A stretch of DNA of 64,000 nucleotides from Rufibacter sp. LB8 (lineage in GTDB: Bacteria > Bacteroidota > Bacteroidia > Cytophagales > Hymenobacteraceae): assembly GCF_014876185.1 (NCBI RefSeq), contig NZ_JADALJ010000001.1:2895501-2959500 (forward strand), in the 5' to 3' direction. The position numbers and the translations under genes were made by a program. The notes under the pieces were generated by a model that was given only the letters and a program-made list of their open reading frames with translations, had not been told where the DNA came from and searched no databases. Numbering within the stretch: the first letter of the stretch is position 1; every line of letters starts with the position of its first letter. Positions 1-64,000 of this stretch are shown one piece after another.

Positions 1-77
1 AGCAGCACAAAAAAGAGGAGCACTAGCAGGTGCGGCAACACGTGGCGGTTGAAATCGAGTTTAGAAGAAGTGGCCAT
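1..77 (-). CDS. N-terminus of a membrane protein (cut by window edge)
   Basis: An ATG on the minus strand at 77 opens a frame that runs off the window start. Only 25 codons are visible: a short polar stretch followed by a strongly hydrophobic run (HLLVLLFFVLL), as at the first membrane helix of a polytopic protein. The beginning resembles Bacteroidota YfhO-family membrane proteins, but this is too short to name. It lies downstream of the FkbM and DUF4834 genes on the same strand, with a terminator-like hairpin in between. Confidence 0.5.
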   Translation of the reverse strand, partial: MATSSKLDFNRHVLPHLLVLLFFVL

Positions 78-96
78 GATGGGATTTGCTTGCAAT

Positions 97-126
97 AAAA
101 AGCCCGATGCTGCGGGCACCGGGCTT
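97..126 (-). terminator. Rho-independent terminator after the DUF4834 gene
   Basis: Read on the minus strand, AAGCCCG and CGGGCTT form a 7-bp stem around a 13-nt loop, followed by a T run. It lies 15 nt after the stop codon of the DUF4834 gene. Confidence 0.6.
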
Positions 127-140
127 GAAAGATACTAGGT

Positions 141-434
141 TTATTTCACTTCTTCATACTCCACATACTCGCCACCGGGGAAGTCCTTGCGCTGCCGCTG
201 TTCCTCAGGCACGTAAGCCACCTTCACCTTGCCTTTGGGCGCTCTGTTTGCTTGGCTCTGAAACGGTGGGGCTTGCCGCCCGAACGGTGGTGCCTGGCCC
301 CTGCCCTGCTGCGCGAACTGCTGCGCTTTGCGCATCTGTTTCTGTACAAACGTCTTGAGCAGGTATTTCATCACGTACGGCATGATGAACCGCAGCGCGA
401 AGAGAATGGCTATGATTATAAAAAAGGTCTTCAA
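141..434 (-). CDS. DUF4834 family small membrane protein
   Basis: This 97-residue protein has one N-terminal membrane helix (about residues 3-22, FFIIIAILFALRF), then a basic, Gln/Pro-rich stretch (about 30-65) and an acidic C-terminus ending EYVEYEEVK. That layout matches the Bacteroidota-restricted DUF4834 family, whose role is unknown. Its start overlaps the stop of the upstream methyltransferase gene by 4 bp, so the two are probably translationally coupled. The C-terminal tail would face the cytoplasm if the N-terminus is outside (inference). Confidence 0.75.
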   Translation of the reverse strand: MKTFFIIIAILFALRFIMPYVMKYLLKTFVQKQMRKAQQFAQQGRGQAPPFGRQAPPFQSQANRAPKGKVKVAYVPEEQRQRKDFPGGEYVEYEEVK

Positions 435-1186
435 GTCTGAGTTGGGTTTGGTTTAAAGTAAAAATCGCCGCCCTGGTACTGGTCAATTTCTGCGGGGGGG
501 CAAGGAGATAACGTCTGGCCGCCCTGTAACTTGTACACGCCGTAGCCTAAATTGGTAAGAATAGCCACCACCTTCTGGCGGTTCTCCTGCCCGTTGAGCT
601 CTGTCTGAATTAACGGTTTGTGGCGTTTTATAGTTTCCTGCAGGTGCGCAAAGACCTGGTGTTCATACCCTTCCACGTCACACTTTATGAAATCCAGCTG
701 CTCCAGGTCCTGGAACAGTTCATCGGGAATTCGCATTTCTACCTGGTAGGTCTGGGCGTATTTTTCCTGCGCGCTGCTGGCAATTTTGGTCATGCCGTGG
801 TGCACCAGCCCATCGCGCAGGGGCGTGCCCATCTCAATGGTGGTGTTCTCGCCGCCCAGCGCAAACGGTAGCAGGGTGAGGTTAGCCACGCCACTGGCCC
901 GCACATTGTCGGTCCAAATCTTCCCGAACAACGGCACCGGCTCCACCGCCAGCACCTGTCCTGTTGGCCCGGCCAACCGAGACAAAAACGTGGAATAATA
1001 GCCCAAGTTCGCGCCAATGTCCAGGCACGTGGACCCCGGTTTAATGATTTTTCGCAAGAAAAACAGCTCTGGGTACTTCTCCCGCCCCCGGCCCGTGCCA
1101 ATCATGATGATGTACAGACGGCTCACCAGACGCAGATAGCTCTCAAACCCCAGCGCCTTGACCAATAATTTACGAAGTACTTTCAC
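431..1186 (-). CDS. FkbM family SAM-dependent methyltransferase
   Basis: This 251-residue protein has the FkbM methyltransferase pattern: SAM-binding motif I DIGANLGYYS at residues 56-65, acidic motif II ending AVEPVP with Glu82, and the family motif CDVEGYE at 169-175. FkbM-type enzymes O-methylate sugars or polyketide hydroxyls, so a role on an exported glycan or glycolipid is possible but not shown here. The N-terminal 30 residues are basic and hydrophobic and could associate with the membrane. It is the first gene of a minus-strand operon with the DUF4834 gene. Confidence 0.85.
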   Translation of the reverse strand: MKVLRKLLVKALGFESYLRLVSRLYIIMIGTGRGREKYPELFFLRKIIKPGSTCLDIGANLGYYSTFLSRLAGPTGQVLAVEPVPLFGKIWTDNVRASGVANLTLLPFALGGENTTIEMGTPLRDGLVHHGMTKIASSAQEKYAQTYQVEMRIPDELFQDLEQLDFIKCDVEGYEHQVFAHLQETIKRHKPLIQTELNGQENRQKVVAILTNLGYGVYKLQGGQTLSPCPPAEIDQYQGGDFYFKPNPTQT

Positions 1187-1228
1187 GCGGCAAAGTTCAG
1201 GAATTAGGTGGGAGAAACCAAAAGCGGG

Positions 1229-1268
1229 TGTTTTTGGGTGGGTATGAAGAGTGGAGGCCGAAAACGGG
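1229..1268. repeat. Degenerate GAGCCC-type palindrome
   Basis: The outer arms are recognisable (GTTTTTGGG and GGCCGAAAACGGG), but the central ATTTC/GAAAT part is lost. It lies between the FkbM gene and the RAYT unit. Confidence 0.4.
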
Positions 1269-1294
1269 AAATTCTGATAAAGAAGGCAATGCGT

Positions 1295-1323
1295 GTAGAG
1301 ACAAGGCAGTGCCTTGTCTCTAC
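1295..1323. repeat. GTAGAGAC hairpin, left end of the RAYT unit
   Basis: This is a perfect 14-bp inverted repeat, GTAGAGACAAGGCA and its complement, around a single G. Confidence 0.85.
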
Positions 1324-1378
1324 GTGTTCCAGATAATCATATCAGAACAAAAATTCTGGAGCTACTGTATCTCCAAAA

Positions 1379-1942
1379 ATGGAAGATGCAGAGAGATTCC
1401 TGAACAAATACCGTGTTCCTTCTGCCCGTTTGCAGGACTGGGACTATGGCTGGAATGCGGCCTATTTTGTCACGCTCTGTACCAAAAACCGGGAACATTT
1501 TTTTGGTGAAATTTCAGACAACCGAATGCACTTGTCAGAGATAGGAATTTTGGCAAAAAGCTTCTGGAATGAAATACCGGTTCATTTCCCTTTTGTTGAA
1601 GTAGACGCATTTGTGGTCATGCCCAACCATGTGCATGGCATTATAATCATAGACAAGAAGGAATCTGAAACACCTGTAGAGACAAGGCACTGCCTTGTCT
1701 CTACGCAGGCCAGGAACGCTATTGGCAAAAGTAGATTCCAGAACCAAGGCACCAACACGCTGTCTTCAATTATTGGGTCATACAAATCTGCGGTTACCAA
1801 ACAGGCCAGAAAGATTCATGCTGATTTTTCGTGGCAAGCCAGGTTTCATGACCATATCATCAGAGACAAGAATTCCTTCCAGCATATTTCAGAGTATATT
1901 CTCCACAACCCTGAGACTTGGGAGAAAGACCAGTTTTATTGA
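1379..1942 (+). CDS. REP-associated tyrosine transposase (RAYT, Y1/HUH)
   Basis: This 187-residue protein has the Y1-transposase signature: WNAAYFVTLCT near the N-terminus, the metal-binding HUH motif in MPNHVHGII (about residues 81-89), a segment reading LSSIIGSYKSAV, and a C-terminal helix EYILHNPETW that carries the likely catalytic Tyr. RAYTs cut and rejoin single-stranded palindromic REP DNA at the base of the hairpin. The frame is intact, although codons 100-109 (VETRHCLVST) are entirely made of a copy of the flanking hairpin, placed in the linker between the HUH core and the C-terminal part. Whether the enzyme is active is unknown. Confidence 0.9.
   Translation: MEDAERFLNKYRVPSARLQDWDYGWNAAYFVTLCTKNREHFFGEISDNRMHLSEIGILAKSFWNEIPVHFPFVEVDAFVVMPNHVHGIIIIDKKESETPVETRHCLVSTQARNAIGKSRFQNQGTNTLSSIIGSYKSAVTKQARKIHADFSWQARFHDHIIRDKNSFQHISEYILHNPETWEKDQFY
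1676..1704. repeat. GTAGAGAC hairpin inside the RAYT gene
   Basis: The 14-bp arms are perfect around a single C and in frame with the transposase gene, adding about ten residues without a stop codon. Confidence 0.85.
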
Positions 1943-1981
1943 ATTCGGGTGCATTCGAGGAGAAATGAATCAATTTCTGTC

Positions 1982-2010
1982 GTAGAGACCAGGCAGTGCC
2001 TTGTCTCTAC
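1982..2010. repeat. GTAGAGAC hairpin, right end of the RAYT unit
   Basis: The same 29-bp hairpin with one mismatch (GTAGAGACC in the left arm). The right arm continues into ACGCATTGC, the inverted counterpart of the left terminus. Confidence 0.85.
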
Positions 2011-2031
2011 ACGCATTGCTGACTATCTTTA
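2001..2031 (+). promoter_or_regulatory. Candidate promoter of the serine hydrolase gene
   Basis: TTG at 2001-2003 and TATCTTTA at 2024-2031 are 20 nt apart, close to the Bacteroidota -33/-7 pattern (TTTG, about 19-21 nt, TAnnTTTG). The -33 part lies inside the right hairpin of the RAYT unit. The match is imperfect at the last -7 base. Confidence 0.35.
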
Positions 2032-2062
2032 AAATTCCGTTTTCAATGGTTGGCCCGCTGGT

Positions 2063-3268
2063 ATGATTCTCCTTCGCTTAAAAAACGCCTTTTACATCTT
2101 CATCTGTGCTTTGCTATGCCTCTCCTCCTGCCAGAAAACCGGCAAGAAGAAATTCTGGAACAAGGAAGACAACACCAAAGAAACCATTGCCATTCCCGCC
2201 AACTTCACCCCAGACAGCATTCGGCAATTGACCAGGCAGCTGGACTCCGTGTTTAAGTATTTCAACAAGAAGCGAGGGTTTAACGGGGCGGTGCTGGTGA
2301 CCAAGTATGACCAGGTAATCTACAAAGGCGCCTTTGGCATGGCTGATTTTTACAAACGGGACTCCAACACCGTAGAGACGGCGTTCCAGCTGGCGTCGGT
2401 GAGCAAGCAGTTCACGGCGGTGGCCATTATGATGCTTCAGGAGGAAGGCGAACTGAGCTATGATGACAGCGTGCAGCGGTTCTTCCCGGAGTTTCCGTAC
2501 CACGGCATCACGGTCAGGCAATTGCTCACGCACCAGAGCGGGTTGAGTAATTACACGTATTTCGCGGATAAGCTGTGGCCCAACCGGCAGCAGAACCTCA
2601 CCAATAAAGACGTGATTGACTTAATGGTGGCGCACCAGCCCAAGCCGTATTTCAAGCCCAACACGCGCTTTGACTACAGCAATACCGGCTACAGTCTGCT
2701 GGCGTCTATTGTGGAGAAAGTGGCCAAGCAGCCGTTCAGTGAGTTTCTGCGCGAACGCATTTTTGAACCGCTGGACATGAAACGCACCTTCACGTATAGC
2801 CCAGATGTGGCCACGCTCACCGGCAAGATTGCCACCGGCCACACCCGCTTCCGGCAGAAACGCACCTCAGATTACCTAGACACCGTGCTGGGCGACAAAG
2901 GCATTTACTCTACCGTGGAAGATTTGTTAAAGTGGGACCAAGCGCTGTACACCCAGAAACTGGTTTCGCGGGAGACGTTGAAAGAAGCCTTCACGGGCAT
3001 GCGCATCAACAAAAAACAGAATGATGAGGATTATGGTTTTGGTTGGCGCATCAAGCCGTTGCCCAACGGTGACACCGCGGTGTACCACGGCGGCTTGTGG
3101 CACGGGTTCTCCACGTATTTCCTGCGCAACCCCAAAGAACACAGCGCCTTGATTGTGCTCAGCAACCTGCCCAACGGAAGCCTGAGTTACCTGGAGGAAA
3201 TCAGGAAAGTACTGTACCCGGCCCCGCCGCAGGCTGCCGGATCTGCGCCCGTGGCCAGCAGGCGGTAA
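2063..3268 (+). CDS. Serine hydrolase / class C beta-lactamase-like lipoprotein
   Basis: This 401-residue protein begins with a lipoprotein signal (hydrophobic residues 9-19, lipobox LSSC with Cys23). The beta-lactamase/DD-peptidase-like domain has the catalytic SxxK motif at Ser112-Val-Ser-Lys115, YSN at 205-207 as second motif, and HGG at 342-344 as third motif. Members of this family (Pfam Beta-lactamase) hydrolyse D-amino-acid peptides, esters or beta-lactams; the substrate cannot be read from sequence. It probably sits on an outer-leaflet membrane surface. It converges on the GAF kinase gene, with a palindrome between the two stops. Confidence 0.85.
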   Translation: MILLRLKNAFYIFICALLCLSSCQKTGKKKFWNKEDNTKETIAIPANFTPDSIRQLTRQLDSVFKYFNKKRGFNGAVLVTKYDQVIYKGAFGMADFYKRDSNTVETAFQLASVSKQFTAVAIMMLQEEGELSYDDSVQRFFPEFPYHGITVRQLLTHQSGLSNYTYFADKLWPNRQQNLTNKDVIDLMVAHQPKPYFKPNTRFDYSNTGYSLLASIVEKVAKQPFSEFLRERIFEPLDMKRTFTYSPDVATLTGKIATGHTRFRQKRTSDYLDTVLGDKGIYSTVEDLLKWDQALYTQKLVSRETLKEAFTGMRINKKQNDEDYGFGWRIKPLPNGDTAVYHGGLWHGFSTYFLRNPKEHSALIVLSNLPNGSLSYLEEIRKVLYPAPPQAAGSAPVASRR

Positions 3269-3275
3269 CTGCTTT

Positions 3276-3316
3276 CCGTTTTTGGCCTCGTTTCTGGAAA
3301 TGAGCCCGAAAACAGG
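3276..3316. repeat. GAGCCC palindrome between convergent genes
   Basis: The right arm is the consensus (GGAAATGAGCCCGAAAAC); the left arm is altered (TTTTTGGCCTCG). It fills the 54-bp gap between two convergent stop codons, where it could stop both transcripts. Confidence 0.8.
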
Positions 3317-3322
3317 AACAAC

Positions 3323-4537
3323 CTATACCACCATGGTGAACGTGGAGCCTTGGTTGACGGTGCTGCGCACGCGCATTTCGCCGTTGCGGTTCTCCACCAG
3401 CCTTTTGACAATGTAAAGGCCCAGGCCGCTGCCTTCCACGTGGTCATGGAACCGCTTGAACATGGTGAACACCTTGTCCAGTTTGTCTTCCGGAATGCCC
3501 AGACCGTTGTCTGTCACAGACAAATGTTGCCGCCCGTCTATCTGCTCCAGCTTCACCAACACTTCGGGCATTCTTTCCGGGGAACGGTACTTGAGCGCGT
3601 TGCTGATGAGGTTGTAGAGAATGCTCTTGAAATTCTGGCGCGAGAAAGATAGGGTTCGGCCGTGGGGCACTTCTACTTTAATCTTGCCTTTTGATTCCAG
3701 CAAATGGTGGTTCAGGTCTTCCTTGACCTGGCTGATCATCTCCAGCAGGTCAATTTCCTCGGTAGGGTCTTCGTCATAGTCCTGGCTGGCGCGCACAATG
3801 GCCGTGAGGTCTTTGATGGTGCCGCCAAACCTGCCCAGCGATGACCGCATAAGCGTAATCACCTGGTCCATTTCCTCTTTGTCTATCTGGTCTTGGTGCA
3901 CCACTTGCTCCAGCACGTCTAGCAGGCCTTCAATGTTGGCTACCGGCGATTTTAAGTCATGCGCGGCAGTATAGACAAAATTGTCAAGGTCAAAGTTGGT
4001 GTTGGTTAGCACTTTGTTCTGGCGCCGAAGGTCCAGGTTGAGGGTATGGCTCTGCTGCAGCAGCTCCAGGCTCTCCAGATGGAAAGACAGCAGCTCCGCG
4101 AACATGGTCATGGTGCCCACCACTTTCTCTGTGTTCACCTGGGCCGGGCGGGCGTCTATGGCGCAGAGCGTGCCAAAAAAAGCGCCGTTTCTTAAGATGA
4201 TCGGCACGGAAATGTAACTCTGCAGCCCGTAAATTTTGGGCGTATGGTGGTCACAGTACTGAGAGTCTTCTGCCACGTTGTCAATGACAATGGGCTGGCG
4301 GTGGTCTCTTATTTCATTGCAGAGCGTGGTCTCAATGGGCAGTTCGCCGCCTTCGCCCAAGCCAAAGTTCACCTCGTCATGCACGCTGCAGGCCACCCAC
4401 CGGTCATTGGTCACCCGGGCCACGGCCGCGTAGCCCATGCCCGTGGTCTGGGTGACAACTCTGAGCATGGTAGGGATAAGGGAAATCTGCCTGACGGCTT
4501 CTATGTCTTGGTATAACTCGTCTGTGATGTCAATCAT
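3323..4537 (-). CDS. GAF-domain sensor histidine kinase
   Basis: This 404-residue soluble kinase has a GAF sensor domain (about residues 20-155), a HisKA dimerisation domain with phospho-acceptor His193 in AAHDLKSP, and an HATPase domain with N-box SNALKYRSPER and G-box DNGLGIPE, ending FTMVV. There is no membrane helix, so it senses an internal or diffusible signal. The frame extends 23 codons upstream, but the Met at 4537 (MIDITDEL) starts the conserved part and is preferred. No response regulator is adjacent. The transmitter half is clearly paralogous to that of the triple-PAS kinase (shared LDNFVYTA, HDHVEGSG, GLYIVK). Confidence 0.85.
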   Translation of the reverse strand: MIDITDELYQDIEAVRQISLIPTMLRVVTQTTGMGYAAVARVTNDRWVACSVHDEVNFGLGEGGELPIETTLCNEIRDHRQPIVIDNVAEDSQYCDHHTPKIYGLQSYISVPIILRNGAFFGTLCAIDARPAQVNTEKVVGTMTMFAELLSFHLESLELLQQSHTLNLDLRRQNKVLTNTNFDLDNFVYTAAHDLKSPVANIEGLLDVLEQVVHQDQIDKEEMDQVITLMRSSLGRFGGTIKDLTAIVRASQDYDEDPTEEIDLLEMISQVKEDLNHHLLESKGKIKVEVPHGRTLSFSRQNFKSILYNLISNALKYRSPERMPEVLVKLEQIDGRQHLSVTDNGLGIPEDKLDKVFTMFKRFHDHVEGSGLGLYIVKRLVENRNGEMRVRSTVNQGSTFTMVV

Positions 4538-4761
4538 GGGGGTGATGTGATCTGCTGCTACAGGGGAATAAAGGATTTTCGGGCCAGTTGGTTCCGGGTA
4601 GTACAATAAAATTAAAATATTTAATATTTACTATACCCGGTCCTTCCTTTCTGGTTTTGAAAAATATACGGCAGGCACTCACCTGGCAGTTTCATTGCCT
4701 GTACCACTTCCAGTCTCTGCATCTTTCCATTCTTGAAAGCAGTACCCAAAGACGGCTAAGC

Positions 4762-4794
4762 AAAAAAAAGGCGACCCTTTTCTAAGAGTCGCCT
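4762..4794 (-). terminator. Rho-independent terminator of the barrel-like lipoprotein gene
   Basis: On the minus strand AAGGCGAC and GTCGCCTT pair around a 12-nt loop and are followed by eight T. It lies about 70 nt past the stop at 4865 and beyond a palindrome. Confidence 0.7.
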
Positions 4795-4821
4795 TGGGCG
4801 TTTACGGTATATTTGTTTTGG

Positions 4822-4860
4822 CGTTTTCGGCTTGGTTTCTGGAAATGAGCCCGAAAACGG
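4822..4860. repeat. GAGCCC palindrome at a gene 3' end
   Basis: The arms GCGTTTTCGG and CCGAAAACGG enclose GGAAATGAGC; the left inner arm is altered to CTTGGTTTC. It begins 4 nt past a minus-strand stop codon and precedes a conventional terminator. Confidence 0.8.
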
Positions 4861-4864
4861 AAAT

Positions 4865-5809
4865 TCACTTCCTCCCTACTTTGCCTTTGCCCAGGCCAAT
4901 CTGCACGCCCAATGAGGGCACCAGCGTGAAGCCCGCATAGCTATACTGTTCGCCCAGCAGCAAATCATACGTGCCGTAGTTTTGGTAATACATAGCCAGC
5001 GCAGGCAACAGGTAAATGCGCTTGGCGCCAATCTTCGCGTTCACAAACAGCCCAAAAGACCCGAAGCTGTTGGATTTGGTGAGCCCATCTAACCGCACCA
5101 CTTCGTTGCCGCCCACTTTGCGGTAGAGTTTGGTGGGCTGCAGGCCGTATTCAATGAACGTGTGGTTGTAGGCCACCCCAAATGAGATGTTGCCGTATTC
5201 CTCCTCCACCCCAAAAGACCGACTAAACACCAGCGGCACCAGCACGTCTTTGCGCGTGGCCGTGAACTCCAGAATAGGCGACAGCTTGGAAAGGAACAGC
5301 TTGTCCAGCAAATCTGAGTCCTGGCCCGAGTACTGCACGCCCACACTCCCCGACCATCTGCGTTGGCTGCCCGGGTTGGTGAGCGTGCCCACAGAACCCA
5401 TGAACTGGTACATGGCATCTACCACGTGCACGCCGCCCGCATATTTATAACCCACGTCTACCCGCGGCAGCACGCCATAGCGCACATAAAAATCGAACGT
5501 CGGGCCCACGGGGTCCAGCGAGTAGGCAATAGCGCCTCTGGTAGCGGCCTGAATCTGCGGCCCGTAGTAGACAGAATCCTGTTTCAGGAGAGCATCTACG
5601 GCGGCTTCGGTGATGTTCTTGAGTTCACCAATAGGTTCCGAGGCCAGGTTTCCGCCCGCGTTAAAGCCCACCTTGAACTGCCCGTGCGGCGTCACCTTCC
5701 CCGAATGGATCACTGACCGCGGCGCGGTGCAGGCGGTGGCCAGCACTAGAAATACAACAGCAAGAAATAACCTTGGGCGAAGGGAAGGTAGAAGTTTGGG
5801 CAAATACAT
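4865..5809 (-). CDS. Outer-membrane-type lipoprotein, unknown function
   Basis: This 314-residue protein has a lipoprotein signal (hydrophobic 14-24, lipobox ATAC with Cys27). The mature part is rich in alternating hydrophobic, Gly and aromatic segments (FDFYVRYGVLP, ISFGVAYNHTF, FGLFVNAKIG, LVPSLGVQIGLGKG), as in small outer-membrane beta-barrels. Similar Bacteroidota proteins are annotated only as hypothetical. It is transcribed alone, away from island A. Confidence 0.6.
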   Translation of the reverse strand: MYLPKLLPSLRPRLFLAVVFLVLATACTAPRSVIHSGKVTPHGQFKVGFNAGGNLASEPIGELKNITEAAVDALLKQDSVYYGPQIQAATRGAIAYSLDPVGPTFDFYVRYGVLPRVDVGYKYAGGVHVVDAMYQFMGSVGTLTNPGSQRRWSGSVGVQYSGQDSDLLDKLFLSKLSPILEFTATRKDVLVPLVFSRSFGVEEEYGNISFGVAYNHTFIEYGLQPTKLYRKVGGNEVVRLDGLTKSNSFGSFGLFVNAKIGAKRIYLLPALAMYYQNYGTYDLLLGEQYSYAGFTLVPSLGVQIGLGKGKVGRK

Positions 5810-5940
5810 GCGTAAAGGTAAAAACGATTATCTGGTGAGGCCGTTCACGCCGGCTTTTATCAGACATGCGATTGGGGTTGTACCCCTATGGGTTGGAGAA
5901 ATAGAATTGCCGAATGTTTGGAGTGGTGGTTTTGATTGCT

Positions 5941-6145
5941 TTTGTGCACGCAGTTTGCTTTCCTTCCAAATGACTGCTGCATCCTACGTTTTACAAGACG
6001 GCCTTTTCCATAGCCGGGCTCCGAGCGCTCGCGGCCGCGAGGCCCAGCCTTCCCCTCTCGCGCTGTACCAGCTTCCTGGCGCCTTCGGCACCCGCCTGCC
6101 GGCGACGGAACCTGCTTAGGCGCTCGATGGAAAGGCTGGAAAAGT
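5941..6145. repeat. GC-rich long hairpin module, copy A
   Basis: It starts TTTGTGCACGCAGTTTGC and ends GCGCTCGATGGAAAGG. The end pairs with CCTTTTCCAT (about 6002) and CGAGCGC (about 6021), with a bulged AGCCGGGCTC between these left segments; inside lies the 14-bp palindrome CTCGCGGCCGCGAG. A diverged copy is at 17353-17562. The middle differs between copies while the stems are kept. Confidence 0.7.
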
Positions 6146-6195
6146 TGACCACCCCCAGCCCCTCCTAAAACAGGAGGGGAGCATTACTATAAATT

Positions 6196-6235
6196 GCGTT
6201 TTCGGGCTCTGGATTGGAAATGGAGGCGAAAACGC
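6196..6235. repeat. GAGCCC palindrome, diverged
   Basis: The outer arms GCGTTTTCG and CGAAAACGC are intact; the inner arms read GGCTCTGGATT and GGAAATGGAGG. Confidence 0.6.
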
Positions 6236-6250
6236 GAGTATCATTCTCTA

Positions 6251-6368
6251 CCGCAAGTTTAGCGCAGCGTAACTTGTGGTTTCCCACCTGGTCAGTTTAT
6301 CAACTGACGTGAGTTTATAAACTCACAACATGTTTAGCCACAAGGTACGGCTGCGCCTAAACTTGCGG
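6251..6368. repeat. Branched inverted repeat (cloverleaf-like), copy A
   Basis: CCGCAAGTTTAG (6251-6262) pairs with CTAAACTTGCGG (6357-6368), and the stem continues with a few mismatches to CTTGTGG/CCACAAG. Inside are two further hairpins: GTCAGTT/AACTGAC (6291-6308) and the perfect palindrome GTGAGTTTATAAACTCAC (6309-6326). Confidence 0.75.
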
Positions 6369-6379
6369 CAGAGGTTTTT

Positions 6380-6408
6380 GTAGAGACCAGGCAATGCCTT
6401 GTCTCTAC
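6380..6408. repeat. GTAGAGAC hairpin in island A
   Basis: GTAGAGACCAGGCA pairs with TGCCTTGTCTCTAC with one mismatch, as in the right end of the RAYT unit. Confidence 0.75.
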
Positions 6409-6480
6409 GGTGGAGGTCCCGACAGACGCCTGCTCAAAAGACCTCGTAGTGTGCGAAGCTCCTACGAGTGTCTTCTGCCA

Positions 6481-6528
6481 ATTCCCGTTTTTGCCCTCAT
6501 TTCCAAAAACAAGCCCGAAAACGGGAAT
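6481..6528. repeat. GAGCCC palindrome, diverged centre
   Basis: ATTCCCGTTTTT and AAAACGGGAAT form strong outer arms; the centre is altered on both sides. It is the last module of island A. Confidence 0.65.
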
Positions 6529-6603
6529 CAAAACCTGCGTACTTCCTTCCCCTGAAAATGCCTTATAAAACTCTGCGGGCAGATGCCTAATTTTACGGCA
6601 CGT

Positions 6604-6611
6604 TACCTTTG
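6604..6611 (+). promoter_or_regulatory. TAnnTTTG box next to the sulfatase start codon
   Basis: TACCTTTG is a perfect Bacteroidota -7 box, but only 3 nt separate it from the ATG at 6615, so a transcript starting from it would be leaderless or start inside the gene. No good -33 element is seen. Confidence 0.35.
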
Positions 6612-6614
6612 CCC

Positions 6615-8555
6615 ATGACACCAAGATTCAACTTCTCCCGCCTCCGCGAAAGTGTGCACCTCCAGCTGCTGCTGGCGCTGGGCGTGGCCATGCTGCTGTA
6701 TACCGTCTGCCGGGTGCTGTTTTACCTGTTCAACCAAGGTTTTTTTCTGGAGACGTCGTTCTCAGATTTGCTGTACCTCATGTGGGGTGGGCTTCGGTTT
6801 GACCTGGTGGCGGTGCTGTACACCAACCTGCTGTTCATTGTGCTGCTGCTGCTGCCGTTCCGGTTCAGGCACCACCCGGCGTACCAGAAAGTGGCCAAAT
6901 GGGTGTTTATTGTGTTCAACAGCCTGGGCCTTGCCCTCAACTGCGGCGATTTGGTGTACTATCGGTTTACGCTGCGCCGGACCACGGGGAGTGTGGTCCG
7001 GGAGTTCGGGAATGAGGACTGGGGTGGGTTTGCCACCAGCTTTCTGAAGGATTTCTGGTACGTGCCCGCCATCTGGCTGGCGCTGGTGCTGGTCATGGTG
7101 TGGCTGTACAATCGCATTCAATTAAAGAAAAGAACGGCGTTCAACCCGTGGTTTTATTATCCGTGGCACACTACGGTCATGGTCTTGATGGTGGGCTTGT
7201 GCATTGGCGCCATGCGGGGCGGGTTCCGGCACAGCACGCGGCCCATCACGCTCAGCAACGCCGGCGAGTACGTGGAGCGGCCCCAGGAAATGTACATTGT
7301 GCTCAACACGCCGTTCTCCATCATCAGGACCATCAACAAAACCAGTTACCAGAAGGTAGAATACTTCACGGACCAGCAGGCGGCCCAGCTGTTCAACCCG
7401 GTGCATCTGCCCGCTGACAGTGCTAGGTTCACTCCTAAAAACGTGGTTATCATTATCTGGGAAAGTCTGGGCAAGGAAGCCGTGGGCGCATACAATAAGC
7501 ACCTGGAGAACGGTACCTACACGGGCTACACGCCGTTCATAGATTCGCTTATGGGGCAGAGCAAGGTCTACTGGCACTCCTTCGCCAATGGCCGGAAGTC
7601 TATTGACGCGTTGCCCAGCGTGCTCACCAGTATTCCCAGCATTCAGGAACCGTTTGTACTCACGCAGTATGTGAGCAACAACCTGCCTAGTTTGCCGCGC
7701 ACCTTGAGCCAGAAAGGCTACCACACCTCGTTCTTCCACGGCGCGCCCAATGGTTCCATGGGCTTTGACGCGCTCATGAACCTGATTGGCGTGCAGCATT
7801 ATTACGGCATGACCGAGTACGGCAAACCCGAGGACTTTGACGGCATGTGGGGCATCTGGGATGAGGAGTTTCTGCAGTTCATGGCGGGCAAACTCAACAC
7901 CTTCAAAGAGCCGTTCATGAGCACCGTGTTCACTACGTCTTCGCACCACCCGTACAAAGTACCAGCGCGGTATAAGGGGAAATTCAAGAAAGGTCCGTTT
8001 GAGATTTTTGAGTGCCTGGGCTACTCAGACATGGCCCTGCGCAAGTTCTTTGAGAAAGCCAGCCAGTCGCCCTGGTTTAAGAACACGCTGTTTGTCATCA
8101 CCGCCGACCACTCGGCCACGTTCACCTATTACCCGGAGTACCAGAGCGCGGTCGGGAATTTTGCGGTGCCCATCATCTTCTTTGCCCCCGGCGATGCCGC
8201 GTTCAGAGGCGTGGAGCCATACCGCGTGGTGCAGCAACTGGACATCATGCCCACCGTGCTGGCGTATTTGGGCTATGACCAACCGTTTTTCTCCTTCGGG
8301 AAGAGCCTACTGGCCCCCAGCCAGGGCAACTTTGCCGTGAGTTACCAGGGCGCTTACCAATGGCTGGAGAACGAGTATTTCCTGCAATTTGACGGCACCA
8401 ACACCTTGGGTCTCTACAATTACCAGAAAGACAAGCTGCTGAAAGAAAACCTGAAAGACCAACTACCTGAAGTGCGTGTGGCCCTAGAAAACAAAGTCAA
8501 GGCCTTCATTCAGCAGTACAACAACCGCATGCTGGAGAACAAACTGCAGCCTTAA
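6615..8555 (+). CDS. LTA synthase-like membrane sulfatase
   Basis: This 646-residue protein has about five N-terminal membrane helices (roughly 15-38, 63-82, 95-112, 150-168, 185-203) and a large extracytoplasmic alkaline-phosphatase/sulfatase-fold domain. The domain opens NVVIIIWESLGKE (nucleophile region around residues 276-287) and later has VITADHSA, a metal-binding motif. This is the layout of the LtaS/OpgB-type phosphotransferases, which move phosphoglycerol or phosphoethanolamine from lipids to glycans or lipid A. The real acceptor is unknown. ATG 6615 is preferred to a TTG two codons earlier. Confidence 0.85.
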   Translation: MTPRFNFSRLRESVHLQLLLALGVAMLLYTVCRVLFYLFNQGFFLETSFSDLLYLMWGGLRFDLVAVLYTNLLFIVLLLLPFRFRHHPAYQKVAKWVFIVFNSLGLALNCGDLVYYRFTLRRTTGSVVREFGNEDWGGFATSFLKDFWYVPAIWLALVLVMVWLYNRIQLKKRTAFNPWFYYPWHTTVMVLMVGLCIGAMRGGFRHSTRPITLSNAGEYVERPQEMYIVLNTPFSIIRTINKTSYQKVEYFTDQQAAQLFNPVHLPADSARFTPKNVVIIIWESLGKEAVGAYNKHLENGTYTGYTPFIDSLMGQSKVYWHSFANGRKSIDALPSVLTSIPSIQEPFVLTQYVSNNLPSLPRTLSQKGYHTSFFHGAPNGSMGFDALMNLIGVQHYYGMTEYGKPEDFDGMWGIWDEEFLQFMAGKLNTFKEPFMSTVFTTSSHHPYKVPARYKGKFKKGPFEIFECLGYSDMALRKFFEKASQSPWFKNTLFVITADHSATFTYYPEYQSAVGNFAVPIIFFAPGDAAFRGVEPYRVVQQLDIMPTVLAYLGYDQPFFSFGKSLLAPSQGNFAVSYQGAYQWLENEYFLQFDGTNTLGLYNYQKDKLLKENLKDQLPEVRVALENKVKAFIQQYNNRMLENKLQP

Positions 8556-8590
8556 TTAATTGTTGATTGGTTGTTGTTGATTGAGGTTTC

Positions 8591-8629
8591 TGTTTTCGGG
8601 CTCATTTCCAGAAATGAGCCCGAAAACGG
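8591..8629. repeat. GAGCCC palindrome after the sulfatase gene
   Basis: TGTTTTCGGGCTCATTTC faces GAAATGAGCCCGAAAACGG, nearly perfect. It lies 35 nt past the stop, between two co-directional genes. Confidence 0.85.
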
Positions 8630-8682
8630 AATCGCTTTCCCCAAGGAAACCGGCGCTGTGTGAAACTAAACCTGGCATATAG

Positions 8683-8712
8683 TTGTATATACAATAGTTG
8701 TCCTTACATTTG
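8683..8712 (+). promoter_or_regulatory. marR promoter overlapping a MarR operator
   Basis: TTG at 8683-8685 and TACATTTG at 8705-8712 are separated by 19 nt, a very good Bacteroidota -33/-7 pair. The palindrome TTGTATATACAA (8683-8694) covers the -33 element. A protein bound there would block the promoter, so the adjacent MarR gene is probably autorepressed. Confidence 0.7.
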
Positions 8713-8732
8713 CTCACGATTTGGTGCCGCCT

Positions 8733-9191
8733 ATGACCTTAGAAGAAGAATTGAAGCAGAAGACGTTTGGGAGCCCTTACAAGCGCATGGTGGTAAACGT
8801 GATGTTTACCGGCAATTGGCTGCAGAAAGAGTTCTCGGCGCAGATCAAACCTTACGGAATCTCCATGCAGCAGCACAATGTGCTGGGCATTTTGCGCGGG
8901 CAGTACCCTAACCCCGCCACGCTGGGCCTCATTCAGGAACGCATGATGGACCGCGACTCCAACGCCACCCGCCTGGTAGATAAACTATTGGAAAAAGGCC
9001 TGGTCACGCGCTGCCAATGTTCACACAACCGCCGGAAGGTGGACATCATCATCACAGACAAAGGCCTGGAGCTGTTAAAACAGACCGAGACCATCATGCA
9101 GCAGCTGGATGAGAAATTCGCGCAGATCACGGAGCAGGAAGCCGTGCAGATTGGCCTGCTCATGGATAAATTGAGAGAGAAAACGCAATAA
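8733..9191 (+). CDS. MarR family transcriptional regulator
   Basis: This 152-residue protein has the MarR winged-helix layout: LQHNVLGILRG-like helix 2 (QQHNVLGILRGQY), recognition region ERMMDRDSNATRLVDKLLEKGLV and the wing CSHNRRKVDIIITDKG, followed by a long C-terminal dimer helix. ATG 8733 is chosen because the promoter -7 box ends at 8712; earlier TTG/GTG codons at 8721-8726 would lie at or before the expected transcript start. It is followed by an old-yellow-enzyme reductase whose upstream region has the same palindrome, so both are probably controlled by this repressor, perhaps in response to an electrophile. Confidence 0.85.
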   Translation: MTLEEELKQKTFGSPYKRMVVNVMFTGNWLQKEFSAQIKPYGISMQQHNVLGILRGQYPNPATLGLIQERMMDRDSNATRLVDKLLEKGLVTRCQCSHNRRKVDIIITDKGLELLKQTETIMQQLDEKFAQITEQEAVQIGLLMDKLREKTQ

Positions 9192-9211
9192 CCTATTTTT
9201 TTACCCATACA

Positions 9212-9225
9212 GTTGTATCTACAAC
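9212..9225. promoter_or_regulatory. Second MarR operator, upstream of the reductase gene
   Basis: GTTGTA-TC-TACAAC is a perfect 6+2+6 inverted repeat. It matches the site at the marR promoter (GTTGTA-TA-TACAAT) in 12 of 14 positions and lies 26 bp before the reductase start. Confidence 0.65.
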
Positions 9226-9250
9226 ATATGTAAACACACAAAATAAATTT

Positions 9251-10366
9251 ATGACTCAGATAGAAAACCAACCGTTGTTACAGCCCCTGCAGAAAGGCGC
9301 TCTGGACTTGAAAAACCGCATGGTCATGGCCCCCATGACCCGCAGCCGGGCCAACAACCCAGAGAACGCCGCCACTGACCTGGTAGCCGAATACTATGCG
9401 CAGCGCGCCAGCGCGGGCCTCATTATTTCAGAAGGAACGCCGGTAAGCAAGCAGGCCGTGGGCTACATCAACGTGCCGGGCATTTACACCCAGGCGCAGG
9501 TAGAGGGCTGGAAACTAGTCACTTCGGCGGTACACGCCAATGGCGGAAAGATCTTCGCGCAGCTGTGGCACGTGGGCCGCATGTCGCACCCAGATTTCCA
9601 CAACGGGGAGTTGCCGGTGGCACCGTCGGCCATCAATCCCAATGACAAATCATACACACCGCAGGGCTTTAAAGACACCGTGACGCCGCGCGCGCTGGAG
9701 GTACCTGAGATCAAAGCCATTGTGCAGGATTTCAGGAAAGCGGCCGCCAACGCCGTAGAAGCCGGTTTTGACGGCGTGGAGATTCATGCGTCTAACGGGT
9801 ACCTGTTGCACCAGTTCTTCAGCAGCTCGGCCAACACCCGCACAGATGCATACGGTGGCTCCGCCGAAAACAAAGCCCGCATTCTGTTTGAGATTCTGGA
9901 CGCGGTAAAGGAAGTGCTGGATTTGAGCAAAGTGGGCGTACGGTTGAACCCATCGTTGCACGGGGGCTTCGGGATTGAACTGTCCCAAGCAGACCCAGAG
10001 ACCTTTGAGTACATTGTGCAGAAACTCAATGACTATAACCTGGCGTACCTGCATTTGACCGAGGCTGGCGCTGCCGCCCGGGCCTTGCCCTTCGCTATTA
10101 AAGAAGTGGCCCAGCATTTCCGGAAGATCTACCAGGGCACGCTCATCACCAACGGCGGCTACACCCGTGAGTCGGGCAACAAGGTCATTGAGGCCGGCTA
10201 CGCCGATGCCGTGGCCTTTGGCGTGCCGTTCATTGCCAACCCAGACCTGGTGGAGCGGTTCGCGCAGAACACTAACCTCAACCAACCGGACCCCAATACG
10301 TTCTACAGCAACACCGCCGAGAAAGGCTATACAGATTACCCCACGCTGGCCCAGGTCACCGCGTAA
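9251..10366 (+). CDS. Old yellow enzyme family alkene reductase (NemA-like)
   Basis: This 371-residue TIM-barrel flavoenzyme has the OYE fingerprint: APMTRSR at 27-33 (FMN site), AQLWHVGR at about 103-110, and the substrate-binding/proton-donor motif His179-x-x-Asn182-x-Tyr184 (HASNGY), followed by the family's SSANTRTDAYGG. Such NADPH:FMN enzymes reduce activated C=C bonds in quinones, maleimides or nitro compounds; the start ENQPLLQPL is typical of NemA-type members. Its place behind a MarR gene with a matching operator suggests induction by reactive electrophiles (inference). Confidence 0.92.
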   Translation: MTQIENQPLLQPLQKGALDLKNRMVMAPMTRSRANNPENAATDLVAEYYAQRASAGLIISEGTPVSKQAVGYINVPGIYTQAQVEGWKLVTSAVHANGGKIFAQLWHVGRMSHPDFHNGELPVAPSAINPNDKSYTPQGFKDTVTPRALEVPEIKAIVQDFRKAAANAVEAGFDGVEIHASNGYLLHQFFSSSANTRTDAYGGSAENKARILFEILDAVKEVLDLSKVGVRLNPSLHGGFGIELSQADPETFEYIVQKLNDYNLAYLHLTEAGAAARALPFAIKEVAQHFRKIYQGTLITNGGYTRESGNKVIEAGYADAVAFGVPFIANPDLVERFAQNTNLNQPDPNTFYSNTAEKGYTDYPTLAQVTA

Positions 10367-10397
10367 ATAGCATATACTGCACTACTCCATATATAAG

Positions 10398-10426
10398 AAA
10401 AGGCCGCGCTGGTAGCGCGGCCTTTT
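10398..10426 (+). terminator. Rho-independent terminator of the reductase gene
   Basis: AAAGGCCGCGCT pairs with AGCGCGGCCTTTT around GGT, 30 nt past the stop codon. A GAGCCC palindrome follows directly. Confidence 0.85.
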
Positions 10427-10465
10427 CCGTTTTTGGCTTCATTTTCAGAAATGGGCCCCAAAACG
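10427..10465. repeat. GAGCCC palindrome next to a terminator
   Basis: CCGTTTTTGGCTTC faces ATGGGCCCCAAAACG. It abuts the terminator of the reductase gene, so it is not needed for termination there. Confidence 0.75.
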
Positions 10466-10528
10466 TGCAGTTTACATAAATGCCGCCTCGCATGGTGATT
10501 GTGAGGAAAGACGCCACAGTTCAGGTAG

Positions 10529-10568
10529 GCGTTTTTGGCTTCGTTTTCAGAAATGAGCCCCAAAACGC
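10529..10568. repeat. GAGCCC palindrome at the triple-PAS kinase 3' end
   Basis: GCGTTTTTGGCTTCG faces GAAATGAGCCCCAAAACGC; it ends 6 nt before the kinase stop codon, about 60 nt from the previous copy. Confidence 0.8.
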
Positions 10569-10574
10569 CTGGGT

Positions 10575-12518
10575 TTACCGTTTGCCTTCCTGCTTAAAGA
10601 AGACCCTGAACGTGGCGCCTTCGCCTTCCTGGCTTTCCACCAGAATGCGGTCACCGGAGTTGTCCAGTATTTTCTTCACAATGTAGAGCCCAATGCCTGA
10701 GCCCTCCACGTGGTCATGGGCGCGGCGGTACATGGAGAAAATCTTTTCTTTCTGGTTTTCAGGCACGCCCAGGCCGTTGTCTTTCACGGTGAGTTCATAT
10801 TCGCCGGAGGCCAGATGCTTGGTGCTGATCTCCACGTGCGGGGTTCTTTCTGGGTGCCGGTACTTGATGGCGTTAGACACCAGGTTGTAGATGATGCTGC
10901 GCAGGTTCTTGCGGGAATAGTCAAGGGTTTCAAACTCCAGGTCACCCAGCGTGATTTGCGCGCCCGAAGACTTGATCCACTCCAACAAACTCATTTTCAC
11001 CTCCTCTACCAGGGCCGGAATCGCCACCTGTTCTTTCACCCCTTTGTCTTGGCGCAGTTTGGTAATGTCTGCCAGGTCTGAGATAACGGTTTTGAAGGTG
11101 GCAATGGCCCCGGCCATCATGGTGAGCACCTGGTCATGCTGGTTGCGGTCTGGCCCCAGGTCATCTTGCAGCACATTGAGCAGGCCCTCCAGGTTGGTGA
11201 TGGGTGTCTTGAGGTCATGCGAAGCCGTGTACACAAAATTGTCAAGGTCATTGTTGATGCGCACCAGCTCCTTGTTCTTCTTCATGAGGTCCTCATTGCG
11301 GCGGCGTTCGGTTAAGTCTCTGGTGATCTTGGCGAAGCCCAGCAACCTGTTGTCCAGATTGTACACCGGCGAAATAATGACGTTGGCCCAGAAAGCGGTA
11401 CCGTCTTTGCGTATGCGCCAGCCTTCATCTTCAAACCTACCCACCTCAATGGCCTTGCCCAGCTCAAACTGCGGAAAACCACTCTCCACGGCTTCCCGCG
11501 CATAAAACGCCGAGAAGTGCTTGCCTATGATCTCATGCGCCTTGTAGCCTTTAATGCGCTCGGCGCCCGCGTTCCAGGTGCCAATGAGGCCTTCTGGGGT
11601 GAGCATGATGATGGCGTAGTCTTTCACGCTCTCAATGAGCAGGCGGGCTTTCTCCTCGCTTTCCTTCAGTTCCTCATTGGTTCTGAAAAGTTGTTCTTCC
11701 AGTTGCTTTTTGTCTGTGAGGTCCCGCGTGATTTTGGAGAAGCCTATGAGTTCCTGGCGGTGGTTGTAAATGGCCGTGATGACCACATTGGCCCAGAACG
11801 CCGAGCCGTCTTTGCGGTAGCGCCAGCCTTCGTCCTCAAACCGGCCGTGGCTGCGGGCTTCCTTTAGTTCATACTCAGGGTAGCCGCGCTGAATGGCCTC
11901 ACGGCTGTAGAACTTGGAGAAATACTTGCCAATGATCTCAGAGGACTCATAGCCTTTTATTTTTTTGGCGCCCTGGTTCCAGGTGGCTACGTTGCCGGCG
12001 GGGTCCAGCAGAAAAATGGCGTAGTCGGTCACGCCGTCCACCAGCAGGCGGTAGCGCTCCTCGCTGGCTTTCAGTTCCTCGTAGGCTTTGTAGAGGTCGT
12101 CTTCGGCTTTTTTGCGCTCAGACAGGTCACGGGTAATCTTGGAGTAGCCAATGAGTTCCTTCTGTTCATTGAAGAGCGCCGTGATGATCACGTTGGCCCA
12201 GAACACAGACCCGTCTTTGCGAATGCGCCAGCCCTCATCCTCAAACCGCCCGCGGGCCTTGGCTTCGCGCAGCTCATAGGCCGGGAAGTCGCGCTCCTTG
12301 GCGTCTGAGGTGTAGAATGTGGAGAAATGTTTGCCGATGATCTCATCATCCTGGTATTGCTTGATGCGCCGCGCGCCCGCGTTCCAGGTGGCTACGTGGC
12401 CGGTGGGGTCCAGCAGGAAAATGGCATAATCGGTTACGCTCTCCACCAGCAGACGGTACTGGTCTTGGGTCTTGGGCGTGTTTGGGTCAATGGGGGAAAC
12501 GTCTGGAACTGAATTCAT
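10575..12518 (-). CDS. Triple-PAS sensor histidine kinase
   Basis: This 647-residue soluble kinase has three tandem PAS domains (about residues 20-140, 155-275, 290-410) with a constant 135-residue period. Each repeats the pattern RLL(V/I), WN.GA..IK.Y, EIIGK.FS.FY, GRFEDEGWR.RKDG and ITRDL. HisKA follows with His434 in ASHDLKTP, then HATPase with SNAIKYRHPER and DNGLGVPE. PAS domains of this kind bind haem, flavin or small ligands; none can be assigned. The frame runs 53 codons further upstream, but the conserved region begins at MNSVPDVS (12518). No response regulator is adjacent. Confidence 0.88.
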   Translation of the reverse strand: MNSVPDVSPIDPNTPKTQDQYRLLVESVTDYAIFLLDPTGHVATWNAGARRIKQYQDDEIIGKHFSTFYTSDAKERDFPAYELREAKARGRFEDEGWRIRKDGSVFWANVIITALFNEQKELIGYSKITRDLSERKKAEDDLYKAYEELKASEERYRLLVDGVTDYAIFLLDPAGNVATWNQGAKKIKGYESSEIIGKYFSKFYSREAIQRGYPEYELKEARSHGRFEDEGWRYRKDGSAFWANVVITAIYNHRQELIGFSKITRDLTDKKQLEEQLFRTNEELKESEEKARLLIESVKDYAIIMLTPEGLIGTWNAGAERIKGYKAHEIIGKHFSAFYAREAVESGFPQFELGKAIEVGRFEDEGWRIRKDGTAFWANVIISPVYNLDNRLLGFAKITRDLTERRRNEDLMKKNKELVRINNDLDNFVYTASHDLKTPITNLEGLLNVLQDDLGPDRNQHDQVLTMMAGAIATFKTVISDLADITKLRQDKGVKEQVAIPALVEEVKMSLLEWIKSSGAQITLGDLEFETLDYSRKNLRSIIYNLVSNAIKYRHPERTPHVEISTKHLASGEYELTVKDNGLGVPENQKEKIFSMYRRAHDHVEGSGIGLYIVKKILDNSGDRILVESQEGEGATFRVFFKQEGKR

Positions 12519-12760
12519 GGTTACGCTTGAAAGCCTGTTTTTAGTGCACCTGCCCTCTGTTGTGCGTGTTCCTGGCTTGGGAAAGGAACGGTTCCTGCGG
12601 TTGCATTTGCCCTTCACGCGCACGTTACCTTGAGTTAACGGCGCATAGCCCAAACTGTTGGTACTAATTTCAAACAAACTGAAATTTTATTTGTTATGCA
12701 AGGCTCCCGGCAACTTTTGTGTTTGGCGTTCAGTTCTTTGGCCTGTGAACCAAACAAAAA

Positions 12761-12806
12761 AAGCCGTTTTGGGGCTCATTTCTGAAAATGAGCCCCAAAA
12801 CGGCTT
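12761..12806. repeat. GAGCCC palindrome, perfect 21-bp arms
   Basis: AAGCCGTTTTGGGGCTCATTT and its exact complement surround CTGA. The outer extension AAGCC/GGCTT is unique to this copy, and a run of A precedes it. It lies 24 nt beyond the stop of the following kinase gene (minus strand). Confidence 0.9.
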
Positions 12807-12829
12807 TGCCTTACTGCTTTCTGCTTGGC

Positions 12830-13876
12830 CTAGCCTTTGGGAATCTGCAGCGTAAACGTGGAGCCTTGGCCCCTGCCCGCGCTGTGCGCCGTAATGGTGC
12901 CGCCGTGCCGTTGCATGATTTTCTGGCACAGGAACAGCCCAATGCCGTTGGTGGCCTCGCCGGCCGTGCCTACCTGCCGGTACTGCGTGAACCGGTCAAA
13001 GAGCCGCTCATGCACTTCGGGGGCGAAGCCCAGGCCGGTGTCTTGTAGGTGCAGCAGCACGTGCGTGGGGGTTTCTTCGGCCTTTAACGTAATGGCCTGG
13101 CCCTGATTGGAGAATTTAATGGCGTTCACCAGCACGTTGCTCAACACCTGCCCAAACAAGGTAGCCTCCACAGACACCATGAGTTCTGCCGGAATCTCTT
13201 GCTTGACTTGCAGGCGTTTGGCCACCAGCGGCAGTTGCAGCTGCAGAATGGTGCCGCGCACCAGCAGCGCCAAAGACATGGGTTTCTTCACCAGCTCCTG
13301 GGTGAGGCTGTCTTCCTGCCGGAGCAAGGTCAACACTGAGTCCATGAGTTCCAGCTGTTTCTTGCCCACTGTCTCCAGGTTGTCCAGGTACGCGGGCAGT
13401 TGCTGCTGTTCCTCGGGGTTTTCGCGGAGCAGCCTAACGGTGTCCAGGGTGGTGATGGTGGGCGTGCGCAGGTCATGTGACAGCATAGACACCAGGTCTT
13501 TTTTCTCCTGCAGCAAATTGTCTACGGAGGTGACGGTGTTCTGAATATCCTGGAGCAGCACGCCTACCTCATCTGTAAAGGTCATGGGCAGGTTGGGCAG
13601 CTGTTGCGCCGTGATGTAGTTCCGGAGCGCCCGGTTGGCCACAATGATAGGCCGAATGAGTTTGTGCAGAATGAACAGCGTGATGGCCGTAGCCAACAAA
13701 GTAAGCCCTAACGTGTAGAGAATGATCTCCAAAGAAGTAAGGGCATCATCATTGAACGCGATGAAGAAAATAATCCCGATCAGCGGGATGTGAATGCCCA
13801 GAAAGGCCACAAACAGGAACTTGACCGCATACGTGTTCAGAAATTTAATCTTAGACAGCGAGGCGTATAATCTCAT
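12830..13876 (-). CDS. Membrane sensor histidine kinase
   Basis: This 348-residue kinase has two close membrane helices (about 19-41 and 48-71) with almost no periplasmic loop, a HAMP-like linker, HisKA with His134 in MLSHDLRTP, and an HATPase domain (NAIKFSNQG, DTGLGFAPE, GIGLFLCQ). With only about six residues outside, it probably senses a membrane or cytoplasmic cue. It is encoded alone, without a response regulator. Confidence 0.85.
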   Translation of the reverse strand: MRLYASLSKIKFLNTYAVKFLFVAFLGIHIPLIGIIFFIAFNDDALTSLEIILYTLGLTLLATAITLFILHKLIRPIIVANRALRNYITAQQLPNLPMTFTDEVGVLLQDIQNTVTSVDNLLQEKKDLVSMLSHDLRTPTITTLDTVRLLRENPEEQQQLPAYLDNLETVGKKQLELMDSVLTLLRQEDSLTQELVKKPMSLALLVRGTILQLQLPLVAKRLQVKQEIPAELMVSVEATLFGQVLSNVLVNAIKFSNQGQAITLKAEETPTHVLLHLQDTGLGFAPEVHERLFDRFTQYRQVGTAGEATNGIGLFLCQKIMQRHGGTITAHSAGRGQGSTFTLQIPKG

Positions 13877-14112
13877 ATAAAATATGGAATGGATGACAGC
13901 ATGAACGGGCGGGGGATGCCCGGCAAACGGAGGTTTTAGGCGGGTACAACCCCCAAAACCCAGATACTAACGGCAAAGATAGTCCAATGTTTTACCAGAT
14001 TGCTCATAATGGGCCGTGTATTTCCTTTCAAAGCAGCGCGTGAGCCGCACGTTTCAACTTGGCAGCCACGCACCGTCTTGCCTTTGCGTCAATCCACGTC
14101 TTAGCTTTTACT

Positions 14113-14156
14113 TTCCGTTTTGGGGCTCATTTCTGGAAATGAGCCCCAAAACAGAA
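14113..14156. repeat. GAGCCC palindrome in the carB upstream region
   Basis: TTCCGTTTTGGGGCTCATTTC faces GAAATGAGCCCCAAAACAGAA. It lies between two divergent genes, so it does not act as a 3'-end terminator of either. Confidence 0.85.
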
Positions 14157-14321
14157 ATTCTCTCTGCCCACTTTTGAAAATATGCCAACAATTCTGCCAG
14201 GCGTACATAGTTTTTGGCAATAAAACCTTTGCTCTGTTTCCTTGGGCCGAAGAAAACAGCGGTTACCTTACTTTTTTTCAAAGACTCCCGTAAAATTCCT
14301 TCATTTCTAAACTTTACACTT

Positions 14322-14329
14322 TAACTTTG
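14322..14329 (+). promoter_or_regulatory. Candidate carB -7 box
   Basis: TAACTTTG fits the Bacteroidota -7 consensus TAnnTTTG and would give a leader of about 25-30 nt before the ATG at 14359. No clear TTTG is seen at -33. Confidence 0.4.
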
Positions 14330-14358
14330 GGCAATTTATACATACCCCATTCCTTGTA

Positions 14359-17172
14359 ATGCCTAGAGATACTTCCATCAAGTCTGTCCTGATCATTGGT
14401 TCCGGTCCTATTGTCATTGGCCAAGCCTGCGAGTTTGATTATTCTGGCACCCAAGCCGCCCGCTCCCTGCGCGAGGAAGGCATTGAGGTCACGCTCATCA
14501 ACTCCAACCCCGCCACCATCATGACTGACTCCATCACCGCCGACAACGTGTACCTGTTGCCGCTGGAGAAGAAGTCCATCATCCAGATTCTGGAGAAACA
14601 TAAAATTGACGCGGTGCTGCCCACCATGGGCGGACAGACAGCGCTCAACCTGGCCATTGACTGTGAGAAAGTAGGCATCTGGAAGAAATACGGCGTCAAG
14701 ATTATTGGCGTGGACATTGCCGCCATTGAAACCACTGAGGACCGTGAGAAATTCCGCCTTTTAATGATTGAACTGGGTGTAAACGTCTGCAAAGGCTACA
14801 CTGCCAAGTCTTTCTTAGAAGGCAAGGAAATTGCCCAGGAAATCGGTTTCCCGCTGGTGATCAGGCCTTCATTCACGCTGGGCGGCACCGGCGGCGGCTT
14901 TGTGAACACCCCAGAGGAATTTGACCAGGCCTTGACCCGCGGTCTGCACGCCAGCCCCACCCATGAAGTATTGGTGGAGCAAAGCATCATGGGCTGGAAG
15001 GAATACGAACTGGAACTGCTGCGTGACAACATCGGCAACGTGATCATCATCTGTTCCATTGAGAACTTTGACCCCATGGGCATTCACACCGGCGACTCCA
15101 TCACCGTTGCCCCGGCCATGACCTTGCCAGACACGGTGTACCAGCGCATGCGCGATCTGGCCATTAAAATGATGAACGGAATCGGGCAGTTTGCGGGCGG
15201 CTGTAACGTGCAGTTCTCGGTGAATCCTGAGGATGACACCATCATCGCCATTGAGATTAACCCGCGCGTGAGCCGTTCCTCGGCCTTGGCTTCTAAAGCG
15301 ACGGGTTATCCTATTGCCAAAGTAGCGGCCAAGCTGGCCATTGGCTATAACTTAGATGAACTGAAGAACTCCATCACCAAAACCACCTCGGCGTTCTTTG
15401 AGCCCGCCCTGGACTACGTGATTGTGAAAATACCCCGCTGGAACTTTGACAAATTCAAAGGCGCCAACAAACTCCTTGGGCTGCAGATGAAGAGCGTGGG
15501 CGAAGTGATGGGCATTGGCCGTACGTTCCAGGAAGCGCTGCAGAAAGCGTGTCAGAGTTTGGAGATCAAGCGCAACGGTCTGGGTGCCGATGGCAAGGAG
15601 AAAACCAACTATGACCAATTGATGCACAGCTTGGCCAACCCCAGCTGGGACCGGCTGTTCACCATCAAAGACGCCATGAAATTCGGCGTAGCCACCAGCA
15701 CCATCCAGAAAGTGACCAAGATTGACCCGTGGTTCTTGCAGCAGATTGAGGAACTGGAGCAGGTGGAGCGCGAAATCCTGAAATACACGGTAGACAGCAT
15801 TCCGGCCCAGCTCATGCGCACCGCCAAAGTGAAAGGCTTCGCGGATAGACAATTGGCCTACTTGCTGCGCTGCAAAGAAAGCGAAGTGCACGAGAAACGC
15901 ACCGGCATGGGCATTACCCGCGTCTGGAAAATGGTGGACACCTGCGCCGCCGAGTTTGAGGCCCAGACGCCCTACTACTACAGCACCTTTGACGGCGAAA
16001 ACGAGAGCAAAGCCTCTGACCGCAAGAAAGTGGTAGTCCTGGGCTCCGGCCCCAACCGCATTGGCCAGGGCATTGAGTTTGACTACTCCTGCGTGCACGG
16101 CGTACTGGCCGCCCGCGAGTGTGGCTACGAGACCATCATGATCAACTGCAACCCAGAGACGGTTTCCACGGACTTTGACATCTCCGATAAACTCTACTTT
16201 GAGCCGGTTTTCTGGGAGCATATCTATGATATTATCCTGCACGAAAAACCAGAGGGCGTGATTGTGCAGTTGGGCGGACAAACCGCCTTGAAACTGGCGG
16301 AGAAACTAACCCGCTTTGGGATCAAGATTCTGGGCACTACTTATGAAAGCCTGGACCTGGCCGAGGACCGCGGCGCTTTCTCCAGCTTGTTGAAAGCCAA
16401 CAACATTCCGTACCCGCCCTTCGCCAGTGTGACGTCTGCGGAGCAAGCCCTGGAGGAATGCAAAAACCTGAAATTCCCGTTGTTGGTGCGCCCGTCTTAC
16501 GTGTTGGGTGGCCAGAACATGAAAATTGTGATCAACGAAAAAGAACTGGAAGCCCAGGTGCTGGACATTCTCAAAGACAGCCCCGGCAACCAGGTTTTGC
16601 TGGATCACTTCCTGGACCGCGCCATTGAAGCCGAAGCCGATGCCATTTGTGACGGCGAGAACGTACAGATTCTGGGCGTGATGGAGCACATTGAACCGGC
16701 CGGTATTCACTCCGGTGACTCGTATGCCGTGCTGCCGCCCTTTGATTTGAGCGAGAACGTGTTGAACCAGATCAATGAGTACACTAAGAAAATTGCCCTG
16801 GCGCTCAACACAGTAGGCTTGATCAACATTCAGTTCGCCATCAAAGACGAGATTGTCTACATCATTGAAGCCAACCCAAGAGCCAGCCGCACGGTGCCGT
16901 TCATTGCCAAAGCGTACGGCGAACCCTATGTGAACTACGCCGCCAAAGTGATGCTGGGCGAAAACAAGGTAACCGACTTCACCTTCAACCCCAAACTGGA
17001 AGGCTACGCCATTAAAGTACCGGTCTTCTCCCACAGCAAATTCCCGGAGGTGAACAAGGAGCTCGGGCCCGAGATGAAATCTACCGGTGAGGCCATCTAC
17101 TTCATTGACAATCTGGATGATGAGTACTTCGCTAAGATTTACGCGGAGCGGAATTTGTACTTGAGTATGTAG
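14359..17172 (+). CDS. carB: Carbamoyl-phosphate synthase large subunit, without allosteric domain
   Basis: This 937-residue protein makes carbamoyl phosphate from bicarbonate, glutamine-derived ammonia and two ATP, for arginine and pyrimidine synthesis, together with CarA. Both duplicated ATP-grasp halves are present: the first opens SVLIIGSGPIVIGQACEFDYSG and the second VVVLGSGPNRIGQGIEFDYS (about residue 555), each with its own RPS(F/Y)(T/V)LGG loop. The enterobacterial protein is about 1073 residues with a C-terminal domain binding UMP, IMP and ornithine; this one stops where that domain would begin. carA is not in the window. Confidence 0.95.
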   Translation: MPRDTSIKSVLIIGSGPIVIGQACEFDYSGTQAARSLREEGIEVTLINSNPATIMTDSITADNVYLLPLEKKSIIQILEKHKIDAVLPTMGGQTALNLAIDCEKVGIWKKYGVKIIGVDIAAIETTEDREKFRLLMIELGVNVCKGYTAKSFLEGKEIAQEIGFPLVIRPSFTLGGTGGGFVNTPEEFDQALTRGLHASPTHEVLVEQSIMGWKEYELELLRDNIGNVIIICSIENFDPMGIHTGDSITVAPAMTLPDTVYQRMRDLAIKMMNGIGQFAGGCNVQFSVNPEDDTIIAIEINPRVSRSSALASKATGYPIAKVAAKLAIGYNLDELKNSITKTTSAFFEPALDYVIVKIPRWNFDKFKGANKLLGLQMKSVGEVMGIGRTFQEALQKACQSLEIKRNGLGADGKEKTNYDQLMHSLANPSWDRLFTIKDAMKFGVATSTIQKVTKIDPWFLQQIEELEQVEREILKYTVDSIPAQLMRTAKVKGFADRQLAYLLRCKESEVHEKRTGMGITRVWKMVDTCAAEFEAQTPYYYSTFDGENESKASDRKKVVVLGSGPNRIGQGIEFDYSCVHGVLAARECGYETIMINCNPETVSTDFDISDKLYFEPVFWEHIYDIILHEKPEGVIVQLGGQTALKLAEKLTRFGIKILGTTYESLDLAEDRGAFSSLLKANNIPYPPFASVTSAEQALEECKNLKFPLLVRPSYVLGGQNMKIVINEKELEAQVLDILKDSPGNQVLLDHFLDRAIEAEADAICDGENVQILGVMEHIEPAGIHSGDSYAVLPPFDLSENVLNQINEYTKKIALALNTVGLINIQFAIKDEIVYIIEANPRASRTVPFIAKAYGEPYVNYAAKVMLGENKVTDFTFNPKLEGYAIKVPVFSHSKFPEVNKELGPEMKSTGEAIYFIDNLDDEYFAKIYAERNLYLSM

Positions 17173-17221
17173 TTTTTGAGTAGCAAGTAGTGCGTATCAA
17201 GTAGCAAGACTTATTCATAGC

Positions 17222-17252
17222 AAAGGGCTGTTCCACTGGAGCAGCCCTTTTT
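17222..17252 (+). terminator. Rho-independent terminator of carB
   Basis: AAAGGGCTG pairs with CAGCCCTTTTT (loop about 10 nt), 50 nt past the carB stop. Confidence 0.8.
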
Positions 17253-17289
17253 GCGTTTTCAGGCTCTGGATTTGAAATGGAAGCTAAAC
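17253..17289. repeat. GAGCCC palindrome, degenerate
   Basis: GCGTTTTCAGGCTCTGG faces GAAATGGAAGCTAAAC; the right outer arm has decayed. It follows directly on the carB terminator and opens island B. Confidence 0.5.
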
Positions 17290-17352
17290 CAGAATTCCCG
17301 CCGTTGTTGGTGTTCATAGGGGCCAACAACCTGAACTGCGGCTCTAGCTGCC

Positions 17353-17562
17353 TTTGTGCACGCAGTTTGCCTTCCTTCCAAAATTCCGCTGATCCCTTGC
17401 CTCACAAGACGGCTCCTTCCATAGCCGGGCTCCGAGCGCTCACGGCCGCGAGGCCCCGCCTTCCCCTCTCGCACTGCCCGTCTTGGCCGTGACTGTTATC
17501 TGCCTGTAGTTCCCGTCGTTCAAGGCCAACCCGCGAGGCGCTCGATGGAAAGGCTGGAAAAG
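17353..17562. repeat. GC-rich long hairpin module, copy B
   Basis: It shares with 5941-6145 the opening TTTGTGCACGCAGTTTGC, ATAGCCGGGCTCCGAGCGCT, the CGGCCGCGAGGCCC core and the closing GCGCTCGATGGAAAGG. The central loop is a different sequence. Confidence 0.7.
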
Positions 17563-17604
17563 GTGCGCCTTCATAGGCAGCCTTCGTTTCTGGAACTGAA
17601 TTGA

Positions 17605-17642
17605 TTGCGTTTTTGGGCTCTGTTTTGGAAATGGAAGCAAAA
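17605..17642. repeat. GAGCCC palindrome, degenerate
   Basis: GCGTTTTTGGGCTC is kept; the right arm has decayed to GGAAGCAAAAC. It holds the same relative place as 6196-6235 in island A. Confidence 0.5.
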
Positions 17643-17669
17643 CTAAAATATATGACTGAGACTCTCCTA

Positions 17670-17787
17670 CCGCAAGTTTAGCGACAGCGTAACTTGTGGT
17701 AACCCACTTGGTCAGTTTATCAACTGACGTGAGTTTATAAACGCACAACATGTATCGCCACAAGTTACGCTCACTCTAAACTTGCGG
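17670..17787. repeat. Branched inverted repeat (cloverleaf-like), copy B
   Basis: CCGCAAGTTTAG pairs with CTAAACTTGCGG, and GCGTAACTTGTGG with CCACAAGTTACGC perfectly (this second segment has mismatches in copy A). The inner hairpin GTCAGTT/AACTGAC is identical to copy A; the second inner hairpin has one change (GTGAGT...ACGCAC). The length equals copy A, 118 bp. Confidence 0.75.
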
Positions 17788-17798
17788 CATATTAAACT

Positions 17799-17827
17799 GT
17801 AGAGACCAGGCACCGCCTTGTCTCCCA
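17799..17827. repeat. Decayed GTAGAGAC hairpin in island B
   Basis: GTAGAGACCAGGCA faces CGCCTTGTCTCCCAC, with several mismatches. Confidence 0.55.
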
Positions 17828-17888
17828 CGCATTCCTGAAAAGCCCCCCTCCTGTTGTAGGAGGGGTTGGGGGCGGTCTGCCAAGTGCC

Positions 17889-17937
17889 AATTCCTGTTTT
17901 CGGCGCCATTTCCAAAACAGAGCCCGAAAACGGCAAT
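17889..17937. repeat. GAGCCC palindrome with diverged centre
   Basis: AATTCCTGTTTTCGG faces AGCCCGAAAACGGCAATT; the centre differs from the consensus. It ends 23 nt past the S41 peptidase stop (minus strand). Confidence 0.65.
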
Positions 17938-17959
17938 TGCTGATACCTTTAGTGACATT

Positions 17960-18961
17960 CTATTTCTTCGGGTTCTTCAAAAATTTAACAGCGGCCTGCA
18001 TGTAGGCCGTATTATCAATGGCGTTGACACCGGTTAAATCGGTCAATTTCACGTCGGGTTCCATGTGTTTGCCGTAGCGCTTGCCGGTGCGGTCAAAGGT
18101 GACGCTGGTGGTTAAGATAAGAAAGGCGCCGTCTTGCAGTTTAATGCCTTCGTTGCTGGTGGTGGCGCCGGCGGTGTTGGTGCCTATGAGTTTGGTGTGC
18201 GGTCTACCCACGAAGGCCATGGCTACCATTTCGCCGGAACTGGCGGTGTTTTTATCGGTGAGGATAGAGATGGGCGCTTTGGTGTTTTTCACGCGATACG
18301 AATTGGAGACGGCCATGAGCACGCTGTCTTTCTCCACTAATTGCCCGTCTCTCACTTCCCAGAAAACCTCGTTTTTGTCGGCGTCTTCAAAGCCCAGCCA
18401 CTTGCCATCGCCTAGCAGTGGCGCTACGCCGGCCATCATGGGGTCTAGCATACCGCCCCAGTTTCCGCGCAAGTCCAGAATCCAGCCTTTGGGGTTTTGT
18501 TGGTCTAAGCGCTTAATCAAATTCTGCAGAGAATCGGCGTACTCTACTTTCTCTTTCTTGTCTATCACGGCAAAGTCCGGCACTTTTATGTACGCGTACT
18601 TTCCTTCTACCATTCCGCCCGTGGCGAAAGGCACTTGCATGCCGTTGGAGCGGTAGCCGCCTTCATAGGCTTTGGCTAATTCTGGCGAGGCGAAGTTGCC
18701 GTGCGCATCAAGAGATTTAACCGTTTTGAGAAGAACCGGATAGGTGTCTCTGACGGTCTTGGCTTTCTGGGCGTTGGTGAGCGTTTTGGCATAGACTTTC
18801 TCCCAATCTACGGTGTGTTTGCGGAGGGCTTTCAGTTTCATGGTGTCCAGGGCAGCCAGCACGTACTTCTTGATGGAGTCTGGCAGAACCGGGGCGGTCT
18901 GGCTGAAGGCGCTGTTCAGAAAAGAAAACACAAACACGAGGAGCAGAAGATGCTTTTTCAT
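17960..18961 (-). CDS. S41 family (C-terminal processing-type) peptidase
   Basis: This 333-residue secreted protein has a signal peptide (LLLLVFVFSFLNSAFSQ, cleavage near residue 20). The S41 catalytic core has the strand GWILDLRGNWGG at 159-170, the nucleophile loop DKNTASSGE with probable catalytic Ser241, and IGTNTAGATT after it. There is no PDZ domain, so it belongs to the short tail-specific/TSP-C type rather than to CtpA with PDZ. The substrate is unknown; the location is probably periplasmic. It is monocistronic. Confidence 0.85.
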   Translation of the reverse strand: MKKHLLLLVFVFSFLNSAFSQTAPVLPDSIKKYVLAALDTMKLKALRKHTVDWEKVYAKTLTNAQKAKTVRDTYPVLLKTVKSLDAHGNFASPELAKAYEGGYRSNGMQVPFATGGMVEGKYAYIKVPDFAVIDKKEKVEYADSLQNLIKRLDQQNPKGWILDLRGNWGGMLDPMMAGVAPLLGDGKWLGFEDADKNEVFWEVRDGQLVEKDSVLMAVSNSYRVKNTKAPISILTDKNTASSGEMVAMAFVGRPHTKLIGTNTAGATTSNEGIKLQDGAFLILTTSVTFDRTGKRYGKHMEPDVKLTDLTGVNAIDNTAYMQAAVKFLKNPKK

Positions 18962-19180
18962 AAAAGTTGGGTGCGATGTTGGTTAAAAGAACTGCTGCAA
19001 ACATACCACAACCATTTTCAACGGCTTTACTAAAATACACCAACGCCCGCTTTTCCTTGATGAACCCGTTTTTGAACAGTTAAGCGCGTTGCTACTTGTA
19101 AAAGGCCCGTTGGTAAAGTTTACGCTGGGTTTCCTGTATTTGCAGAGGCATTTGAAAGAGGTTTCCCCTAATTTTAAGGC

Positions 19181-20287
19181 ATGGATAAAAAACGAATCCT
19201 TCTTTTCCATTGCCTTTTCTGGTTCATAGACACGGTCAAAGACATCATCTTCGGGTTTCAGTATTACAACTTCGGGGAGATGCAGTACACGTGGTATGCG
19301 TTTTATAAAATAGCCGCCGTAGAAATAGCCCGAACCCTACTGACCGCTTCGCTCTTTTACCTGAACGCGCAGTTGCTGGTGCCCAGATTATTTGAAAAGC
19401 AGCGCTTTGGCGTGTATGTGGCCGGGGTGTTTGGGCTGTGGCTGGCGTTTACGCCGGTGTATTATGTATTTGAGGTGTCGCTGATGCGCTATTTTGGGTG
19501 GGCCAGTTATGACGAGCAGGTGAGCTTTGTGTTCCTGTTCCAGAGCCTTGTCACTTCAACGCTGATGTACATCTTGCTGGGCATTGCCTACCGCTATATT
19601 CTGGATTGGTTTAAGGCGCAGGAAGAAAAAAAAGAACTGGAGAAAGCCCGCATGGGCACCGAACTGGCTTTTCTGCGCTCGCAGATTAACCCGCATTTCC
19701 TGTTCAACACCATCAATGACATTTACGCGCTCACCTACCAGAAATCTGATTTAGCCCCCGATGCCTTGCTCAAACTATCTGGCTTGCTGCGCTACATGCT
19801 CCGCGAAAGTGAGCAGACGCTGGTGCCGCTTTCCAAAGAACTGGAATACCTGCAAGACGTGGTAGAACTACAGCGCATCGGGCTGAAAGGCCACGCCTAT
19901 ATTGATTTCTCGCAAGAAGGCGATATAGACCAGTACCAGATTGCGCCGCTGCTGTTGATTGCCTTTGTGGAGAATGCATTTAAGCACGGCATCTGCACCA
20001 ACCCGGCCCGGCCCATTCAGATTCACGCCGAGCTGGCGGAAAACCAGCTGCATTTCTCCGTCTTCAACCACAAAAACACCGACCAGAAAGACCACACTGG
20101 CGGCATTGGCTTGCCTAATGTTAAAAGACGGCTAGAACTGCTTTACCCGCAGCGCCACACCTTAACCATTCAAGACGAGAAAGAGAGTTTTTTTGCCACC
20201 TTAACGTTGCAGCTGGATTCTGCCAGTTTGTCGCTCAAGAAACCAGCGCCCACCAGACAAACTGAACCGGCACTGCTTTCTTTTTAA
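19181..20287 (+). CDS. LytS/YehU-type membrane histidine kinase
   Basis: This 368-residue protein has four membrane helices (roughly 6-25, 45-65, 78-100, 118-140), a short coiled coil, then the His_kinase domain with phospho-acceptor His172 in SQINPHFLFNTIND and an HATPase domain (FVENAFKHG, GGIGLPNVKRRL). This family (Pfam His_kinase) pairs with LytTR response regulators; the next gene, 12 bp downstream, is exactly that. ATG 19181 has a TAATTTTA box just upstream. Confidence 0.9.
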   Translation: MDKKRILLFHCLFWFIDTVKDIIFGFQYYNFGEMQYTWYAFYKIAAVEIARTLLTASLFYLNAQLLVPRLFEKQRFGVYVAGVFGLWLAFTPVYYVFEVSLMRYFGWASYDEQVSFVFLFQSLVTSTLMYILLGIAYRYILDWFKAQEEKKELEKARMGTELAFLRSQINPHFLFNTINDIYALTYQKSDLAPDALLKLSGLLRYMLRESEQTLVPLSKELEYLQDVVELQRIGLKGHAYIDFSQEGDIDQYQIAPLLLIAFVENAFKHGICTNPARPIQIHAELAENQLHFSVFNHKNTDQKDHTGGIGLPNVKRRLELLYPQRHTLTIQDEKESFFATLTLQLDSASLSLKKPAPTRQTEPALLSF

Positions 20288-20299
20288 CCCACCTCAACC

Positions 20300-21040
20300 A
20301 TGAAAAAACTACGCTGCCTGGCGGTAGATGACAAACCGCTGGCCCTGGACATACTTTCAGATTACATTCAGAAGATTGATTTCCTGGAACTGGCGGGCAG
20401 CACCACCAGCGCCCTGGAAGCCCTGAAACTGGTAGACCAGGAGAAAGTGGATCTGCTGTTTCTGGACATTCAGATGCCCGAGCTCACCGGTATACAGGTC
20501 ATGAAGATTCTGGGCAACAAATGCCACGTCATTCTCACCACCGCCTACACCGAATACGCGCTGGAAGGCTACGAACACAACGTGATAGACTATCTGCTCA
20601 AGCCCATCGCGTTTGACCGTTTTTACCGCGCCGCCCAAAAAGCGCAGCAACTTTTACTGCCTGCTTCAGAACCGGCCCCAGCCGTAACGCCTGCCGCAGC
20701 GCCAGAAAACACGGGCCAGGGCATCATCTTCGTGAAGACCGAGTACAAGCTGGTGAAAATCAGGCTAGACGATATTCTGTACGTGGAAGGCCTGCAGAAC
20801 TACGTGTCCATCTACACCAAAACCGAACGGATTCTGTCTTTGCGCAACATCAAGAAAATGGAGGAACAGCTGCCCAGGCCGCAGTTTGTGCGGGTGCATA
20901 AATCCTACATCGTGCCGCTAGACAAGATTGATTCCATTGAGCGCAACCGCATTTTTATTGGCGAAGCCGTCATTCCCCTGGGAGACACGTACCGCGAAAA
21001 CTTCATGCAGATTATTGAAGACCTTCAAACGGCCCAATAA
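20300..21040 (+). CDS. LytTR family response regulator
   Basis: This 246-residue regulator has a receiver domain (1-120) with phospho-acceptor Asp56 in LLFLDIQMP, conserved Asp10-Asp11 and Lys in LLKPIAFDRF, then an Ala/Pro-rich linker and a LytTR DNA-binding domain (about 145-246, ILYVEGLQNYVSIYT, FVRVHKSYIVPLDKI). It is the partner of the preceding LytS-type kinase. LytTR proteins bind pairs of short direct repeats; the targets are not evident from the window. Confidence 0.92.
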   Translation: MKKLRCLAVDDKPLALDILSDYIQKIDFLELAGSTTSALEALKLVDQEKVDLLFLDIQMPELTGIQVMKILGNKCHVILTTAYTEYALEGYEHNVIDYLLKPIAFDRFYRAAQKAQQLLLPASEPAPAVTPAAAPENTGQGIIFVKTEYKLVKIRLDDILYVEGLQNYVSIYTKTERILSLRNIKKMEEQLPRPQFVRVHKSYIVPLDKIDSIERNRIFIGEAVIPLGDTYRENFMQIIEDLQTAQ

Positions 21041-21050
21041 GGCAAAATTC

Positions 21051-21090
21051 CCGTTTTCGGGCTCATTTCTGGAAAGAAAGCCGAAAACGG
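21051..21090. repeat. GAGCCC palindrome, right arm altered
   Basis: CCGTTTTCGGGCTCATTTC is intact; the right inner arm reads GGAAAGAAAGCC. It starts 11 nt past the LytTR stop. Confidence 0.75.
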
Positions 21091-21270
21091 AAACATCCCT
21101 GCCGCAAGTTACGGTATCGCTAAACTTGCAGCAGGAGTTCTTATAGAGACAATGTGCCTTGCCTCACGGTTGAGGTCGCAAAAGAAGCCTGCTCAAAAGA
21201 CATGCTAGCGTGCGCAGTTCCTACAAGCGTTTGTGCCAATTGCCTTTATCCCTAAACATTCTTCTTCAGA

Positions 21271-21308
21271 CGTTTTCGGGCTCATTTACAGAAATGAGCC
21301 CGAAAACG
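21271..21308. repeat. GAGCCC palindrome, near perfect
   Basis: CGTTTTCGGGCTCATTT faces AAATGAGCCCGAAAACG around ACAG. It is located 50 nt after the stop of the minus-strand SBBP gene. Confidence 0.85.
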
Positions 21309-21358
21309 GGACTTGCCTAATTGATGGTTAGCGTGAAGGATTATAGCTGTGGCTTTCC

Positions 21359-24277
21359 TTATTGTATGACAAGCCGCTTTACGTAGGTCTTTCCGTTATA
21401 TTCCGCCCTCAGCACATAAATACCGGCAGCTAGCGCCTCAACATTTAGCTGTCCGCCACCTTGTGCTACCACCTGTTTCTGTGCAAGTTGGCCTAGGGAA
21501 TTGTAGAGGGAGACAGAAATGTTGCCGCTGTTAACCCCAGAAAGCCGTACTTCCACCAATCCTTCGGTGGCTGGGTTAGGATACACTACCAAACCATCTT
21601 CCTCTTCTAAAGCCTCTATGCCCGTAACGGTACTGGCGGCTAGTTTAGCTAGGAACATCGTCCTTCCGTGAGTGGTTAAGTTGCTGGTTCCAAACGTGGC
21701 GCTGCCCTGGAAATACCCGGTGATAAAGACATTTTCTGAGTTGTCTAAGCTAATGCTGTTGCTGTAGTCATCTAATGCTCCTCCTGCCCGCTGCGCCCAC
21801 AAGGCAGTACCCGCCGGATCATATGCAACCATGAAGGCGTCTGTTCCACCGGCACTGGCGAGCCTAGTGGAGCCAAACGCGGCGGCATTTTGAAAAGACC
21901 CGGTTATAAATGCGTTTCCTGCATTATCAATGGCTATTCTATAGCCCACGTCTATGCCTGTCCCTCCCGCTTTCTGGGCCCACAACGCATTGCCTTGCCC
22001 ATCAAATTTAGCGATAAAGACATCTTTGTTGCCGGTACTGGAAATGCTGGTGCTCCCAAAAGCGGCAGTGCCCGAGAAATCTCCGGTCACGTAAATATTT
22101 CCGGTTGCATCCAGGGCTATGCTGTTGCTGTAATCTAAGCTGCTTCCTCCTGCTTTCTGTGCCCAGAGTACGTTGCCCGCCGCGCTATACTTGACCAGGA
22201 ACACATCTGCACTACTGCTGACCAGACTGGTGGTACCAAAAGAAGAAGTACCTGCAAAAGAGCCTGTCACATAGACATCACCAGCACCGTCTACGGCTAA
22301 GTCATAACCATAATCATTGTAGCCTCCGCTAACCTTTTGTGCCCACAGCACGTTGCCTGCCGCGTCATATTTGGCCAAGAAAGCATTGGTTGTACCCGTG
22401 CTGGTAAGCGTACTGTTTTCAAAGGTGGCATTGACACTGAATTCCCCGGTCACGTAAATATTCCCGGAGGCATCTAAGGCGATGCCGTTACTTTCTATGT
22501 TATTCAGCCCGCCCGCCCTCTTTGCCCACAGCACGTTGCCCGCCGCATCATACTTGGCAAGAAAGATGTCATAGTTACCGGGACTGATGAGGGTGGTGGT
22601 GCCAAAGGTGGCGTTCCCCAGAAAATAACCTGTCACATGAATGTTCCCGGCGCCGTCTATGGCCATGTCTGTAGGGTAGATAACGCTACTGCCTCCTGCC
22701 CGCTGCGCCCAGCGCACATTGCCGGCCGCGTCATACTTGGCAAGAAAAGCGTTATTGATGCCCGTGCTCACGAGCGTGGTACTGCCCAAAGTGATACTTC
22801 CCAGGAAATACCCAGCCACAACCGCATTGCCTGCGTTGTCTACGGCTACGCTTCTACCATAATCTGTTGCGGTAAACCCGAAAGGCATTTCAGCCCACAG
22901 CACGTTGCCCGCCTCACTGTACCTGGCAATGTAGACATCACTGCTACCCTTGGCGGTCAAGTCATAATCACCGAAGGTGATGCTGCCTTGGGTATTGCCC
23001 GTTACTACAGCCTTGCCCGCGGCGTCTACGGCAATGCCATAGCTTTTGGTGGTTCCCCACAGCGCCCCTTTGGCAAAGCGCACGGCTCCTGTGGTGTCAT
23101 ATTTTGCCATGAAAAAGCTCTGATAGCTGTTGCCCTGCAAGGTGATACGCCCAAATCTTGCGCTGCTTGCGAAATCTCCGGTCACATACGGGTTCCCGGT
23201 TCCGTCAAGGGCTATGCCGTATCCCACGTCTGAACCGGTTCCGCCTGCCCGCTGTGCCCATAGCGCCTTGCCATCTTGGTCATATTTGGTAAGGAACATA
23301 TCTATGCTGCCGGCGGTGGTAACAGAAATATCACCAAAAGTGGCGGTGCCCGAGAAAAAGCCGGTTATATACGCATTCCCGTTTTTGTCAGCGGCAATGC
23401 CGTAGCCAATGTCTGCACCGCTGCCCCCTGCGCTTTGTGCCCATTGCGGGTTCCCGGCTGCGTCATATTTGGCCAGGAAGATATCCTGGCTACCGGCACT
23501 GGTGAGTTTAGAGGCCCCGAAGTAGGCGATTCCCTGGAAATCTCCTATGATATACACGTTGCCAGCGCCATCAGTAGAAATGCCGTAGCTGTTGTCTATA
23601 TAATTCCCGCCGGCTTTCACTGCCCACAACGTGGTGCCCGCTGCATCATACTTGGCTATGAACACATCTCCGGAGCCTGCATTGGGGAGCGTAACACTGC
23701 CAAACGAAGCGGTGCCCGCAACTCTCCCGGTTATAAAAGCGTTCCCCTGGCCGTCTACCGCAACGCCATAGGCATTTTCTGGACTGCCGCCGCCCGCCCG
23801 CTTCGCCCAAAGTATGTTTCCCGCCGCGTTATATTTGGCGATGAAAATGTCAGTATAACCTACACTGGTGAGGGCGGTACCGCCAAAAGTTGCCGTGGTC
23901 TCAAAACTCCCGGTGACGTACACGTTCCCAGTGGCATCAACAGAGATCCCGTAGGCTTGGTCTTCGCCGGTGCCACCAGCCTGTTGCGCCCACAGCACGT
24001 TGCCCGCCGCATCATATTTAACCAGGTAGACATCATGCTCGCCCGCACTTGTGAGGGTAATGTTCCCAAACCTGACATATCCCTCAAAATACCCGGTTGC
24101 GTACACGTTCCCTTCTGCATCTGCCGCCGCGGCTCTCCCAAACTCGTTATTCCCTACGCCATATTCCCCGGCAGCCTTTTTTGCCCATAGAAAATCTGGT
24201 GCCTGCGCCCAGAGCCCAGATACGCTTAACGTGAACAAGAGGGTGAATAAAATGAAACGTGCGTAAAACTTTGGCAT
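21359..24277 (-). CDS. SBBP-repeat secreted protein with T9SS sorting domain
   Basis: This 972-residue protein has a signal peptide (ILFTLLFTLSVSGLWAQ) and then 13 repeats of about 63-68 residues, each with GNVYVTG.F, A.FG..TL.S.G and D.F.AKYDAAGNVLWA.(K/R)AGG, plus a truncated last one. These are SBBP-type beta-propeller blades. The C-terminal 85 residues form a T9SS sorting domain (VVYPNPATEG, LYNSLGQLAQKQ, AAGIYVLRAEYNG). It is probably exported by T9SS and attached to the surface. Met at 24277 (MPKFYARF) is preferred to the one six codons earlier because it is directly before the signal peptide. Confidence 0.85.
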   Translation of the reverse strand: MPKFYARFILFTLLFTLSVSGLWAQAPDFLWAKKAAGEYGVGNNEFGRAAAADAEGNVYATGYFEGYVRFGNITLTSAGEHDVYLVKYDAAGNVLWAQQAGGTGEDQAYGISVDATGNVYVTGSFETTATFGGTALTSVGYTDIFIAKYNAAGNILWAKRAGGGSPENAYGVAVDGQGNAFITGRVAGTASFGSVTLPNAGSGDVFIAKYDAAGTTLWAVKAGGNYIDNSYGISTDGAGNVYIIGDFQGIAYFGASKLTSAGSQDIFLAKYDAAGNPQWAQSAGGSGADIGYGIAADKNGNAYITGFFSGTATFGDISVTTAGSIDMFLTKYDQDGKALWAQRAGGTGSDVGYGIALDGTGNPYVTGDFASSARFGRITLQGNSYQSFFMAKYDTTGAVRFAKGALWGTTKSYGIAVDAAGKAVVTGNTQGSITFGDYDLTAKGSSDVYIARYSEAGNVLWAEMPFGFTATDYGRSVAVDNAGNAVVAGYFLGSITLGSTTLVSTGINNAFLAKYDAAGNVRWAQRAGGSSVIYPTDMAIDGAGNIHVTGYFLGNATFGTTTLISPGNYDIFLAKYDAAGNVLWAKRAGGLNNIESNGIALDASGNIYVTGEFSVNATFENSTLTSTGTTNAFLAKYDAAGNVLWAQKVSGGYNDYGYDLAVDGAGDVYVTGSFAGTSSFGTTSLVSSSADVFLVKYSAAGNVLWAQKAGGSSLDYSNSIALDATGNIYVTGDFSGTAAFGSTSISSTGNKDVFIAKFDGQGNALWAQKAGGTGIDVGYRIAIDNAGNAFITGSFQNAAAFGSTRLASAGGTDAFMVAYDPAGTALWAQRAGGALDDYSNSISLDNSENVFITGYFQGSATFGTSNLTTHGRTMFLAKLAASTVTGIEALEEEDGLVVYPNPATEGLVEVRLSGVNSGNISVSLYNSLGQLAQKQVVAQGGGQLNVEALAAGIYVLRAEYNGKTYVKRLVIQ

Positions 24278-24520
24278 ACTTATCTTTTTAACCATGTGCA
24301 GTCTGATTTTAGATTCAACGTCTTCCCTTTACCAGTGCAGAATTACAGCTACACATAGTAGAAGCAGAATTTCTAGTTGAAACGCATCATTACCAAGCAA
24401 GGGAAAATATTCCTTAACAGTTCATTCTTCTATTCCAGCGAAATAGATTTCAATAGCCCTCTTCATTGGGAAAGATAAGAATCCGACTGCTATGATAGGA
24501 TTAGCCTGTCAAAAATAATC

Positions 24521-24562
24521 CCCGTTTTCGGGCTCATTTACAGAAATGAGCCCCAAAACGGG
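24521..24562. repeat. GAGCCC palindrome, hybrid arms
   Basis: The left arm is the C type (CCCGTTTTCGGGCTC) and the right arm the other type (GAGCCCCAAAACGGG), giving one C-C mismatch. It is 22 nt past the symporter stop. Confidence 0.8.
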
Positions 24563-24583
24563 AATTCTAATCTTTGCTACCTG

Positions 24584-25969
24584 CTACCTACTACTCAACC
24601 GCTCTGCTTTCATTCTGGCGAAATAGTCTTTGGCGGCGGTCATTACTTTAGGCGATAAAATCAACGCGCACGCCATAGTAGGAATAGCCATTAGCGCAAA
24701 AGAGGTGTCAATTAAATCTATGATAGATTTCATGGTGACCACCGCGCCAATAATGACCGTGGAAATATAGAAGAAATCATAGGCCCGGCGGTATTTGAAC
24801 CCAAATAGGTAGGTGAAGCACTTGGAGCCATAGTAGCAGTAAGAAAACAGAGACGTAAACGCGAAGATAAACACGCAAATAACCAGCAGGTACTTGCCCA
24901 TTACGGGCATGGCCGCCTCAAAGGCTTGCGCGGTCATAGAAACCCCATTGCCCGTATCAGCGCCTTGCCACACGCCCGTCACCAGAATGGCAAGGCCGGT
25001 CATGGTGCAGACAATGATGGTGTCAATGAAAGGCTCCAGCATGGCCACCAGGCCTTCGCGCACGGGCTCATTGGTTTGGGATTCGCCGTGCATCATGGCG
25101 GCGGTGCCAATGCCGGCCTCATTGGAGAAAGACGCCCGCCGCGCACCCATGATGATAATCTGCATGACGGCCCCGCCCAAAACAGCATTGCCTGTGAAAG
25201 CATCTTCAAAGATCATGGCAAACATAGACGGCACCGCCGAAATATTCACCCCAATGATGTAGAGCACCGAGCCCGTGTAAAGCACCACCATTAACGGCAC
25301 CAACTTAGTAGCCACGCTGGCAATTCGCTGCAAGCCCCCAAACATGATAATGGCCACCGGAAACGCCAACGCTATTCCCATAAACAAATTAGAAAGAAAA
25401 GCATCTTCATTGGTGACCACGCCACTGGGCACCAGCACCACATCACGCACAATCTGGGTGAGTTGGTTAGACTGAAAAAGTGGCAACGTACCAATAAGGC
25501 CGGCGGCGGCAAACAGGATGGACAACGGTTTCCATTTCTGGCCCAGCCCTTCGGTGACCATGTACATGGGGCCACCCTCCACTTCGCCGCGCTCATTGCG
25601 GCCGCGGTACATGACAGACAGTGTACAGGTGAAGAACTTGGTGGCCATGCCCACAATAGCGCTCACCCACATCCAGAAGAGCACGCCGGGCCCGCCCATG
25701 GCAATGCCCACGGCCACACCGCTAATATTGCCCATGCCAATGGTAGACGCCAGCGCACTGGCCATAGCCTGAAACGGACTTATTTTACCGGGCGCGTTGG
25801 GGTCCACGTATTTCCCACGCAAGATTTCAATGGAATGGCCCAGGTGCCGGAAAGGCACAAACCGGCAATACAGCATCAGGAAAAGGCCGCCGCCCATAAG
25901 CAAGATCAACAAAGGCATGCCCCAGGCCAGACTGCTGGCTTCGGCAAGAAAGGTTTCTATATTTTCCAC
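24584..25969 (-). CDS. Alanine/glycine:cation symporter (AGCS family)
   Basis: This 461-residue polytopic protein has about eleven membrane helices. It carries AGCS signatures: FQAMASALASTIGMGNISGVA in the first third, EGGPMYMVTEGLG around residue 130, and ASFSNEAGIGTAAMMHG around residue 285, which lines the substrate path. These carriers import alanine or glycine with Na+ or H+. It is transcribed alone. Confidence 0.9.
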   Translation of the reverse strand: MENIETFLAEASSLAWGMPLLILLMGGGLFLMLYCRFVPFRHLGHSIEILRGKYVDPNAPGKISPFQAMASALASTIGMGNISGVAVGIAMGGPGVLFWMWVSAIVGMATKFFTCTLSVMYRGRNERGEVEGGPMYMVTEGLGQKWKPLSILFAAAGLIGTLPLFQSNQLTQIVRDVVLVPSGVVTNEDAFLSNLFMGIALAFPVAIIMFGGLQRIASVATKLVPLMVVLYTGSVLYIIGVNISAVPSMFAMIFEDAFTGNAVLGGAVMQIIIMGARRASFSNEAGIGTAAMMHGESQTNEPVREGLVAMLEPFIDTIIVCTMTGLAILVTGVWQGADTGNGVSMTAQAFEAAMPVMGKYLLVICVFIFAFTSLFSYCYYGSKCFTYLFGFKYRRAYDFFYISTVIIGAVVTMKSIIDLIDTSFALMAIPTMACALILSPKVMTAAKDYFARMKAERLSSR

Positions 25970-26027
25970 GGATATAAAAATGGTCTAGCATGCAAACTTA
26001 CGGTCTGCGGTTGGCAAAATAACGGTC

Positions 26028-26066
26028 TGTTTTTGGCCTCTGTTTTGAAAATGAGCCCCAAAACAG
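26028..26066. repeat. GAGCCC palindrome upstream of the symporter gene
   Basis: CTGTTTTTGGCCTCTG faces AAAATGAGCCCCAAAACAG. It lies in a co-directional gap, 60 nt before the symporter start and 90 nt past the DCC gene stop. Confidence 0.75.
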
Positions 26067-26159
26067 GTATCTATCTGAGTTACAACACCAAAATTCTATA
26101 GAAGAACTAGAGATTTTTAGCACAGAGCAATTTACGTGAAATTTTGGGCGAAACCACCG

Positions 26160-26573
26160 CTACAGAAAACGGGCTTTGAGCGCCGGTGTAGGCAGCCAAC
26201 AGCTTTCCTGCCGGCCAAACCACCGGTAGCGGTTCTTAGAAACCCAGTCATACACCGGGTCACGCAGAAATTTGGGAATTACCGCCAAGGCATACAAGAA
26301 CGACCACCCCCCGTTCAGACGCTTCACAATGCGCAGGGCCGCTGAGGAGCGGGTGTAGAGTTTGCCGTTTTCCAGCAGGAGCACGCTTTTGAACTCATGG
26401 GTGGGCAGGCTGTGCGCTGCCAGAATCTGTTGGCCCAGGTCAGACTGCAAGACCGCAAACCTGAAATGGCCTTGGGGGTCATGCTTGATTACAAACTGCA
26501 CAAAGCCGTTGCAGAGGTTGCAGACGCCGTCGAACAGAATGATGGCAGAAGTGGGAGAGAGTGTTTGTTCCAT
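26160..26573 (-). CDS. DCC family (DUF393) thiol-disulfide oxidoreductase-like protein
   Basis: This 137-residue protein has the family hallmark FDGVCNLCNGF with the CxxC pair Cys18/Cys21, followed by F.VLQSD and a C-terminal basic region YDWVSKNRYRWFG. DCC proteins have a thioredoxin-like fold; their substrates are not known. A DCC domain often accompanies HTTM-domain membrane proteins, and one is encoded 0.9 kb away on the other strand. Confidence 0.85.
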   Translation of the reverse strand: MEQTLSPTSAIILFDGVCNLCNGFVQFVIKHDPQGHFRFAVLQSDLGQQILAAHSLPTHEFKSVLLLENGKLYTRSSAALRIVKRLNGGWSFLYALAVIPKFLRDPVYDWVSKNRYRWFGRQESCWLPTPALKARFL

Positions 26574-26887
26574 GAAACGTTGGTGGCAGTACGCGGGTAG
26601 CCAGCCTTCGGTTATTTTGGTTCTGAGTATGTGGCTGGGTAATTCTGGCTATCCTAGGCGCTTGGGTAAACAGGCGGCGGCAGCGTTTGTTTTTTCTTCA
26701 CCATGAAGGAACGGCCCAGACCGAACTTACCCATGACGCTTGACACCTGCAAATAAGGGAATTACCGGCGTTTGCTACCAGAATTAATTTTATAAAAAAT
26801 TGAACACCTTTCTAAAAAGCCCTCGTAAAAGATGAACTTGAAATCAACCCCCATTAAAAAATTTACCTTAAACACATTCAAAGCACT
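26574..26887. other. Intergenic region between divergent genes
   Basis: It holds an AT-rich stretch before the Thr/Gly-rich lipoprotein gene, with TACCTTAA at about 26867 as a weak -7 candidate, and a possible 26-codon minus-strand ORF at 26654-26734 described under findings. No palindrome of the common family is present here. Confidence 0.5.
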
Positions 26888-27319
26888 ATGAAAAAGACAT
26901 TTGTAAACGTGATGGCCGTAGCGGCGCTGGTTGCTACTTCAGCATTGACTTCTTGCTCAGGCAGCACTGAAACCACTACTGACACCACCACCACTGACAT
27001 GACCACCGAGTCTGAGACCACTGGTACTACTTCAGAAACCACCACGGGTATGACAACCGGCACTACCACTGGTACAACCGGAACTACCACCGGCACAACT
27101 ACTGGAACTACGGGCACTACAGGAACTACTGGCACTACAGGTACCACCGGAACCACTACAGGTACTACCGGTACTACTGGCACCACCGGAACTACTACCG
27201 GAACTACTGGTACTACTGGTATGACAACCGGAACTACAACTGGTACTACAACCGGCACTACCACTGGAACTACAACTGGCACTACCACTGGAACTACAAC
27301 CGGCACTACTGCTCGTTAG
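26888..27319 (+). CDS. Thr/Gly tandem-repeat lipoprotein
   Basis: This 143-residue protein has a lipoprotein signal (MAVAALVATSALTSC, lipobox LTSC with Cys23), a Thr/Ser/Glu-rich spacer to about residue 50, and then about 90 residues of almost pure TGT/TTG units ending in TAR. The mature chain contains essentially only Thr, Gly and a few Met. Codons alternate among ACT/ACC/ACA and GGT/GGC/GGA, so the repeat is kept at protein level but varied at DNA level. It may be a surface-anchored extended chain; function unknown. A strong terminator follows. Confidence 0.7.
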   Translation: MKKTFVNVMAVAALVATSALTSCSGSTETTTDTTTTDMTTESETTGTTSETTTGMTTGTTTGTTGTTTGTTTGTTGTTGTTGTTGTTGTTTGTTGTTGTTGTTTGTTGTTGMTTGTTTGTTTGTTTGTTTGTTTGTTTGTTAR

Positions 27320-27337
27320 TCAACTGTAATAATACCG

Positions 27338-27383
27338 CCAAAAGAAAAGGCAAAACCCGCGGGTTTTGCCTTTTCTTTTGGCC
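27338..27383 (+). terminator. Long perfect hairpin terminator
   Basis: A perfect 46-nt palindrome (GCCAAAAGAAAAGGCAAAAC and its complement around CCGCGG), 19 nt past the Thr/Gly lipoprotein stop. It is unrelated to the GAGCCC family. Confidence 0.85.
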
Positions 27384-27509
27384 TTCTTTGAAGCAGCGCA
27401 GAAGCTCCTCAACCGCAAACAATATCTGTGAGCCGCATGAGGTAACTGTGAAAGGCTTGTTTGCGTTGTTAAGCGTCACAGGCCACGGCCTTACCATTCG
27501 CCTTCTCTT

Positions 27510-29021
27510 ATGCACCTTTTGCAACAGTATCTTCAGCGGGTCTTTTACGCAGATGTGCGCGCACTCTCCCTTATGCGCATCTGGGTGGCGGCCGTCCTGC
27601 TGCTGGACATTGGCATACGGGCCACCGACCTGGAGGCGCATTATTCCAACATGGGGGTGCTGCCGCTGCATGTGCTCCACGCCAACGCCTGGAACCAGTA
27701 TTTCTTCTCCCTGCATGCGCTGAGCGGGCTGTGGCAGTTTCAGGCGATGCTGTTTCTGGTGGCGGCCGGTGCGGCAGTGGCCATGCTGCTGGGCTATCAC
27801 ACGCGCTGGGCTACGGCTATCTCCTGGGTTTTGCTGCTTTCGCTCCAGAACCGGAACCCGCTCATCACGCAGTCCGGCGACAGTTTGCTGCGCATGTTGC
27901 TGTTCTGGGGTATGTTTTTGCCCTGGCACCGCCATTATTCGGTAGACGCCCGTAAGATTTCCCCATCCATTGATTCCAAACCAACCCAATATGTAAGTGC
28001 GGCCACAGTAGCGTATCTGTTGCAGGTGGCCTGGGTGTACGTGTTCACCGCGCTGCTAAAAAGCGGACCAGACTGGACCACCGACGGCACCGCGCTTTAC
28101 TATGCCCTCAGCATAGACCAGGTGCTCATGCCCGGCGGAAAACTCATTTACCCTTACCCAGAGCTGCTGAAATTCCTGACGCACGCCACGTATTACGGTG
28201 AGCTGTATCTACCCTTCGTGCTGCTCATTCCGTGGCGCACCACCTGGTGGCGGCTACTGTTTATTATGTGTATTGTGGGGCTGCACATCGGCATCAGTCT
28301 TACGCTGTTTGTGGGCTTGTTCTACCTGATCAGTATTTCGGCGGTTATTGGTTTGTTGCCCACCCCGGCCATGGATTTCCTGGACCGGCGGCTGCGCGTG
28401 GGCTACGGGCGGGTGCAACAGCGCTGGGAGGGCCTGGCCAAAAGCGTGGCCTCGCCGGTACGCGTGCAGGTAAACGTGCAATGGCAGGCGCCGCGTTGGG
28501 CCCAAAGGATTCCCAGAAAATACGTGCGTGAAGCGCTGGTGCTGACCTGTCTGGTACTGGCTTTCTGGTGGAACCTGGGCACCTTGCGCAAACCGGCACT
28601 GCAATTCCCCAAGGCTCTTGAAGCCGCAGCGCTGGTGCCCAGGCTAGACCAGAACTGGAGCATGTTCGCGCCCAACGTGTTCAAAGACGATGGCTGGTAC
28701 ATTCTGGAAGGCATCACCACTACCAACAAGAAAGTAGACCTCAACCAGCAGGGCAAAGAACCAGACACGGTGAAACCGGCTTCGGTGATGGGCCTGTTCA
28801 AAAATGACCGCTGGCGGAAATACTCTGAGAATTACCTTTTCTCGCCCAACGCGTACATGCGGCCATATTACTGTTTCTACCTGCTCCGGCGCTGGAACGA
28901 AGCCCACCCAAAACAGGAACAGATACAGGAATTGTCGGTGATTTACATGAAGGAATTCACGCTGCCCAACTACAAAACCGCCCCGCTCCAGCGCGAAGTG
29001 CTCTGCCACTGTAAACCGTAA
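27510..29021 (+). CDS. HTTM domain membrane protein
   Basis: This 503-residue polytopic protein has the HTTM (horizontally transferred transmembrane) fold related to vitamin K-dependent gamma-carboxylase. The N-terminus has RALSLMRIWVAAVLLLD, the HYSNMGVLP region follows, and NRNPLITQSGDSLLRMLLFW around residues 113-132 is the family core; then several further helices up to about 285 and a soluble C-terminal third starting near residue 370 with DQNWSMFAPN. No carboxylase activity can be claimed. The start follows TTACCATTCG, a weak -7 box. Confidence 0.8.
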   Translation: MHLLQQYLQRVFYADVRALSLMRIWVAAVLLLDIGIRATDLEAHYSNMGVLPLHVLHANAWNQYFFSLHALSGLWQFQAMLFLVAAGAAVAMLLGYHTRWATAISWVLLLSLQNRNPLITQSGDSLLRMLLFWGMFLPWHRHYSVDARKISPSIDSKPTQYVSAATVAYLLQVAWVYVFTALLKSGPDWTTDGTALYYALSIDQVLMPGGKLIYPYPELLKFLTHATYYGELYLPFVLLIPWRTTWWRLLFIMCIVGLHIGISLTLFVGLFYLISISAVIGLLPTPAMDFLDRRLRVGYGRVQQRWEGLAKSVASPVRVQVNVQWQAPRWAQRIPRKYVREALVLTCLVLAFWWNLGTLRKPALQFPKALEAAALVPRLDQNWSMFAPNVFKDDGWYILEGITTTNKKVDLNQQGKEPDTVKPASVMGLFKNDRWRKYSENYLFSPNAYMRPYYCFYLLRRWNEAHPKQEQIQELSVIYMKEFTLPNYKTAPLQREVLCHCKP

Positions 29022-29160
29022 TTCTGCAGTCCTAAGACCCACAGGAAGACAGACAGCTACCTGGGTATAAATACTGAATCTTGCGCTACACCTCTCAGGA
29101 AGGTATTTTTTTCAAAGCGATGCCCGTATAAAAGGAAAAATTTGTTTCACCCATAAGAAA

Positions 29161-29165
29161 GGAGG
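29161..29165 (+). promoter_or_regulatory. Strong Shine-Dalgarno GGAGG
   Basis: AAGAAAGGAGG precedes the ATG at 29171 with a 5-nt spacer. Bacteroidota genes seldom carry such a site, and I see none comparable before the other genes here, so it supports the short ORF. Confidence 0.6.
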
Positions 29166-29170
29166 ACCCC

Positions 29171-29344
29171 ATGCCACAGGGAGATAAATCAGCGTACACT
29201 GACAAGCAGAAACGTCAGGCCGAACACATTGAGGAAAGCTATGAAAAGAAAGGCCTCTCTGAAGAAGAAGCCGAAAAACGCGCCTGGGCCACCGTGAACA
29301 AACAAGACGGCGGCGGCAAGAAAAGCGGCTCCGGCCGAAAGTAA
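29171..29344 (+). CDS. Small hydrophilic protein, 57 residues
   Basis: The frame reads MPQGDKSAYTDKQKRQAEHI, then an acidic helix with GLSEEEAEKRAWATVNKQ and a basic Gly/Ser tail ending SGSGRK. About half the residues are charged. Similar small proteins of the pattern DKQKRQAEHIEE...EAE.RAWATVNK are widespread in bacteria and usually annotated as hypothetical or plasmid-stabilisation/ChaB-like; the function is not settled. It has a strong ribosome binding site and is followed by a long GAGCCC palindrome that can end transcription. Confidence 0.75.
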   Translation: MPQGDKSAYTDKQKRQAEHIEESYEKKGLSEEEAEKRAWATVNKQDGGGKKSGSGRK

Positions 29345-29363
29345 ACCCTGCTTGTTCTCAATA

Positions 29364-29417
29364 AAAATTCCCGTTTTGGGGCTCATTTCCAGAAATGAGC
29401 CCCAAAACGGGAATTTT
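29364..29417. repeat. GAGCCC palindrome with the longest arms plus T run
   Basis: 26-bp perfect arms; the outer extension AAAATTCCC/GGGAATTTT makes it look like a bidirectional Rho-independent terminator between two convergent genes (stops at 29344 and 29416). Its right end overlaps the last bases of the minus-strand gene. Confidence 0.9.
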
Positions 29418-29769
29418 AGTTTTTGTCCTTTTCTAAAGATTCCATTTCGCGGAGTACCTTTTGGGAGGCAATGATCATTTGGTCTAGCTCAGACGTTTTG
29501 CCAGTAATTTTAAACCTGAAATTCTGCGCATCTGCCTGCTTCATGTTCGTGCTCACCACAAAAGCTAAGGTGATAGGCGCTTCAGGCGAGTTCTCCTTGA
29601 AAATATCTCTTATATCTTGCCAGTTAATATCTGAAAGCTCTTCTAGGTTCGCTGCTTTCAATTGAAAGGTGGAAACAGTGGTAGTTGCTTCCCCTTTTTT
29701 CTCCTGCGCGTTTCCTGTAAAAAAGAAGAACAGGAGTAATCCGGTCAATAAAAAGCCTTTTGATTTCAT
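29416..29769 (-). CDS. Small secreted protein, unknown
   Basis: This 117-residue protein has a signal peptide (LLTGLLLFFFFTGNAQ, cleavage near 21). The mature part is mixed polar with predicted helix and strand (LEELSDINWQDIRDIF, APITLAFVV) and ends in a Lys/Glu-rich helix. I do not recognise a family. It is followed at close distance by the XRE/DUF2975 pair on the same strand, but a 43-bp gap leaves co-transcription open. Confidence 0.55.
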   Translation of the reverse strand: MKSKGFLLTGLLLFFFFTGNAQEKKGEATTTVSTFQLKAANLEELSDINWQDIRDIFKENSPEAPITLAFVVSTNMKQADAQNFRFKITGKTSELDQMIIASQKVLREMESLEKDKN

Positions 29770-29812
29770 TTTATTAGAGATAAAGGTTAAAAATAACTGG
29801 CTACTATGATTC

Positions 29813-30019
29813 TCAATCAGGCCGGAATTCCAGTACGTCGCCGGGTTGGCAGTCCAGCACCTGGCAGATGGCCTCCAGGGTAGAGAACCGGATGGCTTTG
29901 GCTTTGCCGGTTTTGAGCACCGAGAGGTTGGCCATGGTGATGCCTACGCGCTCAGACAGTTCGGTCAACGACATTTTGCGGCGCGCCATCATCACGTCAA
30001 TGTTCACAATTATGGGCAT
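29813..30019 (-). CDS. XRE/YozG-type HTH regulator
   Basis: This 68-residue protein is essentially a single Cro/C1-type helix-turn-helix: MMARRKMSLTELSERVGIT followed by NLSVLKTGKAKAIRFSTLEAI and CQVLDCQPGDVLEF. It lies 5 bp after the DUF2975 gene; this gene pair is a recurrent arrangement in Bacteria, in which the regulator is thought to act with the membrane protein. Confidence 0.88.
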   Translation of the reverse strand: MPIIVNIDVMMARRKMSLTELSERVGITMANLSVLKTGKAKAIRFSTLEAICQVLDCQPGDVLEFRPD

Positions 30020-30024
30020 GCGGG

Positions 30025-30654
30025 CTAAATGGTTAACTGCTCCTGCTCCAGAAGTTCGTGGCCTTCCTTAAAGATTTCGGCCATGACAAAGGCAGCCAGC
30101 ATAAACACCAGCGGCAACACCTCCACAGAGAATTTAACGATAGAATGTCCTTCGGCAATGAAAAATGAAAACCACTGCACCAGTGACAACAGCAGACACA
30201 TAAACCCAATGCGCCGGAAAGACTGCACGTTGCCCGCCCCAAACGTATTCAGGGCCCGCACAGACGAAATCACCTTCAGTACTTCCCTGGTAATTCTATA
30301 AAAGATAAGCAAGACGGAGGCCATCTGGGCATACATGAAATACAGGGAGTACCAGTGCACCTGTGCCAGCGGAATCTTCTCGCCTCTTTTGCCGGGTGTA
30401 CTTTCCCCGGGGTTTAGCCCTATGGATTTCGATATTTTGATGGTGGCGCCTCCCTTGCCTTTCATTTCCTCGCGCACCGTTTTTTGGTACACAAAGGTCT
30501 CGTTTTTCACATCTACCTGCACCCCTTCATACGCAGACGGCTTTACCTGGAAATGAATGAAAAGACCGGTGAGCACTACAAAGGCACTGATAATCAAGAC
30601 AGAAAACACGGTCCCCACCAGTGAGGCCAGCATAAGCAACGTATTCTTTTTCAT
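30025..30654 (-). CDS. DUF2975 membrane protein
   Basis: This 209-residue protein has four membrane helices (about 8-33, 103-121, 150-168, 172-192) and one extracytoplasmic domain of about 65 residues between the first two. The layout and the segment VLKVISSVRALNTFGAGNVQSFRRIG fit DUF2975. Its partner is the XRE regulator immediately downstream; together they may form a membrane-sensor/regulator unit (inference from the recurring pair). Confidence 0.82.
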   Translation of the reverse strand: MKKNTLLMLASLVGTVFSVLIISAFVVLTGLFIHFQVKPSAYEGVQVDVKNETFVYQKTVREEMKGKGGATIKISKSIGLNPGESTPGKRGEKIPLAQVHWYSLYFMYAQMASVLLIFYRITREVLKVISSVRALNTFGAGNVQSFRRIGFMCLLLSLVQWFSFFIAEGHSIVKFSVEVLPLVFMLAAFVMAEIFKEGHELLEQEQLTI

Positions 30655-30773
30655 AGGGCTTTCTTAAAACTACCCCAAGGTACACATCTCTACCTGACCT
30701 GCAATAATTTATTACCGTTTTTCGATAATAAAATACCTTACTTCGATATTTCAACTACCAGTAAGAGAAACAA

Positions 30774-30825
30774 AAACTCCCGTTTTGGGGCTCATTTCTG
30801 AAAATGAGCCCCAAAACGGGAGTTT
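30774..30825. repeat. GAGCCC palindrome, perfect 24-bp arms
   Basis: The outer extension AAACTCCC/GGGAGTTT differs from other copies and is matched on both sides. It is 20 nt past the stop of the next minus-strand gene. Confidence 0.9.
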
Positions 30826-30845
30826 CATAAAGTAGGCTAAGCCGT

Positions 30846-31397
30846 TTACACTTTCACTTTCCGGAGGTAACGGGCGGCCAGGCCGGCCACTACGCCGGCC
30901 ATGAGGTAGTAACCCACCGTGAGCGCCTGCGTTTGCGTGGTTCTATTGCTGGGAGCTGTGCCCAGACCCAACGGACCCGGTAACACCACGCCACCCACGC
31001 CGGCCGCTGCTCCTAAAACGGTACCGCGCCACAACGCTTTCTTGCCGGAACCTACCAAGCTGTAGTACAAACTGTTGGAGAGAATATCGCCTAGTAAAGC
31101 CCAAGTGTGCAGGGTGTCATTCTCCGGTGGGGTTTGCCCGGCGCTGCGCAGCCCTTTGGCAATGGCGCGCATGCCCAGAATGTCCATACGCGGGGCCTCT
31201 GGGTAAAAACGACGGACGGTTTCATGCACGGCGGTCACGGCAAGGGCGCCAGCCATGCCGCTCAGGCCTGCCGTCAGCCATTTGTTCAGGCGCTTTTTGC
31301 CAGCCTTTTTGGTCTTCTTGGCAAGTTTATTTTTCTTCTGGCCAGGTTGCGCTATAGGCGTTCCTTGCTTGTTGGTTAAAATCAGTTCTTTTGCCAT
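30846..31397 (-). CDS. Membrane-associated protein, unknown
   Basis: This 183-residue protein has a basic N-terminus (KKNKLAKKTKKAGKKRLNKW), then about four hydrophobic, Gly/Ala-rich segments (AGLSGMAGALAVTAV, GDILSNSLYYSLVG, TVLGAAAGVGGVVLPG, LTVGYYLMAGVVAGLAAR) and a basic end. I do not recognise a family. Met at 31397 (MAKELILT) is chosen; nine codons upstream another Met is possible. Confidence 0.6.
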   Translation of the reverse strand: MAKELILTNKQGTPIAQPGQKKNKLAKKTKKAGKKRLNKWLTAGLSGMAGALAVTAVHETVRRFYPEAPRMDILGMRAIAKGLRSAGQTPPENDTLHTWALLGDILSNSLYYSLVGSGKKALWRGTVLGAAAGVGGVVLPGPLGLGTAPSNRTTQTQALTVGYYLMAGVVAGLAARYLRKVKV

Positions 31398-31667
31398 ATG
31401 TACAGGAGTTACTGCAGCTAACATGTAAAGCTGCTTTATGAAATTGGTGTATCTTATGTATGCTTCAAATTCACCACTCTGGGAATTAGATATACGTTGT
31501 TTACTGTAGTTCTGCTATAGGGTTGTACATCCTTGGTTAACAGCATACCGCCACGGGCTTGCTAATTTTCTATGCGGGCAGGAGTAACTTCACGTACCAA
31601 CCCATCCATTGGCTGTGCTTCGGTTTGTGCGAAAGCTGCACAAAACCCAACACTGAATCTTTTTCCC

Positions 31668-31675
31668 TACCTTTG
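31668..31675 (+). promoter_or_regulatory. Candidate -7 box of the RNA helicase gene
   Basis: TACCTTTG matches TAnnTTTG exactly; transcription would begin near 31681 and give a 5' leader of about 70 nt, long for this window and able to carry regulation such as cold-responsive control (speculative). No TTTG at -33 is visible. Confidence 0.45.
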
Positions 31676-31754
31676 TGTCTTACTACCAAGGCAGTGCAGA
31701 CGCATTTGCCATCTTTTCATGCGTGGCCACACACTTCGGCCTTTATATTTCACA

Positions 31755-33077
31755 ATGACATTTTCAGAACTTAATTTGATGGAACCTCTGCTGCAGGCCT
31801 TGCAGGAAGAGGGATACACCACCCCCACCCCTATTCAGGAACAAGCCATCCCGCACCTTTTGAACGGTGATGACCTTTTGGGCTGTGCCCAGACCGGCAC
31901 CGGCAAAACCGCCGCTTTCAGCTTGCCTTTGATCCAGCGCCTGCACGAGGCAGGTCCCGCGCACCCGGCCAAAGCCATCCGCGCCCTTATCTTGACCCCC
32001 ACCCGCGAGCTGGCCTTGCAGATTGGCGACAGCATTAATTCCTACGGCCGGCACACCAAAATCAAACACACCGTGGTATTCGGTGGCGTGGGCCAGACGT
32101 CACAGGTAGAACAGATTAGACGCGGCGTTGACATTGTGGTGGCTACGCCCGGCAGATTGCTGGACCTCATGAACCAGGGCTTGCTGTCTTTGAAACACAT
32201 TGAGACCTTTATCTTAGATGAAGCCGACCGCATGTTGGACATGGGCTTTATTCATGACGTGCGCAAGGTGATCGCGCAGATTCCGGCCAACCGCCAGACG
32301 CTGCTGTTCTCGGCCACCATGCCCCAGGAAATCCAGAAACTGTCGGCCAGTATCTTGCGTGACCCAATTTACGTGGAAGTGACCCCGGTTTCCAGCACCG
32401 CAGAGAAGATTGGCCAGAAAGTGTTCTTCGTGGAGAAAACCCACAAGAGAGCCCTGCTCAAGCATTTGCTCCAGGGCGAAGAAATCAAGCGCGCCCTGGT
32501 GTTTTCGCGCACCAAGCACGGCGCAGACCGCATTGCCAAAGAACTTTCTAAAGTAGGCATAGCGGCCCAGTCCATCCACGGCGACAAAGCCCAGAGCTCG
32601 CGCGTAAAAGCGCTCAACCAGTTCAAAAACCATGAACTGAAAGCCCTGGTGGCCACAGACATTGCCGCCCGCGGCATTGACGTAGATGACCTCACGCACG
32701 TGATCAACGTAGATCTGCCCAATGAACCAGAAACCTACGTGCACCGCATTGGCCGCACCGGACGCGCCGGCGCAGATGGTTTGGCGCTATCTTTCTGTGA
32801 TGACACCGAGTTGCCTTACCTGCGTGACATTGAGAAGTTGACCAAGCAGAACATTCCCGTGGAAGAAGAGCAACCCTACCACGCAGATTACCAGAAATTG
32901 CCCATTGGCGGCGGCAAAGCCACTGACAAAGCCCGCTCTGCTGCCAACAAAGGCGGCGGTGGTGGCGGTCCAAGAACCGGCCAAGGCGGCGGCGGAAGAA
33001 GACCGGAGCAACGCCAAGGCCAACCTGCCGGCGGTGGCAACCGCAATTCCTCTTCCAGAGGCCGCGGCACCAGGTAA
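31755..33077 (+). CDS. DEAD-box RNA helicase (RhlE-like)
   Basis: This 440-residue protein has all DEAD-box motifs in order: Q motif [11 protein letters not shown] (23-33), Walker A AQTGTGKT (45-52), [13 protein letters not shown] at 155-158, SAT at 186-188, [10 protein letters not shown] and [11 protein letters not shown] Gly/Arg/Gln-rich tail of about 50 residues ([17 protein letters not shown]) is typical of RhlE-type proteins binding rRNA and mRNA. The longer frame from 31572 is not used: the upstream codons are not conserved-looking and the promoter box lies inside them. Confidence 0.92.
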
Positions 33078-33102
33078 ACAGCCATTTCCGCAAGAGCGTC
33101 TA

Positions 33103-33148
33103 TTTCCGTTTTCGGCTCCATTTCCAGAAATGAGCCCTAAAACGGAAA
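33103..33148. repeat. GAGCCC palindrome after the helicase gene
   Basis: TTTCCGTTTTCGGCTCC faces GAGCCCTAAAACGGAAA; it is followed 20 nt later by a true terminator. Confidence 0.75.
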
Positions 33149-33168
33149 AGCTTTCTGAACAAACATAC

Positions 33169-33203
33169 AAAAGCCCGGACGTACACTGTACGCCCGGGCT
33201 TTC
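33169..33203. terminator. Bidirectional terminator between convergent genes
   Basis: AAAGCCCGG and CCGGGCTTT enclose CGTAC/GTACG, with A and T runs at both ends, between the helicase stop (33077) and the minus-strand stop at 33237. Confidence 0.8.
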
Positions 33204-33236
33204 TGCTTCTCAGCTATTCTCTAAAAAGAGAAAGTA

Positions 33237-33653
33237 CTAAGAATGTTGGGTGCCTTTGTTTCTTTTGGCAGTTTTGTTTTTGCCTTGGCCAATCCAGCCG
33301 TTGGCTGAGGCTGCCCAGTAGCTAGCGCCTAACGCTAACACTGCACCACCCACAACTTTCTGGGTAGTAGAAAGGCCGCTGTAGCTACGTGCGCACGTTG
33401 CACCAAAGTCTTTCACGGCCTGTGGCAACTGAATGTTTTTCACAGCGTCTGGCAGTTGAATGTTCTTCACGGCCTGTGGCACCTGAATGTTGCTGATAGC
33501 GCCGGTGATGGAGTCCATCACGCCGCCTTGGCTCTGGTTCTGGTTCTGCTGGTTGTTGGCCGTGGCTGAAGTAGTACTTCTGTTGGCTGAATCTTGCTCG
33601 TAAGAAGTATTGGCGGCAGACGCTTGGGCTGCGCGGTTCTGATTGTTTTCCAT
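33237..33653 (-). CDS. Gln/Asn-rich protein with nonapeptide repeats, unknown
   Basis: This 138-residue protein has a Gln/Asn/Ser-rich N-terminal half (NNQQNQNQSQGG), three near-identical repeats of the form NIQ(V/L)P(Q/D)AVK at about residues 55-82, a hydrophobic stretch KVVGGAVLALGASYWA (about 101-116) and a basic end. No signal peptide is evident; the hydrophobic part could be one membrane helix. I do not recognise a family. Met at 33653 (MENNQNRA) is used because upstream codons read into AT-rich non-coding DNA. Confidence 0.6.
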   Translation of the reverse strand: MENNQNRAAQASAANTSYEQDSANRSTTSATANNQQNQNQSQGGVMDSITGAISNIQVPQAVKNIQLPDAVKNIQLPQAVKDFGATCARSYSGLSTTQKVVGGAVLALGASYWAASANGWIGQGKNKTAKRNKGTQHS

Positions 33654-34263
33654 AGTTGTAAGTATTAAGTAGTCTATTTTATTTCTGGGTTCCAATTGCT
33701 TGGGTTGCAGGCCAAACTGACGCGTGGCCGAATCTCTTGTATCGGGAAAGCGGCAGAATGGTTGCGTTGGCTTCTCACTTTTTTACTATTTCTTTCGCTC
33801 CGTCCTTTTTACGTCTCAAAATCGACGCAACAATATTCAATCAGAACTATATATGCATTTTCTCTTATTCTGATCCTATTGCCTACGTTTCCAAACACTG
33901 CAGGCCGTTTGCCGTGTCTAACTGCTGTCCCTTCACCTAAAGAATCGCTCGGCCGCATTGCAAGCCGTACCCAAAAAGTCTTATTTCTAACCAAAGGACC
34001 ATCGTTCTGTTCTGCGTTTTCCGTTTTTGGCTTCGTTTCCAGAAATGAGCCCGAAAACGAAAATCCGGCAAACTGACCCAGGCCGCGGGCCGAAAGTGAA
34101 TGTTGGCGTACTTCTTGATTAATGTGGCCCGCACGGCCCAGAGGCTTGGCAGGTCCTGAAAAAAACAGTAAACTTACTTTCTATTGGCCCGCTAACCGAA
34201 AACCAGGGAAAATCCTGTTAATTCTGAGCCAGTCTTTTACTTATGATTTCAACCACAATCCCT
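33654..34263. other. Intergenic region
   Basis: 610 bp between divergent genes. Apart from one GAGCCC palindrome at 34017-34062, it is AT-rich in its left half, and I see no gene, no terminator and no clear -7 box. Confidence 0.6.
34017..34062. repeat. GAGCCC palindrome, left arm altered
   Basis: TTTTCCGTTTTTGGCTTCG faces GAAATGAGCCCGAAAACGAAAA. It lies between divergent genes, 200 bp before the M28 peptidase start. Confidence 0.75.
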
Positions 34264-35568
34264 ATGAATCTAAAAAAAGTATCTGTTGCGCTGGGGCTGG
34301 CCTGCTTGCCCTTTACCGGCGCCATGGCCCAGAAAGCGGTCAAAAACATTCAGCAGAAAGACGTCACGCGCATTGTCAAGACCCTGGCCGCTGATGACAT
34401 GCAGGGCCGCAGAACGTTTACGCCCGGCATTGAGAAAGCCCAGGATTTCATTGCCGCTGAGTTCAAGGCCATCGGGTTGCAGCCTTTGGCCGGCGACACC
34501 GATTTCAAGCAGGAATTCAAGATGTACCAACTCACCCCAGACAAAGTAGACGTGGAAGTGAACGGCGACAAGGTGAAACCTGAAAACCTGTTCTACAGCA
34601 CCGTGCACCGCAAGATTGAGTGGGAAGACAAGGCGCCGCAACCTATTTTCATTGGCGAGAATGATGATTTCAGACAAGGCATCAACAAAGCCCGCCAGCA
34701 GACCAAAGACGCGCTGGTGGTGGTGCACCCCAAGCACCAGGCCATGTTCAGCCGCTACGCCAACTTCTTTAAGCAGTCTAGCCCGGTGGCTGAGTTGGGC
34801 AAAGGCCCCACCATTATCTATGTCATGACCGAGCTAACCCAGATCACGTCTCTGGATGTGGAGATTAAGAACGATGCCAAAGAATTGAATCTGGCCAACG
34901 TGGCGGGCATGATTCCGGGCAAGCGCGCCAACGAGTTTGTGGTGTTCTCGGGTCACCATGACCACATTGGCATTCAGAAAGCCCTGGACGGCGACTCCAT
35001 AGCCAACGGCGCCGATGACGACGCTTCCGGCACCACGGCCGTGATCACGCTCGCGCGCCATTTCAAGAAACAACCCAAGCCAGAGCGCACGCTGCTGTTT
35101 GTGACGTTCACCGCAGAGGAAATTGGCGGTTTCGGCTCACAGCATTTCTCCAAGCAGCTAGACCCAGACCAGATTGTGGCCATGTTCAACATTGAGATGA
35201 TCGGCAAAGGCTCCAAGTTCGGGCCTAACACGGCGTACATCACGGGCTTTGAGAAATCAGACTTCGGTACGCTGTTGCAGGCCGCCGTGAAAGGCACCGC
35301 TTACAGTTTCCACCCAGACCCGTATCCCAAAGAAAACCTGTTCTACCGCTCAGATAACGCTACGCTGGCCCGCCTGGGCGTTCCGGCGCACACCATCTCA
35401 TCGGTACAGATTGACCAAGACAAACTCTACCACAGCGTGAACGATGAGGTGGAAAGCCTGGACATGGCCCACATGACCAACATGATCAAAGCCATTGCCT
35501 TAGGCGCTGGTGATTTTGTAAAAGGCAAGAAAACGCCTAAACGCGTAGACAAAACCCAGGTGCAGTAG
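34264..35568 (+). CDS. M28 family metallopeptidase
   Basis: This 434-residue secreted peptidase has a signal peptide (VALGLACLPFTGAMAQ). The zinc-binding M28 motifs are in order: SGHHDHIG (first His/Asp), GADDDASGT (bridging Asp), FTAEEIGGFGS (catalytic Glu and zinc Glu), NIEMIGKG, and a late His in VPAHTIS. An N-terminal region of about 110 residues with ADDMQGRRTFTPG is typical of these aminopeptidase/carboxypeptidase-type enzymes. Exact specificity cannot be told. ATG 34264 is directly before the signal; an earlier Met at 34243 is possible. Confidence 0.88.
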   Translation: MNLKKVSVALGLACLPFTGAMAQKAVKNIQQKDVTRIVKTLAADDMQGRRTFTPGIEKAQDFIAAEFKAIGLQPLAGDTDFKQEFKMYQLTPDKVDVEVNGDKVKPENLFYSTVHRKIEWEDKAPQPIFIGENDDFRQGINKARQQTKDALVVVHPKHQAMFSRYANFFKQSSPVAELGKGPTIIYVMTELTQITSLDVEIKNDAKELNLANVAGMIPGKRANEFVVFSGHHDHIGIQKALDGDSIANGADDDASGTTAVITLARHFKKQPKPERTLLFVTFTAEEIGGFGSQHFSKQLDPDQIVAMFNIEMIGKGSKFGPNTAYITGFEKSDFGTLLQAAVKGTAYSFHPDPYPKENLFYRSDNATLARLGVPAHTISSVQIDQDKLYHSVNDEVESLDMAHMTNMIKAIALGAGDFVKGKKTPKRVDKTQVQ

Positions 35569-35589
35569 ACGTTCCAGTTTAAAAGAGTA

Positions 35590-35645
35590 AAAGTCTCCCG
35601 TTTTCGGGCTCATTTCTGAAAATGAGCCCGAAAACGGGAGACTTT
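35590..35645. repeat. GAGCCC palindrome acting as terminator, perfect 26-bp arms
   Basis: AAAGTCTCCCGTTTTCGGGC and complement surround CTGA and end in a run of T (ACTTTTTTT), 21 nt past the M28 stop. It is the clearest terminator-like copy on the plus strand. Confidence 0.9.
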
Positions 35646-35718
35646 TTTTATGGGATTTGCCGTACGTTGGTGCTTTTTTGAAAATATGCATGGCGCAGAA
35701 CTGGCAGAACCACGCTGT

Positions 35719-35868
35719 GTAGAGACGCAACACTTTACGTCTTGGCGCTATGCAACAGGAATATTGCCATGCGCGATTACGTCTTGTCTCTATGCATCAA
35801 AAGCGTTGCCCTACATGAAGGCCTAAAAAACCGCAATGCGTGGGAGACGCAAGGTATTGCGTTTCTAC
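35719..35868. repeat. Two relatives of the GTAGAGAC hairpin
   Basis: The first has GTAGAGACGCAA (35719) and, about 50 nt on, TTACGTCTTGTCTCTATGC (35777-35795). The second, 35833-35868, reads GCAATGCGTGGGAGACGCAA then TTGCGTTTCTAC. Its first half resembles the RAYT unit terminus GCAATGCGTGTAGAGAC. Confidence 0.6.
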
Positions 35869-35921
35869 AATTCCCAGAATTTATTTCGATGTTGTCCTTT
35901 CCCATACATCCGGGAAATAAT

Positions 35922-35963
35922 TTCCGTTTTTGGCTTCGTTTCCGGAAATGAGCCCGAAAACAG
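35922..35963. repeat. GAGCCC palindrome, left arm altered
   Basis: TTCCGTTTTTGGCTTCGTTTCC faces GGAAATGAGCCCGAAAACAGG; no T run follows. Confidence 0.75.
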
Positions 35964-36020
35964 GATTTGACTGATTGCCTTAAGCGAAATTATTCACATA
36001 ACTCTTTACAGCGAGACATA

Positions 36021-36055
36021 AAAAAAGCGCTTCAGTCTTAGACCGAAGCGCTTTT
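36021..36055 (-). terminator. Rho-independent terminator of the large lamin-tail gene
   Basis: Minus strand AAAAGCGCTTC pairs with GAAGCGCTTTTTT, loop about 11 nt, 40 nt past the stop codon. Confidence 0.85.
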
Positions 36056-36095
36056 GTATGCATTAGAAGCGGCTGAGCCACTCCTGGGTTGTTCC

Positions 36096-39000
36096 TTATC
36101 TGGTCACCACGAATCTCACAGAGGCGGTACCGTTGTTGGTCACCACGCGCAGGAGGTACACACCTGGGGCCAAGGCATCGGCGGCAGTCAACCAAGTGGC
36201 GTCATGCGTACCGGCGGCAAAGGTTCCCAAGTTTTTCTCTAGTACCTGCGCACCGGCCATGGTCACCACCTGCACCTTCACAGAAGAAGCCTTCGGCAAC
36301 CCGAATTTCACAGCGGCCTGGTCTTGTACTGGGTTAGGATACACGGCAGATACGGCCACGCTGGTAGGTTGGGCAGCCAAGTCCCCAATAGAGGTCAAGG
36401 TAGCGCGAGTCACTACAATGCTGTAGCTCTTGGCGGTGGTTCCGTCCTGGGCCATTACGGCTACGGTAATGGTGTTGGTTCCTACTTCCAGGGCAATCTC
36501 AGGAGAGGCAGCACCACTGGCAACGGCCGTTCCGTTCACCATGACGGTGGCAGTGGCATCTGCGGTGGTGGGCGTTACCGTGATGGTTGGTCTGGAGAAA
36601 CCTACGTTGGCGGTGTAGCTCATGGTAGCGGCATCAAACGCGGGGCTTAAGGTACCGGCGCTCAAGGCCAGGCCAGCAAGGTTGGCGTTGGTAGCAGCGG
36701 CAGCTCTGGTCACTACTACGGTGTAGGTTTTGGCTGTAGTGCCATCCTGGGCTGTTACCACGGTAGTGATGGTATTAGCGCCCACGTTCAAGGCAATGGC
36801 CGAAGAAGCGGCTCCACTAGCTACGGTAGTTCCGTTCACGGTTACGGTAGCGGTGGCGTCTGCTACGGTTGGTCTCACCGTGATGGACGAGGTAGCAAAC
36901 GGCAAAGAGGCGGTGTAGGCAACCGTGGCGGCATCAAACGCTGGGGTCAATGTGCCCGCGCTTATGGTGAACGCCGACAAGTTGGCGTTGGTAGAAGCGG
37001 CGGCAGTCGTAAACTCCTGTACTGCACCGTAAGAAGTACCCACTTCATTGGTAGCATAGGCGCGCACGTAGTATTTGGTGTTAAAGCTCAAGCCTGTCAC
37101 TGGCAGGGTGAACACTCCTAAACCAGGCACCGTAGACGCAACTTTCACGTGATTGGCAGTGCCAATGGTAGGCTCTACAGCTGTGGCACTGGCCACATAT
37201 ACCACGCCTCTTTCTGTTACCTGTGCTCCGCCAACGGCGGTCACTTCTCCAGCCAAGGTGGCGGTAGTACTAGTGATGGCAGCAGGCGCGGTGGTGGTCA
37301 CGGCAGGCGCTACCGGAGCAGTCAGTTCATTGGTCAACATTTCTAACGGAGCGCTGGAGTTCTGCGGATTTGGCGTCACCAACACAAAGTCAAAATTATT
37401 GTTGTTGCTGTCAAACCCGTTGCCTTGCAGTTCATCTGCTCCGCCGGTGGCCAAACTTGCCGTGGTAGAGAAGTTGTTGGCCTTTCTTTCCAACGCGGTG
37501 AGTTCACTGGTGTTGGCGGCTCTGTAGCCTTCAAACCCGCTGGCTCCGGCAGTAGTGCCCGCAGCATTTGGTTCACCCCATCCTAACAAGTCAACAATAG
37601 AAGCGTCTGAAGGATTTGCAACGGCCAGCAAGGTATTAGTGTTTGACAAGGCTACTTTTCCTCTAAACCCACCAATGTTCAAGGTACCAGAAGCATCTGG
37701 CGTAGGAAGGTCAGCAGCACCTGAGCTGGTCAGTTCTTTGACCAGGAAGTACCCTTTGGCTTTTACCGTTCCACTGATGGTGTGCATGGTCCAGGTAGCT
37801 GATCCAGCCACCGCAAACTGCACAGACCAGTTGTTCATGACAATGTCTTGATCAGTTGGGTTGTAAAGTTCTATGTAGTCAGATTTAAACAAAGCACCAG
37901 TGTTACCGGCACCGCCGTACACTTCACTGATCACCAAGTGGTTGGTCATGGCTCTGTTCACGGTTGTGGTATACGTCTTGGAAGTTGTACCGTCTTGGGC
38001 AGTCACCACTGCTGTAATGGTATTGTCCCCTACTTTCAACGGAATTGCCGCCGAAGCGCTTCCACTGGTCACAGCCACGCCGTTCACAGTTACAACCGCA
38101 GAAGCATCTGCCAAGGCAGGTGTTACAGTGATAGACTCAGTAGTAGAAGAAACCATGGCTTTGTAAGACAAGGTTCCCGCATCAAATACTGGTGACAACG
38201 TACCAGCGCTCAGCACTAAGCCAGAAAGATTGGCATTGGTAGAAGCGGCTCTGGTGGCAGTGATGGTATAGGTTTTAGCAGTAGTTCCGTTCTGGGCAGT
38301 TACCACGGTGGTGATGGTGTTGGCTCCTACGTTCAGGGCAATGGCAGAAGAAACGCTTCCGCTGGTCACCGCTGTTCCGTTTACCATAACGGTAGCATTG
38401 GCATCAGCTACGGTGGGGGTTAGAGTCAGGCTAGAAGTACCGTTAGCTACCGCCAAGGTATAGCTGGTGGTAGCGGCATCAAACGCTGGGGTTAACGTAC
38501 CTTCGCTGGTCACTAAACCTGACAGATTAGCGTTGTCAGAAGCTGGCGTAGTAAAGCTAATTACAGAGCCATATGACGTACCATAAGAATTGATGGCATA
38601 CGCCCGTGCATAATATTTGGTCATTACAGGTAAAGAGGTAAGCACCGAAGTGAATGCACCCGTTCCCGCAGTGGCATTTGCAACTTTGGTTACACCTTCC
38701 ATGCCAATAGCTGGGGTTACGTCTGTAGTGCTGGCCATGTACACAAAGCCACGCTCTGTCACTGGTGAGCCACCGGTACCCGTAACGTTTCCGTTAAGGG
38801 TCGCACTGTTAGGTGTAATGGCGGTAGCAGCGGCAGTGGTAGTGGTTGGGGCAATCTCGCCTTCCAGCGGAGAAACCAAATTCTGGATGCTTGGCGTTGC
38901 AGAAACCACAAAGTCAAAGCTGTTGTTATTGCTGTCATAACCGTTTCCTCTGGTAGCGTCACTTCCGTCTGCGGCCATGGTAGCGGCGGTAGAGGTTGCT

Positions 39001-40844
39001 ACTGCTTTTCTTTCAAGAGAAGAGGTGGCCGTGAATGCCGGAGCAGCAGCCCCTTCAAAACCGGTAGTGGCATTTCCCCAGGCAATTTTGTCCACTACTT
39101 GTGGCCCAACCGGGTTAGCTACCGTCAGCAAGATGTTATTGTTAACCAGAACAATTTTACCGCCACTAGAGGCAAAAGCAAATGTGCCCAGGTTATCATC
39201 AAATACGCCAACGCCAACACCGGGTGCACCTGTGACAGTGGCACCTTGAAATAAGAAGTAACCTTTGGCTGGAATAACTTTGGAAGGCAGGGCCGTCTTA
39301 ATCCAGGTAGAGCCTGTGGCACTGGCTACTTGCATAGACCAACCACCCACACTGATTGGCGCATCTGTAGGATTATACAATTCCACAAAGTCATGCGTGT
39401 AAGGGCCAGACTCACCAGATCCTGCATAGATTTCACTAATCACCAAATGGTCAGCCATGCCCATTGTAGAAGGTGCCGCTGTTCTGGTGATGGTTAAATT
39501 ATAGGTAGTAGTAACTATACCATCTGGCGCAGTCACCACAATGGCAATGCTATTTTCACCTACAGCCAATGGAAAGTTGTTGGCGCCGCTACCGCTTGTC
39601 ACGGTTGCGCCATTGATAGTAGCCGTGGCAGCAGGGTTGGCGAAAGTAGGCACCACATCAACAAAGGCAATGCTGTTGTCAACCGTAGCGGTGTATGCTA
39701 AAGTAGCAGGCGAAAAAACCGGCGCTAACATACCTGCAGAAATATACAACTCAGATAACTGTGACGAAGCAATAGTAGTGAACTGCTGCACCTCTCCGTA
39801 AGCAGTACCAGCTGCATTAGTAGCGAATGACCTGATGTAGTAGTTGGTATTGTCTAGTAAGCCGGTCAAAGATTCTGAGAAAGCACCCGTTTGAATTGGA
39901 GCAGTAGCAGAGGCCGTCGATTTTTTAATGGTAACTCCTGCCGTCTCCAGCGTAGGAGTTACGTCTGTAGTGCTGGCTAGGTACACAAACCCGCGCTCCG
40001 TCAATTTTGAACCTCCGTTAGCCGTTACATTTCCGTTGGCCGTAGCAGTTATGGCTCTTATACTAGAAGCTGTGCTGGTTTGCACAGTTGGCGCAGCTGT
40101 GGCCGGTACGGTAACGGTAAGCGCTTCAGAGGCTGAGCCAGAATACTGCGGAACCGGGACAGCTGAGTTCACGAAGTCAAAGCCGTTGTCATTGCTGTCA
40201 AATCCATTGCCTTGCGTATCATCTGACCCTCCCGCAGCCATTGAGGCTGAAGTAGAATAGGTATTCGCTTTTCTCTCAATTGAATTTGTGGTAGTGGTTG
40301 CCGGCCCCACAGAACCTTCATACCCTGTTGGGAGCGGACCTGTTCCCCAGCCCACTTTGTCTACCACGGCAGCACCTGTTGGGTTTGCGCCTGTGAGTAG
40401 CACATCACTGTTAGAGAGTACCACTTTCCCTCTGAGCGCAGAAAGACTCAAAGAGCCAGAAACATCAAAATTGGTAATGGCCACGTTACCGTTCCCAGAC
40501 GAAGCCCGCACCAGAAAGTAACTTTTTGCCTTAATGGTGCCAGCTGGAATATTGGTCTTGCTCCAAGATGTTCCATCTGCGCCCGCATATTGTACAGACC
40601 AGTTGGTCATGACAATATCTGCCGCAGTAGGGTTGTACAACTCAATAAAATCATGGGAATAAGGAGCGCCTACGTTGCCGCCTCCGCCATATACTTCACT
40701 GATCACCACATTGTTGGCTATTTGCGCACGCGCTGACCCAAAGGCCAGGCAGGTGAACAGGAAAAGCAAGAAAATGCCCTTCATCTTAGACAAGGCCCTG
40801 GTGGGGGAATTGCCCGGAGAAAAACTAGAGTAATTTTTTGTCAT
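36096..40844 (-). CDS. Large multi-domain lamin-tail/cadherin-like T9SS protein
   Basis: This protein of about 1582 residues has a signal peptide (GIFLLFLFTCLAFGSARAQ) and then alternating modules: three lamin-tail domains (each opening VISE(V/I)Y.G.G and ...ELYNPT), three fibronectin-like domains with TERG(F/V)VY.AS and YY(V/I)R(A/S)(Y/F)A.N, and five cadherin-like beta-sandwich domains (AGTL.P.FDA.T..Y, TATV.VNGT.V.SG, TV(V/T)TAQ(D/N)GTT.KTY). It ends in a T9SS sorting domain (AVYPNPVQDQ, LAPGVYLLRVVTN). Lamin-tail modules occur in surface and biofilm matrix proteins; a surface adhesin or matrix role is inferred. Met at 40844 is used. Confidence 0.85.
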   Translation of the reverse strand: MTKNYSSFSPGNSPTRALSKMKGIFLLFLFTCLAFGSARAQIANNVVISEVYGGGGNVGAPYSHDFIELYNPTAADIVMTNWSVQYAGADGTSWSKTNIPAGTIKAKSYFLVRASSGNGNVAITNFDVSGSLSLSALRGKVVLSNSDVLLTGANPTGAAVVDKVGWGTGPLPTGYEGSVGPATTTTNSIERKANTYSTSASMAAGGSDDTQGNGFDSNDNGFDFVNSAVPVPQYSGSASEALTVTVPATAAPTVQTSTASSIRAITATANGNVTANGGSKLTERGFVYLASTTDVTPTLETAGVTIKKSTASATAPIQTGAFSESLTGLLDNTNYYIRSFATNAAGTAYGEVQQFTTIASSQLSELYISAGMLAPVFSPATLAYTATVDNSIAFVDVVPTFANPAATATINGATVTSGSGANNFPLAVGENSIAIVVTAPDGIVTTTYNLTITRTAAPSTMGMADHLVISEIYAGSGESGPYTHDFVELYNPTDAPISVGGWSMQVASATGSTWIKTALPSKVIPAKGYFLFQGATVTGAPGVGVGVFDDNLGTFAFASSGGKIVLVNNNILLTVANPVGPQVVDKIAWGNATTGFEGAAAPAFTATSSLERKAVATSTAATMAADGSDATRGNGYDSNNNSFDFVVSATPSIQNLVSPLEGEIAPTTTTAAATAITPNSATLNGNVTGTGGSPVTERGFVYMASTTDVTPAIGMEGVTKVANATAGTGAFTSVLTSLPVMTKYYARAYAINSYGTSYGSVISFTTPASDNANLSGLVTSEGTLTPAFDAATTSYTLAVANGTSSLTLTPTVADANATVMVNGTAVTSGSVSSAIALNVGANTITTVVTAQNGTTAKTYTITATRAASTNANLSGLVLSAGTLSPVFDAGTLSYKAMVSSTTESITVTPALADASAVVTVNGVAVTSGSASAAIPLKVGDNTITAVVTAQDGTTSKTYTTTVNRAMTNHLVISEVYGGAGNTGALFKSDYIELYNPTDQDIVMNNWSVQFAVAGSATWTMHTISGTVKAKGYFLVKELTSSGAADLPTPDASGTLNIGGFRGKVALSNTNTLLAVANPSDASIVDLLGWGEPNAAGTTAGASGFEGYRAANTSELTALERKANNFSTTASLATGGADELQGNGFDSNNNNFDFVLVTPNPQNSSAPLEMLTNELTAPVAPAVTTTAPAAITSTTATLAGEVTAVGGAQVTERGVVYVASATAVEPTIGTANHVKVASTVPGLGVFTLPVTGLSFNTKYYVRAYATNEVGTSYGAVQEFTTAAASTNANLSAFTISAGTLTPAFDAATVAYTASLPFATSSITVRPTVADATATVTVNGTTVASGAASSAIALNVGANTITTVVTAQDGTTAKTYTVVVTRAAAATNANLAGLALSAGTLSPAFDAATMSYTANVGFSRPTITVTPTTADATATVMVNGTAVASGAASPEIALEVGTNTITVAVMAQDGTTAKSYSIVVTRATLTSIGDLAAQPTSVAVSAVYPNPVQDQAAVKFGLPKASSVKVQVVTMAGAQVLEKNLGTFAAGTHDATWLTAADALAPGVYLLRVVTNNGTASVRFVVTR

Positions 40845-40944
40845 AAAACTGAATTTGTTGTTTGTGTGATGGTAAGAAGAAGAAAGAAAAAACCGCCTCA
40901 TGACGGTAGAAAAAGCATTCACAAAAGGGCGGCTGCCCTATAAA

Positions 40945-40980
40945 CCACAAGCGCGACCTGTTAAAAAGTCGCGCTTGTGG
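40945..40980 (-). terminator. Rho-independent terminator of the small lamin-tail gene
   Basis: CCACAAGCGCGAC pairs perfectly with GTCGCGCTTGTGG; 10-nt loop. It sits between the two lamin-tail genes, so the larger one needs its own promoter in this 140-bp gap. Confidence 0.75.
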
Positions 40981-40988
40981 GCAAGAGG

Positions 40989-42020
40989 TTACTCTGTTAC
41001 TACAAATTTACCGGTGGCCGAAGAACCACCCGCTACCACGCGCACTATGTACGTGCCCGCCGTTAACTTCTTAGAAGCGCCAGACAGCAGCTCTGTTTCA
41101 TGGTAACCGGCCGGCAGGGTGCCTACGCGTTTCTCCAGCACTTTGGCGCCACCCAAGGTGAACACCAGAATATCCACGGATGACGTTTTGGGCAAACCAA
41201 ACTTAACCGTACCATTGGCCTGCATAGGGTTTGGGTAAATAGCCGCCAGCTCCACCGACTTCAGGGAACCTGACTTAGCCAGAACGTCTCTGATGGAGGT
41301 AACTGTTGGCTGCTCTTTAGGAGAGCCGGAGTACTGTGGGTTGGGTGCCACAATCACAAAATCATTGTCATTGCTGTCACTGTCATGGCCGTTTCCTTGA
41401 GTGTGGTCCTCGCCGCCGGGCATCATGCTCACATCTGTAGAATAGTCAAAAGCTTTTCTTTCAACGGCAGACGCTGTGTTAGAGGTTGGGGCCGGAAAAC
41501 CTTCAGAACCCGTGGCCGCGCTGCCCCAGCCTACTTTGTCTATAATAGAAGCGTTGGTAGGGTTAGCGCCCGTAACGGCGGTACTGTTGTTCACCAACAC
41601 CACTTTGCCCTGCAAAGAAGCTATGCTAAGCCCAGAGGTAGCGTCTGCGGCAAAAGGCAGTGGGGCAGCACCGTTGCCAGTAAATCCAGAGATCAGGAAA
41701 AAGCTGTGCGCTTTGATGGTGCCGGTGAAAGTAGCCACTTGCCAGGTCTCGCCGGTGTTAGGCGCATACTGCACAGACCAGTTGGTCATGACAATATCAT
41801 TCGCGGTAGGGTTGTACAGCTCAATATAGTCTGTGTTGTACGGCGCGGTGGTGTTGCCGCCGCCGCCAGCCACTTCACTGATAACTACGTGGTCAGCGGC
41901 CTGCCCTGCCGCGGTGCCTCCTGCCAGCAGCAGAAAAGAGAACGGCAGAACAAGTTTCTTCATCTTGCCCAACATGCCAGCAGATGAAGCAGAAAAAGGG
42001 TTTTTGTAGAGTTTTAGCAT
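40989..42020 (-). CDS. Single lamin-tail-domain T9SS protein
   Basis: This protein of about 343 residues has an internal signal (KLVLPFSFLLLAGGTAAGQ) after a short basic start, one lamin-tail domain (HVVISEVAGGGGN, YIELYNPTANDIVMTNWSVQYA) and a T9SS sorting domain (AAIYPNPMQANGTVKFGLPKTSS, LTAGTYIVRVVAGG). The sorting domain and first domain are very similar to those of the larger neighbour, from which it probably derives by duplication, or the reverse. The Met at 42020 is preferred, as it starts MLKLYKNP, followed by the signal. Confidence 0.82.
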   Translation of the reverse strand: MLKLYKNPFSASSAGMLGKMKKLVLPFSFLLLAGGTAAGQAADHVVISEVAGGGGNTTAPYNTDYIELYNPTANDIVMTNWSVQYAPNTGETWQVATFTGTIKAHSFFLISGFTGNGAAPLPFAADATSGLSIASLQGKVVLVNNSTAVTGANPTNASIIDKVGWGSAATGSEGFPAPTSNTASAVERKAFDYSTDVSMMPGGEDHTQGNGHDSDSNDNDFVIVAPNPQYSGSPKEQPTVTSIRDVLAKSGSLKSVELAAIYPNPMQANGTVKFGLPKTSSVDILVFTLGGAKVLEKRVGTLPAGYHETELLSGASKKLTAGTYIVRVVAGGSSATGKFVVTE

Positions 42021-42287
42021 ACGCTTAAGGTAATGTGAAGGTAAACAATCAGAAAAAAGACGAAGGAAAACAGCCATAACCAGTCAGCTACTTAGGGGGA
42101 TAAGCAGGCGCCCTGACCAGCAAGAATTTGGCTGTATAATTATAGGACTTTATTCTATAAGCTGAAAGCCTTTGTAAAAAAAAGTTAAAAACTTATAGAG
42201 ATTCAAGACCGGTTCCCTGAAAATTATTGGCCTTTAGGGATTTATCGCTCTTAGAAATCGGACCTTTCCCCACTTTCATTTTCTGAT

Positions 42288-42334
42288 TTTTCCGTTTTCG
42301 GGCTCATTTTTGGAAACGGAGCCAAAAACGGAAA
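42288..42334. repeat. GAGCCC palindrome, right arm altered
   Basis: TTTTCCGTTTTCGGGCTCATTT is intact; the right arm reads GGAAACGGAGCCAAAAACGGAAA. Confidence 0.75.
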
Positions 42335-42518
42335 CGGGGCCCATTCAACCCAGAATTACAGGTAATGACAGGAGCCACTTCACTCTCCAGCCAAGACCGT
42401 TCCGCTAGATTCTGCCAAATAGAAAGACTGTTCTATTATAAATAAAGGTGTAGCGATTTTAATGGGTCCGCGGGCGAGGCGCATAATCGTTCTTGCCAAC
42501 TGACTAGAAAAACCGATG

Positions 42519-42560
42519 TCCGTTTTGGGGCTCATTTCTGAAAATGAGCCCCAAAACGGA
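42519..42560. repeat. GAGCCC palindrome, perfect
   Basis: TCCGTTTTGGGGCTCATTT and complement around CTGA; 22 nt past the TonB receptor stop. Confidence 0.9.
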
Positions 42561-42582
42561 ATCGCGCAGCCAAAGAAACAGC

Positions 42583-44985
42583 TTAGAAATTCCCGCGCAG
42601 GGTCAAGAGTAGATTACGGCCGGGCGCGCTTACGCCAGAGGCGTACACGCGGTAGAATTGGTCCAGCATGTTCTCCAGGCCAGCCTGTACTTGCAGCCGT
42701 GGATGAAGCTGGTAAGAGGCGCGCAGGTTGAGCGTGTACCAGGCGGGCACGCCTTCCGGGGTGGCGTACTGCAGGTTATCTTCGCCCACGGGGTTGTAGT
42801 CTTTCAGGCGTTTCCAGCCGTTGTACTGCACGTAGAACTCAGACTGAAACTTAGGCAGCGTGAGAAAGAAACTAGTTTTTCCGAACACCGGCGGAATGTG
42901 ATCCAACGGAATTTCACCGGTTGCCTCTTTGATGCGCCCGTAGGTGTACGTCAACGAGGAAGTCAGCCGGAAAGCCTGGCTTATATCGGCGGCAATAGAC
43001 CCGCTGAACCCGTACACGTAGGCGCGGCGCGCGTTCACGTTGGCCGTCACCTGGCTGATGCGGCCATTGTAGTCAATCTGGGGTTGCCCCTGGTACAGAA
43101 AAGGTTGCGTGGTGATGGCATCACGGTACCAGGTGTAGAAACCAACGCCTTCCAGCCGCACGCTCTGCGCCACGGTTTTGCCAAGGCTGAGCTCCGCGTT
43201 GTAGGTGTATTCTGGCTTTAAATCTGGGTTAGGCACAATCAACTGCCCCGCCACCGACTCAAACACTTTGCCCAGATCATCTACGTTAGGCGCCCTGAAC
43301 CCCGAGGAAGCCACCGCCGCGAAGCGCCAGTCTTGCCCCGGCTGAAAGATTAGCCCCAGGTTTCCGTTTACGGCGGTGTTCTTCTGGTTCACTTCGTCAA
43401 ACGGAAACGGGAAAAACGCTTTATCGGTGAAATCGGCGTTCAATTCCACGCGGCTGATGCGTATGCCGTCAGACAGAATCCAGCGGGGCGAAATTTCCCA
43501 GGTATGCGTAAAATAGGCTGCCGCGTTGCGCATGTGTGACCCGCCGCTGGGGTAGCGCGTGTCCAGCGGCGTTTCCTGCCCTGTGTTCACATCTGACCCA
43601 TAAGCCCGGGAACCTACTTTGTTGTAGCCCAACTCCAGGCCATACCGCAGTTCGTGTGTATTCAAAAGGCGGCTGGCATCAGCGTTCAAGGTGAAGACGT
43701 CAACTTCTTCCAATCTGTTTTGTAGCACATTTCGGCCAAATCTTCTGTTATGCCGACTTTCTTTCACGTTCTGGTAAGCGCCGGTCAAGCGCAGGTTCTC
43801 CAGCCAGCCTTTGCCCTGCGTGGCGAAGGTGTAGGCCGCCAGCAACCGTTCCTGCGGCCCGTAGTACCATTGCCCGTGGTTCAGTTTGCCTTGCGCGTCT
43901 ACTTCGGTGAGGCGATCATACCTGGGAATATCTGATGACGTGGAATACTGCAGATTGAGCACATGAGAAGTATTGGCCGATGCCTGGTACAGCACTTTCT
44001 GCAACAGATCATATTGTTGGTAACCGCTCTGCTTCTGCACGTTCACGTTGTTGTTGGGCACTTGCACGTCTTGCCCGTTCTGGCGTTCGGCGTAAAACGG
44101 GCGCAGGCCCCAGTTGCCGTAAAACGGATTGCGCTGGGCCCCCTGCCGCAAATCCCCGAAATCTGAGAAAGTGAGGCTGGTGAGACTTCCCCATTTCTGG
44201 CCTCCTACTGACACATTCACGTGGGCGGTTTTCTCCTGGTTGGCGGTGGCGTAGCGGGTGAAGGCGGTGCCCGTTACTTTGGTGCCCGCACTGTCAGCCA
44301 GTTTAGGTTCTTTGGTGTAGAAATGCACCACGCCGCCCAGGGCATCTGACCCATACACCACAGAACCCGGCCCAAACACTACTTCTACTTTCTCCAGCGC
44401 GGCATTGTCAACGGTGATCACGTTCTGCAGGTGGCCGCCGCGGTAAATGGCATTGTTCAAGCGCACGCCGTCTATCACCATGAGTACCTTGTTGGCTTCA
44501 AAACCGCGCAAAATGGGGCTTCCGCCGCCGGCCTGGCTTTTCTGCACCAGAATCTGGCCGGTCTGCTGCAGCACATCGGCGGTGGTCTGGTTGTTCTGGA
44601 AGGCCAGATCGCGGGCTTTCAAGACCTGAATCTGTTGGGGCACATCACCTCGGTTCTCTTCAAACTTACTGGCAGACACCACCACTTCATTCAAAGAATA
44701 GCTTCGTTCTGTGAGTAAGATTCGGTAGTGTGCGTTCTTGATTTGCTGCAGAGAAAGCGTGCGTGGCTGATAATCTGTGCGCTCAAACCGAAGGCTGTCT
44801 GTGGCTCTGAAATCTGTAAAATTGAACTGGCCCTGGGCGTTGGTCAACTGGGCGCCACCGCCTTGCACGGGCACTATCCGTACTCCCGCCAGCGGCTGCA
44901 GATTGGCTTTGTCCAACACCGTGGCGCGCTGCCCCAGCACCGCCAGCGGCAAACAGAACATAAGAAAAACAAGGAAAGACTTCAT
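42583..44985 (-). CDS. TonB-dependent outer-membrane receptor
   Basis: This 800-residue protein has a signal peptide (LVFLMFCLPLAVLGQ), a carboxypeptidase-like regulatory domain (about 20-95, LAGVRIVPVQGGGAQL), a plug (DVPQQIQVL through LRGFEANKVLMVIDGVRLNN and VVFGPGSVVYGSDALGGVV) and a 22-strand barrel ending LLLTLRGNF. The plug is closest in style to haem/haemoglobin-type receptors, so uptake of an iron compound is possible but not proven. No SusD partner is present. The start at 44985 is chosen since the 36 upstream codons run through a palindrome. Confidence 0.88.
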   Translation of the reverse strand: MKSFLVFLMFCLPLAVLGQRATVLDKANLQPLAGVRIVPVQGGGAQLTNAQGQFNFTDFRATDSLRFERTDYQPRTLSLQQIKNAHYRILLTERSYSLNEVVVSASKFEENRGDVPQQIQVLKARDLAFQNNQTTADVLQQTGQILVQKSQAGGGSPILRGFEANKVLMVIDGVRLNNAIYRGGHLQNVITVDNAALEKVEVVFGPGSVVYGSDALGGVVHFYTKEPKLADSAGTKVTGTAFTRYATANQEKTAHVNVSVGGQKWGSLTSLTFSDFGDLRQGAQRNPFYGNWGLRPFYAERQNGQDVQVPNNNVNVQKQSGYQQYDLLQKVLYQASANTSHVLNLQYSTSSDIPRYDRLTEVDAQGKLNHGQWYYGPQERLLAAYTFATQGKGWLENLRLTGAYQNVKESRHNRRFGRNVLQNRLEEVDVFTLNADASRLLNTHELRYGLELGYNKVGSRAYGSDVNTGQETPLDTRYPSGGSHMRNAAAYFTHTWEISPRWILSDGIRISRVELNADFTDKAFFPFPFDEVNQKNTAVNGNLGLIFQPGQDWRFAAVASSGFRAPNVDDLGKVFESVAGQLIVPNPDLKPEYTYNAELSLGKTVAQSVRLEGVGFYTWYRDAITTQPFLYQGQPQIDYNGRISQVTANVNARRAYVYGFSGSIAADISQAFRLTSSLTYTYGRIKEATGEIPLDHIPPVFGKTSFFLTLPKFQSEFYVQYNGWKRLKDYNPVGEDNLQYATPEGVPAWYTLNLRASYQLHPRLQVQAGLENMLDQFYRVYASGVSAPGRNLLLTLRGNF

Positions 44986-45039
44986 ATAAGTAGGCAAGGT
45001 GTTGTACTGGTTTGTTGGCTGGAAGGAAGATTGGTTAGA

Positions 45040-45083
45040 TTCCGTTTTCGGGCTCGTTTTCAGAAATGAGCCCGAAAACGGAA
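45040..45083. repeat. GAGCCC palindrome upstream of the receptor gene
   Basis: TTCCGTTTTCGGGCTCGTTTTC faces GAAATGAGCCCGAAAACGGAA, one G-T wobble. It lies 55 nt before the receptor start. Confidence 0.85.
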
Positions 45084-45189
45084 CATTTGGCAACCCTGAT
45101 ACTGCTTGGGAAAATCACCTGATGGCATGGCACTGGGCATGTTGCAAAATCAGAAACGCGGGCCAACTCTTCAGGGAAACGCACCATTT

Positions 45190-45669
45190 TTAGAACGTCA
45201 TCTCCATTTTAATATCGGCGCGCTTGTAGTCTTTGAAATCATCTGGCACTTCCACAAAGCCCAGTTTGGTGTACAGGTGCAGCGCGGTCTGCAGTTTTCG
45301 GTTAGAGAGCAGAAAAAGGGTGGTGGCGCCCAGGGCGCGGGCTTTGGCAATGGCAGCCTCGCCCAGGCGGCGGCCAATTTTCAGGCCCTGGGCTTTGTCA
45401 GTGACGGCCATTTTTGCCAGTTCATAGGTGTGGTCGTTGACTTTGATCAGGGCGCAGGCGCCTACTATCTCGCCCTGGTACTGGGCCATGAAAATGTGGC
45501 CGCCCTTGGCCATGATGTAACCGTCTGGGTCACCTAACGACTTGTGGTCCAGCTCTTCCATCTCAAAGTAGCGCTCAATCCAGGCTTGGTTCAGGCGTTT
45601 GAAATCTGCGGCGTGCTGGGGCTGGTAATCTATGATAGAGACCGACAGGGCCTCGGGGTGAGCTTGCAT
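45190..45669 (-). CDS. GNAT family N-acetyltransferase
   Basis: This 159-residue protein shows the GNAT fold: FKRLNQAWIERYF at the N-terminus, GEIVGACALIKV and YELAKMAVTDKAQGLKIGRRLGEAAIAKA (acetyl-CoA loop motif A, about residues 80-110), then ATTLFLLSNRKLQTALHLYTKLGFVEV. It transfers acetyl from acetyl-CoA to an unknown amine. It is the nearest minus-strand gene upstream of the receptor gene. Confidence 0.88.
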   Translation of the reverse strand: MQAHPEALSVSIIDYQPQHAADFKRLNQAWIERYFEMEELDHKSLGDPDGYIMAKGGHIFMAQYQGEIVGACALIKVNDHTYELAKMAVTDKAQGLKIGRRLGEAAIAKARALGATTLFLLSNRKLQTALHLYTKLGFVEVPDDFKDYKRADIKMEMTF

Positions 45670-45716
45670 AGGAACGTAAAAAAGTGGCTGGGCAAAGATA
45701 AGGAAGTGAATAGTTT

Positions 45717-45752
45717 GTTTTGGGGCTCATTTCTGAAAACGAGGCCGAAAAC
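45717..45752. repeat. GAGCCC palindrome between divergent genes
   Basis: GTTTTGGGGCTCATTTC faces GAAAACGAGGCCGAAAAC; the right arm is altered. Confidence 0.75.
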
Positions 45753-45870
45753 GCAAAAGAAAAAGTTGATCCCGCACCTGGCGCTGGCATACGCCGGGAA
45801 CGCGACCGGCCGTTTTACTGTTCAGATAACCAACAAAACCCCCTATCTTTCGCCGCACAGATAAAATCAC

Positions 45871-47064
45871 ATGAAAAAAAGCCCCTTCCTACTCCTGTTG
45901 GGTTTTCTGGTGGCCTGTTCCAGCAGCAAACCAACCCCAGAGATTTCCTCCGCCCCCACGGCCGCGCCTGTTTCAGCGTTCACGTCCCACGTGGACGCCG
46001 TGCGCCAGCAGTTTGCCCCAGACAAGCGCGTGGCCTTGTTTGACGTGAAAACCAACGGCACCGTGCTCACCGGCGAGACCAATATGCCCGCCGCCAAGGC
46101 CGCGTTGCTGAGCAAGCTTACGGCTGCCGGCATCTCGTTCCAGGACAGCATTCAGGTATTGCCCCTGGCTGATCTGAAAGACAAGACCAACGCCGTTGTC
46201 ACGCTTTCAGTGGCCAATTTGCGCTCTGAGCCCAAGCACCCGGCAGAACTGGCCACGCAGGCCACCATGGGCACGCCGCTCAAAGTCTGGAAACAGAAAA
46301 GCGGCTGGTACCTGGTGCAAACCCCAGATCATTATTTGGCCTGGGTAGATGGTAGTGGCATTAAATTGATGGACAACACTGCTTTTGCTGCCTGGCAGAA
46401 GGGCGAAAAACTGCTCTACACTTTGCCTTACGGCTTTGCCTACGCTGCTCCAGACAAAGGCGGCGCCACCGTTTCTGACCTGGTGTACGGCGATGTGATG
46501 GTGCTGAAAAACCAAACCAAAGAGTTCTACGAAGTAGGTTTCCCAGACGGCCGCACCGCGTTTGTGTCCCTGCCAGAAGCCGAAAAATACGCCAAGTGGG
46601 CCGCCACGCGCCAACCCACGGAGCAAAACCTGGTGGAGACGTCTAAGAAACTGATGGGATTGCCTTACCTCTGGGGCGGAACCTCATTCAAGGGCGTGGA
46701 CTGCAGCGGTTTCACCAAGACGGTGTATTTCATGAATGGCCTGGTCTTGCCCCGTGATGCCAGCCAGCAAGTACACGTGGGTGAACCTATTGACACCCAG
46801 AATGGTTTCCAGAACATGCGCCCCGGCGATTTGCTGTTCTTCGGGTCAAAAGCCAAAGACGGCAGGCCAGAACGGGTGGTGCACGTAGGCATGTGGATTG
46901 GGAACAATGAGTTCATCCATTCGGCGGGCCGCGTACGCATCAGCAGCATGGACCCCGCTTCCCCTAATTTTGATGAACCTGAGCTTAAGCGCTTTCTGCG
47001 TGCCAAGCGAGTTCCACCACAGGCTACCCTGCTGGACCTGCGCTCGGCGGCTCTTTATCAATAA
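45871..47064 (+). CDS. NlpC/P60 (C40) peptidoglycan hydrolase lipoprotein
   Basis: This 397-residue lipoprotein has lipobox LVAC with Cys16. It carries a region of two bacterial SH3-like segments (VVTLSVANLRSEPKHPAEL at about 109-127 and a second near 195-235), then the NlpC/P60 domain with catalytic Cys278 in KGVDCSGFT, His338 in VVHVGMW and His350 in EFIHSAGRV. This is the cysteine-peptidase arrangement that cuts gamma-D-Glu-diamino acid bonds in peptidoglycan stems. A TATCTTTCG box sits about 20 nt before the start. Confidence 0.9.
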   Translation: MKKSPFLLLLGFLVACSSSKPTPEISSAPTAAPVSAFTSHVDAVRQQFAPDKRVALFDVKTNGTVLTGETNMPAAKAALLSKLTAAGISFQDSIQVLPLADLKDKTNAVVTLSVANLRSEPKHPAELATQATMGTPLKVWKQKSGWYLVQTPDHYLAWVDGSGIKLMDNTAFAAWQKGEKLLYTLPYGFAYAAPDKGGATVSDLVYGDVMVLKNQTKEFYEVGFPDGRTAFVSLPEAEKYAKWAATRQPTEQNLVETSKKLMGLPYLWGGTSFKGVDCSGFTKTVYFMNGLVLPRDASQQVHVGEPIDTQNGFQNMRPGDLLFFGSKAKDGRPERVVHVGMWIGNNEFIHSAGRVRISSMDPASPNFDEPELKRFLRAKRVPPQATLLDLRSAALYQ

Positions 47065-47149
47065 ATATTACGGTTCTTGCTTGGGTTCTTAATTTTTTTT
47101 AATAATTTGTCAAAAATTAGGTTTCTCAGCAAGAACCCATTGCCATATC

Positions 47150-48649
47150 ATGAAAAGATTTCTCCCCCCTTTTTTATCTGCCTTACTGCTTTTAGGCATG
47201 GCCGCACCGGCTGCCCAAGCCCAGTCTACTCATCAGGAGGAAGCCGCGCGTTACCAGCATTTGGAAGATTTTAAAACGGATGCCGAGTATGGCAAGGCCT
47301 TGGGCCATGACATGGAGAAAATGCGCAAAGCCAGCGCTACCCAAAAAAGCCAACGCACCACCACCGCCCAACCGCTTTCTAAAAGGGTGCTGGGGTGGTA
47401 CCCGTACTGGAATGCCGAAGAATACACCACATATGACTTCAGCAACTTCCACACCATTGCCTATTTCTCTTATGAGGTAAACCCCAGCACGGGCGGCGCC
47501 ATCACCACCAGAACTTGGAATACTACTGGTTTGATTGCCGCGGCCCACGCCGCCGGCGTAAAAGTGGTCTTAACGGTCACCAATTTTGGCAACGCCAACA
47601 ACGCCACGCTCCTCAACAGCCCCGCCGCCAAGAAAAACCTCATCAACAACCTCATTACCGTGGTGAAAGCCCGCAACGGCGATGGCGTGAACATTGACTT
47701 TGAAACCGTGGGCGTGGCCCAGCGCGACAGCCTGACCAAGTTCATGAACGAACTGTCTGACCGGTTCCATGCGGAGATCCCTGGTTCCCTGGTGTCTATT
47801 GCCTTGCCCGCCATTCAGTGGACCGAGGTGTTCATGGTGCGCCAGATGACCCAGGTAGATGACTTCTACATCATGGGGTATGATTACCATTACTCTGGTT
47901 CATTGAAGTCTGGACCAGTGGCACCATTGAAAGCCAGCAATAGTGCCTACTGGGGCTCCACGCTCAATTCCACGTACTCTGTGAACTGGTATTTGGGCAG
48001 AGGCGTACCCGCTAACAAGCTTCATTTAGCAGTACCGTATTATGGTCGTCAATGGGCTACCAAAAGCGGCACCGTTCCAGACTCCACTAGAAACAAAGTA
48101 GCGGCCTCCATTTCCAAAGCATATGCCACCGCCAAAGTTGAGGCAGAGCGTTATGGCCGCCAATGGAGCACTCAAGGCGATGTTCCCTACTACACCTATC
48201 AAAGCAGCAGTGGACAATGGTACCAAGTATTTTATGATGACCCAGAAAGCTTAGGTCTGAAATATGACCTGGTGAACCAGAAGGGCTTGGCCGGCATAGG
48301 CATTTGGGCGTTGGGCCATGATAAAATGGCTGAGAACCCTGAGTTGAACGCCGTGTTGCGCGAGAAATTCCCACCGGCGCCTTTGTCTGCGGCAGATGAA
48401 CTAGACGCCGAAGGCAGCATGACCTATCCTAACCCGGTAAAGCGTGGCCAAGATGTAGCCCTGAGCAGGAAACTGAGCGGCGTTCCGGTGGCTTTGGCTT
48501 TGCGTGATGCCATGGGCCGTAATTACCCACAACCCGTGTTGAGCGCACAGGGCACGTTCAGCACCCAGGGCCTGGCGTCTGGGGTTTATTTCTTGACCGC
48601 CACCACCGCCAAAGGCAGCACCACCCACAGAGTTGTAGTAGTTGATTGA
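47150..48649 (+). CDS. GH18-type hydrolase with T9SS domain, copy 1
   Basis: This 499-residue secreted protein has a signal peptide (LSALLLLGMAAPAAQAQ), a GH18-fold catalytic domain (about 75-400) with the active-site strand DGVNIDFE, residues 178-185, catalytic Glu185, and a T9SS sorting domain (MTYPNPVKRGQ, ASGVYFLTATTAKG). GH18 enzymes hydrolyse chitin, peptidoglycan or N-glycan GlcNAc links; substrate uncertain. The canonical middle Asp of DGxDxDxE is Asn here. It is followed by a close paralogue, about 60 percent identical by eye. Confidence 0.88.
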   Translation: MKRFLPPFLSALLLLGMAAPAAQAQSTHQEEAARYQHLEDFKTDAEYGKALGHDMEKMRKASATQKSQRTTTAQPLSKRVLGWYPYWNAEEYTTYDFSNFHTIAYFSYEVNPSTGGAITTRTWNTTGLIAAAHAAGVKVVLTVTNFGNANNATLLNSPAAKKNLINNLITVVKARNGDGVNIDFETVGVAQRDSLTKFMNELSDRFHAEIPGSLVSIALPAIQWTEVFMVRQMTQVDDFYIMGYDYHYSGSLKSGPVAPLKASNSAYWGSTLNSTYSVNWYLGRGVPANKLHLAVPYYGRQWATKSGTVPDSTRNKVAASISKAYATAKVEAERYGRQWSTQGDVPYYTYQSSSGQWYQVFYDDPESLGLKYDLVNQKGLAGIGIWALGHDKMAENPELNAVLREKFPPAPLSAADELDAEGSMTYPNPVKRGQDVALSRKLSGVPVALALRDAMGRNYPQPVLSAQGTFSTQGLASGVYFLTATTAKGSTTHRVVVVD

Positions 48650-48663
48650 TTTATACATTTCCC

Positions 48664-48699
48664 AGAAAAGGCCTGCATCTTAACCGGTACAGGCTTTTT
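48664..48699 (+). terminator. Weak terminator between the GH18 genes
   Basis: AAGGCCTG and CAGGCTTTTTC form a short bulged stem, 15 nt past the first GH18 stop. Confidence 0.45.
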
Positions 48700-48711
48700 C
48701 ATTTCTGGTGC

Positions 48712-48756
48712 TTTCTGTTTTCGGGCTCATTCCTGAAAACGGAGCCAAAAACGAAA
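48712..48756. repeat. GAGCCC palindrome between the GH18 genes
   Basis: TTTCTGTTTTCGGGCTCATT faces GAAAACGGAGCCAAAAACGAAAA; it is 20 nt before the second GH18 start. Confidence 0.75.
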
Positions 48757-48775
48757 AACTAGTAGTCCATGCTTT

Positions 48776-50239
48776 ATGAAAAACCTGGTTCTTTTGTTCT
48801 GCTTTTTCGGATTGGGCCAACTAGCGGCTAATGGTCAGTTTGTGCACGCAGAAGACGCGGCCCACTACCAGCATTTAAATTTCAAGACAGACGCTGAATA
48901 TGACCAAGCCTTCGGCCGAAAACCAAAACCATTGCCAACTCAAAACAATCGTCGGGCAGACAAAGCACCGCTGGGTAAGAAAGTATTTGGGTGGCACCCG
49001 TCTTGGCTAGGCACTAATTATAGGGCTTATGATTATTCAAACCTCCACACCATTGCGTATTTCTCTTATGAAGTGAATCCGGCCACGGGCGGCTACAAAA
49101 CCATCCATAGTTGGCTTACCACAGACTTGGTGACCATCGCTCAGCAGGCGGGCACCAAAGTAGTGCTCACCGTCACCAACTTTGACAACGCCAACAACGC
49201 AACCTTGCTTAACAGCCCCGCCGCCAAAGCGAACCTCATCAACCAACTCATTACCTTAGTAAAAGCCCGCAACGCCAATGGTGTCAACATTGATTTTGAA
49301 GGCGTAGCTGTAGCCCAACGCGACAGCCTCACCAAGTTCATGAACCAGTTGGGCGCTCGTTTCCATACAGAGATTCCGGGCTCCCGCGTCTCTATTGCCT
49401 TGCCCGCTATTCAATGGATAGAAGTATTTATGGTAGCACAGATGACCCAAGTGGATGATTTCCTGATTATGGGTTATGGTTACTACTATGGCGGGGCAGA
49501 CAAAGCCGGCCCCAACGCGCCCCTAAAACCCAGTTCCTGGGCCTTTTGGGGACCCACGCTCAATCTCACCTATTCTGTAAACTGGTACCTGAACAAAGGC
49601 GTGCCCACTGAAAAATTATTCTTGGGTTTGCCTTACTACGGCCGAAGATGGGCCACCGCCAGCGCCACCGTTCCTTCGGCCACGCAGAATGCCAATGCGC
49701 CATCTGCCTCCAGAACCTACGCCGCAGCCAAAGCTGAACTAGCCGCCAACAACTACACCCGCCACTGGAACCCAGAAGGCGACACGCCTTACTATGTCTA
49801 CCAGCAAAACGGCCAATGGTTCCAGACCTTTTATGATGATGCGCAGAGCCTCGGGCTGAAGTATGATTTGGTGAACCAGAAAAACCTGGCGGGCATTGGC
49901 ATCTGGGCCCTGGGGTATGATGACACGTCCACTAATCCGGAGTTGAACAACCTGCTTCGCGTCAAATTCCCGCCGGTGGTCATGTCTGCGACAGACGCCT
50001 TGGAAGATGAAAAACCCAGTCTATACCCCAACCCTGTGAAACGCGGGCAGCCTGTGTTCTTGGGGAAAGCAGTTGGGGGAAAAGTGATTTTGACAGATGC
50101 TTTGGGCCGAAGTTTAACAATGCCAACAGTGAATGCAGATGGTCATTTCAGCACGGAGACATTTCCGGCAGGCTTATATTTCTTGACTGCTTCTACTTCT
50201 CAGAAAAGTGTTTCTTTCCGGTTGGTAGTAGTGGAGTAA
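48776..50239 (+). CDS. GH18-type hydrolase with T9SS domain, copy 2
   Basis: This 487-residue paralogue of the preceding gene has a signal peptide (LVLLFCFFGLGQLAANGQ). It shares the HTIAYFSYEVNP, KVVLTVTNF.NANNATLLNSPAA and TYSVNWYL blocks. Its active-site strand is NGVNIDFE (168-175): the first Asp is also Asn, but catalytic Glu175 is kept. The T9SS domain opens LYPNPVKRGQ. The change beside the catalytic residue may alter activity or specificity; the pair is a tandem duplication. Confidence 0.88.
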   Translation: MKNLVLLFCFFGLGQLAANGQFVHAEDAAHYQHLNFKTDAEYDQAFGRKPKPLPTQNNRRADKAPLGKKVFGWHPSWLGTNYRAYDYSNLHTIAYFSYEVNPATGGYKTIHSWLTTDLVTIAQQAGTKVVLTVTNFDNANNATLLNSPAAKANLINQLITLVKARNANGVNIDFEGVAVAQRDSLTKFMNQLGARFHTEIPGSRVSIALPAIQWIEVFMVAQMTQVDDFLIMGYGYYYGGADKAGPNAPLKPSSWAFWGPTLNLTYSVNWYLNKGVPTEKLFLGLPYYGRRWATASATVPSATQNANAPSASRTYAAAKAELAANNYTRHWNPEGDTPYYVYQQNGQWFQTFYDDAQSLGLKYDLVNQKNLAGIGIWALGYDDTSTNPELNNLLRVKFPPVVMSATDALEDEKPSLYPNPVKRGQPVFLGKAVGGKVILTDALGRSLTMPTVNADGHFSTETFPAGLYFLTASTSQKSVSFRLVVVE

Positions 50240-50252
50240 GCGGAATTGAACA

Positions 50253-50295
50253 CCCTGTTTTCGGGCTCATTTCAGGAAATGAAGCCAAAAACGGG
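50253..50295. repeat. GAGCCC palindrome, right arm altered
   Basis: CCCTGTTTTCGGGCTCATTTC faces GAAATGAAGCCAAAAACGGG; 14 nt past the GH18 copy 2 stop. Confidence 0.8.
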
Positions 50296-50343
50296 AATTG
50301 GACTTTGGCTTATTAATCTACGGTATCCAGATTTATGTTAATA

Positions 50344-50580
50344 TTAATCGTTCAGTCTTTTCATAACCATTCGGCTAAAAAATAAATATATCCCAGTTAT
50401 AAAAAGTAAATCAAAAACGATGATAAACTTTCCTTCTTCTATTAAGGTATTCCTGAAAATTGCCTGATGCAGTGCGAACGGAATAAAATTGAATGGGCCA
50501 AGCTGCAATATAAAATACCCCAAAGGTGCTACTAGCAGCAAGGGAAGTAAAATAGGTAAAGCCCAGCCTTTAAATCGCAT
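50344..50580 (-). CDS. Small membrane protein, unknown
   Basis: This 78-residue protein has two hydrophobic helices (about 8-27 and 52-68, IIVFDLLFITGIYLFF), with a short loop between them containing FNFIPFALHQAIF and a basic end RMVMKRLND. No family is recognised. The GC content here is lower than in neighbouring genes, which may indicate a different origin (by eye). Confidence 0.5.
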   Translation of the reverse strand: MRFKGWALPILLPLLLVAPLGYFILQLGPFNFIPFALHQAIFRNTLIEEGKFIIVFDLLFITGIYLFFSRMVMKRLND

Positions 50581-50618
50581 ATTATCGCCCTGATCCAGTT
50601 CAAAACTCCATAAACTCC

Positions 50619-50659
50619 CCTATTTTCGGGCTCATTTCCCAAAACGAGCCCGAATACGG
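50619..50659. repeat. GAGCCC palindrome, altered centre
   Basis: CCTATTTTCGGGCTC faces GAGCCCGAATACGG: the A in the left arm is matched by T in the right, a compensatory pair found nowhere else in the window. Confidence 0.8.
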
Positions 50660-50662
50660 AAA

Positions 50663-52084
50663 TCAATACTTCTCGTGCACTTCGGTCATGATGCGCACCA
50701 TCTCGTTTCTGATGTCTGTGGAGCTGCCTTTGAAGTTGTTGTTCATGAAACTGAAGAGCAGCAGCTTGCCGCTTTTGGTTTTGATGTAGCCGCTTTGGTT
50801 GTGCACATGCGCCAGCGTCCCGGACTTCCCGAAGACGTACGGCGGCTCCGCTTTGTAAATGTTCCTAAACGTGCCGGGTCTTCCGCCGGTGGCCATCATG
50901 GGCAAAAGTTGGTCGGTGGGGCGTTCCTGCTGCAGTTTCTGCAACAGGGCAATAATGGTGCGCGGCGTGAACATGTTCATGCTAGACAACCCAGAACCGT
51001 CTACCCACACCGGCGCATCTGGCAAATCTGAGAGGTAATTTTTCACCACGTGCTTAATCGCGCGCTCCACGCTCAAAGTATCTGAGAGCGTTCCGGAGCA
51101 GAGCACCATCAATTGTTCGGCAAAGAGGTTGTCACTCACTTGCAGCATTCGCTTGTACACGCTGTCACTTGGCAGGCCGTAAAACGTGGTGCCGCCTTTG
51201 GGCATAGGGCGCTTGAGCAAAGTCACTTTCTTTTTAAGCGTATCGGCCAGCAATCTCACCGTCATGTCTGGCGAAGGAATGAACGGCACTTCCACCGAGA
51301 AATTGGGGTTCGCCAGTTTGGGGAAAAACGTCAGCTCGTTGGTACGCCAGGCCCGCACAAAGGAATCACCGTGCGCGGCACGCGTGGTATCTGTCTTGAT
51401 GCCGGCCTTGAAGATGGCGGGTGTGGTGGAGAAAGAATTTCCATGATTTACGTTCACCCACACTGACCCATTGTTAGACGGCACCGGCGTGCTGGTTCTA
51501 CCGGTGCGCGCGAACTTCACAATGTTGCCATGGATGGGGAACACGCTGCGCTCTGGCTGATAATAATAATTATAATCGTCCCAACCCCAGTTATTGGCGA
51601 AAGGCGTGCTGGTCATGGGCGTCTCCACGTAAAACAGTTTTTCTTTTCGGTTTTTGAGGAAGTCATAGGCCAGCGAGTTCTTCAAATCCATGTGCGTGAA
51701 GGTAGGATCACCAGTTCCCCAGAAAATCAGCGAGTCGCCGCGCACCACGTACTTGAGCGCCGGAATAGAATCACCCAGCATCTTGATGCAAGCGTAATAC
51801 GTGAACAGTTTGGTGTTGGAGGCCGGCACAAAATATTTGTCAGCGTTATGCTCCACCACCGCCTTGCCCAGCGCGGGGTCATACAACACGAAGCCAATAA
51901 ACCGGTTGTTCAGCTTCTCAGACTCCAGAATGCGCTGTTTGATGACCTCGGGGCCATACGCCGGCGGCGGCGGCGGAGTAACTGCCACTGACATAGGCGT
52001 ATTTTTAGTGGTGGTACAACCGGCCAGCAACAACACAGTGAGCAAGGGCAACAGCCGGAAGGGTTTTAAAAGGATGGTTTGCAT
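50663..52084 (-). CDS. dacB: D-alanyl-D-alanine carboxypeptidase/endopeptidase (PBP4 type)
   Basis: This 473-residue lipoprotein (lipobox LAGC, Cys23) belongs to peptidase family S13: SxxK at Ser89-Asn-Thr-Lys92 (PASNTKLF), SDN in VSDNLFAEQL near residue 310, and KSGT in VFGKSGTLAHV as third motif. PBP4-type enzymes trim or cut D-Ala cross-links in peptidoglycan. The Pro-rich linker after the lipid anchor (VTPPPPPAYG) is typical. It is divergent from an LD-carboxypeptidase gene, so two peptidoglycan enzymes share an upstream region. Confidence 0.88.
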   Translation of the reverse strand: MQTILLKPFRLLPLLTVLLLAGCTTTKNTPMSVAVTPPPPPAYGPEVIKQRILESEKLNNRFIGFVLYDPALGKAVVEHNADKYFVPASNTKLFTYYACIKMLGDSIPALKYVVRGDSLIFWGTGDPTFTHMDLKNSLAYDFLKNRKEKLFYVETPMTSTPFANNWGWDDYNYYYQPERSVFPIHGNIVKFARTGRTSTPVPSNNGSVWVNVNHGNSFSTTPAIFKAGIKTDTTRAAHGDSFVRAWRTNELTFFPKLANPNFSVEVPFIPSPDMTVRLLADTLKKKVTLLKRPMPKGGTTFYGLPSDSVYKRMLQVSDNLFAEQLMVLCSGTLSDTLSVERAIKHVVKNYLSDLPDAPVWVDGSGLSSMNMFTPRTIIALLQKLQQERPTDQLLPMMATGGRPGTFRNIYKAEPPYVFGKSGTLAHVHNQSGYIKTKSGKLLLFSFMNNNFKGSSTDIRNEMVRIMTEVHEKY

Positions 52085-52489
52085 GTTTGGTGTAGTTTGG
52101 AACGCGTAAATAGCTGAATTTTCTGGTAATCTTGAAGGCTTGGGCGGGAAAAGCTACCCAAAGTTTTGAGCAAAGTCTTTCAAAGATGCTTTCTTCTTTG
52201 TCATCCTGTAAGGATCTCGGTGGCCAGCTGCAAGGGCGCTTACTAAATGCTTTCTTAGTTCGCCCACAAGTTCCTTTCAGGATGATACAGGAGGTAAGGC
52301 CCGAAGACAAAATGAAAGCAGGATAAAATTATTCGCCCCGCACTCCCCCCTTCATCCTGAAATTTAATTTTTTTTAAGAACAAGCCATGCCTTTGTAATA
52401 AATATTCGGCAAAAATTCAGGCTATCCCCGGCAAAGTCTGTAATTTAGGCTTTGTTTCTGAATCTGGTTCTTCCTCAACCCTAGTTACC
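52085..52489. other. Shared upstream region of dacB and the LD-carboxypeptidase gene
   Basis: 405 bp. It contains a CATCCTG hairpin module (52201-52285) and AT-rich flanks (TTTAATTTTTTTTAAG at about 52366). No convincing -7 box was identified for either gene. Confidence 0.55.
52201..52285. repeat. CATCCTG hairpin module
   Basis: TCATCCTGTAAGGA faces TCCTTTCAGGATGA, with TAGTTCGCCCACAAG before the right arm. A single-arm relative is at 57871-57912 (TAGCTTGCCCACAAGGTCC). Confidence 0.6.
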
Positions 52490-53545
52490 ATGGTTTTCCG
52501 TTCCCGGCGCGACGTATTGGCATCTCTTTCCCTGGCCGCGGCTGTACTTCCGCTTTTGGGGTTCAGTCCGAGCCTGGCAGTGGACAAGCAGCCCAAAACT
52601 TTGCTTCCGCCTCGCATTAAACCCGGCGACACAGTAGGCTTGATTTGTCCGGCCGGCGCGGCGTTCAGCAAAGAAACCGTGCAGGTGACCAAGGAAAGCC
52701 TGGAAGCGCTGGGCCTGAAAGTGAAGCTGGGGAAACACGTGTTTGACCGCTTCGGGTATCTGGCCGGCACAGACCAGGCCCGCGCCGAAGACGTGAACAG
52801 CATGTTCGCAGACAAAGGCGTACAGGCCATTCTGGCCATTCACGGTGGCTGGGGCTGTGCCCGATTATTGCCTTTGCTGGACTACAAAACCATCCAGAAA
52901 AACCCGAAGCCGCTGATTGGCTACTCAGACATTACCGCGCTGTTGGTGGCCATTTACGCCAAAACCGGCTTGGTCACCTTTCATGGCCCCGTAGGCGCGG
53001 CCACCTGGAATAAATTCTCAGTAGATTCTTTCAAGCAGGTCTTGTTTGACGCCGCCCCAGTTACGTTCCAGAACCCCAAAGAGCTAGGCGACAACCTGGC
53101 CCTTACCAAAGACCGCATCACCACCATCACGCCCGGCACCGCGCGCGGAAAACTGGTGGGCGGCAATTTAACGGTGCTCACCGCCATCATCGGGTCAGAT
53201 TATTTGCCCAACTGGAAAGACGCCATTTTATTCCTGGAAGACACCAATGAGAACGTGTACAAGGTAGACCGCATGCTCACGCAATTGAAACTGGCCGGCG
53301 TGCTGGATCAGGTGAAAGGCGTGGTGTTCGGAAAATGCTCAGACTGCAACCCCGGCAGCGGCGGCTACGGCTCGCTCACGCTGGAAGAAGTCTTGGAACA
53401 GCATTTGCAGTCCTTGAAAGTGCCCGTGTATTCCGGCGCCATGATTGGCCACATCACACATAAATTCACCGTACCCGTAGGCGCGGAAGCAGAAATAGAC
53501 GCAACCGCCGGTACCATTCGTTTATTGAGTGGCGCGGTGGTGTAA
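52490..53545 (+). CDS. ldcA: LD-carboxypeptidase (peptidase family S66)
   Basis: This 351-residue protein has an N-terminal SRRDVLASLSLAAAVLPLLG, which looks like a twin-arginine signal (RR at 6-7) with cleavage near residue 30. S66 catalytic residues are visible: nucleophile Ser146 in GYSDITALL, Glu250 in FLEDTNE, and His321 in MIGHITHKFTVP. LD-carboxypeptidases remove the terminal D-Ala of tetrapeptide stems in murein recycling or remodelling; most members are cytoplasmic, so export by Tat would be unusual but not unknown in Bacteroidota (inference). Divergent from dacB. Confidence 0.9.
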   Translation: MVFRSRRDVLASLSLAAAVLPLLGFSPSLAVDKQPKTLLPPRIKPGDTVGLICPAGAAFSKETVQVTKESLEALGLKVKLGKHVFDRFGYLAGTDQARAEDVNSMFADKGVQAILAIHGGWGCARLLPLLDYKTIQKNPKPLIGYSDITALLVAIYAKTGLVTFHGPVGAATWNKFSVDSFKQVLFDAAPVTFQNPKELGDNLALTKDRITTITPGTARGKLVGGNLTVLTAIIGSDYLPNWKDAILFLEDTNENVYKVDRMLTQLKLAGVLDQVKGVVFGKCSDCNPGSGGYGSLTLEEVLEQHLQSLKVPVYSGAMIGHITHKFTVPVGAEAEIDATAGTIRLLSGAVV

Positions 53546-53554
53546 GGGCACGTT

Positions 53555-53585
53555 TTCGTCCCCCTTTGCAGGGGGTTGGGGGATG
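53555..53585. repeat. Left arm of a CGTCCCCCTTT inverted repeat
   Basis: CGTCCCCCTTTGCAGGGGGT then TGGGGGATGA matches in inverse the segment at 54468-54500 (TCATCCCCCTACCCCCTTCA then AAGGGGGACG). The IS1 element is inserted between the arms. Confidence 0.7.
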
Positions 53586-53645
53586 ACAAGGAACGGCAAA
53601 AGAGTTACGGACGTTGACTATGAAACAAACCATAAGCTGAGCCAT

Positions 53646-53653
53646 ACATTTTT
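53646..53653. repeat. Target-site duplication of the IS, left
   Basis: ACATTTTT directly before the IS1 left inverted repeat; identical to 54441-54448. Confidence 0.8.
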
Positions 53654-54440
53654 GGTAGTGGTTTAGAAAGTATGATGGGATAAAAGCTGACAGTGAGTTG
53701 TTTAAGATGATGGAATGTTCGAAGTCCTCATCAAAATAAACTGTCCCCACTGCCAGAGCAGTAAGGTAGTAAAAAACGGAAAGAAAAAGAACGGTGCCCA
53801 GAACCTGCTATGCCACAGCTGCAGAAAGCAGTTCCAGGCCACGTACCAGTACAAAGGCGCCGATCCGGCCACAAAGCAGCTAATGGTGCGGCTTTTGGAG
53901 CGCAACAACGGCATCCGCGACATAGAGGCGCTGCTGGGGGTGAGCCGCAAGTGCATACTGGACAACCTGTGCCGGCAAGGCAGCCGACTCAGCATCGCAC
54001 CGGCGCGGCGCTGCTACGAGTCGGTGCAGATAGACGAGGTCTGGAGCTACGTGGGCAGGCGCAGGAAAGGGAAGTACTGGCTTTTGTATGCCTACTGCCC
54101 CGAGACGGATGAGGTTTTGGCTTACAGTTGCGGCCCCAGGAGCGCAGCAACTGTGAGGAAGCTGCTCAAGAAGCTGGAGAAAGCACACATTGGAGAATAC
54201 TGCACCGACCATTGGAGAGCCTTCGCCCAGGTGATACCTACAGAGAAACACAAGGTGGGCAAGGCTTACACAAAAAATATAGAAGGGGTAAATACCTGCC
54301 TCAGGGCCAGGAACAGGAGGCTGGTCAGGAAAACGACCTGCTTCTCCAAGAAAAAGGAGAACCATGATGCGAGCTTAAACCTAATGTTCAACTACCGAAA
54401 CAACCAAAAATCAAAGCATCATACATTGTAAACCACTACC
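53654..54440 (+). mobile_element. IS1-family insertion sequence, complete
   Basis: 787 bp. Terminal inverted repeats of 24 bp with three mismatches: GGTAGTGGTTTAGAAAGTAT (53654) and the inverse of 54417-54440. An 8-bp target duplication ACATTTTT flanks it. One transposase gene fills the element. Length, IR size and duplication length all fit the IS1 family. Confidence 0.9.
53715..54431 (+). CDS. IS1-family transposase
   Basis: This 238-residue protein has an InsA-like zinc ribbon (C10-P-H-C13, C33-H-S-C36) and HTH (GIRDIEALLGVSRKCILDNL), then the InsB-like DDE part (QIDEVWSYVGRRRKGKYWLLYA, EYCTDHWRAFAQVI, and NTCLRARNRRLVRKT). Both parts are in one frame, unlike classical IS1 from Enterobacteria that needs a -1 frameshift. 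No stop or frame defect: probably active. The stop lies within the right terminal repeat. Confidence 0.92.
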   Translation: MFEVLIKINCPHCQSSKVVKNGKKKNGAQNLLCHSCRKQFQATYQYKGADPATKQLMVRLLERNNGIRDIEALLGVSRKCILDNLCRQGSRLSIAPARRCYESVQIDEVWSYVGRRRKGKYWLLYAYCPETDEVLAYSCGPRSAATVRKLLKKLEKAHIGEYCTDHWRAFAQVIPTEKHKVGKAYTKNIEGVNTCLRARNRRLVRKTTCFSKKKENHDASLNLMFNYRNNQKSKHHTL

Positions 54441-54448
54441 ACATTTTT
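54441..54448. repeat. Target-site duplication of the IS, right
   Basis: ACATTTTT directly after the right inverted repeat. Confidence 0.8.
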
Positions 54449-54467
54449 TTATCAGCACGAGTAATCA

Positions 54468-54500
54468 TCCCCCTACCCCCTTCAAAGGGGGACGAAAAAG
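54468..54500. repeat. Right arm of the CGTCCCCCTTT inverted repeat
   Basis: Inverse of 53555-53585 with two or three differences. Without the IS the two arms would lie about 120 bp apart. Confidence 0.7.
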
Positions 54501-54513
54501 TAGAACACGAATT

Positions 54514-54553
54514 CCCGTTTTGGGCTTCATTTACAGAAATGAAGCCCAAAACG
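54514..54553. repeat. GAGCCC palindrome, variant GGCTTCATTT type
   Basis: CCGTTTTGGGCTTCATTT and AAATGAAGCCCAAAACGC around ACAG: both arms carry the same compensated change (GGCTTC/GAAGCC). It lies 35 nt before the GH3 gene start. Confidence 0.85.
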
Positions 54554-54588
54554 CACACTTAACCTTGAACACTAATTACCTGACAATC

Positions 54589-57500
54589 TTGAAAAACCTG
54601 AGACGCTTATCCTTCGCTTTTCTACTGCTCTGCTTCTGCGGCACGTTGCCTGTTGCGGCGCAGACTAAAAAGAAAGCTCCTGCCAAGAAAACTACCGCCG
54701 CCACGGCCAAAAAACCAGCGGCAGCGGCCTTCAACGCCAAGACAGACCCGCCGTTTTTGAACCCCGCCAGCAAAAACTGGGTGGACTCGGTGTTTAAGAC
54801 GCTTTCTGTGGAGGAGCGCATCGCGCAGCTGATCATGATTCCGGTGTACTCCAATAAAAACCAGGCGCACGTAGACTCCATCAGCAAGTTAATCACTACT
54901 TACAAAGTGGGCGGCTTGATTTTCTTTCAGGGCGGACCAGTGCGGCAGGCGCACATGACCAACCGCTACCAGCAAGAAAGCAAAGTTCCCTTAATGATTT
55001 CCATTGACGGCGAGTGGGGCTTGGCCATGCGTTTGGACAGCACCACGCGGTTCCCGTACCAGATGGCGCTGGGCGGCATTGAAAACGAGAGCCTGATCTA
55101 TGACATGGGTGCCGAAATTGCGCGTCAGTGTCGCCGCATGGGCATTCATGTGAACTTTGCGCCGGTGATTGACGTGAACAACAACGCCAACAACCCCGTG
55201 ATCGGGTTCCGCTCCTTCGGCGAAGACAAACACAATGTGGCCCGCAAGGCCATGGCCTACGTGAAAGGCATGCAGGACAACAAGATTCTGGCCAACGCCA
55301 AGCACTTCCCCGGCCACGGCGACACCAACGTAGATTCGCATTACGGTTTGCCGGTGCTCCATTTCTCCAAGCAGCGCCTTGACTCTGTGGAGTTGTACCC
55401 GTTCAGGGAGTTGATGAAAAACGGTCTGGGCAGTTTAATGGTGGCGCACATGAACATTCCGGTGCTGGACAATACCAAAGACTTGGCCTCTACCCTTTCA
55501 AAACCCATTGTCTGGAGCTTGCTTAAGCAGGAAATGGGCTTCAAAGGACTGGTCTTCACAGATGCGCTGAACATGCAGGGTGTGGCCAAATTCTACCCCG
55601 CCGGCATTGCCGATGTGAAAGCGCTTTTGGCCGGCAATGACATGCTCCTGAACACCATGGACGTAAAAACCACCATTTCAGAGGTTTTAAAAGCCATCAA
55701 GAACAAAGAAATCACGCAGGAGGAAGTTGACAGCCGCGTGCGCAAAGTGCTGGCCGCCAAGCACTGGGCCGGCCTTGACAAGTTTGAGCCCATTGAGACT
55801 GCCAACCTGATCAAAGACCTCAACAACCCTACCGCAGACTTCATCAACCGTCAGTTAACCGAGGCGTCGTTGACCTTGCTGCGCAACAAAAACAACATCC
55901 TGCCTATCAAGACCTTAGACACCCTCAAAATCGCCGCCTTGGCCATGGGTACGCACCTGGAAACCGATTTTCAGAAAGGCCTGGCGCGCTACGGCAAAGT
56001 GGACAACTTCTTCCTGTCGCCTACCAGCAGCATTGCGGAGTTGCAGTTGTTGAAAGAGCGTCTGCAGGGCTACAACATGGTGATAGTGGGTGTGCACAAA
56101 CTGCAGTTGAAGGCTTCGGGCAGCGGCACGTTTGGCATTACCGCCGAGATGAACCTGTTCCTGAAAGACTTAATTAGAACGAAACCTACGGTGGTGAGTG
56201 TGTTTGGTAACGTGTACAGCCTCACCCGCTTTGAGGACATTGAGAAAGCCCACGGCGTGATTGCCACCTACCAAGAGAATGAACTGACCCAAGACGCCGC
56301 CTCGCAGTTGATTTTTGGCGGAATTGGCGCCAAAGGCAAGTTGCCGGTGAACGTCTCCAGCGCCTTTAGAATTAATGACGGCCTGACCACCCAAGCTGGT
56401 TTGCGCTTTGCTTACACCGTGCCGGAGGCTGTTGGTTTGAACTCAAAAGATTTAATCGGTATTGATTCTCTGGTGAACCAGGCCATTCAGCAGAAAGCTA
56501 CGCCGGGCGCGCAAGTGCTGGTAGCGAAGGGCGGAAAGGTGATTTACCAGAAATCGTTTGGGTACCATACCTATGAAAACCAGACGCCGGTGACAAACAC
56601 AGATTTGTATGATTTGGCGTCGGTGACCAAGATTACGGCGGCCATGTCGGCGTACATGAAATTGAGCGGCGAAGGAAGGTTTGACGTGGACAAAACCATG
56701 GGCGAGTACATTCCCATGATGAAGGGCTCCAACAAAGAAAACCTGAAGTACCGCGACATTCTCACGCACCAGGCCCGCCTGAAATCATGGATTCCGTTCT
56801 GGAAAGAGACCGTGAACAAGAAAGGCGAGTTCAAGAAAAACACCTTCAGCCCAGATTCCTCGGCCAAATTCCCGCACAAAGTGGCCAAGAACCTGTACAT
56901 GCACAAAGACTACATGGCTGAGGTGTACAAGCAAATCAAAGAATCGCCGCTGAACGACAAGCCGGGGTACGTGTACAGTGATTTGTCTTATATTCTGGCA
57001 CCGTTGGTGGTGAAACAGATTACCGGCGAAGACTTTGAGACGTACCTCCAGAAAAACATCTTCGGGCCGCTGGGCGCCACTACGCTCACGTTCAACCCGT
57101 ACAAAAAATACCCGCTGAGCAGAATTGTGCCCACCGAGGTAGACACGCTGTTCAGAAAGCAACTGCTGCACGGCACTGTGCATGATGAAGGCGCGGCCAT
57201 GCTGGGCGGCGTGAGCGGCCACGCGGGTCTGTTCGGGAACGCGAATGACCTGGCCAAGGTGATGCAAATGTATTTGAACGACGGCGAGTACGCCAACAAA
57301 CGCATTATTGCAGACAAAACCGTGAGCACGTTCAGCAAATGTCAGTTCTGCCCAGACAACTACCGCGCCCTGGGCTTCGACCGTCCGTCTAAACCCGGCA
57401 CCGAGAACGGGAACGCAGCCAGAAGCGCTCCGGCAGAGAGCTTCGGGCATACGGGTTTCACGGGCATTTACAGCTGGATTGACCCGGTGAATGATCTGGT

Positions 57501-57660
57501 CTACATCTTCTTGTCTAACCGTGTGCACCCTACCCGCGAGAGTTCTACGCTGGGCAAACTGAACACCCGCACCAAGGTAATGCAGGTAGTCTATGACGCT
57601 ATGGAGAAAGCGAAAACGGCTAAGCCAGCCGCTACTTCTACTTCTTCCACGGGCAGATAG
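54589..57660 (+). CDS. GH3 beta-N-acetylglucosaminidase fused to a serine hydrolase
   Basis: This 1023-residue fusion starts with a signal peptide (LSFAFLLLCFCGTLPVAAQ) and a Lys/Ala-rich linker. The GH3 domain (about 60-400) has the NagZ-type motif KHFPGHGDTNVDSH near 238 and nucleophile Asp325 in FTDALNM. A second GH3-like subdomain follows. The C-terminal beta-lactamase-like domain (about 625-1000) has SVTK near residue 678, YSDLSY and HTGFTG. Probably acts on peptidoglycan or other GlcNAc polymers outside the cytoplasm. No ATG precedes the signal peptide except inside the palindrome, so TTG 54589 is the best start. Confidence 0.88.
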   Translation: MKNLRRLSFAFLLLCFCGTLPVAAQTKKKAPAKKTTAATAKKPAAAAFNAKTDPPFLNPASKNWVDSVFKTLSVEERIAQLIMIPVYSNKNQAHVDSISKLITTYKVGGLIFFQGGPVRQAHMTNRYQQESKVPLMISIDGEWGLAMRLDSTTRFPYQMALGGIENESLIYDMGAEIARQCRRMGIHVNFAPVIDVNNNANNPVIGFRSFGEDKHNVARKAMAYVKGMQDNKILANAKHFPGHGDTNVDSHYGLPVLHFSKQRLDSVELYPFRELMKNGLGSLMVAHMNIPVLDNTKDLASTLSKPIVWSLLKQEMGFKGLVFTDALNMQGVAKFYPAGIADVKALLAGNDMLLNTMDVKTTISEVLKAIKNKEITQEEVDSRVRKVLAAKHWAGLDKFEPIETANLIKDLNNPTADFINRQLTEASLTLLRNKNNILPIKTLDTLKIAALAMGTHLETDFQKGLARYGKVDNFFLSPTSSIAELQLLKERLQGYNMVIVGVHKLQLKASGSGTFGITAEMNLFLKDLIRTKPTVVSVFGNVYSLTRFEDIEKAHGVIATYQENELTQDAASQLIFGGIGAKGKLPVNVSSAFRINDGLTTQAGLRFAYTVPEAVGLNSKDLIGIDSLVNQAIQQKATPGAQVLVAKGGKVIYQKSFGYHTYENQTPVTNTDLYDLASVTKITAAMSAYMKLSGEGRFDVDKTMGEYIPMMKGSNKENLKYRDILTHQARLKSWIPFWKETVNKKGEFKKNTFSPDSSAKFPHKVAKNLYMHKDYMAEVYKQIKESPLNDKPGYVYSDLSYILAPLVVKQITGEDFETYLQKNIFGPLGATTLTFNPYKKYPLSRIVPTEVDTLFRKQLLHGTVHDEGAAMLGGVSGHAGLFGNANDLAKVMQMYLNDGEYANKRIIADKTVSTFSKCQFCPDNYRALGFDRPSKPGTENGNAARSAPAESFGHTGFTGIYSWIDPVNDLVYIFLSNRVHPTRESSTLGKLNTRTKVMQVVYDAMEKAKTAKPAATSTSSTGR

Positions 57661-57676
57661 AATTTCCTGTTTGACC

Positions 57677-57726
57677 AAAAAAGGCCGGGCCGATTTCATA
57701 CCTTGAAATCGGCCCGGCCTTTTTTT
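57677..57726 (+). terminator. Rho-independent terminator of the GH3 gene
   Basis: AAAAAAGGCCGGGCCGATTTCA faces TGAAATCGGCCCGGCCTTTTTT: stem of about 20 bp with a T run, 16 nt past the stop. Confidence 0.9.
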
Positions 57727-57730
57727 ATAG

Positions 57731-57776
57731 TTTCTGTTTTTGGCTTCGTTTCCAGAAATGAGCCCGAAAACGGAAA
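57731..57776. repeat. GAGCCC palindrome beside the GH3 terminator
   Basis: TTTCTGTTTTTGGCTTCG faces GAAATGAGCCCGAAAACGGAAA; directly after a complete terminator. Confidence 0.75.
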
Positions 57777-57870
57777 ATATTATCTGAGAATGGAGATTGA
57801 GATTATTAGCGTTTATCTTTTTTTGTCGTTTTGAAAGAGCCTTGGCATGAACGGTAAAGTATAGATTAAA

Positions 57871-57912
57871 CGCTTTACTAGCTTGCCCACAAGGTCCTTT
57901 CAGGATGACAAA
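57871..57912. repeat. Single-arm CATCCTG relative
   Basis: CGCTTTACTAGCTTGCCCAC then AAGGTCCTTTCAGGATGACA; same order as the right part of 52201-52285. Confidence 0.5.
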
Positions 57913-57930
57913 GAGGGTGTTGAGTTATTT

Positions 57931-57970
57931 TTGTTTTCGGCTCCGTTTCCAGAATTGAGCCCGAAAACGG
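57931..57970. repeat. GAGCCC palindrome, left arm altered
   Basis: TTGTTTTCGGCTCCG faces GAATTGAGCCCGAAAACGG; 13 nt past the stop of the following minus-strand gene. Confidence 0.75.
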
Positions 57971-57982
57971 GAAATCCGAGTT

Positions 57983-58870
57983 TCAATTACTGAGCGTGAC
58001 TTGGAAAATAGTGCCTTTCACACCTTTCCCATTCATTCCTTTGTCAGACCATTTGCCTTTCCGGTAGGTCCAGGTAAGTTCTTTCCCTGATTTAAAGCCT
58101 CGTGAATTGATGGCGGGCTCAAACGAAATGGCGTTTACTTCTTTCTTGGTCTCTTTCTCCACATAGGTGAACGCGTGCTTGTTCTCCTCAATTACCAGCC
58201 ATTCAAACGCAATGAACATGCCTGTGCTAGGCACTTGCAGGTTGTATTGGCTTACATCCAGCGTAATGGTTTTATACACACCCTTCGGCGCGAAGGCCAC
58301 CAGCGGAGCAGGTGTCAGGTCTTTGCCGGGTTCCCCGTTCTGGTTCACCTCAAAAAGCCTGATGTGGAACCGGGCATTTGGTATGTCACTGGAAGTGGAG
58401 AAGGCAATCTCCTCCAGATAAGGTGTTGCGTCAAAACTCTGGTTGTAGGGCAGGAAATCAGCCACAATCCAGGGCCCTCCGTGAGTCCCGAAGCTGTGGG
58501 AGACTTTCGCTTTCTTCAGGTTATGGAGCACCAGCTTCTTCCGCCTTTTGCTTTTCTTGACCACCACTTCCTACAACGCCACCGCAGACGGTTGCAAGTG
58601 GAGCACCATTGGCCCAGATGTGATATTGAAACGGCCCCGTTCGTACCCCAAACAGGAAACCACCAGCACCTTGCCCGCCGTCGCCTTATCCCCGAGAGAG
58701 AAAGCCCCCGCTTCTGTAGAGGTCACGCCTACGTCTTCGTTCTCCAACCAGATATTGGCATAGGCCACCGGTTTGCCGGTGACTTTGTCCACCACCGTGC
58801 CGGTAATCTGGCCAAAGGCGGTTCCTGCGTACAGCAAAAGCACACAAATGCCCCAATAGTATTTTTTCAT
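57983..58870 (-). pseudogene. Carboxypeptidase-like regulatory domain protein split by an in-frame amber codon
   Basis: Read on the minus strand, 296 codons form one frame with a single TAG at 58571-58573. Before it: a signal peptide (GICVLLLYAGTAFGQ) and a carboxypeptidase-like regulatory domain (ITGTVVDKVTGKPVAYANIW to VLVVSCLGYERG, MVLHLQPSAVAL). After it: EVVVKKSKRRKKLVLHNLKK and about 190 residues containing PYLEEIAFSTSSDIPNARF, all well formed. Bacteroidota homologues are usually continuous across this point (LEEVVVK-type). TAG is one base from CAG. Either a recent nonsense mutation or readthrough. Confidence 0.75.
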
Positions 58871-58875
58871 AGATT

Positions 58876-58914
58876 CTGTTTTTGGCTTCGTATCCAGAAA
58901 TGGGCCCGAAAACG
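58876..58914. repeat. GAGCCC palindrome, left arm altered
   Basis: CTGTTTTTGGCTTCG faces AAATGGGCCCGAAAACG; right next to the start codon of the amber-split gene. Confidence 0.7.
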
Positions 58915-58923
58915 CAGTTACTT

Positions 58924-59175
58924 TTACCTACTCAAGGTAAGCTGAAAATGCGGGGCGGCAAAGGAAACAGCATTGCCTTTTCTGATATCTGTGGCGCCCC
59001 TGGCCTTTGTCATAGATTCAGCCATGATAACTTTGGCAGGCACGGTGACCTCTCCTTTCTCATCTAGGGTGGTGCATAAGCCGTTTTTTCTACCCAAATG
59101 GTGATATGCGCCGCCGTTTGCTTCGATGCTTTGCCCAGCATGGTCCAGTGACTTGGGCCTGGTCAATAGCGGCAA
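58924..59175 (-). CDS. Possible small or remnant gene, unknown
   Basis: An open frame of 83 codons ends at 58924. The C-terminal half (LDEKGEVTVPAKVIMAESM, NAVSFAAPHFQLTLSR) looks like a real secreted or enzyme C-terminus; codon use resembles neighbours. It is bracketed by two GAGCCC palindromes, as genes here usually are. No family recognised; it may be the remnant of a larger gene. No signal peptide. Confidence 0.3.
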   Translation of the reverse strand: MPLLTRPKSLDHAGQSIEANGGAYHHLGRKNGLCTTLDEKGEVTVPAKVIMAESMTKARGATDIRKGNAVSFAAPHFQLTLSR

Positions 59176-59212
59176 TACTTAAAAGACAGGCAAGCATACT
59201 TTTAATATGGTA

Positions 59213-59250
59213 CTTTTTCAGCTTTGTTTCTGGAAATGAGCCTAAAAACA
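59213..59250. repeat. GAGCCC palindrome, degenerate
   Basis: CTTTTTCAGCTTTG faces GGAAATGAGCCTAAAAACAG; both arms have changes. Confidence 0.55.
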
Positions 59251-59317
59251 GGGTGTTGTCCTTACAACGTGGTAGTAATGGCTGGGTATACAAATCATTT
59301 GCCTATACCTCCATAAG

Positions 59318-59346
59318 AAAGGGCTTCTTATAACAAGAAGCCCTTT
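59318..59346 (-). terminator. Rho-independent terminator of the 1223-residue T9SS gene
   Basis: AAAGGGCTTCTT and AAGAAGCCCTTTC form a 12-bp stem with a short loop, 26 nt past the stop. Confidence 0.85.
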
Positions 59347-59372
59347 CTAGAAAGAAATTTGACAGAGTTATG

Positions 59373-62300
59373 TTATTGCACCATCAGTTTTCTAACCTCT
59401 ACTTGGTTGGTCATCAGGTTCACTATCTTCACTAAATAGAGCCCACTTTGCAACCCTTCAGACAGCTGTAGCTGCTTGTCTTCAGTAAAAGAGGCTTCTG
59501 CAATGACGCTTCCGCTTAGATTATAAACCACAACATTCTTTGGTTGGCTATTACCAGTGGCAATGGTGAGCAGACCGCCTTTGGCAGACGGGTTAGGATA
59601 GAGCACGGAGCCTGCGGTAGCGAAATCAGCGGCCACGCTTAACGGGTTGCTGAAAGTAAACCGGGCGCCTCTAGGGCTATTCGTCACGGAGACATTCCCA
59701 GACACAAAACCCAGCTCCCTGATTTGGTCAATCAGGATATTGTTGTTATTTCTCACCTGGGGTGCCAAAGAAGCGGTAATAAAGAAATAACCGGTTGTAC
59801 CGCTGTTGATTTGCAAATTGTTAATGGTACTGGTTAATTCGCCAAAGCTTTGTTGGGGGGGAAAGCTTGCGACTACCGTACTACCGGCAAAAGCGTCAGT
59901 AGTATTATACCACACTTTTATTCCATTGGCCGCCAAATCAGAAACATTAAAATCGCCGCCAAGTCTGAAGTCCAGATAGTTCACTTGAGCATTGGCATTA
60001 GAGGCTGCTACGTTAAAACGGTAAATAACGTGGTTAGTGGTGCCTGCTGCCAGCGTAGCGCCAGACACCATTGGATATGTTACGGCTAAATTCGGCACCG
60101 CCAATGGGGCAGAGATGACATGCAACGCAGAAAGCGCATTGGCAGACAACATTACTTCTTGCGTACCGAACTGCAGTTTCTTAACCTCCATTTGAATGGT
60201 CCGATTCACCGTGGCCGAGGCGGCAAGGTCTGCCGTGATAAAGAAATAACCCGTAGTCCCTGCCTGTATGCTTTGCTCAATAGATGTGGTATAATCTAAC
60301 TCAGTGGGCAACGCTCCAAAGCTACGGACCAATTGGCTGCCGGCGAAAGAATTAGTGGAGTTGTACCATATAGAAAATCCAGAATCGCCTAGGTCTGCAC
60401 TAGAATACGTACCTCTTGTCATGAGTTGTATACCAGTTAATTCTGCGTCTGCTCCTGATACGGTCACGCTAAACCTGTGCACAATATTTCTAGTAGTGCC
60501 GGCGGCCAAGTTTTGGGCTGTTTGGCTAGGGCCGGTGGCGGAGATGGTAGGATTGGTGAATGTCTGCACTCCACCAGCCGCCAGCGGGAAGGAACCGGTA
60601 ATATCTGCGGCTATAAAAGTAAAGGCGCTGGCTGGGGTTGCCATGATAGAAAAAGTACGGCCAACGGCCTCGTTGCTGTATGCATTGGCTACCACAAAAA
60701 AGTAGACCGGCATTCCTGGCACAATTTCCTCGCGGTCCAGGTCATCGAACTGGAGCACACTGCCGCTTGCCGTTGCAGGAGCATAGCCAATGATATTATC
60801 GTCATTCGCATTGAAGGTGGCATCAGAGCTGGCATAGAGTTGAAAATCATTGATGTCACCTTGCTGGTAGGTTCCGGCGGTAGTGAGGGTTACCTCGCTT
60901 AAGATAGCAGTGGCGTTGGCTGCCTCTACTTTAAACGCATAGACCGGGAACCTTGCCCTGTTGGTGGAAATAGCGGCGGCTGGCGTAGACACGGCACTAA
61001 TGGTGACAGAGGCTTTTCCTATTGTCTGCAGGCCGCCATTGCCCAAGCTACCGGTTTTGTTTCCGGAAGCCAGGGTGAAATTAGCCAGCCCATTGGTGGA
61101 GGCCTGGATGGTACGGCCTAAAACCGCGTTTTCAGCTACTTCCACTACCAAAGACACATAGCCTTCGCCCAGCGGCAAAGTAGGATTTAGGTCATCATCT
61201 GCATTGTTCGGGTTGAAACTAAACGTTAGGGTACTACCCGAGGCAGGCAATAATGACTCGCGGTAGTTCAGGAGCTGTACGTCGTCCTGCTCCACCTCTC
61301 TTAAAACATTAGGTGTTTTGTGATACACTAAGTAAATTCCTTCTATCCCGTCGGCAATGCCATCGCCGTTTTCATCATACGTGTCCCCGAAATCAGAAGG
61401 CTGGTAGGAACCGGAGAGTTGGTAAGCAGCCTCTAAAAGCGTAGCTGCCGCATTGGTCACATTCACTTTTACGGTATGCAGAACACCTATAGTACGCGGA
61501 GTTACAATGCCTGTCGCCGGGCCGCTTGCGGTAAACGCCACGGCTGGAGTAGTGATGGTCTGTACCCCGCCAGCGCTAGCCGTGAGGGTAATAGTACCAG
61601 AAGCAATGGTGATATCATTAGTGGTGAGAGGTTGTATCTGAATAGTGCGCCCATTCACAGCTGTGGTCGCCATGTCGGCCACTAAATAGATGTACCCTTC
61701 TGAGCCTTCCTCTAAAGAAATGTCTGTGAGATTAAAGGTAAGCGCATTGCCTGGCCCTACAGAAGAGGCAGTGGCAAAAGGCTCGTCTGCCTCATATCCG
61801 TCCGCATCACCCCCAAACAATTTAAACCTGGTGACATCAGAAGCTTGGAAAGTACCGGTTGGCCTAAAGACTAGCCTAGTGAACGAGGTGTTAGCGTTAG
61901 CGGATGCAGCTTTTACTTTATACACCAGATGATTGATAGCTCCCGGTGACACGGTACCCGCCGCCGGACCTACTGAGGTAATGGTGACGTTTGGCAGAGC
62001 TATGGTGAACAAAGCCCCTTCAGAAAACTGCCCCTCCACCCTTTCTGTAGGCCCAAACACAAAGTCAGATACGTTTCCTTGGCCAATTCCCAAGGTTCTA
62101 CCTACCGTTGCGCCAGAGGCAATGTCTGCCGTTACCTTAAAATCAAAGTACTCATAGTCTCTCTCTTGGCTCAGGTTTAGTGCATAGTTTAAGTTAGAGA
62201 AAGTAACCACGCCATTAGAAAGCGTTCCAGTACCAAGAAGCACATCCTCGAAATCTGTCAGGGCATTGTTGGCGTATAGTTTAAAGCCATTTGCTGCTAT

Positions 62301-63044
62301 ATCTGCCGTAGTAAAGGATCCCCTAACCGGCAACTGGAAAGACCTCAACTCGGCGTTTCCTTGCGTTATATACATAGAGTACCTGCCTAATTCAATTTTG
62401 GTGGAGCCGGGAGACACCTTCGCATCATCGTCTTGATAGGCGTTTATCTGAACGAGGGCCAAGGGAGCCCCAATGGTTTGGACCGAAGTAGCAGGCAACC
62501 CAGAGCTTTGGCCTTGGGTAGTGGCCCCCGTAAAGACAATGTTAGAATAAGGCGTTTGGGTAAAAGAAATAGTACGATTAACTGTAGCGTTGGCAGCTAA
62601 GTCTACCGTCACGTAAAAGAAAGCTCCTTGGCTGGCATTAATCACTCGAGACAAACCATTGAACACCAGCGTATTCCCACTAGCGACAGTTGGTTTGGTA
62701 GAAATAAGCGTTGCCCGTTGAACATTACTGGGGTCAAAGTCTGAACCAGTAGCATACCATAATCTAAAACCAAGAACATCACTGGCCTGGTACGTACCAG
62801 TAGTGGTAAGTACCAGCGACGTTAGCATGGCTTGGGCAGTAGAAGGAGTAGCAGAAAATACTGTTAGAATGTTATTGGTACTTCCTGGTGCTATGTTCTT
62901 GGCGGGTGGAGCAAAGAGGTTTTCACCTATTTGAACTGGCTGAACAAAGACTGTTTGAGCTTGCGCTTTTGTAACGACAAGGCTCATCATCAAAAAAGCA
63001 AAGGTGCACAAGACCTGCCATGTAGATTTGTAAAGTTTAGGCAT
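59373..63044 (-). CDS. Seven-repeat T9SS surface protein, unknown
   Basis: This 1223-residue protein has a signal peptide (LCTFAFLMMSLVVTKAQAQ), seven beta-rich repeats of about 125-165 residues, and a T9SS sorting domain (VLYPNPSAKGG, VVYNLSGSVIAEASF, LQSGLYLVKIVN). Each repeat has a start like (A/S)(P/A)GT.N(H/I), a middle (T/L)(R/T)GTYQ.SD(V/L).(G/D)F.(L/I)W, and an end (Y/F)F(Y/F)(I/V)(T/V)(A/D)(D/L)(L/M)A..A(T/V)(V/N).RTI. I do not recognise the repeat. Probably an exported surface or matrix protein. Start at 63044 (MPKLYKST). Confidence 0.8.
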   Translation of the reverse strand: MPKLYKSTWQVLCTFAFLMMSLVVTKAQAQTVFVQPVQIGENLFAPPAKNIAPGSTNNILTVFSATPSTAQAMLTSLVLTTTGTYQASDVLGFRLWYATGSDFDPSNVQRATLISTKPTVASGNTLVFNGLSRVINASQGAFFYVTVDLAANATVNRTISFTQTPYSNIVFTGATTQGQSSGLPATSVQTIGAPLALVQINAYQDDDAKVSPGSTKIELGRYSMYITQGNAELRSFQLPVRGSFTTADIAANGFKLYANNALTDFEDVLLGTGTLSNGVVTFSNLNYALNLSQERDYEYFDFKVTADIASGATVGRTLGIGQGNVSDFVFGPTERVEGQFSEGALFTIALPNVTITSVGPAAGTVSPGAINHLVYKVKAASANANTSFTRLVFRPTGTFQASDVTRFKLFGGDADGYEADEPFATASSVGPGNALTFNLTDISLEEGSEGYIYLVADMATTAVNGRTIQIQPLTTNDITIASGTITLTASAGGVQTITTPAVAFTASGPATGIVTPRTIGVLHTVKVNVTNAAATLLEAAYQLSGSYQPSDFGDTYDENGDGIADGIEGIYLVYHKTPNVLREVEQDDVQLLNYRESLLPASGSTLTFSFNPNNADDDLNPTLPLGEGYVSLVVEVAENAVLGRTIQASTNGLANFTLASGNKTGSLGNGGLQTIGKASVTISAVSTPAAAISTNRARFPVYAFKVEAANATAILSEVTLTTAGTYQQGDINDFQLYASSDATFNANDDNIIGYAPATASGSVLQFDDLDREEIVPGMPVYFFVVANAYSNEAVGRTFSIMATPASAFTFIAADITGSFPLAAGGVQTFTNPTISATGPSQTAQNLAAGTTRNIVHRFSVTVSGADAELTGIQLMTRGTYSSADLGDSGFSIWYNSTNSFAGSQLVRSFGALPTELDYTTSIEQSIQAGTTGYFFITADLAASATVNRTIQMEVKKLQFGTQEVMLSANALSALHVISAPLAVPNLAVTYPMVSGATLAAGTTNHVIYRFNVAASNANAQVNYLDFRLGGDFNVSDLAANGIKVWYNTTDAFAGSTVVASFPPQQSFGELTSTINNLQINSGTTGYFFITASLAPQVRNNNNILIDQIRELGFVSGNVSVTNSPRGARFTFSNPLSVAADFATAGSVLYPNPSAKGGLLTIATGNSQPKNVVVYNLSGSVIAEASFTEDKQLQLSEGLQSGLYLVKIVNLMTNQVEVRKLMVQ

Positions 63045-63182
63045 AAGGTATTGGTTAAGTAAGAAATGGATGACAATAAATTGTATTGAAGGACATAGCC
63101 CTAACCGCAAATTTATAATGGACCCCACATCTACTCAATACCTACAAGTAAGTAATTATAAGCCTACTACAGATCATTCATG

Positions 63183-64000
63183 CTACTTAGCAATGCGGTA
63201 CACATCTGCCAGCACGCCGTCTTCCAGAGGTTTTCTAATGGCCGAGGGGCTGTCATAGACCACCAGCAAATGGTTATCATCATAAATGGCCAGGCCTTCG
63301 GCTTTGTCTTGGCCGGCGGTGAACCCGCTGCCGTGGGGTACCTCAAACAGGCGGTCCAGTTCTTTACGGTGCACCACCTGTGAGCCACCCAGAGACTGCG
63401 GCATGGCGTTTGGCCAGCGGTACACGGCAATAGCGCCGTCCAAATCCATGGTGGGGCCGGCCAGCACGTAGAGGTCTTGGTTGAGAATCCGGAGCTCGCG
63501 TATGCCTTTGCCGTTCATGTTCAGGAAATGCTTTTGGTAGAGTTCACCTGAGCCCGGGAATGGCATGAGTTGCAGGTACCCTTCCTCAGGGGCGTCTTGC
63601 AGTTTGAGTTCCAGCACCATGGCCCAGCCGCGCAAAACGGGCCCGCGCAGACCCACAAAAACGCGGTCGCCGTCCAGGGCCAGGCCTTCAATGTCAAAGC
63701 CGTTGTCTTTGCCTGGAATGGCCAGGAAAGGTGCCACGTGCGGGTCTTCCTTGAGGGCTTCCATGAGTTGGTTTTCTTTGTCATTGCCCAGCAGTTGCGC
63801 CGCCCTGAGGGTTTTTGTGGGGTCATTAGGGTCTGAGCAGGACTTGCAGAGCGTGTATTCGCCGGTTTCAGAATCTTGCACCAAGGGCACGCGGGCCAAC
63901 AGATAGCGGTTAGGGTCTGCCTTGACCTGGGCCAAGCGTTTCAGTTGCTTCTCCACCGAGTCACCGGCCCGGGGTTTCTTGCGCTTGAGGCTGTGCGAGC
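63183..64000 (-). CDS. DUF3616 domain protein, 3' part (cut by window edge)
   Basis: The frame is open from 63183 to the window end without a stop; the visible part (272 codons) reads SHSLKRKKPRAGDSVEKQ at the left, then PLVQDSETGEYTLC, DNGFDIEGLALDGDRVFVGLRGPV, ELRILNQDLYVLAGPTMD and DKAEGLAIYDDNHLLVVYDS. The six-bladed-propeller-like strands and IEGLAL/AEGLAIYD motifs fit DUF3616. A GTG at 63956 could be mistaken for a start, but coding continues upstream. Function unknown. Confidence 0.75.
   Translation of the reverse strand, partial: SHSLKRKKPRAGDSVEKQLKRLAQVKADPNRYLLARVPLVQDSETGEYTLCKSCSDPNDPTKTLRAAQLLGNDKENQLMEALKEDPHVAPFLAIPGKDNGFDIEGLALDGDRVFVGLRGPVLRGWAMVLELKLQDAPEEGYLQLMPFPGSGELYQKHFLNMNGKGIRELRILNQDLYVLAGPTMDLDGAIAVYRWPNAMPQSLGGSQVVHRKELDRLFEVPHGSGFTAGQDKAEGLAIYDDNHLLVVYDSPSAIRKPLEDGVLADVYRIAK

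Follow-up and report, generated by a model that had tools for sequence, protein, structure and literature searches.

The window analysed here is a stretch of 64,000 nt from Rufibacter sp. LB8 (genome G000), and 35 copies of one palindrome were located in it with an iterated weight matrix. The spacing is about one copy per 1.8 kb, as the earlier note had estimated, and one of the 35, at 1225-1270, is doubtful. The same matrix yielded nothing above 8 bits in the reversed window sequence, and the arm TTTTSGGGCTC, at up to one mismatch, was observed 46 times against 3.9 expected. In Rfam, the window had no match at the gathering score. The copies are listed below with the number of pairs formed out of 21 where it was recorded; no strand is assigned to a copy.

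1225-1270: doubtful copy, 16 bits, 8/21 pairs
3273-3318: element copy, 69 bits, 16/21 pairs
4818-4863: element copy, 15/21 pairs; stop codon 1 nt before
6193-6238: degenerate copy, 36 bits, 11/21 pairs
6482-6527: element copy, 16/21 pairs, outer five paired
8587-8632: element copy, 19/21 pairs
10424-10469: element copy, 14/21 pairs
10526-10571: element copy, 16/21 pairs
12761-12806: perfect, terminator-like copy, 21/21 pairs; minus-strand T tract after the stem
14112-14157: element copy, 20/21 pairs; divergent genes on either side
17250-17295: degenerate copy, 20 bits, 7/21 pairs
17604-17649: degenerate copy, 32 bits, 11/21 pairs
17891-17936: element copy, 14/21 pairs
21048-21093: element copy, 16/21 pairs; directly past the stop of 20300-21040 (+)
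21267-21312: element copy, 17/21 pairs
24519-24564: element copy, 19/21 pairs; 19 nt past the stop of 24584-25969 (-)
26024-26069: element copy, 14/21 pairs
29368-29413: perfect copy; 26-bp stem (29364-29417) overlapping the stop codon of 29416-29769 (-)
30777-30822: perfect copy; stem 30774-30825, 3' of 30846-31424 (-)
33103-33148: element copy without a T tract after it; lies past the stop of 31572-33077 (+) and ahead of a separate terminator hairpin (33170-33202)
34018-34063: element copy, 16/21 pairs
35595-35640: perfect, terminator-like copy; 27-bp stem (35589-35646), then a T tract; 26 nt past the stop of 34243-35568 (+)
35921-35966: element copy, 14/21 pairs; then a separate hairpin at 36023-36055
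42289-42334: element copy, 16/21 pairs, outer five paired
42517-42562: element copy, 19/21 pairs; 20 nt past the stop of 42583-45093 (-)
45039-45084: element copy, 19/21 pairs; overlaps the TTG start call of 42583-45093 (-), a start probably placed too far upstream
45712-45757: element copy, 14/21 pairs
48712-48757: element copy, 13/21 pairs
50252-50297: element copy, 15/21 pairs
50617-50662: element copy, TATTTT/GAATA variant, not compensated, 14/21 pairs
54512-54557: element copy, GGGCTTC/GAAGCCC variant, truly compensated, 18/21 pairs; overlaps a TTG start call
57731-57776: element copy, 16/21 pairs; adjoins a terminator hairpin at 57677-57725
57928-57973: element copy, 13/21 pairs
58873-58918: element copy, 12/21 pairs
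59209-59254: degenerate copy, 32 bits, 10/21 pairs

Architecture of the palindrome

The element is a 38-bp dyad composed of two facing 18-nt half-sites with 2 nt between them, and the half-site consensus is approximately YGTTTTnRGSCYGnTTTC. Both major versions described in the earlier note are real, and a third must be added to them, since half-site position 11 is occupied by C in 54% of half-sites, by T in 27% and by G in 14%. The gap between facing half-sites was the same in 270/270 pairs of G000, 207/210 of G006, 61/68 of G004 and 57/65 of G014. The spacing is near-constant rather than absolute: 15 of 67 alignments between sister species contained an indel within the 46-nt element (1-5 nt in 14 alignments and 10 nt in one). 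High-scoring half-sites lying outside elements were rare, numbering 2/464 in G000 and 2/388 in G006, at a cut-off reached by three quarters of real half-sites.

Stem pairing in the window copies ranges from 7/21 to 21/21. The outer stems had been described as always paired, but only 7 of the 35 window copies have an intact set of five outermost pairs, and the outermost four form in 83 of 336 copies sampled from the genome. In some copies, the stem continues into locus-specific flanks. The compensated variant reported near 54514 is real, whereas the one claimed at 50619 contains an A-C and a T-T mismatch when its sequence is written out.

The palindrome had been described as lying only between genes, and this largely holds: 13 of the 336 sampled copies overlap a predicted gene, compared with 76% of random positions. 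Two of these 13 are in the window (45039 and 54512); there, the gene start seems to have been placed too far upstream.

Distribution, placement and spelling across the genus

The copies run along the whole chromosome, well outside 3276-59250. The G000 genome contains 448 perfect cores, and about 2,170 copies are extrapolated for its chromosome; the likely plasmid C2 has few (6 in 80 kb), with half-site position 17 being G in 7/12 and C in 3/12. The perfect core was found once each in 2 of 38 relatives, which first suggested a species-private repeat, an idea overturned by the spellings in congeners and by a covariance-model search. That search matched 16/16 genomes of the genus (at most 150 candidates scored per genome; in G007, 150/150 matched). 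Under stricter filters, it gave one weak match among 46 other genomes of the family (at most 103 candidates scored per genome) and none among 60 further genomes of the phylum (at most 102). Four other genera of the family had no copies in 80 kb. The palindrome is one copy-rich extragenic dyad family of the whole genus. Our literature search for this repeat found no description of it, and the word Rufibacter is absent from the main text of a wide REP survey (PMC12306157).

The copies are concentrated at gene ends. The median distance from the upstream stop is 44 nt, and 33 of 163 tandem copies lie within 0-9 nt of it. Among intergenic gaps of at least 60 nt, 243/389 and 232/418 were occupied in the two genomes measured; by orientation, these were 73/85 convergent, 137/229 tandem and 33/75 divergent gaps in G000, and 60/73, 144/271 and 28/74, respectively, in G006. 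Divergent gaps held 37 of the 336 sampled copies, in agreement with the earlier note, which had pointed to copies between divergent genes and beside complete terminators, as at 14112 for the former and at 33103 and 57731 for the latter. Termination alone is therefore insufficient to explain the element, as had been proposed.

The same gene ends are occupied at similar distances in G000 and G006. The table of 3'-end occupancy over all gaps (24/8/3/28) is confounded by operon-internal genes; with gaps of at least 60, 90 or 120 nt in both genomes it becomes 26/5/4/14, 25/5/4/8 and 20/5/4/7 (P of 4e-5, 0.003 and 0.02). Restricting the gap length weakens the signal of shared occupancy, but the signal holds. 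Inspection by eye gave the same picture at individual loci. The place of the copy at 24519-24564 holds a copy, sometimes degenerate, in 11/11 mapped congeners, and the 3' end of 30846-31424 (-) has such a hairpin at the same place in 13/15, with an ordinary terminator instead in two sister congeners. At the end of 31572-33077 (+), none of the 15 congeners compared (G015 over part of the stretch) matches the G000 copy with one of its own, so that a gain is likely there.

The family retains its positions between species whose aligned bases differ by about 23%. Its spelling varies at shared positions. Where G000 has CTCATTT, G006 has CTGTTTT; at 24 orthologous gene ends, half-site position 17 is C in 46/48 G000 half-sites and G in 45/48 G006 half-sites. 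In 864 kb of G000, the G006 matrix added one new site and the G004/G014 matrix nine weak ones, and therefore copies in the old spelling are nearly gone. Different spellings at the same inherited places suggest that a putative protein reads the element. A switch of dialect in place is possible, although we propose it tentatively: without transposition, about two thousand sites that one genome inherited at its gene ends may have changed spelling at two half-site positions, the same two throughout (GT to CA or CG, or the reverse), either by concerted evolution or by following a changed specificity of the putative DNA-reading protein.

Sequence constraint and the competing explanations

The earlier note had read the covariation of the arms as a sign that the fold is retained rather than the sequence. 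The arms do covary, but the preference for fold over sequence fails for most copies, in which the arms diverge independently. In G000, pair 11 shows 74 compensated changes against 31 expected under arm independence, and pairs 1-5 also exceed chance; pairs 14, 15, 16 and 18 show no clear excess. At orthologous loci of the sister species, double changes, affecting both sides of a pair, numbered 16 where 7.9 were expected, and 13 of the 16 had restored a Watson-Crick pair; the excess was 5 against 1.6 at four well-paired loci and weak, 11 against 6.6, at the other 48. The covariance model, built from 57 rows (60 chosen for pairing, three dropped by hand), has a covariation score of 0.470 against 0.156 when shuffled, a value that is biased because its rows were picked for pairing.

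Constraint on the letters was measured in one sister pair, G004/G014, at 43 intergenic ungapped loci. The test positions 8, 9, 19 and 20 are the four most uniform in G006, a choice that makes the test a fair one. They had changed in 16/344 cells, compared with 376/1682 in the flanks (P ~2e-17); with position 15 added, the count is 24/430, a set picked after the rates on the same loci were known. Seven variable positions had changed in 153/602 cells, and over its full length the element evolves at a rate just below that of its flanks (357/1978 against 376/1682). The conserved positions hold even in badly paired copies (fewer than 14/21 pairs), at 14/230 against 215/915 in the flanks. Because 33 of 100 G004 copies failed to align through, these counts may favour conserved copies. 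Positions 8-9 and 19-20 are 11 bp apart, about one turn.

We favour, at close to even confidence, a REP-like extragenic dyad that is read as double-stranded DNA by a putative sequence-specific protein, with a minority of copies reused as terminators. Such a protein would contact both facing half-sites in the double-stranded DNA. Bound copies might organise the DNA where genes end; they could hold supercoils, for instance, or make polymerase pause between converging genes. A minority of copies, those whose long perfect stem leads into a T tract, would also act as intrinsic terminators. The copies are mostly old and remain where they were inherited, as a rule shortly after a stop codon. A rival reading, which we consider unlikely, is that the element works in RNA, as a 3'-end hairpin that terminates in both directions or that protects or marks mRNA 3' ends, with selection on the RNA keeping the fold. 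Stop-proximal placement, the occupancy of convergent gaps and the ordinary terminator that replaces the hairpin in two sister congeners all agree with it. Within 60 nt of a stop, a T tract follows on the sense side in 47/250 tandem copies and on the antisense side in 17/250; for copies with the five outer pairs, the counts are 22/44 and 3/44, so that, near stop codons, one in two of the best-paired copies looks like a terminator. This T-tract excess and the enrichment at 3' ends fit an RNA role too, and the compensated changes in very well-paired copies are what a selected hairpin would show. In three congeners, well-paired copies (at least 19/21 pairs) also make up a smaller share of the copies in divergent gaps than elsewhere: 3/31 in G006, compared with 18/76 convergent and 18/178 tandem, 0/11 in G004 and 0/9 in G014. 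Against an RNA role, most copies lack a T tract, separate terminators adjoin some copies, and sequence positions are constrained even where pairing is poor. An excess of G-U mismatches, as an RNA signature, was looked for and not found in 442 tandem-gap copies from four species (647 G-U, 661 A-C); within 60 nt of stops, G-U was slightly more frequent (353 against 309, P 0.09). Recognition of double-stranded DNA accounts better than an RNA fold for the near-constant distance between half-sites and for the absence of a G-U preference. In G000, copies in divergent gaps score as high as the rest (57.4, compared with 56.0 in tandem and 59.5 in convergent gaps), which also counts for DNA reading. 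Arms could covary with no selection on a fold if replication slipped between them and copied one onto the other (quasipalindrome correction), a mechanism published for hairpins in the part of PMC8794818 available. The excess of matching double changes with no G-U excess, and the stems extending into locus-specific flanks, agree with such template switching, yet it accounts for matching arms only and leaves the frozen positions, gene-end placement, near-constant spacing and genome-wide spelling unexplained; we regard it as very unlikely.

A mobile origin must also be weighed. As far as the available text of PMC3733652 describes them, REP/BIME elements are extragenic palindromes of 20-40 bp, present in many copies behind genes and more often in convergent and tandem than in divergent gaps, and the present element resembles them (the GTAG and CGTC super-families) in copy number, size and position. 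It could have been spread by a tyrosine (Y1) or other transposase, settling behind genes where it does least harm, with the spellings being successive waves of one element. The likely gain at the end of 31572-33077 points this way, and the consensus could be a mobile-element relic. According to the accessible portion of PMC6006769, Bacteroidetes, the same phylum, have a Y1 transposase subclass (subclass 2.6, RAYT group 5) flanked by atypical repeats; in our comparison, several Y1 genes of G000 resemble its printed motifs. However, the Y1_Tnp genes of G000 are flanked by other palindromes, and the linkage raised earlier was not borne out: a copy lies within 300 nt on both sides of 1/6 of these genes, compared with 90/494 genes generally. 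One Y1 gene (in L009), which has the element on both sides, was considered as the mobiliser and rejected, as its relatives occur in 3/16 genomes of the genus; G007 has the element without a Y1_Tnp match (E 0.001). The REP tags are also lacking at the palindrome foot of 331 chromosomal copies, with GTAG/GTGG in 24 against 34 in shifted control windows, and CGTC in 5 against 8. Between G004 and G014, with each flank anchored alone, counterparts were present for 66/77 and 74/76 anchored copies (23 and 20 copies were not anchored); 8 of the 77 loci were ambiguous, which leaves some room for a mobile origin, and no locus had both flanks aligned to the edge with the element missing, an outcome that a second comparison shared. 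Unlike REP/BIME, the element is largely inherited in place between species, at the same gene ends and similar distances in G000 and G006, and it is a two-half-site dyad with near-constant spacing whose spelling differs by species at the same loci; the near loss of old-spelling copies from G000 also speaks against successive waves. A mobile palindrome is, on this evidence, unlikely. The dialects recall the DNA uptake sequences of Neisseriaceae, which steer natural transformation and, in the part of PMC3630211 available, are described as occurring in thousands of copies, in dialects and as inverted pairs associated with terminators; the scarcity and mixed spelling of copies on C2 would agree. 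Known uptake sequences, as the same portion of that paper states, consist of one short motif that is frequent within genes, whereas the element is a fixed 38-bp dyad whose high-scoring half-sites are almost never single or within genes, and an uptake role is very unlikely. Like intrinsic (Rho-independent) terminators, a minority of copies have a long perfect stem and a T tract just past a stop; most copies differ from them in their imperfect stems and shared sequence.

Extragenic palindromes are commonly put down to mobile litter or to RNA hairpins. In this family, certain letters of the DNA are constrained more than the fold, a lesson that arm covariation by itself can mislead. The family offers a tractable case for studying the role of palindromes at gene ends and the joint respelling of thousands of dispersed sites. 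If the tentative switch of dialect in place is true, one bacterial genus would possess a genome-wide system of punctuation, with a lock-and-key pair evolving species by species.

Copies in the genome and the genus

We scored the 38-nt palindrome (two facing 18-nt half-sites over 2 nt) with a symmetric 46-column weight matrix iterated over 864 kb of the Rufibacter sp. LB8 genome (G000), namely the window and 40 stretches of 20 kb. The matrix gives 35 copies (≥14 bits) in the window, in agreement with the earlier estimate of about 35, and the arm TTTTSGGGCTC (≤1 mismatch) occurs there 46 times versus 3.9 expected. The 864 kb hold 376 copies ≥14 bits with the half-site consensus TTTCCGTTTTCGGGCTCATTTCC, and nothing in the reversed-sequence control scored above 8 bits. 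An Rfam search of the window returned no matches, and protein matches were mostly to Bacteroidota. The genome has 4.75 Mb in two contigs; for C1 (4.59 Mb), to which the window belongs, 370 copies in 784 kb of chromosomal stretches extrapolate to about 2,170. One chromosomal stretch of 36% G+C (L039, C1:110001-130000) has no copies and is probably a recently acquired island. The 155-kb second contig, C2, is probably a plasmid, and one of its stretches matches plasmids of Hymenobacter (5/9 records), Adhaeribacter, Pontibacter, Fibrella and Spirosoma. Its four sampled stretches (L035-L038) hold six copies in 80 kb, scoring 15 to 54 bits, with G at half-site position 17 in 7/12 and C in 3/12, as if C2 came from another species.

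The exact G000 core is nearly missing from congeners, whose DNA carries differently spelled palindromes that share the 38-nt layout. The covariance-model search of relatives suggested in the earlier note was performed with a model of 57 such palindromes. All 16 genus genomes matched, with 104 to 150 matches per genome among the 150 candidates scored; among the candidates scored elsewhere, 1/46 genomes from other genera of the family matched, weakly, and none of 60 genomes from elsewhere in the phylum. Matrices found 311 copies in 800 kb of congener G006, and 114 and 104 in 200 kb of the sister species G004 and G014 (reversed controls, 0), so copy density is similar across the congeners measured; four other genera, sampled at 20 kb each, gave none. 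Spelling is tight within G000 and G006 and varies much more widely within G004 and G014; copies vary too in G010 and G011, from which few were sampled. The element is thus a real genus-wide family, and no printed description was found in the literature searched, from which subscription papers were mostly absent.

Inheritance in place and change of spelling

The sisters G004 and G014 share 86% aligned identity. Each flank was anchored separately (23 and 20 copies could not be anchored), and a counterpart element was found in the sister for 66/77 anchored G004 copies and 74/76 anchored G014 copies. Among the 13 lacking one, no clean empty site was seen: eight are ambiguous, with >120 nt of unaligned flank, at least one of which (153456) has a counterpart in a separate comparison, and the others retain the gap or more. 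Between G000 and G006 (77% identity), orthologous gene ends with gaps ≥60 nt in both carry copies in both genomes in 26 cases, in G000 only in 5, in G006 only in 4 and in neither in 14 (P = 4e-5), an association weaker yet present at gaps of 90 and 120 nt (P = 0.003 and 0.02). Stop distance agrees within 10 nt at 12 of the 26 shared ends versus 4.1 expected.

Three window genes were followed by eye. The end of 30846-31424 has a same-place hairpin in 13/15 congeners, strongly diverged in G012 and G015, and an ordinary terminator in the sister congeners G007 and G013; the end of 24584-25969 has a copy, sometimes degenerate, in 11/11 mapped congeners. At the end of the helicase-type gene 31572-33077, a copy lies ahead of the terminator in G000 only; inspection of 15 congeners, one of whose lines was incomplete, revealed none. 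Gains therefore do occur. The terminator itself (33170-33202) has a similar layout in the congeners shown, in most close to AAACAGAAAAGCCG...CGGCTTTTCTGTTT. The copies are old and mostly in place.

At 24 gene ends shared by G000 and G006, half-site position 17 is C in 46/48 half-sites of the former and G in 45/48 of the latter. On G000, the G006 matrix finds 335 sites, all known except one, and the G004/G014 matrix 372, of which 9 are new and weak (16-22 bits). Since other-species matrices add almost no new sites, the reservoir of the old spelling is nearly gone; the spelling has changed in place.

Placement relative to genes

Genes were called with a codon-usage script, whose stops are more reliable than its rough starts. 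Predicted genes overlap 13 of the 336 copies scoring ≥30 bits (331 chromosomal), versus 76% of random positions. Twenty lie at stretch edges, and the 303 flanked by two genes comprise 163 tandem, 103 convergent and 37 divergent. For tandem copies the median distance from the upstream stop is 44 nt (0-9 nt in 33/163), and the first fifth of the gap holds 77/150. Copies occupy 73/85 convergent, 137/229 tandem and 33/75 divergent gaps ≥60 nt in G000, and 60/73, 144/271 and 28/74 in G006.

Among tandem copies ≤60 nt from the stop, a T tract is present in sense in 47/250 and in antisense in 17/250; with the five outer pairs formed, these values are 22/44 and 3/44, and beyond 100 nt they are 24/148 and 19/148. 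Roughly half of the near-stop copies with good pairing therefore resemble intrinsic terminators; most copies do not.

Other hairpins were also seen. A near-identical hairpin, AGACCTCACAGGTTTT(C/G)AAAACCTGTGAGGTCT, occurs in five congener stretches (L160:7867, L164:12490, L168:6468, L169:4804 and L175:19198), four times behind the orthologue of 42583-45093 and once elsewhere. Window positions 27337-27382 form a perfect 46-bp inverted repeat without a loop (GCCAAAAGAAAAGGCAAAACCCG and its complement), and similar hairpins, CAGAAAAGGCA...TGCCTTTTCTG, occur in five congener stretches of that region.

Proposed recognition and relation to known repeats

Covariation in G000 affects pairs 1-5 and 11 of the 21 in the 46-mer (pair 11: 74 compensated changes versus 31 expected); pairs 14-16 and 18 have no clear excess, and pair 17 has one based on few cases (4 versus 0.4). 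All four outermost pairs form in 83/336 copies, and 10 of the 12 copies whose stem extends ≥4 nt beyond the 46-mer are among these 83, where about one was expected. Between the sisters, a pair changed on both sides 16 times versus 7.9 expected, 13 being Watson-Crick again; four well-paired loci account for 5 (versus 1.6) and the other 48 for 11 (versus 6.6). According to PMC8794818, arms can come to match through template switching, with no selection involved.

Positions 8, 9, 19 and 20, the four most uniform in G006, changed in 16/344 cells between the sisters versus 376/1682 in the flanks. T runs are not inherently that slow: in TTT/AAA runs of the flanks, the central base changed in 17%. 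For seven variable positions the count is 153/602 cells, and the whole element is slightly slower than the flanks (357/1978). Mismatches in the RNA sense of tandem copies from four species are 647 G-U and 661 A-C. A single gap separates the facing half-sites in 270/270 (G000), 207/210 (G006), 61/68 (G004) and 57/65 (G014) cases, and 15/67 sister alignments have an indel inside the element. The position constraint, the G-U/A-C parity and the steady half-site gap favor, without proving, an element read as double-stranded DNA with nearly fixed geometry, presumably by a putative binding protein.

Placement resembles that of REP sequences (PMC3733652), but the element lacks REP tags: at the 331 chromosomal copies, GTAG/GTGG occurs 24 times versus 34 in the control and CGTC 5 versus 8. 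The link to a transposase raised in the earlier note was not borne out for the Y1 type, and the Y1 genes of G000 have other palindromes alongside. Bacteroidetes Y1 transposases of subclass 2.6 have atypical flanking repeats (PMC6006769).

Several Y1-associated palindromes were recorded in sampled stretches. The RAYT-like Y1 gene 1411-1977 of L013 has GACACTCGTAGG...CACTACGAGGTC on both sides, some genes of G002, G015 and G004 have similar sequences downstream, and this palindrome may be the true repeat of this transposase type. The flanks of Y1 genes carry the short palindrome GTTCGGGA-N8-TCCCGAAC in L012 and L011 and CCCGCAAGTTTAGCGC... in L010; a related repeat, CCGCAAGTT...AACTTGC, lies near 21100 in the window.

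The nearest parallel to the spelling change is the dialects of Neisseriaceae uptake sequences (PMC3630211); unlike those sequences, high-scoring half-sites of the element are hardly ever single. As a REP-like extragenic palindrome the element is ordinary. What is unusual is that its places are kept, a few of its DNA letters are constrained, its spacing is near-fixed and its spelling changes in place.
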